Shown here in pieces: positions 1-64,000 of a stretch of DNA of 64,000 nt (position 1 is its first letter; each line of letters opens with the position of its first letter). The notes below the pieces were generated by a model. The model was given only the letters and a program-made list of their open reading frames with translations. It searched no databases and was not told where the DNA came from. A program made the position numbers and the translations under genes. The DNA is taken from assembly GCA_037355855.1 (NCBI GenBank), contig CM074761.1:1302001-1366000 (forward strand). Direction: 5' to 3'. This DNA comes from Pseudo-nitzschia pungens (lineage: Eukaryota > Bacillariophyta > Bacillariophyceae > Bacillariales > Bacillariaceae).

Positions 1-179
1 ACACTGCAAAACACTGCATAAAATCACGTGATAAACTTGACATCGAATTTCTTTTGAAATGTTATCTGATTTTACTTGACACTCGACCGACAAGGGTAAC
101 AACAATAAACTTGAACCTTGAAACATGCCTTAGCAGCAACAACAGGGGTACTTCCCCTATCCAACAGGAATAAGGAGGA

Positions 180-745
180 GGAGGAGGAGCAGGAGAAGCA
201 GCCGGAGCAGCAGCAGTGGCGGCGGGAGCAGCAGCAGGACGAGAGTAGCAGCAGCGACGGGAGCAGCCGCAGCAGCAGGGGCAGCGACGGGAGCAGCCGC
301 AGCAGCAGGGGCAGCGACGGGAGCAGCCGCAGCAGCAGGGGCAGCGGCGGGAACAGCCGCAGCAGCAGGGGCAGCGGCGGGAGCAGCAGCAGCAGGAGCA
401 GCAGGAGCAGCACGACGAGTAGCAGCAGGAGCAGCACGACGAGTAGCAGCAGGAGCAGCACGACGAGTAGCAGCGGCAGCAGCAGCAGCAGGACGACAAG
501 TAGCAGCAGCAGCGACGGGAGCAGCAGCAGCGACGGGAGCAGCAGCAGCAGCGACGGGAGCAGTGGCAGCAGCAGCAGTAGTAGCAGTAGCAGCGGCGGC
601 GGCGGCGGTGGCGGCGGGAGCGGCGGGAGCAGCAGCAGCAGCAGCAGCAGCAATGGGAGCAGGAGCAGCAGCAGCAGCAGCGATGGGAGCAGGAGCAGCA
701 GCAGCAGCAGCAGCAGCGGGGGGGGGGCGGCGGGAACAGCAGCAG
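180..745. repeat. AGC-rich trinucleotide/minisatellite tract
   Basis: About 560 bp built from AGC, GGG and ACG trinucleotides. It contains a 30-bp unit repeated about four times near 255-380 and a 24-bp unit repeated about three times near 404-475. Several frames on both strands stay open only because the repeat lacks stop codons; they encode poly-Ser, poly-Ala or poly-Leu, and the plus-strand poly-Ser frame has no in-frame ATG. I therefore call it a repeat rather than a gene. It ends in a run of nine G's near 719-727. Confidence 0.85.
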
Positions 746-840
746 GACTCAAATATTTTGTGAGCTGAGCCTACAATAAGAAATTTGGAAAACAGTCCCG
801 GGATGGAAGATTCCGCGACTCTCAACTCCCATTTCAGTCG

Positions 841-1356
841 GTTTGTTGCCTTAGTTGCGCACCTCGTGTTAAAATACGGGAATAAAAATCTACCAAATGA
901 GCCAATTTACTGGAAATTGAAACGCAACCGATACTGTATTAAAAACCGTTGAAAATAAAGCTGTACCTCTAGGTCTGATGAGGTGCGAGTGACGTATTGA
1001 GTATGTAGGAGCTTCCACGTAGAAGGTTGTACTAGCGCGTAGCGCGCGCAACAATGGTTGCATATTGCCGATATCGTACCGGTACCGTAAGGTTACTCGC
1101 ACCATTCAGACGGAGCATTGTAGTCTGCGCAACTACAAAAAATAATGGTGTTCTCGGTCAGTTTCGTTCGGAAAATTATTTAAGCGCCAACGGACTTACT
1201 GTCATCTCAATCTTGATTCTACGAACTGACGGTAGTGATACCAATACAGGTAACCTTACTACGGAATTCATAATATGTTCTCTCATATTTTCCACAGAAA
1301 TTACTTCGTGATTGTACGATAACCTTACCGGTACGAATAAGTTACTTTCAAAGACA
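841..1356. other. Intergenic region upstream of TLC-domain gene
   Basis: No gene seen. It contains GTACCGGTAC-type palindromic words near 1070-1095 and 1330. It probably includes the promoter and 5' UTR of the downstream membrane-protein gene, but no core promoter element could be assigned with confidence. Confidence 0.4.
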
Positions 1357-2463
1357 ATGAGCAAGGTTATCGATGTTTTTCATGAAAAGATATTTTTTTT
1401 CGAAATGAGAAATGCCGAGGATCTCGATGATAAAAAACTTCGAACCATTTTTTTCTTTTACCGTTCCGCTCAGCAGTTACTGGTCTCGTACCCCTGTCAT
1501 CAACAGCGCACCTCATACACATCCAACAACATCATCAATCTTGGCATAAAGATGCTTTCAGAATTTGTTACAAAGAAATTCCCGTTGCTGTTGCCGTACG
1601 GGTTGAAATGTTTGGGTTGGCACCTCGCCCTTTTCATCACTTTCCGACACTTAATGCCGTCCAGAAGAAGTAGCATCAATGGTGGAGAAACCACGGATGA
1701 TTTTCCGTGGAAAAAATCTCCTGCATTGACAGCTCACAGAATCGTTGCATTGTCTGCAATGATACATTGGACTCATCTTGGATTCCGCCACGTTGCTCAG
1801 TACGACTACAACGCAGCCACGGAGTCCGAATCTGAAATTGCAGCGCTTGCCTTTGTACCTGCTGGATATGATATTGCGCAGTATGCCATGGGCGCCTTAA
1901 TCATTTGGGATATACCTTCGAGCCTTATCGGCGCTTCAGGACCAACCGATATCATGATGCATCTTCATCATTTGGGCATGGTGTTGGTAACATCTTGCGT
2001 TTTGGGTCTTGTCGGGCCTTCATCTGGTAACAACAATGGGATTGTCGGTACTCATGTCGCTCCTGTGTTTTTGGGAGTGATTGAACTTTCGTCGATCCCG
2101 CTGCAGATTGTTGATCTGTTTCATCCTAAGAAATCACCCCATTGGAACAAGTTTGCGACCGATAAGTCGCCGAGTTCATTCTTTCAGAAAGTATGCGCCA
2201 CAGCAAATGAAGTATCCAGAATTTTGTTTGCGATCCTTTTTCTTCTGGTGAGAGGGCTATACTTCCCATACATGGTAGTAACGGCTGCTATACCTGATTT
2301 TTATGAAGAAGGTAGTTCACCGTCCATGGTTCTCTTTGTAATGTGTATTCTTTTCACAGCACTTCAAATGTATTGGGGGATTTTGGTGTTGGGTCAGGTG
2401 AAGAAAGCTTTGGTTGGAAAAACAGAAGTCGGAACGACAAAAACCGATGCTAAGGCAGATTAG
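1357..2463 (+). CDS. TLC (TRAM/LAG1/CLN8)-domain membrane protein
   Basis: Single-exon protein of 368 aa from the first in-frame ATG; a second ATG at 1552 gives 303 aa and begins just before the first hydrophobic helix, so it may be the real start. Several hydrophobic segments are visible, and the central MMHLHHLGM stretch (near residue 200, His-rich and membrane-embedded) followed by a helix with Glu-Leu-Ser-Ser and a final helix containing LQMYWGILVL is the pattern of TLC domains. TLC proteins act in the ER or other membranes as ceramide synthases or lipid-sensing/transfer proteins. This one lacks an obvious ceramide-synthase homeobox region, so a non-enzymatic TMEM56/CLN8-like member is the likelier type. 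The tail is hydrophilic and Lys/Thr-rich. Family assignment is by eye. Confidence 0.7.
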   Translation: MSKVIDVFHEKIFFFEMRNAEDLDDKKLRTIFFFYRSAQQLLVSYPCHQQRTSYTSNNIINLGIKMLSEFVTKKFPLLLPYGLKCLGWHLALFITFRHLMPSRRSSINGGETTDDFPWKKSPALTAHRIVALSAMIHWTHLGFRHVAQYDYNAATESESEIAALAFVPAGYDIAQYAMGALIIWDIPSSLIGASGPTDIMMHLHHLGMVLVTSCVLGLVGPSSGNNNGIVGTHVAPVFLGVIELSSIPLQIVDLFHPKKSPHWNKFATDKSPSSFFQKVCATANEVSRILFAILFLLVRGLYFPYMVVTAAIPDFYEEGSSPSMVLFVMCILFTALQMYWGILVLGQVKKALVGKTEVGTTKTDAKAD

Positions 2464-3517
2464 AGCACGGGTTTTGGTCTTTGGTTGGTCAGATGAAAGG
2501 AGCTATGTTTGAAAATGGAAAGCTTGGAACGACAGAGAAAAATGTTGAGGCAGCAAAGAGGACACAAAACAGTAGAGCACAAAAAATAATGACATTTTTT
2601 CATACCATGGCACGGTTTCTGCCCGCATTATTGGTGACTCAGAACATGCCGGAGTGTGGCCTAACTCGATAGCATTGTACGAGTATGCAACCTTGATCGT
2701 TGCTCGCAGAGTCGGTGAAAACTATTTTCGGCTTGATGCAGCAGAAAGATGTTTTCATTTCATTTTTCTTCATCGTCACATGGGGTCGCGGCCGTCATTC
2801 TTACTCCATCTTATCGTTCCATACACCTTAATGCTTCACTCCTTTTGTGACTTGACCCAAATACTTCCGAAAGAGAGACAGCATTCAATTTCTAATGAAG
2901 ATGAATCAACAAAAGACGGCAAAGTGACCATTACCTAGGATAAGATGTAGTTCACTGAAATGAAAACAATGTTGTACTCAGGGTTAAGACGCTGACCTTT
3001 CAAACTGAATGAGTTGAACCCTAATCTTCGATAGAACGTGAATCTAGAGTACATTGAAATCGACCATAGACGAAAGAATTTACAACTACAAGTATATTCG
3101 ATTCGTTTCTTACGTTTTGGATTATTATTACAAGAATTATGCAGTGTTGGTAGGCATTGGTAGCGTTGTCACTGAGGAAAAACAGAAATACGTTCATGGG
3201 AATATGTGCACATTACTTCCCGTTACAAATTTCATCCTTTTTTTTCCTGTCTGATGGTTATTTTGTATACAATTGCATCTGTTCGGACAAAACATTGAGT
3301 CTCAAGTTTCATGACCAAGTATGTACAGAGTTTCTCGAAAATGTCATAGCCAATTGTTTCGAGCAGTTCAGGAAGATTATTGCAAGGAATCTCAGGAGAT
3401 CTTGGTATTGATACTATATGTGCGACGAAGTTATTCTGAGGGTGTGGTTATATATCCACAAAGTGACCCCACTCTTCCGTTTTCCGTTGATCCTTGTTGG
3501 TTTTGGCGAAGTAAGTA
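2464..3517. other. Intergenic region, no gene seen
   Basis: Only short open frames without codon bias or recognisable products. The 3' UTR of the TLC-domain gene presumably lies at its start. Confidence 0.5.
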
Positions 3518-3796
3518 TCAAGTGATCTCGTACTTTCGAGGGTTCTGGGACTGCAGGGACCGTTGTTGTAACTTCGGTCTCGGACACTGACAGAATTTGA
3601 TCTGGAAGAAGCAGGGGATAGTGAACCCGACGCTGATTCTCTTGCGGAGTCGTTGTGGGATGAGAGGTAGATGGAGGATGTCGACGAGCACGAGGTCGTC
3701 AAGGATGTCCTCGACCGTATACAACACGATCGTCTCATAGTCTTCCGACTGGAAGAGGAATAACTGTTCATCAAAATACCGGGCATTGTAGGAGAT
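3518..3796 (-). pseudogene. Coding remnant, unrecognised product
   Basis: A minus-strand frame is open from just after a TGA at 3799-3797 to a TGA ending at 3518. It reads like real protein (for example YETIVLYTVEDILDDLVLVD) with C/G-rich third codon positions. There is no in-frame ATG at its start, and no AG acceptor lies between the upstream stop and the open stretch. An overlapping Ser-rich frame with an ATG at 3786 (112 aa) is probably its shadow, though it could be the gene instead. I read this as a truncated or decayed gene piece; an unrecognised exon is the alternative. The product is not recognised. Confidence 0.35.
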
Positions 3797-3799
3797 TCA

Positions 3800-6202
3800 G
3801 GTAGGATTTTGCGAATATAGTATGTCAGTCAGCTTTTGTGATACAAGTACTTGTAGTCCAACTGTCATCAGCGTACGCTTGTTTTATGGACAATTCGATG
3901 TTCTGCAATGCATGAAGATGAAGAAGCTTTGCCGCTTGTGCCGTGTGAACGAATGCATTACTTTTACACTCAACAACCAGGAAGAACGCGAAGTGGAAAC
4001 GTAAGCAAAATTTGGAAACTGCGAATGCGTTTCATGCCATCATGTTACGTGTTGAGCAAAAAAATGAACCCTTTACGATCGATGACAACTCTTACGTATT
4101 TTTTTCTTTTTAACTGTTCGTCTAACCTCGCTATTATAAGCAACACTTAAACAACATAATCTGCCACCTCAGCGAATACGTTCGAATTGTTTTTGTTCAT
4201 GATTGGTTCGTTAATTATTGTGGAACAATGGTGTCAAGATTTGGGTGACGAAAACTTGAAAGAAAATCGTCATTCAGAATGCTTTTGACATTCATGAATA
4301 ATCGAACTGAACAGGTAAGACACATCCCCAAATTGCACGAAGAAAGTTCATTTGTTGAACAGAAGAAATACTACTACTACTTGCATTAACGTTGCATGAA
4401 GGAATGCTGTCTGCCGGCACTTTGTGCAGTAAGGTTCCCTAATACGAGTACGAGTACAGGTATGATACGATAAGGTATGAGGTAAACCTTAGAGATCAGA
4501 TCACGTTCCAAGTTTGGTAGGGCAAATTGCTGTACTCGTAAGGTTACCTGTACAAGAATACAACTAAGGCTTACCAGAAAAAGTGTTGACATAATATTTT
4601 TAGCGTGAGTTCCAAGAGTAGTACGGTAATTACGAGTACAAGGGACCTTAATGCTCAGGTTAGCCTAGGAGTCTACACTTGAGGTAAGTACCGACCGAAT
4701 CGATCCGGTGCCTTAGGCATTTTCCAGCAATCGCACAATTCGAAAATAAACCTTACTTTGCTTGACGTCATTAGTGACGGTAACTTAGTTTTTTGAAGCA
4801 TCGAGCGATTCCCAAAAAATTTAGTGGTGCTTCAACGTCGAAGTATTTTCATGTGAAGATGAACACTATTTCACTGTGGAAAGAACAAAATGATTAAGTT
4901 TGGGGCAGAAACTGAGCAAACCTTATACTTCTTGAAACTAGTGCTTTAACCCCAGAAAAAGCTCAGGTAATACTTTGAAGATCAACAAAACATATCAAAG
5001 GAATGGACTCTGATTGATGATTCATTCAGAGGTGCAAAATTGTACGCGACACAGGTTTCTCCTCGTATCATTCCACAATATTATGAGACCTTCTTCGTGC
5101 ATCTCCTACTCGACCACAATCCCAGTAGTCTCGATCAAGTCTTTTGATCGCATAATTCCCATTCTTTTCATTCTTAGTAAGGTTTACTACCAACCGAACT
5201 CCTCACCAAAGATTGAAACCATCCGATGATTTCTAAAAAAAAAGTCTAACAGCATAAGCATCCACCAACCGAGACATACTGTACTCGACAAAAAATATCG
5301 TACAGGTAACCCTACAAGTTCAAAGAAATTACCTTGCAGTATGGTTGTGCCGGTACAATTACTGTACCGTATTGGTTGAAAACTAATTCTACTTGTATTC
5401 AACGCTGTAATGGATTACCGGTACAACAGTAGGAGTATCGCTAATTATTTTTTTTATCTCATCTACACGTGTACTACTACTACGTATTTATTTTTTGTGC
5501 TTCAATTGTCGAAGGAGTATCAAAATAACAATGACCTACCGATTTTCCATTCATGCCTTAGTTTATCGTGGATGATGGTCTTCAATCGTGCATGAGCGTT
5601 GAATGAAAATACGAAATTATTGTACGTGCGGAGGTTGTAATTATTTGTATCACATACTTGTACCGGTACGTAATCTTAACCTTACAATTCCTTCTGCTCC
5701 ATAGTTCGTAGTACACGTAAGTTACGCGAAATTGGTCATACCGTTTGATGTCTTCTCCTGTTTTTTTGTCCAGGTATTCTATCCTATTAACATTCGGCCA
5801 TTCGACACCACTCTCTATCATACGGCACGGTAGAACCGGGATTGATGGGTATCTCCAACTTTTATCCGGTACTGCAGAAATTGTTTCTTACATCCAATAA
5901 TGTAGCGGGTCTTGTGTCTGGCCTCGCTTTCACAAGGCAGTCGCGATTTTCTTCGTTTTTTTTTTCGACCGAAATTGAACTTGCATCTCAAACATCACTC
6001 GGCTTCGAGTGATACAAATGACAATAATACTGTAAGAATAATACAAGAAATCAAGAAAGACGAAGCAGCAAGGTCTAGGTGGCTGGAATTACATCGTTTT
6101 TAACAGCACAGGACCACTCATAAGTTGTACTTTGAGACAGACTGAAAACACATACTGGTACACAACGAAGAGAGAAGAAACCAAAAACAGATTGAGAGGA
6201 CA
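3800..6202. other. Long intergenic region with GTAC-palindrome words
   Basis: About 2.4 kb without a supportable gene. Words such as GTACGAGTAC, AAGGTTACC and TACCGGTAC recur near 4430-4690, 5270-5430 and 5660-5720. Short open frames here show no codon bias. The end probably holds the promoter and 5' UTR of the next gene. Confidence 0.5.
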
Positions 6203-6928
6203 ATGGTTATCCAACAGAAATCGCAAAATGAAAGAATGCTGGACGAAGGAGATCTCACTTTTATAAGTTGTGGTCTGGATCGATCCTGCCCAAAGAGTGT
6301 GACCACTCCGCAAGCTCAAGGCATACGGTTGGATCAATATCAAAGCACGATTAGAGGGAATCAAAACAAACGGCAGCGACGACAAAGCTATACGGTTACA
6401 ACAGCTGCATCAGCCACGCAACATTTTCTCGTCGCTCCGACTGCGTTACCAAGACTTAAACCTTCCGCCGTTCCGGACCATGATTTTGAATGGTACGATC
6501 TCGATGCAATTCGTGAAGCAGACGGCAGCAGCAGCAGTGACAAACGTGCGATCGTGGTCGGTCATCATGACTTCAATGCGGGTTTAGTTTTTACCACTGA
6601 GAGACAAATCCTGGTCAAGGGGGTGGAAGTTAACGTAGTCAACCCCTGTCGGAACAAAATGAAGCAGAAGAAAGATTTGTTCTTTTGGGTCAACGGAGGG
6701 CATGACAAGAAAAGAGTGGAAGAGACACCTTTTGAGAAAGAAGAGCGTGAATTTCGAGAACGAATGCAAGAATTGGAGGACGAGATCAATGATAATGCTT
6801 CATCTTCGCTTTCTAGTTCGTTGTCATCTATTCTCGATGGAGTCCAAAAAGAAAATGATAGTGATAGTGATCCTGATGCTGGTTTCGTTGTCGCTCGGCA
6901 GCTTGGGGATCCCATGATTCGATCGTGA
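6203..6928 (+). CDS. Hypothetical protein, charged and Ser-rich
   Basis: A 241-aa open frame starting at an ATG. I do not recognise a family. Residues roughly 75-150 are the most protein-like, with an FEWYDLDAIREAD stretch followed by hydrophobic segments around VVGHHDF and LVKGVEVNVV, which suggests a small beta-rich domain. It then becomes helical and charged (EKEEREFRERMQELEDEIND), Ser-rich, and ends acidic (DSDSDPD). There is no signal peptide or membrane segment, so a soluble nuclear or cytosolic protein is likely. An upstream exon cannot be excluded: a frame at 5912-6103 ends just before it in another phase. Coding status is supported by length and composition only. Confidence 0.55.
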   Translation: MVIQQKSQNERMLDEGDLTFISCGLDRSCPKSVTTPQAQGIRLDQYQSTIRGNQNKRQRRQSYTVTTAASATQHFLVAPTALPRLKPSAVPDHDFEWYDLDAIREADGSSSSDKRAIVVGHHDFNAGLVFTTERQILVKGVEVNVVNPCRNKMKQKKDLFFWVNGGHDKKRVEETPFEKEEREFRERMQELEDEINDNASSSLSSSLSSILDGVQKENDSDSDPDAGFVVARQLGDPMIRS

Positions 6929-7527
6929 AAAAGAAAGGGGGTAAAGCACATTTGACATATTCTCCACCCTTCAACCCAATAGAAATACGAGTTAGAATAC
7001 CATAGAACGAAACAGAGTGAGTTAATCTGCGATACGGAAGATCGGGGATCTGTTGACGAACAAAGATAAAACCTTTTTGCACGGAGATGTACGCATGGTT
7101 CCGGTATCCGAGTGTTTACCACTCTATGGTAAACAATTTCATGCATCGGTTTTTTCATTGCGGGCTGAATGAGCGCTTTGAATTCGATCAATTGTTCGAT
7201 AGTTTGATAACACTCCACACTTGTTGAGGAATGCAATTTATTTACACATATTACATTTATTTAAATTTCATCTTTGGATCCCAAACCACTACACGGTATT
7301 ATGTTGTATTTCGCGCGATCGAAACTTCCATGATAAGCTCAAACTTTTTCCTTGGCATCCCCAACTCTGACAATTATAAACCTATTTGCCTTTCATCTCC
7401 CAGCTAGTTACGTCAGATTTATGCAACATAACTCGTTCACGTCCTCCGAAAAACGCAATTCTCCTCAGACTTCCATTTGAAAATAGTATTTGCCTCGTGA
7501 TTACCAATATCTTGAAAGATTTCGACA
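6929..7527. other. Intergenic region between convergent genes
   Basis: About 600 bp holding the 3' ends of the plus-strand hypothetical gene and the minus-strand gene A. No gene was seen. The AT-rich stretch near 7235-7270 is suitable for 3' processing signals, but none is assigned. Confidence 0.5.
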
Positions 7528-10500
7528 TCATTCTTTCTTCTTGAAGGCATTGTATTCCTCCTCGGTCATGTCAGAATACTCGTTGAAAATCATTGGCAAG
7601 TTTGACGACCTTCCCCCATTGTATCGTTCCAAAATCAAAAAATTAGATGCAAAGACCTGTAGTCGATCTTCGCTAAACTCTTTATCGTACCAATCACACC
7701 ATTGTTGGTAAGCTGAAATGATTCGGTGATCAGTGACCGGATCAAAAATACTTTCGTCGGTATCTGTACTTGTCATTGCTTTGTATTCGTCCTCTGTAAG
7801 ATCCGAAAACTCATTCAACACTAATTGAGCACCATTTTCCTGATGGAACTTTTCTACAGTCTGAAAATGAGCAGCAAAGATCTCAAATCGCAAATCACTG
7901 GATTCTTTGCCGTAGAAAGTGCACCATTCGATGTATGCTTCCTTTATTCGGTTTCGTTCCGAATTAAAGTCTGATATTGCTTGAGCGTCTGGGAAGGTTT
8001 CTTGAGGAGACTGATACAAAGTATCTGTAGTACTTTCCGATAACGGTGACTCACCAGGTGAACTGAACGGCAAGAAAGAATTCTTCACAAAAGACGAAAT
8101 AGGCCCACCCAGTGATTTGAGATAATTTCGATCGGCGTTATTTTTGGATGGCGTAGCTGCCGATTCAGAATCTGCAACTTCCGTGCTTGAGTCTTTTGTT
8201 TCGATGGATGTAGATGGCTGGAGAACGTCCATTGGCTCCAACAAGGTCGGAGCTGCATATAAATCGGTGCTAGAAGTATCGAATATCTCTGACTTCCATG
8301 ATGCAAATGGAGAGTAACTCGATTTCAGCGGTGCTCTGATTTTAGACAGAGCCTCTAAATAGTTCAACGCATCACTCTCTTCGCTCGACCTCTGTTGATC
8401 ACCTGAAACTCCTGTGGTCCCACTCTCAGTCTCTGATGCCGTATCTCTTTCAGGTATGGATTCGCGGTAGTCAGGTTGTGGTGCCATATACAAAGTGCCA
8501 CTGTCAGAAGAAGGTGACTTTGGTTTTGTTCCGATAGTGCCAAACGGCGAGTATGACTTCTTGGCGTAGGAACGTGCTTCACCTAGGGGATCTACGAGAT
8601 TATCGAGATAGTTTGCACTCGAAACGGTATCTAGTTTTTCTTCTTGGGAGGATATTTCATTTGATGGTGATGGTGATGGTGATGATGATTGTGATAATGA
8701 CGATGATGAAGAATCAACTGCTGGCGGCTTATACAAAACACCATTATCGGATGCTGATGCCTTCGGTTTTTGGCTAACCTTTCCGAACGGGGAATAGGAT
8801 TTTTTGCTTTCTGAAGCATCAGCGACTTGGACATTGAGATCTTCCAGATAGTTTGCTTCAGCTGTTACATCCGATTCATCGTCAAGAGGTAATTCTAATG
8901 GTGGGTTGTACAAGGTGTCAGACATTGATTCTGACGTTTCCCTGTTGATCCATTCTTTTGAGCTGAATGGAGAGTAAGATGTTTTGCTCTTGATAGTTGA
9001 AGTACTCTTTGCGGGAACTTCATTATCTCCACGCGAGTCCAGTAATGATGAGTCGAAACTTTCTTCGTCCGACAACCGCTCGTTATCTGATTGTGCAGGG
9101 GGACGATACAAGAATTCGTTGCCAGTTGTCAATCCTTTTAAATTCTTTCCTCCGTCTCCGAACGGGGAAAAGGACTTCTTTCCACTGGAAAATACAGAAC
9201 TCAATGGTGCAATCAGATGATCAAGGTATTTCGATACTGGAGTAGCGTCTCGTTCTTCCTCGGAAGAAAGATCGAATGATTCTCCTTTTGGTGGCCCGTA
9301 CAAAGAGTCTTTCGACGTTGGTGCCTTCGGTTTCTCTCCCGTTGAGCCAAATGGAGCATAGGACTTCTTGCCGCTGCCAGAGGTAGCACCTAGTCTGAGC
9401 ACAAGACGATCCAAATAGTTTGCTACCGGTATCATGTCTCTTTCTTCGTCTGATGGAAGCTCGTGTCCCGATGATTCTGCTGTCGGTGTTCTATACGAGG
9501 AGTCACTGCTGGAGGTTGGTGACTTTTGTTTTTCTCCTGTTTTCAAGCCAAATGGTAAATAGGATGTCTTGCTGCCGTTGAATGTCGCTTTCGGTGAGAC
9601 TTCGAGACGGTCGAGATTTGTTGCTGGAACAGCATCTATTTCTCCGTCGGTTTTTGGTTCGTTGGGTGGAGTAGCGGGGGGCTTGTACAAAAAGTCGTTG
9701 CTAGAACTTGATCCCTTCGGTTTTTCACCACGGTCCAAGCCAAATGGCGAGAAGGACTTCTTACTACGCGAAGACGCACTTAAGGGGACTACAAGTCGTT
9801 GAAGATAGTTTGCCACAGGTATGCTATCTCTTTCCTCTTCAAATGGAAGATTGACATCCAATGGCTGCTCCCTATAGAGAGAGTCCACTTTAGGTGCCTT
9901 CGGTATACCACGCCCAAACGGAGAAAATGATCTTTTTACAGATCCGCCACCTTTGCTACTGACATCTTTCAACGGAATGATCAAACGGTCTAAATAGTTG
10001 GACACCTGAATTCTGTCTCTCTCGTTTTCTTTTGGCAGATCGAAGTCAGATTCGGATGGGCTGTACAGCGAGGTCTCGTGTATTTTTTCTGAGAAAGTAA
10101 GAAATGTGAAGATTTAAAATATGCTTAGTTAGACCGTCACATTCGACACGTGGTTGTAGTGTATATGTTATGTAGGTATGCTTTTATTAGGAGTTACCTG
10201 GAGAATACAATCCCTTATCTCTAACTGCTTTGGGCTTTGTACCAAATGGAGAATATGACTTCTTCACACCCGACGGAGCATTCGAATCGTCCAAACCGGT
10301 CAAATATGAGCCCTGAGAAGAGGTGACGGGTTCCAAAGACTCCGTCGTTGAACCTTCATTCGTACTCGGCTCTTCGCTAACTGCAAGAGGGGCATCATAC
10401 AACGAATCACTTGATGTTTGCCATGTCTTTGTGGCTCCAAAAGGTGAATATGACGATTTTAGGGCAGCAGCTCCGCCTCCGTTGGTTTTCGCCATTGAAT

Positions 10501-13500
10501 CAAAATACGACCCTCCGTTCGCAGGAGTCTCGACTCCTTCAACGACATCATTCGTTTCAACTTCCGGTGATGATTCATCATTTTCACTCGGCAATGCAAC
10601 TGAAACTGGAGGATCATACAGGGAATCTTTCGCCGGTGCCTTAGGTGTTCCAAAAGGTGAATAAGATGACTTTAGACCAGCTGAAGGTGCAGACATGGAT
10701 TCCAGATAGGATGGACCTGCTGCTGACTCAGCTCCATCAGAAATGAGTGGCCCTTCAACTCTCTCTTCAGCAGACGACAAGTCTCCCGATGGAGGTTTGT
10801 AAAGAAAATCGTTGCTTGCTGTCTTCTTTGGATTTGCAAACGGAGAAAACGAAGTCTTCGGAGATGCAGTACCATCGGAAACCTTCGACATTGAGTCTAA
10901 GTAAGATCCAGTGTTGGACTTCACCTCAGCAGTGGAGGCACTTGCTGTTTGCGGCTCAATTGCTTTAGCAGTGGCCGAGGCGGGCTCTGTACTTTTAGAA
11001 GGTCCAGAAAAGGGGGAGTAAGACCCCTTCGCCGGTCGCGGTGAAACCTCCTTGGTGACGGACGCACTAGTCTTCACTGAATCGCTGCTTGTTGGCTTTG
11101 GATCGACAGCCATAGTAACAGAAGTCGCAATCTCTTGCTTGGGTTGAACCTTCGGTGTAGGAGGAACAACAGGTGTCAATGGCTTCACTGCTGGTGAAGG
11201 TGGTGCAACATTTTCATTGGTCGGTGAAGATTGTGTTTCCGCAGCCTGTTCTATCTCATTCTGAATCTTTTGATAGAAGTAACCATATGTGATTCCACCT
11301 ATCAAAGCAGCGGAACCTGCAATTTTGTAACCCAAATCACCGTTGAGTCGAGTAGCAAATTCAGAAAGTTTTGAAGAGCCTGAGATAAGCTGATTTGCAA
11401 CCGGTGCTGGTGCTCCTGTGGAATACGCTGCCGTTACGGGTTCGGCAGAGAGCGAAACAACTTGTTTTGCCAATACAGTCTGTTGCCATCTCTTGTAAGT
11501 CGAAAGGTTATCTTGGGACGAAGACGAGGCTAAGTTCGATGATACTGCTGCGGTTGCCTTGATCTCAGATTCGGCTTGTTTGATGCGAGCTTCGTACGCA
11601 ACTCGCTGACGCTGTTGCCACTCTGCGTAGGTCGACATCGATGGTTTTGCGTAAGTCGCTTTACGAGCTGCCATCGCACCGATGCTTGCTTTTCGAGCTT
11701 CCACAGTCGCAGTCTCTAACGCTTCACGTGCCTCTGCTTCACGAGTGGCTGCTTCTGCTGCCAACTTTTGTGCTAATATCGTCTCCTCTGCAAAAGCGCG
11801 TTCTCTCTCTGCTGCTTCCTGGGCTGCGGCGAGTTTTGCAGCAAAATCTTGGGCCTGATTGAGCTGCGCCACTTCCGCTGCCTTGAGTTTGACACTGAAT
11901 TCTTCCTTGGCAGCCCGCTCTTTCAACAGAGCTGATTCGACCTCTTTTTTCAATCGTGCCGACTCTTCTGCGGCGGCCTTTTCTTTGGCCATTGCATCCA
12001 TCCGAGTTTTTTCTACTTCGGCACGAGTTTTCTCTACTTCAGCGCGAAGACGAGCCGCCTCTTGCTCGGATTCCAAACGAAGACGAGCAGTCTCTTTCTC
12101 GGATTCTGAGCGAAGCCGAGCCGTCTCTTGCTCGGCTAGAGTCCGCAGTCGAGCCGTCTCTTGCTCCGCTTGGGTCCGCAGGCGGGCCGCCTCTTGCTGG
12201 GCTTCGGTACGGAGACGGGCCGCTTCTTTCTCTGCTTCGGTACGAAGACGAGCGGTTTCTTGTTCCGCTTTTTGTACGCGTTCGTCGGCCTCCTTTCGAA
12301 TCAGTGCCTCGGCTTCGGCTCGTTCTTTGAGAGCTTGCTCGCGCTCCCGAGCACGTTGTGCCATGGCTTCCTCTTCCGCCTTCACACGCGCTTCCTCTTC
12401 TTCCTTGATTTTCTGGATTCTTGCGGCTTCTTCTCTCTCCGCAGCCTCTCTCTTAGCTTGCACGATTTGCTGGTCAAGGTATGGCATGGGGACTTTGTAA
12501 GGGCCCATTCCCACACTAGGAGGGGTCTGAGGCTTCTTTTCGAACGGATTGGAAGGCAGTTTTAAGCCGGTGCCATCGAGTGCATCTCCGATCGCGTTAC
12601 CCGCGGCATCACCAAGATTTTTCACTCCGTTGGGGACGTTTATTTTTACGGAAGGTGCGCTGGGTAGTTTGACGTCGGGCAACTTCATTCCGACATCCGG
12701 AATTCCGACGTCTGGAAGCTTCGGAGAAGGCAAGGACAGTCCCTCGAACTTTGGGAGCGAAATCCCGTCCGAAGGAATTGCGGGGGCCCTGAGGGCTTTG
12801 ATGTCGGGCAATCCCAGAGACTTGGTGGATTCCAACACCTCGGAAGGATCCGGTAAATTCTTCAATTTGTCGAAATCCACTCCCTTGTCACTCACCACCC
12901 CGGTGCCGATAGCGGCTCCGACGGCAATGGCGGATGCTCCACCCACCAAGGGCTGCAGAACAATCACGAATATTTGATCGGTTGGCAATCGAATCGTCGT
13001 CCGGGTACCGCAAAGCCGACGCCGGTGCCACAAAAACAGATCACGGCAAGGACACAAAACGATTCATTCATGCATCCATCGAATCCAGGAACACAAACCA
13101 GCCACACACGGAAACCGGGGATTTCATAGGATATCGATTGTTGCAAAAGAATCGGGGTCAGTCACAGCCCGTATTGCTTGCAAGCGTACCCCGGTCGTTC
13201 CCGAGATAATCGATTGGCATCAAACACAATGATAGGAACACAGCGCAACACGAATCATCCTTAGCATCATTCATTCGAATCGGTCCACGTACCGTCAAAA
13301 ATCCGATTTTCTTCTCCTTCTCCGCCGACTCTTCCGGGGCAGATCCCGAGGATTGCGAAATGGGAATGGTCGCCCGTCCCTTGTTGGCCACGTACTCGTT
13401 CAGGACACGATCCTGGGAAGCGGTCGGAGCGGATCTCAGGGGCTGGGTCGCTCGCACCGGTGTTTCGCCGCCGTTCGCTCCGGGCAAGTTGACCCCGGGA

Positions 13501-13961
13501 ACCGTTGCCCTGGGGGTTCCGAGCCGGTCGGGACTCATGTTGGTGTCGTCATCGGGCGCGGCGGGGGTGCCCAATCGGTATCGGCTTCCCGAAACCGTTC
13601 GGACCGTCGACGACTCCTTCAATCCGGTCTGTTTCTTCAGGGGACTCGTCAGCACGTTGTCTCCGCTGTCGGCCATGACACCCTGGATGCGACCGTCGGG
13701 CAAGAGTTTCCACGAGTTGATCACACCGAGGTCGCTCCCGCTCGCCGTGGCGGCATGCAGCGGGATGGATCGATCATTGGCGCGATGAACCCGTTGCGGT
13801 TGCTGGTGCTGGTGGGAGGGGACGAGATTCGCAACCGATGGTGGGGAGACAAAGGCATCCGACCGACTCGTCAACAATGCGAGAGCAACTACGGCGAAGA
13901 AAACCGCCACCGTCGACACTCTCGAAGCGGTCTTTGTTGCCATCAACATCCTTGGCATCAA
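7528..13961 (-). CDS. Gene A: plastid-type presequence, coiled coil, SPFG repeats, two I29 domains
   Basis: Three exons join in frame: 13961-13293, 12952-10198 and 10088-7528, giving 1994 aa. Residues 1-36 form a signal peptide ending SDA|FVSPP, like the A|F junction of diatom plastid presequences. Residues 80-132 are a weak copy of the WGHP module found in D and E. A Gly/Ala-rich hydrophobic segment (224-243), LPD-type Pro repeats, a PYLDQQI motif (about 379), a coiled coil (about 390-645) and a second hydrophobic segment (about 766-785) follow. From about 861 come some 15 units of YLxxL...KKSYSPFG...LYxPP, 60 to 80 aa each. The C-terminus holds two I29-like domains (about 1857-1914 and 1932-1994) with W..WY.K...S..R...F and N.[FY]SD.TE.EY signatures but no peptidase. 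Function unknown; a plastid scaffold or multivalent linker is my inference. Any of the first three Met codons could be the start. Confidence 0.75.
10089..10197 (-). other. Intron 2 of gene A (109 bp)
   Basis: The donor reads CCAG|GTAACT and the acceptor CTTTCTCAG|AAA on the minus strand, phase 1. Joining restores the SPFG repeat unit across the junction: SLYSPSESDFDLP continues into the next YLDRL unit. Confidence 0.85.
12953..13292 (-). other. Intron 1 of gene A (340 bp)
   Basis: The donor is TTGACG|GTACGT and the acceptor TTGTTCTGCAG|CCC, phase 0. It joins the presequence exon, which ends EKEKKIGFLT, to the hydrophobic PLVGGASAIAVG segment. It is the longest intron in the window. Reading through on either side gives unlikely Cys/Arg-rich protein, which supports splicing. 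Confidence 0.75.
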
Positions 13962-14940
13962 CTACAAATACCCCGAGGATCGAAGATCGAGCTGCTCTGA
14001 ATACTGTTCTACAGATTATTGCAGGGACCAGTGATCCTGCCTTTGGCTGTACGGCTGACACGCCTTGTTGTATTTGAAGACAACCGTTCGGACCTGGCCA
14101 CCTCTGTTCTTCTCGGAGAGAATAACGAGGAGCTGTTTGGTTGGAAACTGCGGTAACCTTACGGTACAACAAAAACGAATCCAAATGAAAGTAGCCGTCT
14201 CAGCGCACGCTAGTACAATACCAGTTACCCAGGGGCAACGAGGTGACGAGACGAGATGAGCCGAGCCGAGCCTTGCAATCGAGCAAATAAACAGAAGTAT
14301 CCGAACAATCAGAAGAGCAATCATCATCGAATCCTACCGTAATCTTACTCCGAACGTTCGTACTACCATTCAAAATACCTCGACCGTAAGCGGTACGTAC
14401 GTACTCGTACCAAGGTAGGGTACGGGACGACAACACAGCAGCGGAGATCTTGGGGAAGTTGACTTCGGAGGGGATTGGTTCATTGCTCTACCGTACTGCG
14501 ATCACTGACGTACGTACGAACCCTTGACGTCACTTCCGGGTTGCTTCTACGGTTTGGTCTTTTGATCGATCGAGTCGATTTTTTCAAAGTTTTCAAACCA
14601 ATGATCGAGATCGGGCGCGCCGGAATGAATGAATCGATCCTGGGGTGCAGTCAAAAGAAACAATCCTTACCGCTACGGTAATTTCACTGCGTCCCCACGT
14701 CTCGATGTGATCGATTGATTGAGTTCCCGTTGCAGCAAGTAAGCGTTGTAAGGTTACCGGTACTGTTTTCTACGATACAGATCGTAAAAAAACACCATAG
14801 ACTGTTCCCCTGGTTCCGTATTTTTAACCTTACTGTTCTGTTGCATTCTTTCAGCCGGCCGAAGTGCAAGGAGTCGACCGAACAAATAAAAATCTGAAAC
14901 GAGAGACAGTGAGATATTATTCGTGGATAACAAATCCGGA
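13962..14940. promoter_or_regulatory. Divergent promoter region between gene A and the BIN4-like gene
   Basis: About 980 bp separates two divergently transcribed genes, so it must hold both promoters. It contains several GTAC/CCGGTAC and AAGGTTAC words (near 14155, 14335-14420, 14500-14530 and 14755) and two TGACGTCA-like words (CTGACGTACG near 14508, TTGACGTCAC near 14525). The latter resemble CRE/bZIP sites, which mediate CO2 responses in some diatoms; this reading is tentative. Confidence 0.35.
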
Positions 14941-15969
14941 ATGGCGCGCAGTGGTCAAAGAAAGAGAAAAAGCTACGGGGTCGTCCGGGATCTGGACGAG
15001 GATTTTCTCCAACATCGAAATGCCAGCGAGAACGACAACACCGACGACAACAGCAGTGATAGCAGCGTCAATTTTAGCAACGATGGCGGCACCGGTGGCG
15101 AAAGTGATGACGATTATTCGATAGAACAGAATGGTTCGGGGAATTCGAGCGATAAGAGGCGTAGGAAAGAAACCGGACACGAACGCGACATCGGAAAAGA
15201 AAGCGAAAAGAAAGTGGGGAACAGGACTAATAGAAACGTTGCCACCCAGAAGAATAACAAGAACCAAAACAAGAACAGTCCAGCGAAAAGCAAAAATGGT
15301 GGCAGTGGGCGGAACGCTTCAATCACGATTGACGACGACAACGACGGCGACAGCGACAGCGGTGAAGCAAATACTACAACTGCTACTGCTACTGCAATTC
15401 CTGGAACCACACCAAACGAGAAGAAGAAACCCAAGATCGCTCTGGATTCCTTCGATGTCGTTCTGCCCTCGTCGATCATCGATGGAGGTGGCTGCAGTTC
15501 CGAAAACCAATGCACGCTGCTCGTCGAGGTCTCCGATCCCAAGGACGCCATTGCTCTGGGTGAATTTGGTGGGAGTGTCGGTGCCATTGGACGATTCGAA
15601 AGCGATCCGAACGGGATAACCCTGGACTTGAAGGGCAATCAATACCGGGGAAGCCTCCTACCGGGACCGACGTGCATGGTCCTGGGCTTTCCGTCGTCGT
15701 TTGGGTTCAAGAAAAAGGAAACAACAACGACGACGACGACGACGTCCACGGGAGCAATCGGAGGCCGACAAGCGGGAGAAGGGTCCCTTTCGGCGACAGT
15801 GGGAACGTTGCGGGTGGAGGGCATCACGGACGAATACGCAACTCTCGTTCAAATCGACGATCACATGAAGAAACTCGACGCAATCGTAACGGGGAATCAA
15901 GACGGCATCGATGGTGACGAAATGAACAGAGGTGACCAGTTGAAAGAAAAGATTGGCAAGAACCAATAG
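14941..15969 (+). CDS. BIN4-like protein (putative DNA topoisomerase VI accessory factor)
   Basis: Single exon, 342 aa from the first ATG. The first half is charged and low complexity (Asn/Asp/Ser, then Lys/Arg-rich), as expected of a nuclear chromatin protein. Residues about 168-250 form the only globular part: LLVEVSDP, then an acidic loop, then GGSVGAIGRF, and ITLDLKGNQYRGSLLPGPTC with a following hydrophobic strand. The order GxVGA[IV]GR ... LDLKG..Y....[VL]P is what I remember of plant BIN4/MID, the topoisomerase VI partner needed for endoreduplication. The match is by memory and covers only this core. The C-terminal part carries a Thr tract and a short helical tail. It is divergently transcribed from gene A. 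Alternative: an unrelated nuclear protein with a similar beta core. Confidence 0.5.
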   Translation: MARSGQRKRKSYGVVRDLDEDFLQHRNASENDNTDDNSSDSSVNFSNDGGTGGESDDDYSIEQNGSGNSSDKRRRKETGHERDIGKESEKKVGNRTNRNVATQKNNKNQNKNSPAKSKNGGSGRNASITIDDDNDGDSDSGEANTTTATATAIPGTTPNEKKKPKIALDSFDVVLPSSIIDGGGCSSENQCTLLVEVSDPKDAIALGEFGGSVGAIGRFESDPNGITLDLKGNQYRGSLLPGPTCMVLGFPSSFGFKKKETTTTTTTTSTGAIGGRQAGEGSLSATVGTLRVEGITDEYATLVQIDDHMKKLDAIVTGNQDGIDGDEMNRGDQLKEKIGKNQ

Positions 15970-16790
15970 AAGCACGAAACCAAAACACGTTGGGGTGGTT
16001 CAGCTACGCGTACTGTACGCAAAGAAGAAGGTTGCTCAACGGAGAGTGAAACTTAGAACCAAGCTTTTATGCAATTGCGACATTGAATTATTTATTGTAT
16101 AATTCTATAACCGTCATTCTTCGGAATGAAGCGTTCGGTGTTTTGCGTTCGCATAGGAACGCTCAAGAACGACGTTGTCGATCCGGTTTCGGCCTCTCGT
16201 CATCCAGTGCTCCGATCGATCAAAGGATCGGCCCCGCGGCATCGAATGCTCCGTTTCTGATTCCCATGTGGTGTTCGTCAACACTGAGAGCTACCGTGTT
16301 CAAAATCAATTGCTTAAAACAAATGGTTTCTTCGACAACTTTGTCCACAAAGACAGCTGCGCAGTGAAATAAGCATGCCATGTTGTGTTCATAATAATAA
16401 TATAATAGAATAGAATATGATTTGTTATGCAGATATAGTTTATTTTCATTCACATTTTTTTCACCGATTGCGGCAACGGTCAAGGATCGGCCCTCTGGCA
16501 GAGCAGTCCGTCTCACGCATTTCTTCGGCATCATTACTAAAGACATTTGATTCGTTGATATGTTTAGAAAGTGCAACCAAAAAGGAAAGGCAAACCGCAT
16601 CCAACCCGATCCATCATCCCCTACACCAATCGAGACAATGACGCAGATTCGAGGCTGCAACAACAACTTGTGGTCCCGGATAGTCTTGTTTGCTTTGTCC
16701 TCGTCTCCTTTTGGGTTCTCGTTGGTGCATTGCATCCACTCATGGGTGGAAGGCAAAATACGTTTTAGGATGGCGTGTACAATCTTCCAT
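15970..16790. other. Intergenic region, no supported gene
   Basis: About 820 bp between convergent 3' ends. A minus-strand open frame near 16756-16220 lacks an ATG at its start and has no recognisable product or codon bias, so it is not called. Confidence 0.5.
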
Positions 16791-19732
16791 TTAGAGAGTA
16801 ACGCTCAGGCTTGTAAGGTCTGTACAAGGAAGAGCAAACTGGTTCTGTGTCTGTCCGACCACGGCGAGATCCCACGTGATGACGTCGCCGTTTTTCCCAA
16901 TCAGAGGGATTGTCAAAACATTGGATTGGAGTTTTTTCTGGGTGCGAGGGGCTACGCTGACAGGAATTGAAGTGATCTGTTCCGATTGACTGGTTTGCGA
17001 CATTGTGCCGAGGTACAACTCCGCGATGTCTGCTTGCGTGACAACCAGAGGGAATGATCCGGTGTTGACGGCAACAAAGTCCAATTGGACTTCGACCTCT
17101 TCCATGTAGACGCGGAAAGTGCGGCCATTGTCCTCGGTATCGATGAATTTGTCCAAAACGAAAGCGTCTGCGATGATGGCACCAAGATTCCAGGGTCCGG
17201 GACATGCAGTTTGAACGGAGTTTTCTCGAATCAGTGTTCCGCCTTGCAATGGGTCGGATGTGTAGACCCGGAACTTCATTATCTCGCACGTGTTGGCACG
17301 AGTACGGATAGAGAAGCTCTCGCCGGACCTCATAGGTCTGTCGATGTAGGTGGCTTTCTCGTCGCAAGCAACCTCAAGGAAGATGAAATCACCAAAGGCT
17401 CCGTTGTATGTCATGTAAGCTACCAACAGCTCGGCGTTTGAAGGGCACGAAATGCCCAAGGGCGCCTTGATTTCATCACATGGGAGACCTTCGAGGCTGA
17501 GGACGGAACAGGTGATATCACCCTGAATCTCACAACTTGTGGTTTCGGGATCAGGGGTGGGGTAAGCGGTGAGGGTTGGTCTAGCGGTAGGAAAATTTGT
17601 CGGGAAAGCAGGATTGAGGTTGAATCCAACCGTGCACTCGTGGAAATCGAGCCCATTGCATTTTGTTGATCCATCGATGGTCTCTCCAATAAGGGTTGTG
17701 AAGAACGTGTATGATGTGCGTTTGCTCAGATCAATGTCAATGGAAAGTCCGGGGAGTTCGATCTTTTGACCGGGTGATATGATGACACCATTAACGAGCG
17801 GAGTGTAATCGATCGGGTCGCCGGAATTGATAAGGATATTCATTTCTGTTAGACGCACAGGCACTGTAACGGCAGATGACGCATCGAATTCGAGTTCGAT
17901 CTTGCCGGTTGGTACGTCGCCAGTCTTGACTGAGACAACACGTCCATCAGTCTCGATCCATTCGAGAACTTGGGTAGCACCAAATCTGTCAAATATAAAC
18001 AAGAACTCAGAACAAGACAGATGCAACTGCAGTTCTTGAAGGAGGGTACCCCCCTCAGAGGAGAAAATTTCGATAGTCATATCGGCAGAAAGTCTGTCAA
18101 GCCCTTTGTCTGCGTTCAGAGTGAACAATTCGCCGACAGCAACCGAGCCTTCGAAGAACACATCTGGTGTTCCTTTAGCGGCTTTAACACTAATGAAGTT
18201 CTGAGTTCCTTGTCCCCTTGGCGGACCTCCGTTAAAGTCGACACAGGTAAATTTTAAACGAGACTGTAGGTTCTGGGATTGACTACAGTCACCACCGTTG
18301 TGTCTGAAAGTCATGACCTGAGGGCGGCCTTCACAGCTAGCACTAAGAAGAGGGTCGTAATCTGGGCATCCGTTGATTCCGACTTCGATGATACATTCTG
18401 TGGTGGGGGGCAGAGAAGGCGCATCACTTGGGAAAGGTTTTTGAGCATAGAGATGAGTGAAAAGATATGTTAGAGTAGTGTGCTTTTTTTTGGATCATGA
18501 TTACGATGAGTAGGCCAACCCAATTCATCAGGAAACTTGATGAACACAAAAAGTGTCAACACTTCTCTTACCTTGGTGTGGATGTCGGCGGTTGTGTCGG
18601 TGGAGGAGTTTCTGGTTGGTCCCATCCAAATTTGATTTCCTCTTCGTGCGAGCAGTCATCAGGCAAACCAGTAATGGGATTGGTGGCGTTTGCCGTGATA
18701 TTAACACAGTTTTCCAACTCGTTGCATCTATCAACTTCTTGCGTGTAAGTGTCGTCGTAACAATCACCAGGGCCTAAAAACACATCTTGGGGAGGGAGGC
18801 GGTCAATTTCTACCTTATCGATAGTCAAGTAAAATTGATAAAGTTTTTCGTCGGTGGATCCGATGTTGCAGACCTCGAGATCATAGGTTACATCTTGGAA
18901 GCAGTTGTGGGTGTCAGTCTCGGAACAGCTATATCCGATAGACTGGAAGGAACCGTACTCAGATGTCAGCTGCAAACCTCGTTCACCACCGCACTCTGCA
19001 TCGATTTCGAACGTTTGAGTGATGGCACCGTTGGGAACAGAAATAGTGACATCCAAACACGCAGGAATACAGGTTCCAGCAGGGGCACCAATCGTAACGA
19101 TCCCGTCCTTCGTAGCTCGACCAGCGACGATCACTTCCGAGGGGTCTTCACACTCAGTAATCCTATAAGCGGCATTGAATGGATTTGGACCTTCGTCGGC
19201 ACACAGTCCAGAAGCTCTGAATTCTGAAGAGCATCCCATACCTGTGTACTTAAACTTGAGTTCACGGACGCAATCAGCGCACTCGCAAATAGGCTTATCC
19301 TCTTGAGGAATTCTTTCACAAGCAATTTGACTATTGTCCATGACCGCGGTACATGTCAAGGATGAGTCAATCACACATTGTCCAGTTGGTTGAGGTGTTG
19401 GTTGAGGCGTTGGTTGAGGGCGTTGGTGGTAGTGTCGGAACTGGTGTTGGAGCTGGTGTTGGAGCGGGGGTAGGAGGAGGCGTAGGGCCTGGGGTCGGAG
19501 GACGCGTAGGGACCGGAGTTGGAGGACGAGTAGGTCGAGGAGTTGGAGGGGGAGTAGGGCGAGGAGATGGGCGGGGTGTCGGGCGAGGAGTGGGCCTCGG
19601 TGTTGGCGGGTATGAGGACTCAGCTTCGTCAACGTATGCTTCCCAGAAATATTTATCACCACCAGCAGAAACGCCGACCGAAGCGATGCAAATCGCTTGC
19701 AATGCAAACAAGGCGACAGCACTGAACTTCAT
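16791..19732 (-). CDS. Secreted modular protein with Pro-Thr linkers; one frame break
   Basis: Two exons, 19732-18572 and 18426-16791, about 931 aa if one surplus base is ignored. Residues 1-23 are a clear signal peptide (MKFSAVALFALQAICIASVG). A PTPRPTPRP-type linker of about 70 residues follows, then three related beta-rich, Cys-containing modules, each opening C-(6-8)-C and separated by Pro/Thr linkers. Module 2 has the [MV]TFR.NGGDCS ... FTCVDFNGGPP signature of a family common among diatom secreted proteins, which I believe is catalogued as DUF7467 (not verified). No membrane anchor is seen, so it is probably extracellular, in the cell wall or mucilage. In the linker the reading frame shifts by one base at a CCC run (19418-19420): the PTPQPT repeat continues perfectly in the next frame. 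This is an assembly error, an allele or a recent mutation. Confidence 0.75.
18427..18571 (-). other. Intron of the secreted modular gene (145 bp)
   Basis: The donor is CCAAG|GTAAGA and the acceptor TTTCCCAAG|TGATG, phase 2. It lies in the Pro/Thr linker between modules 1 and 2. Joining gives TSTPSDAPSLPPTTEC in frame with the downstream module. Confidence 0.8.
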
Positions 19733-22208
19733 TTTGTAGTTTCCCTAATTTGCCAAAGAACGGATTTGTACTGATCCCTAGTATTCGCTCTTCGGTGTGA
19801 TTTGATCTTGTTTGATTTTCGGAGAGAAGCCTTTCGGAATTTTTCGTTTGTTTTTCGATTTTGTGGCCGCCCCAACAGTAAATGCCGGCTTTCTCCCTTC
19901 AGATCTGCTTGGATTGTTTGATCTTCTTTCTTCCATGCCTGCTCGATTTATCTGTGTCTCTTAGCGAGGATCGATACCCGAGCTGCACAAAATAATTCTT
20001 ATTAGCGTCATAGTAAATTTTTTCCTCATAGATGCGTAACATACTGAAAACAAATATTGTTAATTGAGCTTTGTTCGCTGTCATCAATTCGAACCCGTTG
20101 AACGCATTTCACTATGCAGGTGAAAAAATGCAAGCCGATCGCCAGATCCCTCCCAACCGAAGAATAATCCTACAGCCTGAATAATTTCAACACTATGCTT
20201 CCGTTGTTCTGATTCGCATGGAATGGAGTAGCAACACCCATGTTGAACGGATGAGAAAGATCAAGCAACTGCTTCGCTGTGTCTTTCGATGAATTACAAA
20301 ACCTCTTTTTTGTCTCAATGACAAATAACAATAATGATACTTCGTAGTATTATCCTGTCTAGTACTAGTACTAGCATTATTACTATGAACAGACAGGACC
20401 ACTGTACTATTACTAATGATGTATCATCCAGTTGTGATTGCTTCACCACTTACTAGGATACGCCACAGTAACGATTTATGTCACAATAAGACGATTCATT
20501 ACTTGCACTGTGCAGAGAAGAGGAACCACTTTTTGCAACTTCTATTCTCTGAAGAAGAATATTATTGACACCCCATCCACACAGCTCAAGTAACCAAGGA
20601 ACAGAGTGGACATGTCAACATGAGGGGGGTGGGGCTCTTCTTCTTCTGATGCCTGCTTCCAAGCTCATTGATTGAATTATTGATGTAGCAAAGAATCTAT
20701 TCATACGGTAGGTAATTACGAAGTACAGTATGTGTTACCAATGACATGTGCAAAATTGATTGATGTAATCCTATCGAATGACAGAAATCACGTACGGTAG
20801 TTTCGTACTCCGTATTTGAATTCGCACTCCCTAGGAAAAATATATCTCCCTACGAAAATAGCTCACGCCTTCCCAGTTGTAGGTAGTACACTTATTGTCG
20901 TCGTGGTTGTGGAAGTAGTCGTAATTGCGCTAAGGGGTGACTAATTTTTGTTTAAAATGCGACCTTCCGTTCGAGTACGGTAAGTTACTCGTAACTTACC
21001 CCAAAAAGTAGGTACGGTTACGTGCAGTTCGTACGTTGCGGCAGAAATAGAACGAGTTGGCGCAAGTTATGTAAGTAATACGGTAGTAGTAAGTTACTTG
21101 TGCATAGGATTTACCGTCTCGTCTTCGTACGACAAAAATACTTCGTAATACCTAATCTATTTCAACGTACGGTAAGATTATCTCGTAAACTCGTACTGAA
21201 AATAGGTACCGTACGAGTATGTTGCTGTTCCCAATTTCCACGGGGTTCGAAAAAACTCGAAAACACGCAATGTACGTACACTTACGTACGTACGAGTATC
21301 TTACAACTTACGGAAAAGTGATAAGATAGGAATGCATTACGATTAAGGTACTTGTAACCTTACTTATTAGCACGAAGTAGTACTATTATTTTTTGCTTGA
21401 CGCATGAATGACATCGAATTTCAAATTAGAATAAGTCTTAACCTTAGGTAAATGCACGGGTTCTCTCAAAAGTACAAGTAATTGAAGTAATTACTGGTAC
21501 TATTGTTACGAGGTTTTTGACCACCGAAATGGTTCGGCTTTCGTTACTGATTGGGAGGGGGGTTCGAGCTCTCGATCCATTACCTGACGTAGCTACGATA
21601 GTGCATACCGGTACTCGTAAGGTTTACTTGTACTGGATGAAGGTTGATGATTGATTGATTGATGATTCATTCATCATTCAGATATTGGTATATTCATGGA
21701 CGTTCAAAAATTGTCATCCTACCGCAAGTTTGAAAACTAATTCAAAAATGTGCACGGTGATATCCATTATCATCGTTACTCACATCATCAGTATCTAACT
21801 AGCAACGAAGAGTGAACCTGAGAAACATCCTTATCGAGTTGCAGTCTACGGCTCCTAGATTCCAACTGTGAATCTATGTTGATAGCTGCGTCCAAGTTGA
21901 GCATCTCTCTTGAATCACAATCGCAAGACTAGTAGAGCTTCGCCGCGACTCAATTTGGAAGTTCTTGCCCCGAGCAAGCCAGGAAAAGGCAATCCCATCT
22001 TTGCCACACTGTCAACTGTCGATAACCGACGGATCACCTGGTGCCAAGTATTCAATCGGAACGGAACTTGACAAAATCTACCACATAGATTGGCTCCTTG
22101 CATATCCTAGTTCCCATTGATCTTGCTGATTGATAACACGAAAGTGCAGCACCAGCAACTTTTGATCACAATACGTTCAAGACTTATCATCTAAAAGAAA
22201 GAAAACGA
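19733..22208. other. Intergenic region between divergent genes
   Basis: About 2.5 kb without a supported gene. It should hold the promoters of the secreted protein and of gene B. GTAC-palindrome words are dense from 20975 to 21310 and near 21600. An ACTAGTACTAGTACTAG run lies at about 20360-20376. A short protein-like trace lies at about 21910-22065 (see findings). Confidence 0.5.
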
Positions 22209-25200
22209 ATGAGAACTACGATGAAGTCGAAAACACGCAGGCAAATGGTCAATGCACCGAACCACGGAACGGAGATGAAATCAGAATCGCTGCAGAGATC
22301 GTTGCCAACAAGAACAAGGATGTTCGGTGTTACACTATGGGCACTGATTGTCATTGTTACAGCGTCCCATTCGTTTCACAACATCTCGTGTGAGGCTTAT
22401 GTGCCACCATCTTCGCCGTCATCCATTTTCCTTTCAAATAACAAACCGGCAGTGACATCGAGAAGAAACACTGCCTTGTACGAAACATCGAATAGATTTG
22501 GTCGCAACAACGAAGCGGAACGATTGAAGAAAAAACGGGACGAACTGGACGCCAAGGCCCTGCGTCAAGAGTTGTTGTCCGAAGTGCGAGAAGCCGAAGC
22601 AGCGAGAAAGAAAATCGAACGCGACATCCGAGAAGCCGAGGCGAGACGACGCGCCTTGGACGAACAAGCTTCGGAGGGGCGAAATTACATCGACAATCTT
22701 CAAACCGGCAAGCTCGGAGCGGTGAATGCAGCAAAGAGTTTCTTGGATTCTGGGTTCAAAGGCAAACGCGGCAAACCATCCAAACTAGACCTCGAACGAG
22801 AGCGTCTCGAGCTCGAGTTAGAACAATTGAAATCGAAGCAAAAAGCGCAAGAAACGACTCAACTGTTGACGACATACGGAGGACTAGCAACCGCTTTGGG
22901 TGTTGCTGCTAATGTATTGAACGGTAACGGGGAACTCGGAGAACTAGGCACCGCTTCGGGTTTGAGGCAACTTTTCCCTTCTACCAGCAAATATCTAACG
23001 GATTTGTCGGCCAAAAACGACAACGAACGAATCGCAGCAGCTGCAGCGAGGAACGTCGGTGGCAACGTCGAAATGCCCTACCTGGACGCCAAAATCGCGG
23101 AACTCGAGAAAAAGGTCAAGGAAGAACGCAATACTGTGAAAGAAGAAGCGCGAGAATTAGATCGACTGTCACGAGAAAAGGAGGAAGCTCGGAAAAAGGG
23201 GGTACTAGAAGCCGAACAGAAGGCTGAGAAAGAAGCGCAGGAAAAGGCAGAAAGGGAGGCAAAGGAAAAGGCTGAACAAGAAGCGCAGGAAAAGGCAGAA
23301 AGGGAGGCAAAGGAAAAAGCTGAACAAGAAGCCAAGGCTAAGGCAGAAAGAGAAGCCAAAGAGAAAGCTGAAAAGGAGGCAAAGGAAAAAGCTGAACAGG
23401 AAGCTAAGGCAAAGGCAGAAAGAGAAGCCAAAGAGAAAGCTGAAAAGGAGGCAAAGGAAAAAGCTGAACAGGAAGCCAAGGCAAAGGCAGAAAGAGAAGC
23501 CAAAGAGAAAGCTGAAAAGGAGGCGAAGGAAAAGGCGGAAAGAGAAGCCAAGGCAAAGGCAGAAAGAGAAGCCAAAGAGAAAGCTGAAAAGGAGGCGAAG
23601 GAAAAGGCGGAAAGAGAAGCCAAGGCAAAGGCAGAAAGAGAAGCCAAAGAGAAAGCTGAAAAGGAGGCGAAGGAAAAGGCAGAAAGAGAAGCCAAAGAGA
23701 AAGCTGAGCGAGAGGCAAAGGAAAAGGCGGAAAGAGAAGCCAAGGCAAAGGCTGAGAGAGAAGCCAAAGAGAAAGCTGAGCGAGAGGCAAAGGAAAAGGC
23801 GGAAAGAGAAGCCAAAGAGAAAGCTGAGAGAGAGGCGAAAGAAAAGGCGGAAAGAGAAGCCAAGGAGAAAGCTGAGCGAGAGGCAAAAGAAAAGGCTGAG
23901 AGAGAAGCCAAGGAGAAGGCTGAGAGAGAGGCAAAAGAAAAGGCGGAAAGAGAAGCCAAAGAAAAAGCTGAGAGAGAGGCAAAAGAAAAGGCGGAAAGAG
24001 AAGCCAAAGAAAAAGCTGAGAGAGAGGCAAAAGAAAAGGCGGAAAGAGAAGCCAAGGAGAAAGCAGAACAAGAGGCTAAGGAAAGTGCAGAGAGGGAAGC
24101 CAGAGAGAAAGCAGAACAAGAGGCCAAGGAAAAGGCAGAAAGAGAAGCCAAAGAGCAGGCTCTGAGAGAGGCTGCAGAGAAAGCAGAAAGAGAAGCCGAA
24201 GAGCTTTCAGAGAAAGAAGCCCAGGAGATAGCCAAACAGGAGGTAGAAGCAAACGTCGCATCTTCTGCTTCGATCACACCGCCACCGGCAAAGACGGCGT
24301 CAGCACCTGTGACAACAACGGTAGCTAAAACTTTGTCTAACATAAACGACAAATTGAATGCAATTGTTAGTGAACAAGGCGGGAAGGAGGGGACTTCTGA
24401 CGGATTTTTGAAGCAAGTTCAGGAGGATGGTCTCGTAAATGCCGTACTGAAGCTGGACTTGAAAACGCAAGCGACGGCGGCTGCCGGACTTCTAGCAACA
24501 GGAGCGGCTGCAGCATACTCTCAATTTAGCAAAAAGGACGACGATGATGATAATGATTTCAGCTTTGGTGGGAAATCAAACAGTAACAGTAGAAACAGTG
24601 ATATGCCAAATAATAAATTTGGGGGCGGATCAACAAGCAATCGGCAATTCGGGAGCCAAGGATTTCAGAATAAGCAAGGAGGAACTTCCTCTTTTGGAAA
24701 TCAAAAACAAGGTGGAACCCCATCATTTGGAAATCGAGGAGGAACTCCCTCGTTCGGAAATCAAAGCAAACAAGGTGGAACCCCATCATTTGGAAATCGA
24801 GGAGGAACTCCCTCGTTCGGAAATCAAAGCAAACAAGGTGGAACTCCATCATTTGGAAATCGAGGAGGAACTCCCTCGTTCGGAAGTCAAAGCAAACAAG
24901 GTGGAACTCCATCATTTGGAAATCGAGGAGGAACTCCGTCGTTCGGAAATCAAAGCAAACAAGGTGGAACTCCATCATTTGGAGATCGAGGAGGAACTCC
25001 GTCGTTCGGAAATCAAAGCAACCAAGGGGGCACCCCGTCCTTTGGAAACCAAGGAGGGACTCCCTCGTTCGGAAATCAAAGCAAACAAGGTGGAACTCCA
25101 TCATTTGGAAATCGAGGAGGAACTCCGTCGTTCGGAAATCAAAGCAAACAAGGTGGAACTCCATCATTTGGAGATCGAGGAGGAACTCCGTCGTTCGGAA

Positions 25201-28200
25201 ATCAAAACAACCAAGGGGGCACCCCGTCCTTTGGAAACCAAGGAGGGACTTCTTCGTTCGGAAATCAAAGCAAACAAGGGGGCACACCTCCATTTGGGAG
25301 TGCACCTGCTGCTGCTTCTCAAAACAAAGATAAAGACGGGAAATCTTTGTTTTCGTCCTTTTCTTTCGGTAGCCCACCATCGGCTAAGAAAAACGCCTCT
25401 AACGGCTTTGGTGCTCCTACAGAGAAGCAAGGTGGGTTTGGTGGGGGATTTGGCTCCAGCAAACAAACAGCAAAGAAGAAAGTAGGGTTTAGTGGGGGAT
25501 TTGGCTCCGGCAAACAAAGCACAACAACTCAATCAGGTTTCGGTGGTGGTTTTGGCTCAAGCAAACAAACCGCGAAGAAAGAAGGAGGTTTCGGTGGCGG
25601 TTTTGGCTCCGGCAAGCAAACAGCAAAGAAACAAGGAGGTTTTGGTTTCGGTGGCGGTTTTGGCTCCGACAAGCAAACAGCAAAGAAGCAAGGAGGTTTT
25701 GGTTTCGGTGGCGGTTTTGGCTCCGACAAGCAAACAGCAAAGAAGCAAGGAGGTTTTGGTTTCGGTGGCGGTTTTGGCTCCGGCAAGCAAACAGCAAAGA
25801 AGCAAGGAGGGTTTAGTGGCGGTTTTGGCTCCGGCAAAGAAAGCACAACACAATCTGGTTTCGGTGGCGGATTTGGCTCCGGCAAGCAAACAGCAAAGAA
25901 GCAAGGAGGGTTTGGTGGCGGTTTTGGCTCCGGCAAACAAACAGCAAAGAAGCAAGGAGGTTTTGGTTTCGGTGGCGGTTTTGGCTCCGGCAAGCAAACA
26001 GCAAAGAAGCAAGGAGGGTTTAGTGGCGGTTTTGGCTCCGGCAAAGAAAGCACAACACAATCTGGTTTCGGTGGCGGATTTGGCTCCGGCAAGCAAACAG
26101 CAAAGAAGCAAGGAGGGTTTGGTGGCGGTTTTGGCTCCGGCAAACAAACAGCAAAGAAGCAAGGAGGTTTTGGTTTCGGTGGCGGTTTTGGCTCCGGCAA
26201 ACAAAGCACAGCACAATCTGGCTTCGGTGGCGGATTTGGCTCCGGCAAACAAACAGCAAAGAAGCAAGGAGGTTTCGGTGGCGGTTTTGGCTCCGGCAAA
26301 CAAAGCACAGCACAATCTGGCTTCGGTGGCGGATTTGGCTCCGGCAAACAAACAGCAAAGAAGCAAGGAGGTTTCGGTGGCGGTTTTGGCTCCGGCAAAC
26401 AAAGCACAGCACAATCTGGCTTCGGTGGCGGATTTGGCTCCGGCAAACAAACAGCAAAGAAGCAAGGAGGTTTCGGTGGCGGATTTGGCTCCGGCAAACA
26501 AGCTGGTTTTGGGGCATCAAAAACCGCTGCAAGTGGAGGCTTTGGGGCATCCAAAGCAGGTGGTTTTGGTGCGTCGAAGGCTCCCGGAGCCGGTGGCTTT
26601 GGGGCATCGAAGGGCGCTCCAGGTGGTGGATTTGGGGCATCTAAAGCTCCTGGAGGCGGGTTTGGAGCATCCAAAGGAACGCAAAGTGGAGGATTGGGTG
26701 CTCCTGGAGGCGGTTTCGGCACATCCAAGGGCGCTCCAGGTGGAGGATTTGGTGCTCCTGGAGGAGGATTCGGCGCATCAAAAGCTCCTGGAGGCGGTTT
26801 CGGTGCATCCAAGGGAGCTCCAGGCGGCGGTTTTGGAGCATCAAAGGGAGCCCCAGGTGGAGGATTCGGCGCATCGAAAGCTCCTGGAGGCGGTTTCGGT
26901 GCATCCAAGGGAGCTCCTGGAGGAGGATTTGGGGCGTCCAAGGCAGCTCCAGGTGGAGGATTTGGTGCTCCAGGTGGTGGATTTGGGGCATCTAAGGCTC
27001 CTGGAGGCGGTTTCGGTGCATCCAAGGGCGCTACAGGAGGATTTGGGGCATCCAAGGGAGCTCCAGGCGGCGGTTTCGGTGCATCCAAGGGAGCCCCAGG
27101 TGGAGGATTCGGCGCATCGAAAGCTCCTGGAGGCGGTTTTGGAGCATCCAAGGGAGCCCCAGGTGGAGGATTCGGCGCATCGAAAGCTCCTGGAGGCGGT
27201 TTTGGAGCATCCAAGGGAGCCCCAGGTGGAGGATTCGGCGCATCGAAAGCTCCTGGAGGTGGTTTCGGTGCATCCAAAGGAGCTCCAGGTGGAGGTTTTG
27301 GAGCATCAAAGGGAGCCCCAGGAGGAGGATTCGGACCATCCAAGGGAGCTCCTGGAGGTGGAGGATTTGGAGCGAACAAGGGTTCTCCTAGCGGAGGATT
27401 CGGCGCATCAAAGGGAGCCCCTGGAGGTGGAGGATTCGGTGCTCCTGGCGGAGGATTCGGCGCATCGAAGGGCGCTCCAGGTGGCGGTTTTGGATCAAAC
27501 AAGGGAGCTCCTGGAGGAGGATTCGGCGCAACGAAGGGCGCTCCAGGTGGCGGTTTTGGAGCAAACAAGGGAGCTCCTGGAGGTGGAGGATTCGGTGCTC
27601 CTGGCGGAGGATTCGGCGCATCGAAGGGCGCTCCAGGTGGCGGTTTTGGATCAAACAAGGGAGCTCCTGGAGGAGGATTCGGCGCAACGAAGGGCGCTCC
27701 AGGTGGCGGTTTTGGAGCAAACAAGGGAGCTCCTGGAGGTGGAGGATTCGGTGCTCCTGGCGGAGGATTCGGCGCATCGAAGGGCGCTCCAGGAGGCGGT
27801 TTTGGAGCAAACAAAGGAGCCCCTGGAGGAGGTTTTGGGCCATCGAAGGGAGCTCCTGGAGGTGGAGGATTCGGTGCTCCTGGCGGAGGATTTGGAGCGA
27901 ACAAAGGTTCTCCTAGCGGAGGATTCGGCGCATCAAAGGGAGCCCCAGGAGGAGGATTCGGACCATCGAAGGGAGCCCCTGGAGGTGGAGGATTCGGTGC
28001 TCCTGGCGGAGGATTCGGAGCGAACAAGGGTTCTCCTAGCGGAGGATTCGGCGCATCAAAGGGAGCCCCAGGAGGAGGATTCGGACCATCGAAGGGAGCC
28101 CCTGGAGGTGGAGGATTCGGTGCTCCTGGCGGAGGATTTGGAGCGAACAAGGGTTCTCCTAGCGGAGGATTCGGCGCATCAAAGGGAGCCCCTGGAGGTG

Positions 28201-30327
28201 GAGGATTCGGTGCTCCTGGCGGAGGATTCGGCGCATCAAAGGGCGCTCCAGGTGGCGGTTTTGGAGCAAACAAGGGAGCTCCTGGAGGTGGAGGATTCGG
28301 TGCTCCTGGCGGAGGATTCGGCGCATCGAAGGGCGCTCCAGGAGGAGGATTCGGACCATCGAAGGGAGCTCCTGGAGGTGGAGGATTCGGTGCTCCTGGC
28401 GGAGGATTTGGAGCGAACAAGGGTTCTCCTAGCGGGGGATTCGGCGCATCAAAGGGAGCCCCTGGAGGTGGAGGATTCGGTGCTCCTGGCGGAGGTTTTG
28501 GATCATCCAAAGGATCTCCTGGAGGAGGATTCGGAGCAAACAAGGGAGCCCCTGGTGGATTCGGAGCGCCAAATGGAGCGCCTGGCGGAGGTTTTGGAGC
28601 ATCCAAAGGAACTCCTGGGGGTGGTTTTGGAGCACCAAACGGAGCACCTGGCGGAGGATTCGGGGCATCGAAAGCTCCTGGAGGTGGTTTTGGAGCATCT
28701 AAGGGAGCCCCAGGTGGAGGATTCGGCGCATCGAAAGGAGGCCCAGGTGGAGGATTCGGAGGAAGCAAGGGGGCACCCGGAGGTGGCTTCGGAGCATCCA
28801 AGGCGCCTGGAGGAGGATTTGGTGCTCCAGGTGGAGGCTTTGGAGCGTCGAAGGCAGCTCCAGGGGGAGGATTTGGTCCATCTAAATCTCCTGGAGGAGG
28901 ATTCGGAGCGTCAAAAGGAGCTCCTGGAGGTGGCTTCGGCTCAGCCAAGGGAACCCCTGGTGGAGGATTTGGAGCATCCAAGTCTCCGGGAGCTGGCGGT
29001 TTTGCAGGTTCTTCTACCCCGTTTGGCCCTCGAGGAGGAGCAATTCAAAGTCGTTCTTCTACAAGAATGGCAGCCAGTGGTTTTGGGATAGATGATCTCA
29101 AGGAACGCGTTGAGAGCGACAATTCGTCTTCTTTTGGTCAGAATGCAGGTTTCAGTAACGCTGGGCAGAACTCTTTACAAGGACAGCGTAGTCCTAGACA
29201 GATGCAACAAGGAAATGGCTCAAGACAAAATTCTTCAGGTTTTCCCATGAGACAAGGTGAAATTAGACTCGATACAAATTTGGAAGCGGAAAGAATTCGG
29301 GGGGATAAACGAGCACGTCGATTGGAACAAGTGCGGATGGATGGCATTGAAGAAGCCAGAATTGAAGAACAGCGAAGGCGTCAGGTGCAGGAAACAAGGA
29401 TACAACAACAACGTCTACAGACGGAAGCTCGCGCTCGAATGGAAGCAGAGAAGAACATGTCAGAAGCAAAGAAATATGAAGCGGTCAACAAAGCAATCGC
29501 TGCTAGTGATGACAACTACGTTCCCCCACAAACTGTGTTAGACTCTAGAAGCCCAAATCCCCTGTTAGAACAAGTTGATGGTCCTTCGTTGTTGGAATAC
29601 GAAGGCAAAGAAGCAACATACAGGGGACGAAGTACAAAGGTTTATGGCGGCAGTACGTTAGATGTCCCTATTCGAGTGACAGCCCCTGGCTCCATTGTCG
29701 AATATACCATTGAGAAGAAATCGTATGACTTCGGATTGGGTATAATTGCAAAGTTAGATCAAGGTGGGACAACAGTCGTTAAGGTAAGTTCATTGGACTG
29801 GAATTGCTCAGGAAGGTTGACATTAGTTTGTTGTTTGATTTCTTACGGTAATGTTGAAATTTGTGATTTTGGTTTGTGTGAAGCCCATGTCACCTTTTGA
29901 TGGTAAAGACGTTGTGGCGGATCGGCCAAGACAGAAGACTCAATCTGACCAAGTATTAGTTGGTGCCGGGAGTGTACCATGCACTCTAAATTTTAAATTC
30001 GAGAACAAATTCTCCTGGATTACGGAAGTATCGTACAAAATTCGTGTCATTCCACCGTCGACTGAATTACTCGTGTCAGGGAGAAGACGTCGGGCTAGTG
30101 CCTGCATCCAGGCCCTTGAGAACGATATAGACGAAACAAACATGAAACTCAACGAAGTTTACAGCGAAGGTAGTGTTCTACAAAACGAAGTTGATACCCT
30201 GACCGAACAATTGCAATATATGGAGAGTAGTCTTCAGCAAGCAAGAGATGAAGAGTGGAACGTTCGAAACACAGAAGAAGCGGTTGATAGTCGTTCTGCT
30301 AGTAGTAATAACAGATTCCTGTTTTGA
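22209..30327 (+). CDS. Gene B: giant coiled-coil, FG-repeat, GOLD-domain protein
   Basis: Two exons, 22209-29783 and 29884-30327, give 2672 aa. A signal-anchor-like hydrophobic stretch (about 38-56) ends CEA|YVPPSS and is followed by SRRNTALYET, resembling a plastid presequence. Then come a coiled coil, a Gly/Ala hydrophobic stretch (about 220-240), an MPYLDAKI motif (289) and some 40 tandem EAKEKAER-type octads (about 334-661). A second Ala-rich hydrophobic segment (about 750-772) leads into three successive FG blocks: PSFGNQ/GGT (24676-25300), GGFGSGKQTAKKQ (25430-26510) and GGFGASKGAPG (26510-29010). A further coiled coil precedes a GOLD-like domain split by the intron, with VPIRVTAPGSIVEYTIEKK on one side and PCTLNFKFENKFSW...YKIRVIPP on the other, and a short C-terminal coiled coil. 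GOLD domains normally mediate protein or lipid contacts in secretory membranes. Role unknown; the FG mass suggests phase separation. Confidence 0.8.
23209..24190 (+). repeat. 24-bp tandem repeat encoding EAKEKAER octads
   Basis: About 40 near-identical 24-bp units inside gene B encode alternating EAKEKAE[RKQ] and EAKAKAER octads. Reads will misalign here, so the copy number is probably variable. The long antisense frames over this tract are by-products of the repeat. Confidence 0.9.
24676..29010 (+). repeat. FG-encoding minisatellites of gene B
   Basis: About 4.3 kb of nested tandem repeats with a typical unit of 27 to 60 bp. Three repeat families abut rather than intermix: PSFGNQ, GFGSGKQ and GFGASKGAPG. 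Higher-order duplications are seen, for example the stretch from about 27470 to 27590 recurring from about 27620 to 27750. Coding phase is preserved throughout. Confidence 0.9.
29784..29883 (+). other. GOLD-domain intron of gene B (100 bp)
   Basis: The donor is GTTAAG|GTAAGT and the acceptor TTTGTGTGAAG|CCC, phase 0. It sits at the same point of the GOLD-like domain as the introns of genes D and E. Confidence 0.85.
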
Positions 30328-30922
30328 AAAGTGCATGCATCCTCATGGCGGCAGGGGCAAGAACGAAGAAGTCCATGATCTAACCAAGGTTTTGTAGAAC
30401 GAAGCATTTCTTGGTACTGTATCAGCAAAACACTTAGTTTTATTCAATAATGTTTCCGGGAAGAACTGAGAGAACAAAAAAATCAACTTCACATTTTGCT
30501 TCATCTCGCAATCCTTGGGCAGCAATAGATGGTCATGTTACTTTTCGTTCGACAGTTTCATAGACGTTGATGAAAGCCAAGCAGAACACCGCAGTACCTT
30601 GTAATGAGTGCTAATTTCTACAAGAATCAAAACTATTCAACAGGCAATGACATTGATTGCTGATCAAGGTTATAAATATTAGCCGTCTGCGTTATTGAAA
30701 CTCATTTAAACATAATAAGGTTCAAGATCTTAACTCAATCTTCTTGTAAATAGTTCCGAGTAATATCCGATGTTGCTCTCTTTTTCGCACACTTTCCAAT
30801 TTGTTCAAAGAATCTCATTCCAAAATAGATTTTGATTTGCAATTCGAACCGGCCTTCGGAAAACCAACGCAGAAATATCTGGTCGCAGCGTAAGATTTTT
30901 TTGCAGACTTTTTCTCATAGCT
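30328..30922. other. Intergenic region between convergent genes B and C
   Basis: About 600 bp holding two 3' ends. Nothing else was seen. Confidence 0.5.
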
Positions 30923-33900
30923 CTAAGGGTTACTTGTATTCGATGGTGGTGAGTCCGAATTAGCTTGATTCTCCGTCGCAGTCGGATTGGGAGCCGGCAC
31001 TCCAAAAGAGAAGCTTGATATGTTCACATCGGACCCACCGTTGGACGCTGATTTTGGCTTCCGTCCATACGGTGAAAATGACTTCTTGACCGGTTGATCC
31101 TGCGAACCATTTGTTGACGACGTAGGAGGTGCTCCAAAAGAAGTGCCCTGTGGATTAGGGTCAGCAGATGTGGGGGCTGATTTAGTCTTCGCGCCAAAAG
31201 GTGAAAAAGACTTCTTAACTACTTTTTCGCTAAGAGGTGATGATGCTCCAAACGATGCATTGGGTAGATTCGTATCGGTAGGTTCTTTGTTTTTTTTGGC
31301 TCCTTCAAGAGATGCATAAACATCGTCAAGGGATCCGTTGGTTTTTGCCTTCGAAGTCGGAGGCATGTAGACTGGTCCACTTGATGAGAACTTGGGCATC
31401 GTTTTCTTCGAAGATGAATTACTTTGGTCAAAAGGCGAAAAAGGCTTCTTTGTTTCACCATTCGGAGTCCCCGCCTGCTTCGGAGGACTGCCGAACGGAG
31501 ACGACGGCCCGGCTGTTTGTTTGCTCGGAGCAGCTTGTTTTGAAGATACACCAAAAGGGGAAGCAGTTTTCGATGGTGTATTTCCAAATGGACTCGATGG
31601 AACTACTTTTGGTGGAGGGATACCGACTGGCGACGCAGCCTGCTTGGTAGGGGCAGCTTGCTTCGAAGCTGCACCAAACGGAGAGGCAGCCTTCGATGGT
31701 GGGGATCCTTCCGATTTCTTCGGGGGCGATCCTGATGTGCCGAATGGCGAGACAGCTTGCTTTGGGGATACGCCAAACGGGGAAGTTTCCTTCGACGGAG
31801 GAGACCCGTCCGACTTCTTGGGCGGAGATCCTGATGTGCCGAACGGCGAAGCAGCTTGTTTTGGAGATCCGCCAAACGGAGAGGCAGCCTTCGACGGAGG
31901 AGATCCTTCCGACTTCTTGGGTGGAGATCCCGGCATGCCAAATGGAGAAGCTGCCTGGTTAGCTGGAGCGGCTTTTTTCGGGGATGCGCCAAACGGCGAA
32001 GTTGCCTTTGACGGAGGGGATCCTTCCGACTTTTTGGGTGGAGATCCTGATGTGCCGAACGGTGAAGCCGCCTGTTTTGGAGATCCACCAAACGGAGAGA
32101 AAGCCTTCGACGGAGGAGATCCTTCCGACTTTTTGGGTGGAGATCCTGATGTGCCGAACGGTGAAGCCGCCTCTTCTGGAGATCCGCCAAACGGAGAGGC
32201 AGCCTTCGACGGAGGAGATCCTTCCGACTTTTTGGGTGGAGATCCCGCCGTGCCAAATGGAGAAGCTGTCTGCTTACCCAGAGCGGCTTGTTTTGGGGAT
32301 GCACCGAACGGCGAAGCAGATTTCGAGGGTGGTGATCCAGAGGCACCTGGTGACCCTGCTTTTTGTACAGACGCGCCAAACGGAGAGGCTGAGGATCCTG
32401 GCGATTTTGACGTGCCGTTCTTCGCAGAAGGGGGGGAGACTTTCGGTTGGAGCTGCGACGTACTGTCTCCAAAAGTTATCGATGATGGAGGTTTGGCGCT
32501 CGACTTTTCCTTTCTCGTCTTTTCGGAACCTTCCCCATTAACGTCGTCGGCGGCGATTCTGAGTGTTTTTCTTACTGTTGATGTCTGTTGTGTTGTTGTT
32601 TCCTCTTGCTTCTTTTCAAGGTTGGAAATTCGTGAGTTTAAGAGATCTTTTGAATCACCAGTGGCATTGTCATCTTTCTTTTCTTCATCATTCTCTTCCG
32701 CTTGATCCACCAAAATTTTAATCGCGGTTGCACCACCGCCAACTATCAGCGTTGCAGAAGCCAAACCACCCGCAACGGCGGGCGAAATACCAAGTTGATT
32801 CAATTGAGTTCGAAGCTGTTCTAAATTGGGATTCTGTTCAAGCTGCTGGCCGAAGTCGAGTTTACTCAAATAATCACCCATTACACTGACACCAGCCAAC
32901 GACGCTATTCCACCTGATGAACGTTGGAGTTCCTCTGCTTTCAGTCGTGCCTCTTCTTCCTCTTCTCTTTGACGGAGAATTTCTATGGCCCTTTGCTCCC
33001 GAGCTATCGCTTCTTGCCTTGCCTTCTCCTTTTCTTCTTCTTCCAACTGGCGCAACCGCTCTGCTTCTGCTTCTTGTTCTATCCTGATTCTTTCCTCCTC
33101 TGCCCGGATTCTCTCCTCCTCTGCCCGGATTCTTTCCTCTTCGGCTTCCTTCTGGATTCTTTCTTCTTCCTGTATCTGCTTCAATCTTTCTTCTTCAGCA
33201 GCCTTTCGTTGACGGGCTTCTTCAACTTGCTGGGCCGCTTTAACTCTCGCAGCTTCTGCTTCTTCCGCTTCCTTTCTCAACCGGGCTACTTCAGCTTCTT
33301 CTGCTGCCTTCCGTTGCCGAGCTGCTTCTGCTTCTTCAGCTAATTTGATCCTAGCGGCCTCCGCTTCTTCTGCAGCCTGTCGGAGACGAGCCGCCTCTTC
33401 TTCTGCGGCCTTGATTCTTGCTGCTTCTGCTTCTTGGGCGGCCTGCCTTTGTCGAGCTGCTTCTTCTTCTGCGGCCTTGATTCTTGCGGCTTCGGCTTCT
33501 TGCTCTGCCTTGATTCGGGCTGCTTCTGCTTCCTGCTCTGCCTTGATTCTCGCAGCCTCTGCTTCTTGCTCTGCCTTGATGCGGGCTGCCTCTTCTTCTC
33601 TGACTGCCTGCAGTCTCGCAGCTTCGGCCTCTTCCGCTGCCTTGATTCGAGCCGCTTCTTCTTCGGCTGCCTTGATCCTAGCAGCCTCCGCTTCTTGTTC
33701 CGCCTTGATTCTCGCAGCTTCGGCTTCTTCGGCTGCCTTTCTCTGCCTGGCCGCTTCTGCTTCTTCGGCCTCCTTCTTCAGCCGGGCAGCTTCGTTCTGC
33801 TCTGCGAGCAACCTGCGTTCGAGCTGCTCTTGCTCGACCCGCAGGCGTTCCTCCTCGTCCGCAATTGCCTGTAGCCTTTCCTCTTCTTCTGCGATGGCCG

Positions 33901-35301
33901 CTTCACGTTTCGCAGCCATGGCTTCCAATTCATTTTGTTTGATGCTCAGTTTGTCTCTCCTGAATCGCAAGGCCCATGTCGACTGCTGCTTCGTTGTTTC
34001 TTCTTCGATTTTCTTCTCCAAATAGGGCAGTTCTTGCTCGGTGGGGGCCGGCCGTTCGGCCATGGTGCCTGCGGTAGTTTTGAATCCCCCACCTTTCACG
34101 GTTTCCTTGATTCCTTCCTCCAGGTTGGTGCTGGTTGCGGCATTGTCCAACGACTTCACTGCGGACCCCGCAAACTCTTCTACGATGCCACCCGCCGTCA
34201 GAACTGTCCCGACAGCCACGGAACCGACAGTGGACTGGTGTAATGGAAACAATTGGGGAAAGCACATGGGAATCAAAACGAGAAAGAGAGAGAAAGAGAG
34301 ATCACGAATGATTAGTAGTACATTCAACAAATTAGAGCTTGGTTGATGGTTCCCGATTCGCAAGCTCGGTGCTACGCCTCGACTGCAATGCTTACCAGCA
34401 AAAGGTTGTTTTGAGACGTGTCCTGCTTCAACTTGGCCGCTTCGTTTTCGATGCGTTTTTGCTGTTCTTCGAGCGAGCGCTTTTCGTCGTCCAGCTTCTT
34501 CTGCCGCTGGCTCAGCACGTTTCGAGCTGCCGCCAATCCACCAAAGGCTACGGTCCCTACCGAGACCGGTGCCAGCAGACCCGATGTTCCAGAAATTGTC
34601 GACACAAGACCTTCGAGGCTCCCTGCTTGTGCTGCTTCCGCGGATGCCTCTGCTGCTACCTCTGTTACTGCCTCGCTCGCTCCCTCTGTTGCTGCCTCGC
34701 TCGCTGCTTCCGTTGCTGTCTCTGTTGTTATCTCACTCGATGCTTCCGTGGACACCTCCGTTGCTGTCTCGCTCGCTGCTTCCGTGGTTGTGGTTTCCGA
34801 CGCAGACCCTTCTGGTTGCTGCTCTACCTGTGGCTGTGGTGGGGCTGATGCCTCTGCGGATCCCTCTGCAAGGTCGGCATCCGCCATCGTTAGGGAAGGG
34901 GACATGAAATATTCGTTTCCCTGCACTCCGGACATGTCATTGGTTTCACCGTAGTATCCTTGGGAGTCCGCAGAAACCAAGTCATATGCGTAGCCGTATC
35001 CGTTGTCGTATTCCTGCCCATAGCCGTAACCCTGCTGTTGGCTGTAATCGAATCCGTAGCCATTTCCGTAGCCGTAATCGTTGCTGTCACCGTTCTCACC
35101 CATATAGAGACGAGAGGTGGCAGGGGAAGCTTTCGCTACAACAGATTCCAACTTTTTCAGGATGTCATTCTTGGGCAAGCCGCTGGGCGTGACTACCTTT
35201 GCGCTGGGCTTGGCGTTCTGGGATGGTGCCAAAAAGGCCTCTGTCGACGTCAACGATGCGGCGACAAGGAAGGAGGAAAACGCTACTGGATGAATCCTCA
35301 T
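30923..35301 (-). CDS. Gene C: plastid-type presequence, coiled coil, SPFG/ASPFG repeat protein
   Basis: Two exons, 35301-34396 and 34234-30923, give 1405 aa. Residues 1-22 are a signal peptide cleaved at TEA|FLAPS, and the following Ser/Lys-rich stretch ends TSRLYMGE: the clearest diatom plastid presequence in the window. A Tyr-Gly-rich segment (about 75-119), an Ala/Thr/Glu stretch (about 140-225), a Gly/Ala hydrophobic segment and a second one just after the intron follow. LPYLEKKI (about 370) starts a long coiled coil (about 378-734) rich in EAEAARIKA. A Gly/Ala membrane-like segment (about 785-809) precedes an FG region (about 918-1391) with ASPFG...SGSPPKKSEGSPPSK units and terminal KKSFSPFG units like those of gene A. 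It lacks GOLD and I29 domains. It probably acts in the plastid; the molecular role is unknown. Confidence 0.75.
34235..34395 (-). other. Intron of gene C (161 bp)
   Basis: The donor is TTGCTG|GTAAGC and the acceptor CATTACACCAG|TCC, phase 0. It separates two hydrophobic Gly/Ala segments, in a place comparable to intron 1 of gene A, which also ends just before a Gly/Ala hydrophobic segment. Confidence 0.8.
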
Positions 35302-36922
35302 TGTCTACGTCTTGGCAAGAGTTTCTATTCCCGAAAAATGAAAATCGTATGTAGATTTTTCCGTCAGGAAATCAAACGATACGCAATCAATCGGTCACAC
35401 AGGGGTATCTTTGTTGATCCCCTTTTCGAAAGAAAATTGATTTCAACTTTTGTGGGAATCAGGGAGACTTCTTTGCGGCACTTTGAGAGACGAGAATACA
35501 ACGATAAAGGCTGTTTCACACCTCTTCCGCTTCGCCGTACAGTATTATTAAAATGTGAGGGGAAATAGGAAACGAACTTAGATAAGGCCTTGCATGATGT
35601 GATGTTATCCGCTACGATATGTTGGTTGCAACTAAGAATACCAATACTCGTAGATTACTTACGGCATAGAAGATGAACCGATAACACTGACGACACAAAG
35701 ATCTTTTCTGTTCCAGCGTTTCAATTTGTTCGGTCAGCGAGGAAGGAATTGAATTGGTGCGTTGGGTGCAATCGCTTGCGTTCAAACTGGTACCAGTTTT
35801 GAATAATTACTTTTACTTGGTTGCCTCAATGGCCATCATCAGACGTAATACACAACCAAAAAAATGATCACGTCCACCAATCACATTTCAACACGAAGAA
35901 TCTCGCATACTTTTCGAGAGGGAAAACCATTCCGTCGGGTATTCAAACGCGCGATGGAACTAAGGTTACCACTGCCTACCTTGCCTCTACCTTGCTCGCA
36001 AGCCCGCGCTTGCGATCAAAAAGTACGTATGTGCCGAACTCTTGCAAGTCGAAGAATGCACCCATCAAAAACCTCAGATTTTCGATCAGACATACTTGTA
36101 CCGGTACGAGTGCTGGTAATTACTCGTAGTATGCCATACCTTACGGTACTTGTCCGTACCACGCTAATCTACCAATCCCAACACACCACGTTTGTTCATA
36201 AGCACGACCATCTCGCACAGGTTCGTGAATGAGTAGTACGACCTTTTACTGTAATTACTACTAGTAGAAAGTCTTAATCTTACTCTCAGCTTGCACTTGT
36301 ACCACTTCTTGTACAAGGAAGATAAAGGAGTTCGGAATCAGGATGTATGTTACTGAAAAGAAAAGTAGGATAGTAAGGTATCTTTTTGTGCTAGTAAAAC
36401 CTTAGTATTTACACTACCATGGCCCAGTTGAGGAGATCACTCTCCCATCCCTCCAGACAGGCACTACGTACTTGTACTGGCATGTCCTAAACTACGACCA
36501 TAATATTTTACTACTGGAACAAGTAATCAAAATGGAATACTCCTTATTTGGGCAACTGTAATATCATCGCATGCTTTCATAGTTCATTCTTTGCAAATTG
36601 TACTATCGATGAGGCCGCTAAAACATACCACTAACACTAAGCAACAACAAATAGAGCACACCTCTTCTACATAGCCCTCAAAATGTGTCTCTTTCGACGA
36701 TGTCCGCCTTGCTTCAAATCATTGGAAACACTGTTGGAACATAATAATGTCTGCGTAGTCTTTGTGATCCCAAGGCGACTCGGAGGAGGCAATTGAAAAA
36801 ATGATTCCTTTGTCGACACAACTCGGAATGCCAAGATGAGCAAAAAGGAAGAGAAGCCCGGTTTGGATGTTTGCGCCATGCTTCCTCCAGCTGTTTCGGT
36901 GACGATCTTGCCGAGACTTTCG
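35302..36922. other. Intergenic region, no gene seen
   Basis: About 1.6 kb. The part next to 35301 should be the promoter and 5' UTR of gene C; the rest includes the 3' side of the hydrolase gene. GTACCGGTACGAG words lie near 36110 and 36145. Short open frames show no codon bias. Confidence 0.5.
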
Positions 36923-38212
36923 CTATAGTTTGCTCGATAGCATTATTTGTTTGTTTGTCGTTCTTATCGGCGACGAGTTCGTCTGCTTCCCGCGGACACT
37001 GTCGTTCATTCGAACGATCCTTGAAATGCACCAATCATACACCTTGGACCGTGTGGCTTGGTTTTGACAGACGTAGTCGTGCCTCAACCCCGAGATCTTG
37101 GTTCTTTCTATCGACAATGGCAACACATTGTTCGATTGCAACGCCCCTATTTCTTCCCCGTGAACGGCGGGGCACCATTGATCATCATCGGCGTACAGGA
37201 TACAAATGAGACGTCGTTGCGATGCACCAGACCGAAATTTGGTATCCTCGGGGGTTTCACCCCGGAACAAGACTGGTTTGCGCGACGATAGCAGACACAG
37301 GGCGGTCGTGTCGATTTCGTTCGGAATGTCCCTGATTTCCTCTGTCCCCAGCTCGAAAAAGTAGCGCGGGTACAGTGGATCACGCAGTATCTTGCTCGTG
37401 ACATTTGCTATGCTTTCGCCGTTGCTGCTCCCATCTTCGTTTTCGCTTTCGTTGCTGTCCCCCTGGAGGCTTTTCCGTATCAAGCCACGAACGACATCCT
37501 CCGGTATGAATCTCAACGTTCGAGAAACCTTTGTTCCGAGCGAAACCAAATACTCCGGATAGCATCCACCAAAGTTCAGTTTCTTTCGTTCCATCGACAA
37601 CGCAGGATTCGTTCGTATGTAGGGCATCAAAAACAAAAATCCCGTTGTGCGTTCCAAGATATCGGGACGGAGGACGCACATTCGTTGAACAACGTGACAC
37701 CCAAACGAATGCCCCACAAAGATAAATCTCGGGTTGGTTTCGAATCGACAAACGCGTTGATTGCTGTTTTCCTTGTGACGGCTTTCCTCTGTTGTAGAAG
37801 ACAGCAAACTGTCTATGAAAGCGATTTTGTGCAGTACTTGACCTTCTACGGTCCACGAAATGAGAGGACTGGCACTCCCAGTCTCGTCTTGGTCGATTCG
37901 AAAGGGGCCGGGTTGATCTTCGCGATCAGAGTTATCGTTGTCGTCGCCACCATTGCTGGTGCCATTTGCCTTCAATCCATGCCCGGCATGGGACAAGGAG
38001 CGGATGCAATACCCCGGACCGAGTCCTGACAAAATAGCTACAAAATCAAAATGGTACCAATCGTGCTGTCCAGGATTTCCGGGAACCCAAACAATTATGG
38101 TGTGCAAGAGTGTGTCGCAACGGTGATCTAGTTTCGGATCCACACTGACGACATCGGTGGGCCATCCTAGGAGGCTCACCGTGCGTCGTCGTTTCACGAA
38201 TCTCTGTGCCAT
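36923..38212 (-). CDS. Lipid-droplet-associated hydrolase (LDAH/C2orf43 family)
   Basis: Single exon, 429 aa from an ATG. This alpha/beta-hydrolase has the family's VWVPGNPG motif (41-48; the oxyanion-hole region), a GHSFG nucleophile elbow with Ser169, a later acidic site in YADDDQWCP (Asp342-344) and a final His378 in LRHDYV, in the order and spacing expected of a Ser-Asp-His triad. LDAH proteins bind lipid droplets and are reported to influence sterol ester or triacylglycerol turnover, though their substrate is debated. Inserts rich in Asp/Asn (about 87-112) and Ser/Glu (about 250-270) are absent from typical, shorter (about 325 aa) animal homologues. No signal peptide is present. The 3' end might be extended by an unrecognised exon. 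Confidence 0.8.
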   Translation of the reverse strand: MAQRFVKRRRTVSLLGWPTDVVSVDPKLDHRCDTLLHTIIVWVPGNPGQHDWYHFDFVAILSGLGPGYCIRSLSHAGHGLKANGTSNGGDDNDNSDREDQPGPFRIDQDETGSASPLISWTVEGQVLHKIAFIDSLLSSTTEESRHKENSNQRVCRFETNPRFIFVGHSFGCHVVQRMCVLRPDILERTTGFLFLMPYIRTNPALSMERKKLNFGGCYPEYLVSLGTKVSRTLRFIPEDVVRGLIRKSLQGDSNESENEDGSSNGESIANVTSKILRDPLYPRYFFELGTEEIRDIPNEIDTTALCLLSSRKPVLFRGETPEDTKFRSGASQRRLICILYADDDQWCPAVHGEEIGALQSNNVLPLSIERTKISGLRHDYVCQNQATRSKVYDWCISRIVRMNDSVRGKQTNSSPIRTTNKQIMLSSKL

Positions 38213-39839
38213 CTTTGAGATTGCAACTTGTCGCTTTTAGGCTTTCTTTCGACTGAATCTCACCAAACATCCCTCCTTGTGACAGTCGACCCTAGATTTT
38301 TACTCGTTTGTCGCAATGATTTTCAATGCTAAGGTTTTTGTACCGTAGGATTACGACACGATAACTTACGGTACGTGAAGAGCACGAAATAATGAAATAC
38401 GCCTTCGTGTGGCAACACTCGGACTCGTTCGCTCTTGGATGCAGTGCATACTGAATACAGCCCTTGCACGTCCGCAGTACAGCTCTCAGCTAGGACATAG
38501 GACACTGAACACCCCCGTACAGGCGCAGATGTGAGATCATGACTGACCGCTCTGTTGTGTGTAGTAAGATTAGCTAATCTTACCATTATTACGAAGTAAG
38601 GTTTACGGCTCTTGTGGCAGGTTAAGTGATATCCTTCGTACTACTAGTAACCTTACCGGTAGTAGTATTAGTCAGTAGTAAATTAAAAAAAGCAAGAGCA
38701 ATTACAGCAGCATCTAACACCAGCAGTGACAAAGGACGAAGGATCAATTTTGGTCACATCATCAACTCTAATTCATGGCAGCAAGAGCGAATGCACTACT
38801 AGTAGTAGAGGATCATGTCAATCATACTAGATCCTGGCATCCCATGCCAACATCATACTACTAGTGCGTAGTACTAGTAGAGCAACAAATTATTCTTCTT
38901 GATTGAGAGGAGGAGCGCAAGAATTGCTATGATGTAGTGTCAGGTAGCTACACTACTAGTACGTCCGCACACGACACCAAGCATCGGAGGTTGAACTTCG
39001 AACACTGTCATAGCGTCGTTGTTTTCTGCAGCTTTACCACGTCCTGACCGGTCGGGTTGTTGTAGTAAGACTTACGAAGTGTTCCTACCTCTCCCACCAT
39101 GGCAAATTGAGACACTTGTTGCACACGCGGTCGCACACCCCACTGCTCCAGCAGCGACTTCGCTGGTCTGTCAATGCGTGTTTATTTTCTCTACTACTAC
39201 TAGTACTAGTACTAGTATCTACTACTAGTAGTATTATATTCTTCGTGCGAAATATCAGACCCAACCACAACAGGTCACGTACGTGTACCACTAGAGTGTT
39301 TGTACGCAACACAACACCACAAATTGGTAAGGTTAGTTGGTGGTCAGATAGTAAGATGAACTCCGGGCAACTTTTAGTCACATCAGATTTGGTTTAATAC
39401 TCAAAGATGAGTTCCAGGTCGATCATATGCCACGGAATCATATGACAATAACTTCTCTGGGATGAAGCAGCACTTACGGGATGGGAGATAGTAGAGACAC
39501 TACCATCACTTCTTAACCCTAATTACTCTCTGACGAAAACAAATATAAGAGTAATTGACACTTGTAGATCTGACACTACACTTTCTCAGACATTGAGATA
39601 GAACAATACAAATTGCATCTTTCAGAACGTTAGGTCACTTGAAAAGTTATGCACCATCACACCAGAAGACAACATTAAATAAATGAACTTGGTTGCTTTA
39701 AGACAGTGTATTGACTACGAGTGCCGATTGATCATCAAATCGCAAGAGACATTTTCTTGCTCTTCTATTTTGTTAATTGCATGTACATGAGAAAGATCAA
39801 TTAACGAACACATCAAAATCTTAGATACTCTGAATAGAA
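38213..39839. other. Intergenic region with ACTAGT clusters
   Basis: About 1.6 kb without genes. From about 38640 to 39240 it is studded with ACTAGT/TACTAG words, including a long run at about 39191-39233. GTAC and AAGGTTA words occur near 38340-38370 and 38575-38660. Confidence 0.6.
38790..39240. repeat. ACTAGT-rich repeat cluster 1
   Basis: Interrupted runs of the self-complementary hexamer ACTAGT and its shift TACTAG, separated by unique DNA. The longest run is at about 39191-39233. A similar cluster lies at 62110-62660. Confidence 0.7.
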
Positions 39840-42800
39840 TTAAACTCCGCTAGTCTCCATTTTTGCTATTAACGCATTCCAGCGCCTTTCTTCGTCCTTC
39901 AACGAATCGATTTCTTTAGTTTTCATTTCAATTTGAGCTTGCAGCATCTCAACCTCATGTTCTAGATCAGTCGATTTGGATGCACTAGTCATCTTTATCA
40001 AGTCTTCTTCGACAGCGCGCAAACAGGATTCTGTTCGAAGTTCTCTTGCCTTGGCCAACAATTCCTTGCTTGGTGACGTGACCTTGATATCATAGCTAAC
40101 AACAACCTTTTCCAGCAAAGTTGACTGGTTATTTTCGAACTTAAACTGCAAAGTGCATGGAGCACAAGCAGCGCCTACTAACACAGTGTCTCTGAGCAAG
40201 TCCTGACCCTTTCCCGAGTGTTTTGTAAACGGAACAAGTTTCTTATTTATGGCAAAAGATAGAATTAGACTTTGAATTCACGTATTGTTTTTCTGCCACG
40301 TGCAATTGTTGGTCCAAAATTTTCATTTCTTACCTTGACATCTATCGGATAGCCCTTATCAGGTACCACGAGAAGCCCAAAGTCAAATTCACTTGCTTTT
40401 TTTCTGATTGAGAATTCTACAAACGTACCAGGTGTAGTTACTCTGACAGGAACAGATAGAGCTCTCCCAACGTACACGCTTACGTTACTTTTCTTGTGGA
40501 GGTATTCCTTGCTTCCCTTATAGTCTGACAATGGAAACCCACAAACTTCTTTCAGCATTTTTGATGTATACGCAAGCGTTTCAGGCGAAGGCTTGTAAGA
40601 CCCATCTGTTTTCATTATTGCCTCAGCTACCTCCTTTTGCTGTCTGGTTAATCCGGTTTGGTCATCCAAACGTTTTTGAATCTGCAGAGACGTTTCTGCT
40701 CGCTTTCGTACAGGATCTTCCTTAAAAGCCTCAGGCGTTGTTTTCCTTCGTCCAGAATTTAAGTTGTGATCAGCAGTTAGTGCTTCACTCCGAATCGATT
40801 TCTGTTTTGATCGTTGCCTTGCTTGAGCTTCAAGTTGCTTTCTTTTCTTATCTTTTTCCTCGGTATCGGACGCATAATTTACACGTCCTCTTTCGTCAGC
40901 TTTTTGCGATGAGAAAAAGTCTGGACTTCCAATATGATCGCGATTGCTTGGCTCTTGAATTCGTTCCTGAGTCCTTGGCTCTTTATCTTCTATTCCACCC
41001 CGTTGAAAGTCATTCAAACTATCGCCGTTGTTTGATTCGTCATCATCTTTCATAATATCAGTACCGTCATCTTTAGCGACTACATCAATTATTTGAGCTT
41101 CAGATTCTACCCCATAAAAGGATCTGCTATCCATACCGTTGTTTGGTTGGCGGGAATTGCGCGGAGACATACTTGGATCGGACTTATACTGCGCTTGCTT
41201 CTTAGCGAGATTTTCCAGTTGCTCCAACCTAGCTCTACTGCCTCGTAAACCCTCATCTTCAGACATGGTCTGATTACGTTTAAAGACGCTTTCCTGACGT
41301 TGTGTTTTCTTTTTTGTCCCCATAAGCGATTCTTTTTTACTTGGTGATTGACGGAACGTTCGAACTTGTTCTTGCATTTTTTCTTCATTCGAAGGCATGC
41401 CGGATGATTGAAATTGGCTTCCTTGGTCTTGCAGCTGATCCTTTCTTAGAGAACGCATTTTCTCATTTTTTGAAGGTACCGAATTATCTTTCCGACCTCT
41501 ATTTTCACCGACATTTTCTTTTGGTGTGTTGTCAGATTTTTGGAACAACCTCGTTTGCTCTTTACTTTGGTTTTTCGGTTCAAAATGGTCCTTTTGCTCC
41601 CTTCTTTTTTCATTGGCATGTCTTCTGTCATACTCAAATCGTGCCTGTTCTCTTGCAAGTTTTTGCAGTCGTTCCATTCTAGGTTTTTCTTGAATGCTTT
41701 TTTCTTCTTTCGAAAGTCCACGAGAGTCAATTTCGAAACGCGCTTGCTCTCTTGCCAACCGTTGAATTTCTTTCATTCGTTGTTTCTCTTTTAGGTCTTC
41801 TTCACTCATTTCGGAGAAATAATCCCCTTTCGCATTAATTGGACCTTCATTGATATGGGATTTCTCCTGTAGTCTCAACTCTTTCTGCAACTGAGATTTC
41901 CTTGCGGTCTCTCTTCTTTCTCTCTGCAGTCGAGCCATCTCTTGCTTTTCTTCCTCCAGGCGGGCCATCTCTTGTGCAATAATGCGTCTCTTCTCTTCTA
42001 TGTCAGCTCTTTCTTCAGCAAGCTTCTTCCTTTCGTCATCTGCAACAACGCGTCTTTTCTCTTCTATTTCAGCTCTTTGTTCAAACTTCCTATCTTCGTA
42101 CTCACTAGCAGCTTGTTGTTCTGGCTTGAAATTTACGGTTTCTTTCTTCTTTTGTTCTTCGCCCTTCGATGGCGCATTGGCAGTAGTAGATCTTTGCTTT
42201 CGTTCGTATTCTTCCAGTCGTCTCGCTTGTTCAATTTGCATTCGCTCGTACATATCGTTTTGGGGCTTCGAAGCTAGTTTTGGTTTGATTCGGAAATCAG
42301 TAGCGTCCGGTTCATCAACAGATAGCGAGCCCGCCATTGCGCGCTCAAGATCATTGTTGTTTGATGAATCCTCCCAATCCCAATCAGGTGTCTCGGTATC
42401 AGAACCCGTAGTTGGACTACTTTCTGATATAGTGCGAAAACGAGAATACTCCACATTGCTGTCAGTGTATTGCTCAGTTTCACTTAATTCCGATGGCCCA
42501 TCGAATTGGGTAAAACGGGGCTCGCCCATCTCTTTCGCGTTTTTAGGTTGAGTAGGCGAGACAACGAATGCAGGTTTATTAGCCGTACTACCGAAAGGAG
42601 TAAAGCCCTTCTTGAGAGAGGTGTTTTCTTTTCCTACCGGTACCGTCGGCGAAGTAGGTGGTGGATTACCAAAAGGAGTAAAGCTTTTCTTTGGACCGGT
42701 GAATTTTTGCACATCCTTTGGCATCGTAGATCGTTCAACCAACAGAGATTCATTTGGTTTTGGTAAACTAGATGGTGGACTACCAAAAGGAGTAAAGCTC

Positions 42801-45800
42801 TTCTTTGTACCGCTGATCTTTTGACCACCGTCAAGTTGAGCCCCTTTTTTCAAACTAGATGGTCTACCAAAGGGAGAAGATTTGGACTGCGGTAAGGTGG
42901 ACGGTTCATTGCCAAACGGAGTGTTCCTTGTCTTTGGAGTACCAAAAGTAGGAACTCCCGTCTCTGGATCATTTCCATTTTGCGCGGCCTTTGAGAAAGT
43001 GGACGGTCCAGTGCCAAAAGAAGTATTACCGTTGATCCGACTGCCCTTTTTGAAAGACGATGGTCCATTTCCAAAAGGAGAAGAGCCTATCTGTGAAGTG
43101 CTAAAAGTGGGAGCTTCCGTCTCCGGACTGTTGTTGGTAATACTGCCTTTCTTGAAAGCCAACGGACCAGTGCCGAAAGGAGAAAAGCCTTTCTTCGGAG
43201 CACCAAAAGTAGGAGCTCCCGCCGTTGAACTACCATCGATCTGGCTGCCCTTTTTGAAAGCCGACGGTCCAGTGCCGAAAGAAGCAGAGTCTGTCTTCGG
43301 ATTACCAAAAGTAGGAGCTCCCGTCGTTGGACTACTATTGAGTTGACCTTCCTTTTCGAAAGCTGACGGTCCAGTACCAAAAGGAGGCGATTCTATGTTG
43401 GATGGATCAGTGAATTGACTGCCTTTTTTTCCGAAAGGAGGAGGCCCTATCTTCGGCGTATCACTAAATTGACCACCTTTTTTGAAGGTTGATGGCCCGC
43501 TACCAAAACGAGAAGAGTCTGTCTTTTGAGGATTATTCAATTGACCAGACGAGGCAGTGCCAAACGGAGAATTACCTTGCTTTGGAGCACCAAAAGTAGG
43601 AGTTCCGGTATCTGGATCTGCTGGCACGGTTTTTGAGAACGTGGACGATCCACTACCTAACGTAGAAGAGCCTGCTTTGGGTGCGTCACTGAATTGACCG
43701 CCCTTTTTGAAACTTGACGGACCACTACCAAAAGGAGAAGATCCTCTTTTTCGAGTACCATCGAATTGACCGGATGGCAAGGTGGTTGGAGGAGGAGCTC
43801 CCTTCTTGTCGTCGTTGCCTGTTTGCACCCCCTTTGAGAAAGTGGACGATCCATTACCAAAAGGAGAAGAGTTTGTCTTGGATACATCACTGAATTGACC
43901 TCCCTTTTTGAAAGTTGGGGGCCTACTACCAAAAGGCGAATAGCCTACCTTTGAACTATTATTGAGTTGACCGCCTCTTTTGAACCCTTGTGCTCCACCT
44001 GAGGGCGAATATTTTGACTCTGGCAAAGTAGATGGCCGATTAGAAAAAGAAGCATGACCTGCCTTCGAGGTTCTATTGAGTTGACTATCATCTAACCGAG
44101 TCGATGGCCCACTACCACCAAAAGAAGGACCGCTGGTCTTTGAACTGCTTTTGAGTTGACCCCCCTTTTTGAAAGCAGATGGTCCAGTTCCAAAGGAAGA
44201 AGATGAAGAAAAAGAGGAACCTGCTTTGGGATCACTGCTCTTTTGCGCAGTCTTCGGGAAAGTTGATGCCCCAGTGCCAAAAGGAGAAGATCCTGACTTC
44301 GGTGTACCAAAAGGAGGATTTCCGTTCTTTGAACTGCTGCTGGCATTGCTCCTCTTTTTGAAGGCAGATGGCCCGGTTCCAAAAGAAGAAGATGATGAAA
44401 AAGAGGAACCTGCTTTGGGATCACTGCTCTTTTTCACGCCCTTTGGGAAAGTAGAGGCTCCAGTGCCAAAAGGAGAAGATCCTGACTTCGGTGTACCAAA
44501 AGGAGGATTTCCGTTCTTTGAACTGCTGCTGATTTTGCTACCCTTTTTGAAAGCAGATGGTCCAGTTCCAAAGGAAGAAGATGAAGAAAAAGAGGAACCT
44601 GCTTTGGGATCACTGCTCTTTTGCGCAGTCTTCGGGAAAGTTGATGCCCCAGTGCCAAAAGGAGAAGATCCTGACTTCGGTGTACCAAAAGGAGGATTTC
44701 CGTTCTTTGAACTGCTGCTGATGTTGCTACCCTTTTTGAAAGCAGATGGCCCGGTTCCAAAGGAAGAAGATGAAGAAAAAGAGGAACCTGCTTTGGGATC
44801 ACTGCTCTTTTTCACGCCCTTTGGGAAAGTAGAGGCTCCAGTGCCAAAAGGAGAAGATCCTGACTTCGGTGTACCAAAAGGAGGATTTCCGTTCTTTGAA
44901 CTGCTGCTGATGTTGCTACCCTTTTTGAAAGCAGATGGCCCGGTTCCAAAGGAAGAAGATGAAGAAAAAGAGGAACCTGCTTTGGGATCACTGCTCTTTT
45001 GCGCAGTCTTCGGGAAAGTCGATGCCCCAGTGCCAAAAGGAGAAGATCCTGACTTCGGTGTACCAAAAGGAGGATTTCCGTTCTTTGAACTGCTGCTGAT
45101 GTTGCTACCCTTTTTGAAAGCAGATGGCCCGGTTCCAAAGGAAGAAGATGAAGAAAAAGAGGAACCTGCTTTGGGATCACTGCTCTTTTTCACGCCCTTT
45201 GGGAAAGTAGAGGCTCCAGTGCCAAAAGGAGAAGATCCTGACTTCGGTGTACCAAAAGGAGGATTTCCGTTCTTTGAACTGCTGCTGATGTTGCTACCCT
45301 TTTTGAAAGCAGATGGCCCGGTTCCAAAGGAAGAAGATGAAGAAAAAGAGGAGCTTGCTTTAGGCTCATTGCTCTTTTTCACGGCCTTTGGGAAAGTTGA
45401 TGCCCCAGTGCCAAAAGGAGAAGATCCTGCCTTTGGCATACCAAAAGGAGGATTTCCCTCCTCTGAACTACTGTTGAGTTGACCTCCATTTTTGAAAGCA
45501 GATGGTCCAGTTTCGAAAGGAAAAGAACCATTTTTCTGAGCACCAACAGTTGAACCGCCTGTTTCGAAATCATCGCTCTTTTGCACGGTCTTCGAAAAAG
45601 ATGGTCCATTGCCAAAAGGCGGTGAAGCTGTTTTCATCGTTGATTCGCTATACGTCCCAGACTCGTAGTCCTTATCAACCGATCCGTCGATCCAAGTAGA
45701 ACCCGCATCCTGTGACGATGCCTGGGTGTTTTTGGTGTCGTAGTTTGCAGCGGAAGCGTACATGTCGGTGTCACGATTTGAGATCGGGGAATCACCATTC

Positions 45801-48800
45801 CAATCAGAAGTCGCGAAGGGGAATGGTGAAAAGGCATTTTGGTCAGAAACATTTGACGCTTCAACAGAAGTGGAAAATAATCCTACGTTTGACATTTCAT
45901 CTTCGAAATCAGATCCACCATTTGGTGATGAAAACAAATCAGAATCAGTCTTCTCTTCAACGTCTTGAATCATTTGTGATCTCAAAGCAATAAATGTTGT
46001 AGCAGCGACAACCGCGACAAACAAAGCAGCCGTGGCCAACTCGATCTTCTCATCGTCGTCGTTGTAGTTCTTCACAAGTTCCAATATGCTCGGATCCTCC
46101 AAAATGTTTATCCTGGACACAACTTCGGAAAGATCGTTCCATATTTCGTCCACCGAAAACGCATCAGATAGAGTCTCCATCGCATCCCTCGAGAGATGGG
46201 ATAATTTCGTCACGCCATCTTCCCCAAATATGGCAAGTGCAGAAGACGTCAGTTCAGACAGAGTCGTGAAAGAACTGCTCAGGTCAACGTTTAATGGACT
46301 CAGGTCGGTTCCAATCAGCTGTCTACCTGCCGAAGCAAGGTCCATAACTACCTTCTCCAATTCGTTTGAGACTTCATTGCGAGTTAGGCTGATCTCTTTC
46401 GCAAAACTTTTGATATCGTTTAATGCTTCGATTTCGATTTTCATCTCCCCATCTTCACCATCCTCTGTCATCGGTTCTATTCCTCCGTCTGTTACGGATT
46501 TTCCCCCATCAATGCCTGTATCATTAATCGGCTCTTCCTCTTGGCGTTCGTCAGGTTGTTCTTGAACTGATCCCTCTATTTCGACTTGTGATTTCGACAC
46601 CAGTTCCATTTCTTTGTTCACTTCATTTCTATCATCTAGCTTCGTTGACGTTTCTTCGTTTTTTTCTCCGTCTCTTTGTTGAACAAGCTCATCTGTATCT
46701 GATAGTCTTTCCATTCTTGTATCATGTGCAAGAATGTCCACCTTATCATATGGCAAGGGTCCCTTTTCCTCCTTGTAAGTATCCATGGTTAATATTTTGT
46801 CTTTGTGCACTAACTCCCCCGTATATCCTGACGGATCTTTGATTGTATCCGGTTTGACCTCTGCCTCCTCTTCACGATCTTTCACTCTGACTTGGTCAAC
46901 TATTTGATACGACAAACTTTCCTTTCTTCCTTCCTCAACATAATCTGTATCTGAAGGTACTGCTGTCGCTGCATCCAATTTTTTTGTCTCTTCCTCCTCT
47001 TCACTATCCATTTCTCGTTGCATCAACTCATCTGTATTTGTGGGTACTTCCGTAGCTGTATCTGTTTTTGCCTCCAACTGCTCTTCACTATCTATATCTT
47101 GTTGCACCGACTCATCTGTATCTGCCAGTGCTTCTATTGCTGTATCTATTTTTACCTCCACCTGCTCTTCAGTATCTATGTCTTGTTGCACAAACTCATC
47201 TCTATCTGTCAGTCGGTCTATCGTTGTATCTGTTTTTAACTGCGCCTCCCCGTCACTGTTTATGTCTTGCTGCATCAACTCATCTCTATAAGTCAATCCC
47301 TCTGTCGCTGTGTCTGGTTTTACCAGCGCCTCCTCTTCAGTATCCATGTATTGTTGCACAGAATCATCTTTATCAGTGCGTGCTTCTGCCGCTGAACTCA
47401 TTTTTTCCTCGGACTTCTCTTCAGTATCCATGTCTTGTTGCACTGATTCATCTTTATCTGTGGGAGCTTCTGTCGCTGCATCAAATTTTACCTCTTCCTC
47501 CTCTTCACTATCTATGTGTTGTTGCACCGATTCATCTCTATCTGCGGGTGCTTCTGTTGCTGCATCCAATTTTATCTCTTCCTCCTTTTCACTATCAATG
47601 TGTTGTTGCACTGAGTCTTCTGCATCTGCGGGTGAAACTATATCCAGTTTGACCTCCACATCCTCCCCAATATCTATGTCCTGTTGCAACGACTCATCTC
47701 TATCTGTTGGTGCTTCAGTCTCTATATCCAATTTTACCTCTACCTCCTCATCACTAGCCATGAGTTCTTGCACCGATTCATCTGTATCTGCAATTGTGTC
47801 CGTCACTGTATCCACTACTATCTCCACCTCTACCTCCTCTTCACTATCTATTTCTTGTTGCACCGACACATCTGTATCTGCAGTTGCTTCTATCCCTGTG
47901 TCTGTTTTTACCTGCGCCTCCTCTTCTACGTCTTGTTGCACCGACTCATCTGTATCTGTGGTTGCTTCCGTAGCAGTAGCTGTTTTTGCCTCCACCTCCT
48001 CTTCACTTTCTTTGTCTTGTTGCACCGACTCATCTATAGCTGCGAGTGCTTCTGTCGTTGCAACGTTTTCTACTTTTACCTTCTCTTCAATATCTATGTC
48101 TTCTTGCACCCACTCATCTAGATCTGCGGGTGCTGCTGTCGCTGCATCCAAATTTACCTGCGCCTCCTCTTCTACGTCTTGTTGCACCGACTCATCTGTA
48201 TCTGCTGGTACTTCCGTTGTTACATCGGTTTCTATATTTGCGTTCTCTTCAATGTCTATGGCTTGTTGCATCGACTCATCCATATCTGCGGGTGCTGCTG
48301 TCGCTGCATCCAAATTTACCTGCGCCTCTGCTTCTACGTCTTGTTGTACCAACCCATCCATATCTGTGGGTGCTTCTGTCGTTGCATCGATTTCTACCTT
48401 TGCCTCATCTTCAATATCTATGCCTTGTTGCACCGACTTCTGTATATCTGCAGGTGCTGCTGTCGCTGCATCCAAATTTACCTGCGCCCCCTCTTCTTTG
48501 TCTTGTTGCACCAACCCATCTATATCTGCGGTTGCTTCTGTCGTTGCATCGGTTTCTACCTTTGCCTTATCTTCACTGTCTATGTCTTGTTGCACCGACT
48601 CATCCATATCTGCGGGTGCTGCTGTCGCTGCATCCAAACTTATCTCCGCCTCCTCTTCTATGTCTTGCTGCACTATGTCTTGTTGCACCGACTCATTTGT
48701 ATCTGCGGATGCTGCTGTCGCTGCATCGAAATTTACCTGCGCCCCCTCTTCTATGTCTTGTTGCACCAACCCATCTATATCTGCGGTTGCTTCTGTCGTT

Positions 48801-51800
48801 GCATCGGTTTCTACCTTTGCCTTATCTTCACTATCTATGTCTTGTTGCACCGACTCATCCATATCTGCGGGTGCTGCTGTCGCTGCATCCAAATTTACCT
48901 CCGCCTCCTCTTCTATATCTTGCTGCACTATGTCTTGTTGCACCGACTCATTTGTATCTGCAGATGCTGCTGTCGCTGCATCGAAATTTACCTGCGCCCC
49001 CTCTTCTATGTCTTGTTGCACCAACCCATCTATATCTGCGGTTGCTTCTGTCGTTGCATCGGTTTCTACCTTTGCCTTATCTTCACTATCTATGTCTTGT
49101 TGCACCGACTCATCCATATCTGCGGGTGCTGCTGTCGCTGCATCCAATTTTACCTCCGCCTCCTCTTCTATATCTTGCTGCACTATGTCTTGTTGCACCG
49201 ACTCATTTGTATCTGCAGATGCTGCTGTCGCTGCATCGAAATTTACCTGCGCCCCCTCTTCTATGTCTTGTTGCACCAACCCATCTATATCTGCGGTTGC
49301 TTCTGTCGTTGCATCGGTTTCTACCTTTGCCTTATCTTCACTATCTATGTCTTGTTGCACCGACTCATCCATATCTGCGGGTGCTGCTGTCGCTGCATCC
49401 AATTTTACCTGCGCCTCCTCTTTTATGTCTTGTTGCACCGACTCATCTGTATCTGCGGGTGCTTCTGTCACTGTATGGATTTTTACATAGTCTTCGCTAT
49501 CTTGTGCCGTTACTTTGTCACTCAATTCATCCAACAAAGTTTCCGTTCTCGAATCTTCACTATATTGTTCAGCGTCTTGGTCAGTTACTTCACCTGACAT
49601 AGTTTCCATTCTCTCTTCATAAGCATCACCCGTTGATTCTTTGTCTCCATTGATTTCGGTTTGTTGTTGCTCTGACTCCGCCTCTACAATATTCCGTGTA
49701 GCAGCATGGTCTACGTCACCTGCCGAATGTTCTAAGTCTATTTTTCCATCTTTTGCGATGCTTGTGATTGCTTTGTCGCCCTGATTGTCATGAGATTGCC
49801 GTGGTACCGAATTGTCTGTATGCTCCACGAGTTCTCTAATTGGATCAATTTCTTCACGATCTCGTGCAGTAGTTTCGATAAACTCGTCAGACAATAAATT
49901 CCTTCCCTCTGTTTTGATATTCTCAGCTGAATCTTCATCCTGGTAATTTTCAGTTTGTAGCGTCACCATCTTCTTCATTTCTGCAAATACATTCTTCATA
50001 CCTTTCGTCACCGGTGCTTCGGAAATTCTGGGTTCGATTTCTTCGCTCATGTCACCACTTGCTTCGCTCACATCACCGCTATGATATGGTAAAGATCCTT
50101 TTCCCTTTTCCATGGCATTTTCAGCTGATTCGAAATCTGTAATCCCTTTTGTTACAATGGCTCTTTCTTGCTGAATTTCTTCGCCACCATTTATTCTCTC
50201 TTGCAAAGATTTCTCTCCCTCCGTCTTGTCGTCATCTGAAAATCCATTCCCTAAGCTTGTATCTTGCATAAATTCTTCCTTTTGAAGCTCTTCTTTGGGT
50301 GGTTGCAGTGACTCTTCGTAATCTCTTTGCATTTCTGACACTATGCCGGGTTCATTCTCTCTTCTATCGAAAACTTCTTCTTCCTTCTCCAACTCCGAAC
50401 TATCGATTCCCACAACATCTGAATCACTTTTTTTACTTACACCACTGGAGTCAGGACCTGTTTTTTGGATTGATCCTTTTGCGTCATCGATCTTTCGCTC
50501 CTGAATTTCAGCATTGTGAAAAGATCCCCTTTCATTGATATCATCCTCTTGACTTTCTTCTAATTCCTTTTCATTAGTCGTATACACAGAACCAACAGAG
50601 GAAAAAAAATCTTCTTCCGACTTTGATTGCTCCTCCGAATTCTCTTTTGGGGATCGCATTTCTCTAAAATTTTCTTCGACTCTCGTAGTTTCGATCATTG
50701 GCTGATACTCTTCATTTTCAGAGTTTTCGTCGCTGTCTTTTACCCCATCCGCTGACTTCGTTGCTGTGGCCATAATCTTCCTGCGTTCGGTATTATTCTC
50801 GTCGTCTTCCTTTATGTTTCGATTGCTACCAGATTCAATCCTCTCTTTCTGCTGTTGAAGCTCATCTACACCGAAACTATCGGCCCTCTCTTGCTGTTGC
50901 TTTTCTTGTTCTCGCAACGCCTCTTCCAACGCTCTAATTCGTTCCTCCAGGTACGGAAGGATCGCTTTTGCTGGTTGAGCGAATTGTATTTCATCACTAT
51001 CTGGTGCTATCGCCATTGAATCCTTTATTATCTCTTCGTCTGGATTTCTTAAAGTTGATTCTTTCGTTATTGTCTCAATCATTGTGTTTGGAATCGAGGG
51101 GGCATCCGCTATTGTCTTTGCATCCATATTGATTGCGTCTCCAACCAAATAAGCTGCTCCTGATAACGCCGCTGTCACAATGATCCCCGCATTGCGATTA
51201 ATTTCAGCTTCAGCTTGTTTTTGCTCCAGTTCTTTAAGTTCTCTCTCTTCTTTCTCAGCCAATAGTCGGACAATCTCTATTTGTTCTTCTAGGTATGCAA
51301 CTTGTTCCTTGTACGGAAATTTTTTTGATAGCTGACCACTTGTATTGGACTCACTGCCGTTTTCCTCCTTCGAAATTAGAGGAGCATTACTGATTCGTAT
51401 GTTTGGTGGCATCAAAGCGTATTTTGTCCCTGTTACTGTTGTCACCAATTTTGAATAAATTGACGATCGCTGCTTGATTATGAATGTTGGCCTTCCGTTT
51501 TGATTGTCCTCTGTCGACAACATTTCAGTTGCGGTTTTTAAGGCTTCTTCTTGCAGAGGTGCAGTGGTTATAATATCCCCATCAGGTATGACCGGATGTC
51601 CCGTGACGGTCCCAACCAGGGAATATTTGGTTGTTCCATCTTCCCTGAGCTGTTCGTCAACAGACCAATCTTGCAACGTCGGTGCTGTTATCGCCTGTTC
51701 ATTAGGAGTTCTATTTGGCGTACCACGATTTATGAGATTCTTGACGATTCTGGGCGTTTTCGGAAGTTTGAAGGCGAATGCAGTAACGTAATGTGATTCG

Positions 51801-52096
51801 GGGGAGGAAATGCTCGATAGCAATAAGATCGTGTATACAATTGCGACCACAAAGTAGAAAAATGTTGCTCTTGCTCTTCTCTTCCCAGAGCGCATATGGG
51901 CCGATTTCATTCTTCTTTCAAACTTCAACAAAAGTTCATCGGTGTCACGATCAGAATACGTATGATCATGCCGATATGCTTGTCCGCAATGCCCATTGTA
52001 TCGACGACTTGACGAGAGTTTGCGCCGTCGGTAGATTTGCCTCTCAGTTACAATAAGATCCTTCGTTGAATCGATTATCCTGTTGCTTCTATCCAT
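39840..52096 (-). CDS. Gene D: very large acidic-repeat, FG-repeat, GOLD-domain protein
   Basis: Two exons, 52096-40334 and 40241-39840, give 4054 aa; a start at 51910 would place MKSAHMRSGKRRAR just before the hydrophobic signal and may be the true one. The signal ends VTA|FAFKLP. A WGHP module lies at about 142-231, followed by VAYLEEQI and LPYLEERI motifs flanking an Ala-rich hydrophobic segment. A long acidic region contains DAATAAPADMDESVQQDID-type repeats (about 870-1730). A membrane-like segment (near 2020-2045) precedes a long FG region (about 2089-3205) with SSPFGTGASTFPK, SFGTGPSAFKKG and NPPFGTPK stickers, then an Arg/Glu coiled coil (about 3275-3830), a GOLD-like domain split by an intron, and a terminal coiled coil. 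The whole 11.8-kb exon is open despite its repeats, which argues for selection. Function unknown. Confidence 0.75.
40242..40333 (-). other. GOLD-domain intron of gene D (92 bp)
   Basis: The donor is GTCAAG|GTAAGA and the acceptor CATAAATAAG|AAA, phase 0. A second possible acceptor 39 bases further on (GGGTCAG|GAC) is also in frame. The chosen one gives KLVPFTKH, which aligns with the exon starts of genes B and E. Confidence 0.75.
44165..45480 (-). repeat. 189-bp tandem repeat in gene D (63-aa FG unit)
   Basis: The marker TCCTGACTTC recurs at 44291, 44480, 44669, 44858, 45047 and 45236, exactly 189 bp apart, with a diverged copy near 45425. Units alternate between a KGVKKSSDPKAG and a KTAQKSSDPKAG form, so the recent expansion was by 378-bp pairs. 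Each unit carries about three [SP]FG or AF stickers. Confidence 0.9.
48280..49490 (-). repeat. 255-bp tandem repeat in gene D (85-aa acidic unit)
   Basis: The marker CATCCATATC recurs at 48601, 48856, 49111 and 49366, exactly 255 bp apart. Each unit encodes DESVQQDID...DAATAA/DATTEA acidic repeats. More diverged, shorter units continue down to about 46960, so this is a recent amplification at one end of an older array. Confidence 0.9.
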
Positions 52097-53973
52097 TTTG
52101 ACCCAAGCACTGGTGGCAAGCCTTTTTTTAGCTACTTGGTAAAGACGACCACCGCAACTGCCTTTCGATCTGTCGCCCTCTACTAACAAGGTTGCTTTGA
52201 GTTGGATCTATTATAATTATTTTTTAGAATTGTTCCCGAGTGCGTAAGGGCTCTGTCGTTACCAGAAGATACAAGCAACAAGCAGAAAGTATTGTTGAAA
52301 ATGGTTGTTTGTGATCTCTCATTATTTTCTTTACATACCGTACGGTCGTACGAAAGAGTTAATTGTACTCGTAAACCTCACTCGTATCCCATTTTGATGT
52401 TTCTGTTCGAAACGGTGAACATCTTCTTCATATCCCAAGAAGCTTTGAATTTGTGTGTTTCAACACTCTCATCTAATTTGATTGGATGAAGAGTTTTTCG
52501 GTTGACCGAACGCGCTCGCACTGCTCGAACCACGCCACAGCCAGCCAACGTATGCGACTAAATCGATTCGATTGTAGGTGCACGCAAGATTGCAATCTGT
52601 TTGTGCGAGTACGGTAATCTTACGTACTTGTACGAGTACTTATTTCGTCGTGGTAATCTTATGTTGGTAGGTAATCTAAGTTACCGTACGAGTAATCTGA
52701 CGTGAGACGAACCACGTACCGGTACAGTTTTTTTTCTGTAGCCTACCCTTTTTCATTAGATATGGATCCTGTTAGTCAAATTTTTGTTTCTGAGAATAGA
52801 AACAGAGAACCCGACTTCAAAAAAAAATTCAATCAAACTACACGTAAACCTTACCTGTACTCGTACGTACGTACTCGTAGTCATTAGTAGTAAAATTACT
52901 ACTCGAAGCGCTGTGGGCTAAATCTGCGCAGATGCCCAAATGTTCATGTGTCAACTTGATTCAGTATTTGCAACAACAACAACAACAACAACAACAACAA
53001 GAGCACCTCTGAAGTCCATAACGACATACCTAATGAAAGAGGAAAGTACGAACTTTCTAACAAGCTATTACATGTTGCTATTGGATGCATACTTTAGGAG
53101 ATAGGAATGCTCAAAAATAAACAACCGCACATGCGCCGATTTTGGACATCGCCATCACTAGACGATAAATACCGTACGACGTAGAAGTAAGTTCGAAGTA
53201 AGTACGAGTAAGGTTAAGGCCTACCGTATTAATCTATCCTTCGATCTCTCCCTTTTTAAGGTCGTAAGGTTTACCGGTACACTGGTACTGGTTAACGTAA
53301 GGTTACTGTTAGTAGGTTAACAATAATAAGAATATTAAAAATTAAGTTAGTGCATGCTTGTTCTAGTGATATGCTGTAAAGTCTGAGTCGTATCGCGTGG
53401 ATAGTCTTTTAGTTGTGTTGCTGTCATTAGAAGTGATAATGATTGCTGGCAATTTATTGTACACAAACTTGAAGAAGGTTTCAAATTCAGCCATGAGCCA
53501 CGAAAGGAACAGGGAGGAAAAATCCACTTGAACCATCTGTGATCAGAGGATGACTGACGTTATTGAAATCTCAGTCTTTTGAGCTTGATGAAGTAAAGTC
53601 AAAACCAATACCAAGAATTGCTGGAACAAAAGCTTTGGAAAATAATTTTCGTTCAGGCCTCGCACTACATGGAAGTAAGAATTTGCGAACGCCAAATCCA
53701 AGGGCTTTCCCAGTAAAAAAGACTATGGCACAACCTACGTGGTCTACTACACATACAGACACGAGTACTTTCTTCGTGACTGTAGCTATTATATGTTCAA
53801 AGCGCTTTATAGATCGGCAATCAATGACAGTTGATGTAAGGTGTTTTCAGAGTGAACAACGCAGCAGAGTTTTGTTGTGATTGCCGAGTACAGTCCTCGC
53901 TAATGATGTATTAGAATCAAGCAATTCCAGACACATCGTTGACCAGACGTATAAATCTAATGATATCCTGCAA
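52097..53973. other. Intergenic region between genes D and E
   Basis: About 1.9 kb with the promoter of gene D and the 3' end of gene E. It contains dense GTAC/AAGGTTAC words near 52610-52725, 52850-52885 and 53170-53310, and a (CAA)n microsatellite at about 52972-53000. An open frame near 53563-53880 is not supported as a gene. Confidence 0.5.
52972..53000. repeat. (CAA)n microsatellite
   Basis: About nine consecutive CAA units in intergenic DNA. Confidence 0.9.
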
Positions 53974-56900
53974 CTAGAAATCGTTGAAAGATTGATCGCT
54001 TTGGAGCCGTCTTGTTGGTTGTTGCTGTCCGGCTGTTTCGACTAGCTTTTTCAATCGCTCTTCATCGGCCATTATTGTTTCAAGCTTGGAACTCTTAGCA
54101 ATGATCTCATTTTGTAATTTCATTACCTCTTGTTCTAATTCGACCACTCTTGCGTTTGATGTTTCGACAATTTCACGTTGAGACTGCAATTCTGTTTCGA
54201 GAAATTTTAGACACGATCTTGCCCGTCGTCTCCGTCCAAGTTTTATTGTTTCTGCGGAAGGAGGAACGACCCGAATTTTATAACCTACACGAACCTTTTC
54301 CAAAAGAGTTGAATAATTGTTAGCAAATTTAAATTGCATCGTGCAAGGGGCGCATCCTGCTGGTACCACTAAGCTTTCGGTTTCAGTCTTCTTCCGGAAT
54401 GCGGTCATTTCCTGGAACCAAGGGAGGACAAAAAAGAGAACAACACAAACGGTAGGAACGCCGAAATGAGACTTAGTCTAACGACTGCAGGCATCGTGAT
54501 CTGTTGGTTGAAATGCAAGAAAATTATAGTTACCTTGATTTTTGCCACCTTCCCTTCGTCCATAAAAGCAGTGATACCAAACCCAAAATCGTACGACTTC
54601 TTCTCAACAGAAAACTCCACAACAGTGCCAGGTGTAGAAACGCGCACCGGAACCGATAGGGTGTTCCCCGCTTGCACAGCGGCATCCCTTTCTGAGAAAA
54701 AACCTTCCTTTGCACTGTAATTCTCCAAGGACGGTCCCCTTATTTCGTTCATCAAAAGTGTCGTACTCGCAAATACTTGCTCAGTCGGCGTGTATAATTT
54801 ATCGCCCTTTGTGATTTTGTCAGCCAGTTTGCTTGCCTCGTCATTCGGTGGATTTTCCTCTGGTAAGGATACTGTTCCCCTACTATCTTCTAGTTGATTA
54901 TTAGCTTCCCTTGTGATTTCTTGTAGAAATTGTAAGTCTCTTGAGCGAGTCTGTTCTTTGAGCTTAAAGTCGTCCTGGCTCATCTTTTGCATCCTTTCTA
55001 CTTCTAGTAATTGAGACGCAACCTCCGATTGCTCTCTTTCGATCTTGTCGTATTTCTGTCGAATATCACTGAAAGATCTGCCATCGCGTTGGCCCTGGGT
55101 TTTCGTTATTTTCAGAGATTCAGCAGACTGATCTGTATTCTCAAGAATAGAAACGTAAGAACTATTCTCTTCTGAAACCTCAGGGTGGTCATTTAAACCA
55201 AATTCCTTTTCTAACCTTTCAAGCTCTGAAAGACGATTTTCTTCCTTTGGTTGTTTGGTCATCAACAGAAAGGCTCTCTTTGCTTCTCTTTCGGTGGTTT
55301 CTTCCTCTAATTTTCTCTGTGCCTCGGCCAGAGCTTCGGCCTCGACCTCTTGCTTTGCTCTGATAGCTGCTTCCTCCTCTGCTTTCCTTCTGGCCTCAGC
55401 CTTTGTTTCGGCCTCTTCCTTTGCTCTGATAGCTGCTTCCTCTTGTGCTTTGCTTCTGGCCTCGGCTGCAGCCTTTGTTTCGGCCTCCTCCTTGGCCCTC
55501 TTCACAGCGAGAGCTTCCTCCTCTGCTTTCTTCTTTGCCTCCGCCTCGGCTGCAGCCTTTGCTTCTGCCTCTTCCTTTGCTTTCATAGCAGCCTCTTCCT
55601 TCGCCTTCTTCATAGCGAGAGCTTCCTCCTCTGCTTTCTCCTTCGCCTCCGCCTCGGCTGCAGCTTTTGTTTCTGCCTCTTCCTTTGCTTTCATAGCTGC
55701 TTCCTGCTCTACTTTTCGTCTGGCCTCAGCTTCAGCCTCTTCCTTTGCTTTCATAGCTGCTTCCTCCTCTGCTTTTCTTCTGGCCTCAGCTTCAGCCTCT
55801 TCCTTCGCCTTCTTCACAGCGAGAGCTTCCTCCTCTGCTTTCTTCTTTGCCTCCGCCTCGGCTGCAGCCTTAGCTTCTGCCTCTTCCATTGCTTTCATAG
55901 CTGCTTCCTCCTCTGCTCTTCTTCTGGCCTCAGCTTCTGCTGCAGCCTTGGCTTCAGCCTCTTCCTTTGCTTTCATTGCGGCCTTAGCGGCCTCCTCGGC
56001 TTTTTCCCTAGCCTCAGCTTCTGCTTTAGCCTTCGCTTTAGCTGCTTCCTCCTCTGCTCTTCTTCTGGCCTCAGCTTCTGCTGCAGCCTTGGTTTCTGCC
56101 TCTTCCTTTGCTTTCATTGCGGCCTTAGCTTCCTCCTCAGCTTTTCTTCTGGCCTCAGCTTCTGCTGCAGCCTTGGCTTCTGCCTCTTCCTTTGCTTTCA
56201 TTGCTGCTTTCTGCTCTGCTTTTCGTCTGGCCTCAGCTTCTGCCGCAGCCTTGGCTTCTGCCTCTTCCTTTGCTTTCATTGCGGCCTTAGCTTCCTGCTC
56301 TGCTTCTCTTCTGGCCTCAGCTTCTGCTTCAGCCTTCGCCTCAGCGTCTTCCTTGGCCTTCATCACAGCAAGAGCTTCCTCCTCTGCTTTCTTCTTTGCC
56401 TCGGCTTCTGCCGCAGCCTTAGCCTCTGCCTCTTCCTTTGCTTTCATAGCTGCTTCCTGCTCTGCTCTTCTTCTGGCCTCAGCTTCTGCTGCAACCTTGG
56501 CTTCTGCCTCTTCCTTTGCTTTCATTGCGGCCTTAGCTTCCTCCTCGGCTTTTCTTCTAGCCTCAGCTTCTGTTTCAGCCTTCGCCTCAGCGTCCTCCTT
56601 GGCCTTCTTCACAGCAAGAGCTTCCTCCTCTGCTTTCTTTCGGGCCTCGACCTCTGCTGCAGCCTTAGCTTCTGCCTCTTCCTTCGCTTTGACTGCGGCC
56701 TTAGCGTCTTCCTCTGCTTTTCTTCTGGCCTCAGCTTCTACTGCAGCCTTTGTTTCGGCCTCTTCCTTAGCCTTCTTTATAGAAAGCGCTTCCTCCTCTG
56801 CTTTCTTCTTTGCCTCGGCCTCGGCTGCAGCCTTTGCTTCTGTCTCTTCCTTGGCCCTCTTCGCAGCAAGAGCTTCCTCCTCTGCTTTCTTCTTTGCCTC

Positions 56901-59900
56901 GGCTTCTGCCGCAGTCTTAGCTTCTGCCTCTTCCTTTGCTTTTCTAGCTGCTTCCTGCTCTGCTCTTCTTCTGGCCTCAGCTTCCGCTGCAGCCTTGGCT
57001 TCTGCCTCTTCCTTTGCTTTGATTGCGACCTTAGCTTCCTCCTCGGCTTTTCTTCTAGCCTCAGCTTCTGCTTCTGCCTTTGCCTCGGCTTCTTTCTTTG
57101 CCTTAGTTGCAGCAGCAGCTTCTTCTTCACTTTTCTTCTTGGCCTGAGCTTCAGCAAGAACCTTCGCTTTGGCCTCTTCTACTTTTCTTTCCGCCTCTGC
57201 CTTCGCCTCACTCATCTTCTTTTCTACTTCGGCAATTGCTCTGCCTCGGGCAGCTGCTTCTTCTCCTGCAATGGCAGCTTGTTCCTCGGCCTTCTTTCTT
57301 GCCTCTATCTCTGCCCTCACATCAGCTTCCATGCGCCTGAGCTCTTCTTGGGTTTCAAAGCTAGAGATTTCCGTTTCTCGTTCTAATGCATAATTTTTCT
57401 TCTGAACTTCAACGTCAATAGAGAGTCTCTCTTCCTTGAGTCTTTCCTCCTCTAGTGTCCTTCTTGCCTTCTCGAGTGACAAATCACGTCTTTCTCTTTC
57501 TGCTAGCAGAGCAGCCTGTTCATCGATCACTCGTTTTTTGTTTTCCTCGGCGATTCTCAGTTCTTCAGCTATTTCTCTCTCTGCTGTCGCTCTTTCTTCA
57601 AGGATCAAGTCATACGCTCTCCTTTGCTCACTCAAACGTATGCCGAGAAGCTTTCGCCTCAACTTTTCAAGCAATGAATCTTCTTTTCTCTTCAGTTTTG
57701 CTCTGATTCGCTCTTCTTCTTCAGCTTGCAGTCTTGCCTCCTCTTCAGCCTTCGCTCTGGCTTCTTCTTCAGCCCGGAGCCTTGCCTCCTCTTCAGCCTT
57801 CAGTCTAGCTTGCTCCTCAGCTTGGAGTTTTGCCTCCTCCTCGGCCTTCAGCCTAGCTTCTTCTTCAGCTTGGAGCCTTGCCTCCTCTTCGGCCTTCGCT
57901 ATGGCTTCCTTCTCGGCCTTCAGCCTAGCTTCTTCTGCTGCTTGGATCCTTGCCTCCTCTTCGGCCTTCGCTATAGCTTCCTCTTCGGCTTTCAGCCTAG
58001 CTTCTTCTTGAGCTTGGATCCTTGCCTCCTCTTCGGCCTTCGCTATAGCTTCCTCTTCGGCTTTCAGCCTAGCTTCTGCTTCAGCTTGGATCCTTGCCTC
58101 CTCTTCGGCCTTCAGTATGGCTTCCTCCTCAGCCTTCAGTCTAGCTTCTTCTTCAGCTTGCAGTCTTGCCACCTCTTCAGCCTTCGCTTTGGCTTCTTCT
58201 TCAGCCCGGAGCCTTGCCTCCTCTTCAGCCTTCAGTCTAGCTTGCTCCTCAGCTTGGAGTTTTGCCTCCTCCTCGGCCTTCAGCCTAGCTTCTTCTTCAG
58301 CTTGGAGCCTTGCCTCCTCTTCGGCCTTCGCTATGGCTTCCTTCTCGGCCTTCAGCCTAGCTTCTTCTGCTGCTTGGATCCTTGCCTCCTCTTCGGCCTT
58401 CGCTATAGCTTCCTCTTCGGCTTTCAGCCTAGCTTCTTCTTGAGCTTGGATCCTTGCCTCCTCTTCGGCCTTCAGTCTGGCTTCCTCCTTGCTCTTGACC
58501 CTAGCATCTTCTGCTGCTTGGAGTTTTGCCTCTTCATTTGACATTAGCTTGGCTTCGTCTTCGGCTACTTTTACCCTAGCACCAAAATATTTTTCTCCGA
58601 TTTTTCCGTTGATTTTTTGGTCGTCACCTGACGAGTCATCCTTTTTGGCAAAGTAGACGGGGATTGATTTCGGCATTTCTTCCAATGATGCTGTCACCGT
58701 CGATCTGGGTGGTGATTTATCCTTCGTTTTGTCATCAACTTCGGCAAGTACATTCTCTACTTCAGCTAGGAGATCATCGATTTCGTCGACAAACTTTAGT
58801 TTCTGCGTTATATTCGTCGCCAAGAACCTCTTTTTTGGCGGACGCGTTGAAGGTGGTCTCGGTACATTTTTTTTACTGATTCCATCGGCGGCTGAAACAT
58901 CAGCAATTAACTCGTTTGGATCCTCAGAGGCAATGTCAGTGGTTGTGGTGCTTGTGGAGTTGCTTTCCATTAGTGTTTCGTTATCTCCCGATAGTCTGCG
59001 TCGCAATTCGAAAGAGGTGACGAGACCTGCGGCGCCTGTAATTCCAGCGGTGGCAATTCCCGTCACTCCCGTTTGAATTGCCTTCCAAACAGACGACTTT
59101 TCGTCTTCCCTCTGTCGCTGTTCCAATTCTTTCGCTAGTGCCTTGGCCTCTTTCGCTTCAGCTTCTATTCTAGCTTTGTCCAGCGCCATTTGTCGTTCAT
59201 CGTCCTGCTGTTTCTGACGTTGTTTTCGCAGCGACTCTAATTCCTCCTGTCGCTCCCGTAATTCTGCCTTGGCTTTTTCGTTGGCCGCCGCCTTCCGTTC
59301 CGCTTCCTTTTTAGTATTCTCTACCGCTTCCAAACGAAGCCTTGCTTTCTCCAGTCTAGCCTCTTCCTGCTGTTGCTGGCGCTGTGTTTGCAGCGCTACT
59401 AATTCTTCTTGTCGTTTCAGCAATTCGGCTTTTGCCTTTTCGTTGGCAGCAACTTTTTCTTCTGCTTCTCGTTTCGCATTTTCAGCCGCTTCCAACCGAA
59501 GTCTCGCTCGTTCTCTTTTGCTGTTGCTGTATTTCCATCTGCCGCGCGCGCTGTTGTTCTCGTTCGAGGTTGGCTTTTTCGATGGCTTTTCTGGCTATTT
59601 CTTCTTCTTCGAGACGGCGCAAGCGTTCTGCTTCTCGTTGTTGGGCTTGCTTTTCGAGCCTGAGTTTTTCGGCTGCTGCCTCATCTCGCTTCTTTTGCTC
59701 TTGTCGCTCGATTCGGAGTTTCTCTGCTGTCGCCGCCGCTTCCTCTCGTTCCTTTTGCTTTCGCTCCTCCAATCGGAGTTTCTCTGCTGCTGCCGCCGCT
59801 TCCTCTCGTTCCTTTTGCTCTTGCTTCTCCATTCGGAGTTTCTCGGCTGCTGCAGCCGCTTCCTCTCGTTCCTTTTGCTCCTGCTTCTCTATTCGGAGTT

Positions 59901-61002
59901 TCTCGGCTGTTGCTTCCTCTCGTTCCTTTTGCTCTTGTTCCTCCATTCGACGTTGATCGGCGGGTGAAACTACTGCACTACCTTCTTCGGTCGATTGCTG
60001 TTGGTCGAGAATATCTTGTTGCTGTTGTTTTGTTGCTTGAAGTGGGGAAGGCACCGCGAGAGTAAACGATGACGAGGACGGTGGAGTAACCCCCTTTTTC
60101 GCGTTGTTTCCCACCATAATACTGTTGCTGCTGTCCCCGTTACTGTTGCTGTTAAAGGGGCTAATGACAGTGCCTGGATCGTTTACCACATTCAGACCCA
60201 CAACCCCCGCCACTCCAGCAGCTGCAACCGCACCCAGCACGTTATTTTTCGAGTCGAGTTTCGCCAACTGATCATCGATCTCTTCTTGAGTATCTTGGGG
60301 CGTAGGAGGTTTTGGCTTCCCAAAAGACAAGTTCGCAATCCCCCTCTTCGGCGTTTTCAATTTGTATTGACTCCCGGTTTCGGTCGTAATGATTGAACCT
60401 TTCTTGAAATTAGTTTCTATCGGAGGCGATGCTGAAATAAAGTCCCCATCGGGAAGGACGGGATGGCCGGTAACGATTCCGGTTAGCCGTCCGGTCGATG
60501 GATCTATCTTCCAATTGTCTATTATCGGTATTCCTCCGTTCTTTCTAATATTTTCTTTGAATGCGATTGGGGTCGCCGGCATTGGTGGAGGCGACAGTGG
60601 TTCGTCTTTCTTCCGTTTGCCGAACAACGAAAACCTTCCTTTCTTCTTCTTAGGTGTCTCTAGTTTGTACTTTGTTCCGGACAAGGTCGTAACTACCGTT
60701 CCTTTTCCGTCCAGAGCAAAATCTGGATTGGATAGCGGACTCGTTGTGATTTCGTCTCCATCCTCCAAAACGGGATGTCCCTTAACGATTCCTGTCAGGG
60801 TTCCATCTTTCGTGGACAACGTCCATTGATCAATAGTAGGAACTTTCTTGTTGTTTCTATTGGACAAGATGGACATGGCCTCGACCTTGCTCGATTCCTT
60901 AATTGCGATGGAAATAAAGGCCGATACGATCAAGATGGTTGTGAACATCGCCGCTCCCGAACGCCTTCCTCGCCGTCTTCGCCATTGCCATGAACGTTCC
61001 AT
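53974..61002 (-). CDS. Gene E: double WGHP-module, giant coiled-coil, GOLD-domain protein; one frame break
   Basis: Two exons, 61002-54534 and 54411-53974, give 2301 aa after removing one base. A basic N-terminus (MERSWQWRRRRGRRSG) precedes a hydrophobic segment ending VEA|MSILS, a signal or anchor. Two WGHP modules follow (about 59-117 and 163-218), each ending G[TS][KQ]YKL[EK]TPK. Then come an Ala/Gly/Val hydrophobic segment (about 255-272), a Gln/Glu/Arg coiled coil, a second hydrophobic segment (about 643-666), a linker and a very long coiled coil (about 810-1917) of KAEEEARLQAEEEA units. A GOLD-like domain (from about 2114), split by an intron, and a terminal coiled coil finish it. Unlike B and D it has no FG region. 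The frame breaks at a 4-A run (59516-59519); three A's would give an uninterrupted QQQQRERARLRLEAAENAK. A structural role is inferred. Confidence 0.75.
54412..54533 (-). other. GOLD-domain intron of gene E (122 bp)
   Basis: The donor is ATCAAG|GTAACT and the acceptor CTTGGTTCCAG|GAA, phase 0. The exon begins EMTAFRKK, aligning with PMSPFDGK in B and KLVPFTKH in D. Confidence 0.85.
57730..58500 (-). repeat. 432-bp tandem duplication within the gene E coiled coil
   Basis: The sequence starting near 57841 recurs starting near 58273, almost base for base for over 200 bp. The offset of 432 bp equals 144 codons, or a whole number of the smaller 24-bp units. It lies within a region already made of 24-bp KAEEEARL-type units. 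Confidence 0.85.
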
Positions 61003-61037
61003 TTTCAGAAAAGTGCTCACCGATCTAGATTGGACGA

Positions 61038-61070
61038 GGCTAGACTAGACTAGACTAGACTAGACTAGAT
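61038..61070. repeat. (TAGAC)n microsatellite
   Basis: Six or so copies of the pentamer TAGAC immediately upstream of the gene E start codon, probably in its 5' UTR or promoter. Confidence 0.85.
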
Positions 61071-62109
61071 CACAACGCAAAGACTTGATTTGAGTTCCAG
61101 ATGATGAATTGATTCTGGTTTAGAAGAAACGTTCGAAGGTGCTTCAAAGATCGTACCCTTCTTTTCTCTCCACCACTTCTTCGCAATCTATCAGAAGTTC
61201 TCCTTTGATGCAGCCTTTCGGTATGGTCGTTCTTCCAAGAATTATAGAGAGAAGAACTACAAAAAACTACAAAACGGTAGCTTGGAGGAAGCAGAATGGG
61301 AAGAACTAACTCTCCCTTTCCATACCGTTTGCACACAACTCTGAGGTTAGAAGGTAGTGCGTTCGAGTCCGAAACATCCAATGAGAACAGATTTACAAAA
61401 ATTCACTAGCCTCCATCGAATCGAACAGGATCTTTCGTTGAAAAACATCACCAACTGCAGGACGTCGCAATGGAAATGGGCGAGTTCGTCGTTATACGGT
61501 AAACCTTACCGTACGGTAGAGATGAGAACCTTTTTTTTTAACGTGCGTGATGATGCTCACGAACTGCTCTTACGCGCGCTCATGATATGGTAATTACCGG
61601 TACCGTACGGTAAGTTAACCTTATGACAACGTGGAAGAATTTTGTCTCATACCGTACTGAACAAGGTTAATTACTCAAATACGCAAGAATACCTCTGTGT
61701 GAATGGTACGTAAGATTGTTTGGTACCAGTACAGTCATTCGTAGTTTGTAGATAGTATTAACCTTGTTATCGGTAGAAAGTACGAAGTAAGGTTAACCTT
61801 ACTTCATAGATGTCAGTACGAAGTAAGATTACTTCATCATACTAGTACGGTAATCTTAGTGTCTTATTACTCCTGGACCTTGTCCATTGCACCGAACGGA
61901 AAGCTACGAACGATTCATGATAACCTTAAGATTACTCGTGCTCAGTAAGGATTCAGGATACGGATTGCGGTAAGGTTAGTATTTTAAAAGAATACGGTAC
62001 CGGATGAAGCCGAGTTCGTACTAGGGTTCAGGTGACCATTGATCTTGACCCACGACAAAGGGCGTTGTTGAAATAATGATGATACATTCGGACGAGTTGA
62101 TGCATCATC

Positions 62110-62660
62110 ACCAGAGTAGTACTAGTAGTACTAGTAGTACGATCGCAAAAGCAAAAAGTAGAAGACACTCAAAAGTACACGTAGATGACACACGCTGGTG
62201 GAGCTGACAACACAACGAGGATATGCTACTAGTACTAGTACTAGTAGTACTACTAGTAGTACCAGCAGTGTGCTGGGATCTTCTTGAGGACGAGGAGAGA
62301 AAGAAATATTAGTAGGAGTAGTACTACATGACAAGCAATGTTGATGGATTCTGAATGCCAAGCGTTTGCGTGGCATATATCATCTGCGCACTGGCACAGC
62401 AGCAGCAACAGAAACTTTGTGAACCATCCTGCCTCATTGTACTGCATTTAAATAGTACTACTACTAGTAGTAGTAGTATGAGGACGAAGCAAAGAATTGC
62501 ATCACCATCATACTCCTAGGGCTTGCTTCTTCTTTGGATGTTACTAGCATTGGTGAGTGTAGTTAGGAGTAAAAGGAGTGTCTCCCCTCCAATGTTTCAA
62601 TGATTGCATATATGCCATACTACTAGTACTAGTACTAGTAAGAAGCATGTTGATTGTCGA
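62110..62660. repeat. ACTAGT-rich repeat cluster 2
   Basis: Interrupted runs of ACTAGT/TACTAG (near 62120-62142, 62226-62264, 62455-62480 and 62620-62640), the same word family as cluster 1 at 38790-39240. Another short patch lies at 62915-62985. Confidence 0.7.
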
Positions 62661-63770
62661 ACGCCCAATGGCATAGTAAGACACCAACAATGGCGAGGGG
62701 GAGGACGGGGAGGACAAGGCTTCTTGTTCTTTATTTCATCAAGAAAAGAAAAACAGAAGCCTTCTTCAGGATGATTCGTACTACCAGCACTTCTTCGCAT
62801 TGGTCTAACTCTTCGTGATGATACATCAGTTGCAGAATGGGTAAGAACGTTTTCAGGGCAAGAAGAACTATTATTTTGAATAACTCCCGATGAAGGAAAG
62901 CAGTATTACTGTTAGTACTAGTACTACTAGTAGTAAGACGAAGTAGTGGTATGATTCTCGAACGCTACTACTAGCTACTAGTAAGTTCCTAGCACGAGCA
63001 CTTCTCGTAACCCTTGCAGTGTCTGGTAATACCGTTAAGGTTTACTGGCACTCCGGAATGAAAAAAAAATAGAAGTATCTTACTTATAATAATACTCGTA
63101 CTACGTGTAGTGTACGTAATAACGGTATGTATGCAAAATTGAAATTCACGTTCATCACGCGAGTTGGCATTGTTATCACAAAGTTCTCCGTATTTCTACA
63201 TGACTGTTGGTCATAATCCATTACGTGTACTGCTGCCGTGATAAATGTTGTTGTCAAAATGTCATACTTATTGCTGGACGTGTGATTCAATTGTGCCTTA
63301 ATACCGGTAGGTTACTCTTGAATTCATGAAAAGATCTCGTCACGATCTATGAGGTTTTTGTTGGAAGCAATTCCCGCCAAAAATTAAGCTAATGATATTA
63401 TGGAGCTCAAAAATGATGAAGGTTCTATGCCCATTCATACCGTATTGGACTTATTGAAGAAGTCTTTTTCAAACTTGTAGGAAGGTGGCGGTGACAAATT
63501 AGTTGTCAACGAGAACACCATTTTTTTGTGACTTCAAAAGTTGTCACAAAAAAGTATCGAAAAGCACGACTTCTCATCGCGATTTGTCTCAAATAATATT
63601 GTATTCCTTCGATCATGACTAAAATGTGCGGCAACCTAGCAGAGAAGAAAACCAAGATTAAAATATCAAATACCGTAAGGTAACAGAACAAAGAAGAAGA
63701 GCAAGTTGGTTGTTCAAAGGGTGCTCATTACTTGAAAAAATTCACTCAACGGCAATCATCAGTCCAGACC

Positions 63771-64000
63771 ATGAAGATTCCACTAGTGACAATAGCTACT
63801 TTCCTCGCGACAGCACAAGCGGCACGCATTATAAACGGCTCGTCTTTCGCGGGTGTAACAAACAGCAGCAGCAGTGATAATGTAAGACGTCATCTGTTAG
63901 ACCCAGGCTTTGAATGCACGTTGTACGTGAAGGCAATCGAGTACGAGGACGGGCATGGGGAAGAAACATTGAGTTGTGAGCTATCAGTTCGGACTATGGT
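63771..64000 (+). CDS. Secreted protein, 5' part only (cut by window end)
   Basis: An open frame from an ATG runs off the window after 76 codons. The first 18 residues (MKIPLVTIATFLATAQAA) are a clear signal peptide. A Ser-rich stretch and an RRH that may be a processing site lead to FECTLYVKAIEYEDGHGEE and a Cys-containing ETLSCEL. The C-T-[LI]-[YF]-V-K...YEDG...E...SCE pattern is one I associate with the start of secreted diatom proteins of unknown function; this is from memory. It is not recognised beyond that. Confidence 0.7.
   Translation, partial: MKIPLVTIATFLATAQAARIINGSSFAGVTNSSSSDNVRRHLLDPGFECTLYVKAIEYEDGHGEETLSCELSVRTM

Follow-up and report, generated by a model that had tools for sequence, protein, structure and literature searches.

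A cluster of giant module-sharing genes in the diatom Pseudo-nitzschia pungens, with a possible role as membrane tethers of the pyrenoid

As much as 20% of global CO2 fixation has been attributed to diatoms, and in Phaeodactylum tricornutum the protein PYCO1 has been described as binding Rubisco through repeated aromatic-SP stickers; in the available part of that report, its authors state that no homologue was found in other sequenced algae (PMC10288592). PYCO1 is the sole diatom Rubisco linker named in the literature searched, as far as its accessible text extends. In the available sections of work on Chlamydomonas, tubule-membrane proteins with Rubisco-binding motifs have been proposed as links to the matrix (PMC10473226), and SAGA1, which carries Rubisco-binding motifs, has been described as making membranes traverse the matrix together with MITH1 (PMC11649565). 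An architecture such as that of the proteins described here has been found neither in Pfam nor in the literature searched, a scope that leaves aside two papers of 2024 in Cell on the pyrenoid proteins of diatoms, in agreement with a sequence-only reading of this DNA that knew of no such system.

Extent of the cluster and gene models

The window, which is the whole stretch of 64,000 nucleotides analysed, contains the five genes that had been proposed for it (A to E), seen as long open frames with GT-AG introns, and their proteins add up to 12,383 aa, where about 12,400 residues had been estimated. The cluster continues beyond the right edge of the window with genes F and G, giving at least seven giant genes with common modules over about 82 kb. 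Position 61002, at which the sequence-only reading ended its cluster, is the ATG of gene E. The GOLD domains are completed by second exons lying outside the open reading frames used in that reading, reaching 30327 in B, 39840 in D and 53974 in E. In gene E, no intron joining the overlapping frames 59482-61044 and 54405-59594 was identified, and the reading frame there is either broken or interrupted by an intron that escaped detection. The genes and their principal features are as follows.

7528..13958, minus strand: gene A, 1993 aa, exons 13958-13293, 12952-10198 and 10088-7528; presequence (..SDA-FVSPP), degenerate WGHP, hydrophobic segment followed by PYLDQQI, then a charged rod, a second, weak hydrophobic segment, 12 S[FY]SPF with YL[DE]xL and LYxPP, and an I29 pair
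13563..13724, minus strand: degenerate WGHP module of A, from the A-E1 comparison (E-value 4e-4)
8232..11035, minus strand: repeat region of A, YL[DE]xL - S[FY]SPF(G) - LYxPP, with intron 10197-10089 inside
7552..7908, minus strand: two I29 (cathepsin-propeptide-like) domains of A by Pfam (7783-7908 and 7552-7710)
22221..30327, plus strand: gene B, 2668 aa, in two exons (22221-29783, 29884-30327); presequence (..CEA-YVPPS), a hydrophobic segment followed by PYLDAKI, a rod that repeats every 8 residues, 155 FG, and GOLD at the end
24789..28841, plus strand: FG-rich chain of B, by FG count, with TPSFGN, GGFGSGKQ and GGFGASKG repeats
29496..30219, plus strand: GOLD module and short tail helix of B, interrupted by the shared phase-0 intron
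30923..35301, minus strand: gene C, 1405 aa, in two exons (35301-34396, 34234-30923); presequence (..TEA-FLAPS), a hydrophobic segment FGGLAAAR also found in G, then PYLEKKI, a rod, another hydrophobic segment and 18 SPFG
31136..32473, minus strand: SPFG-rich chain of C, by FG count
39840..51910, minus strand: gene D, 3979 aa, exons 51910-40334 and 40202-39840; presequence (..VTA-FAFKL), WGHP, PYLEERI, acidic repeats, 46 FG, GOLD
51548..51682, minus strand: WGHP module of D (partial match range)
42671..45445, minus strand: FG-rich chain of D, by FG count, with SSPFGTGPSAFKKG repeats
39867..40636, minus strand: GOLD module of D, interrupted by the shared intron
53974..61002, minus strand: gene E, 506+1832 aa, with one frame break (59594 to 59482); presequence (..VEA-MSIL), two WGHP, two hydrophobic segments, rod of 1132 aa and GOLD, without FG chain
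60343..60843, minus strand: two WGHP modules of E, from WGHP matches (60640-60843 and 60343-60531)
54022..54845, minus strand: GOLD module of E, interrupted by the shared intron

Shared modules and their folds

When nine pieces were compared with low-complexity filtering, matches were obtained between the GOLD ends of B, D and E (E-values 3e-35 to 2e-43), between the tails of A and G (1e-14) and between the WGHP modules of D and F (7e-9), E and F (3e-7) and A and E (4e-4). The hydrophobic segment of C matches that of a relative, P0008 (2e-7). The overlapping links between members, with sharing above chance, uphold the proposal that A to E are paralogous, with modules shuffled or lost; that the shared modules might be chance low-complexity similarity was tested with such filtering and with shuffles, and the sharing exceeded chance. 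As had been noted, not every gene has every module, E being without FG chain and PYL motif and others without GOLD or WGHP, and the GOLD ends of B, D and E, the I29 pair of A and the SPFG repeats of C were all found. Among A to E, the WGHP module is carried by D, E (twice) and A (degenerate, without HP). The PYL[DE]xxI motif occurs in A, B, C and D but not in E, and in six of the seven proteins A to G; in 2000 composition shuffles, the motif turned up in a single protein four times and never in two. In A to D, FG exceeds the number expected from composition (155 observed to 43 expected in B, 24 to 2.9 in C, 46 to 10.3 in D and 10 to 3.2 in A; F is also above chance), but E has no FG-rich chain, with 6 FG in 2338 aa. 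Three genes elsewhere have the WGHP module next to protein kinase domains, and both WGHP and I29 recur at a second locus on contig C3, so the use of these modules is not limited to one place.

GOLD domains are best known in the secretory pathway and cytosol, not in plastids. In B, D and E, the GOLD intron lies at the same place, in phase 0 after an aligned Lys. A profile of the three matches the GOLD domain of SEC14-like 4 (SEC14L4; E-value 6.2e-4), and a GOLD beta-sandwich fold is assigned to the module by Foldseek (1e-5). With the Pfam model EMP24_GP25L, one of the three single proteins was matched (0.096), and the six EMP24 matches in the genome include none in the window; the domain is intron-split and divergent, and was resolved by the profile and fold routes. 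In the p24/TMED layout, GOLD is followed by a helix and then one transmembrane segment; no hydrophobic segment above 1.1 occurs C-terminal to GOLD in B, D or E.

The I29 assignment in A rests on two stretches above the Pfam cut-off (PF08246, 6.7e-12), the only domain above cut-off in the cluster's open reading frames, next to a few sub-threshold rows; no peptidase domain, Peptidase C1 included, was found in the exons of A by Pfam at an E-value of 0.1. For WGHP, weak fold matches to SANTA and to DNMT1 RFTS have been obtained, and the best match among PDB sequences has an E-value of 0.12. The Pfam SANTA model (PF09133) matched none of 13 WGHP members at an E-value of 1 and was silent in the diatom's own genome, as were 14 of 14 controls. 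An identity with Pfam ECR1_N_2 was considered and is not trusted, one of the 13 members matching at 6e-4. Database searches retrieved four proteins with the WGHP region of E and one with its GOLD end.

Presequences, membrane segments, rods and tail motifs

Under the ASAFind rule, diatom plastid proteins carry F, W, Y or L at position +1, with Met excluded, as given in the available text (PMC4329603). With N-termini read by eye, the residue after the likely signal-peptide cut is F in A, C, D, F and G, Y in B and M in E; two relatives of E, P0001 and P0002, have L at this position, unlike E itself. Plastid import is predicted from the cleavage motif in six of seven members, with E as the exception, in keeping with the place in or around the plastid that had been considered plausible. 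The proteins were also proposed to be membrane-tethered, with two hydrophobic segments. A first segment, N-terminal to the rod, is present in all seven (19-residue hydropathy 1.39-2.15), and a clear second one in five (C 1.75, D 2.35, E 1.37, F 1.35, G 2.53), but in A (0.81) and B (0.99) the second is weak, under the usual level. The long coiled coil that was to lie between the segments needs qualification. No strong 3.5-residue heptad signal occurs in the rods, which speaks against a canonical coiled coil, and repeat periodicity peaks at 8 residues in B and E, at 11 in A and C and at 17 in F and G; the longest rod, that of E, is C-terminal to both of its segments, and the middle of D is mostly acidic repeat instead. 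Fully helical rods would span 170 nm in E and 41-63 nm in the five proteins A, B, C, F and G.

Relatives were sought in the databases for E, as given above, and for the N-terminal part of G (residues 15-350), for which scoring covered the 7996 candidates with the highest word sharing. The latter search gave 15 relatives, six of them near-copies of one another and one a P. pungens sequence 93% identical to this part of G. In P. pungens, a single predicted protein, the MMETSP entry P0007, has the architecture of G; such entries are RNA-derived. PYL[DE]xxI is kept in all 15 relatives, and AF-V-x-P stands at the cleavage place in 14, the fifteenth sequence beginning further in. The tail motifs are kept even in relatives with only 40-58% N-terminal identity. 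The core [SN][FYL][ST]PF occurs in 3-7 copies in 14 of 15 tails, where 0.003-0.05 are expected by shuffling, and LYxPP in 3-6 copies; the tail of P0014 is without SPFG. Conservation was 0.61 in motif columns versus 0.41 elsewhere (P 2e-6, eight G relatives), in an alignment of repeats that favours motif columns. Within the cluster, A has 12 YL[DE]xL motifs against 0.10 expected; C, D and F have many SPFG, few full S[FY]SPF and no LYxPP, and B has FG and no SPFG. Across the genome, the DNA pattern for KS[FY][ST]PFG gave 23 matches versus 5 for a reversed control, 14 of them in the cluster (A 5, C 1, D 2, G 6); among the nine outside, eight read KTYRPFG and one lies in a stop-riddled frame. As searched by DNA pattern, the motif in open frames is confined to the cluster.

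Proposed role and comparison with known systems

A phase-separating matrix, as suggested earlier, is plausible, the conserved S[FY]SPF and LYxPP being new evidence. The family is tentatively read as plastid-membrane-anchored multivalent tethers of a condensate, for which the pyrenoid's Rubisco matrix is the most likely candidate, with putative Rubisco binding (probability about 0.4). The bipartite presequence would carry the proteins into the stroma, and the Ala/Gly-rich hydrophobic segments (two in C to G; in A and B, one is clear and the other weak) would insert in the membrane of the thylakoids or of the inner envelope. In A, B, C, F and G, a charged helix lies between the segments and may act as a stiff spacer; the stickers of the disordered tail (SYSPFG, LYxPP, YL[DE]xL and FG) would bind the condensate weakly and repeatedly, and further partners might be recruited by the GOLD, WGHP and I29 ends. 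Such a mode would unite that of the Chlamydomonas Rubisco-binding membrane tethers with that of a PYCO1-type linker, the family being related to neither. Having no FG or SPFG chain, E is not a sticker tether in this sense. A more specific version, in which the cluster forms a pyrenoid construction kit of Pseudo-nitzschia-type diatoms independent of PYCO1 and EPYC1, appears doubtful: the KSYSPFGGGKP...SLYxPP units of G and A would take the role of PYCO1's KWSPRGGS/GTGYNP pair and make these two membrane-anchored Rubisco linkers, and the rods, FG meshes, GOLD ends and WGHP ends of B, D, E and F would determine distances and contacts with the shell. A single gene family at one locus would then combine linker, tether and spacer.

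Counted against the tether reading is that the known Rubisco-binding motifs are missing from A to G, where WSP, and with it the KWSP(R/Q) sticker, and GTGYNP each occur 0 times. A genome-wide DNA pattern for WSPRGG gave 24 scattered matches versus 7 for a reversed control, none clustered, and a PYCO1 homologue was not seen by exact pattern, a weak test. The Chlamydomonas Rubisco-binding motif is [DN]W[RK]xx[ILVA], which likewise occurs 0 times in A to G. The Met of E, the low second-segment hydropathy of A and B, the tail of P0014, the scarcity of full S[FY]SPF and lack of LYxPP in C, D and F, the lack of SPFG in B and a GOLD domain better known outside plastids also speak against the reading.

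It is also possible that the proteins form a plastid scaffold apart from the pyrenoid, in which membrane-anchored rods space thylakoids or envelope, or organise nucleoids or division, and the FG/SPFG tails are a self-adhesive mesh only. The F/Y presequences, hydrophobic segments and rod lengths fit it, as do the kinase-associated WGHP modules and the contig C3 locus; what it leaves unexplained is the retention of the precise S[FY]SPFG-KP-LYxPP unit in G relatives, whose spacers diverge. A matrix of secretory, periplastidial or silica-vesicle type, whose chains would form an organic matrix reached through signal peptides to ER-derived compartments and a p24-like GOLD, seems improbable: the GOLD module, the Met of E, the Tyr of B and the silicon transporters of this diatom speak for it, but the Phe at +1 in five members, the AF of the G relatives and a GOLD without the hydrophobic segment that follows it in p24 argue otherwise. 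Low-complexity expansion, with slippage-made repeats on ordinary duplicated genes of no common function, is highly unlikely, since very repetitive DNA and frame breaks of E and G in or near repeats are outweighed by conserved non-repetitive GOLD, WGHP, PYL and hydrophobic segments, one open frame of 3980 codons and tail motifs that outlast N-terminal divergence.

Under the tether reading, a conserved, repeated sticker-like family with plastid-type presequences in Pseudo-nitzschia relatives offers a candidate short list for the building and anchoring of pyrenoids in other diatoms, with a repeat unit that is a peptide of about 22 residues; should its role lie elsewhere, the family would still be a candidate for a membrane-anchored scaffold system not described before.

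Among known systems, I29 inhibitor (cathepsin propeptide) proteins resemble A in the two I29 domains at its end, and differ by the peptidase domain not found there. FG nucleoporins share with B, D and F a dense FG content in a disordered chain adjoining a long helix, but the cluster proteins have signal/plastid-type presequences and hydrophobic segments, and their FG lies within SPFG or GGFGASKG units; FG nucleoporins are not known to carry a secretory or plastid signal. SEC14-like proteins, ACBD3 and p24 have in common with B, D and E the GOLD fold, here terminal, although in the cluster it comes after a rod and (B, D) an FG chain and is followed by a tail helix, in predicted plastid proteins without p24 layout. 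In Chlamydomonas, as far as the available accounts extend, RBMP1, RBMP2 and SAGA1 are pyrenoid-membrane proteins with a short Rubisco-binding motif, and MITH1 binds a motif carrier. PYCO1, in its available description, ends at residue 592 with no membrane anchor described, whereas the cluster proteins, of about 1,000-4,000 aa, have hydrophobic segments, rods and folded ends. Both are disordered tandem-repeat proteins, plastid-targeted there and motif-predicted here, each with two aromatic stickers (KWSPRGGS and GTGYNP in PYCO1, S[FY]SPFG and LYxPP in the cluster), and PYCO1's aromatic-S-P-x-G-G is common to the KSYSPFGGG of G.

Gene models and extent of the cluster

The five giant module-sharing genes (A to E) described in the sequence-only reading are present, with corrections, in the window (C4:1302001-1366000), which belongs to a 66.9 Mb assembly, and two further members (F and G) lie to its right.

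Predicted members (A to E rebuilt from GT-AG introns; C4 is contig CM074761.1)
Gene A: 1993 aa
Gene B: 2668 aa
Gene C: 1405 aa
Gene D: 3979 aa
Gene E: 506+1832 aa, with a frame break between the parts
Gene F: C4:1372669-1381311 (window scale 70669-79311), right of the window
Gene G: C4:1387952-1391696, right of the window

Gene F comprises a presequence, the WGHP module, PYLEEQI and a charged rod; of its 47 FG, 15 occur as SPFG. In G, a presequence is followed by PYLEKEI, a rod and KKSYSPFGGGKPKAVGNDSLYAPP units, and the repeats contain a frame break. No other members were seen in the flanks (30 kb left and 40 kb right) among frames of at least 200 aa, as judged by their first 100 and last 60 residues.

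Other genes are interspersed. Two DUF7467 frames (Pfam PF24269; window 16791-19728, minus), outside the A to G family, lie between A and B, one over the cut-off (E 2.9e-34) and the other below it (0.005), and a lipid-droplet-associated hydrolase (PF10230, E 6.7e-24; window 36923-38236, minus) lies between C and D. Gene H (L030), located between F and G at about C4:1382307-1383300 (window scale about 80307-81300), combines an N-terminus of plastid type with a GVAGVISYAAWEFAFWTVSVPVC membrane helix; a helix of the same kind forms the end of P0014, a database relative of G.

Kinship and conservation

A nine-piece comparison with low-complexity filtering has revealed mutual matches between the GOLD ends of B, D and E (E 3e-35 to 2e-43), a WGHP module common to A, D, E and F (7e-9 to 8e-3) and a match between the tails of A and G (1e-14); rod-to-rod (A-C, 1e-6) and FG-to-FG (B-D, 3e-6) matches in the same output were given zero weight. 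An FGGLAAAR hydrophobic segment is common to C and the G relative P0008 (2e-7, single pairwise comparison), and a genome search with the N-terminal part of C recovered G (1.4e-5), together with C itself, a frame of 1114 aa and two frames interrupted by stops. The corresponding search with B matched only itself, and the GOLD end of E matched only B, D and E across the genome at E 0.1. A phase-0 intron inside GOLD, following an aligned Lys, is identical in these three genes. Six of the seven proteins, all but E, contain PYL[DE]xxI; in 2000 shufflings of all seven this motif appeared in one protein four times and never in two. Taken together, the filtered matches, PYL[DE]xxI and the common intron indicate, at the sequence level, that A to G are paralogues with shuffled modules. 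Chance low-complexity similarity, which the sequence-only reading had named as a refuting outcome, is not borne out by the filtered comparison or, for PYL[DE]xxI, by the shuffles.

A search with residues 15-350 of G gave, among the matches listed, 15 proteins that reach E 0.001. These are not independent (P0006 and P0007 are near-copies, and P0015-P0020 more or less likewise); the named Pseudo-nitzschia pungens relative shows 93% identity over the N-terminal region searched. All 15 carry PYL[DE]xxI. In 14 the cleavage position reads AF and V-x-P comes next; the remaining one, P0013, begins at a later position. The tail core [SN][FYL][ST]PF occurs in 14/15 at 3-7 copies each (shuffled-tail expectation 0.003-0.05), as does a GGYL[DNG][EG]L terminus in 14/15. 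P0014, also of G type, lacks the tail motif, its end matching gene H instead. In eight relatives the motif columns are better conserved than the remainder (0.61 vs 0.41), an alignment of repeats that itself favours motif columns. The unit of gene A has three parts, YL[DE]xL, S[FY]SPF and LYxPP, the YL motif occurring 12 times where 0.10 would be expected; in C, D and F, SPFG occurs without LYxPP.

Modules elsewhere in the genome

The DNA form of K-S-[FY]-S-P-F-G (Lys as AAA/AAG, zero mismatches, variants thus uncounted) has 23 genome matches, compared to 5 with a reversed control. The cluster holds 14 (A 5, C 1, D 2, G 6), the other nine being one KSFSPFG in a stop-riddled frame and eight KTYRPFG dispersed over C1, C2 (four), C4:2764042, C7 and C10. 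Both KTYRPFG matches inspected lie in frames with stops, and this sequence is perhaps a transposon remnant.

A second plastid-type locus occurs at contig C3:7250534-7260281 (frames L018, L072, L020), where one frame combines an SDAFAPHR presequence with an I29-like stretch and the others hold two or three I29 stretches, SYLESL, a charged helix, YLDAV/YLEAL and two WGHP; by sequence, the modules of gene A recur here across several frames. WGHP also lies N-terminal to a protein kinase domain in three genes (L010, L011, L022; Pfam Pkinase E 5e-23, 4e-23 and 1e-9), possibly a kinase arm of the A to G system. Silicon transporters in the genome (E 4e-232; one of 14 control genomes matched, below the cut-off) mark it as that of a diatom, and an open frame of 1696 aa at C3:7803825-7808126 encodes a multi-domain silicon transporter with three repeats in tandem.

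A putative plastid tether and its known counterparts

Pfam detects I29 and a remote GOLD, with no further family in these proteins, and no description of such proteins was found in the literature covered, whose scope excluded two key 2024 diatom pyrenoid-protein papers. The module order (presequence, optional WGHP, hydrophobic segment, PYL[DE]xxI, rod, second hydrophobic segment, disordered repeat tail, folded end) would suit a plastid tether that is anchored in a membrane and has a multivalent tail. E does not match the sticker part of the model in any respect and may act as a spacer. Several observations count against a tether: the cleavage residue of E breaks the published plastid-import rule, although its relatives have Leu; A and B show only a weak second hydrophobic segment; the G-type P0014 has no tail; and GOLD is unexpected in a predicted plastid protein. 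The motifs of PYCO1, the Rubisco linker of Phaeodactylum tricornutum, and of the Chlamydomonas tethers were searched for in A to G and were absent; for this reason the tether reading is put at roughly 0.4, and the stronger reading by analogy, that the G and A tail units would be Rubisco linkers, is considered unlikely.

The repeats of PYCO1 hold two motifs: an aromatic-SP sticker, which binds the small subunit of Rubisco, and a tyrosine motif involved in self-association (PMC10288592). The predicted membrane anchor is a point of likeness to the Chlamydomonas tethers (PMC10473226, PMC11649565). PYCO1 offers the closest published working model, and G similarly repeats an aromatic-S-P-F-G-G-G motif together with an LYxPP element.
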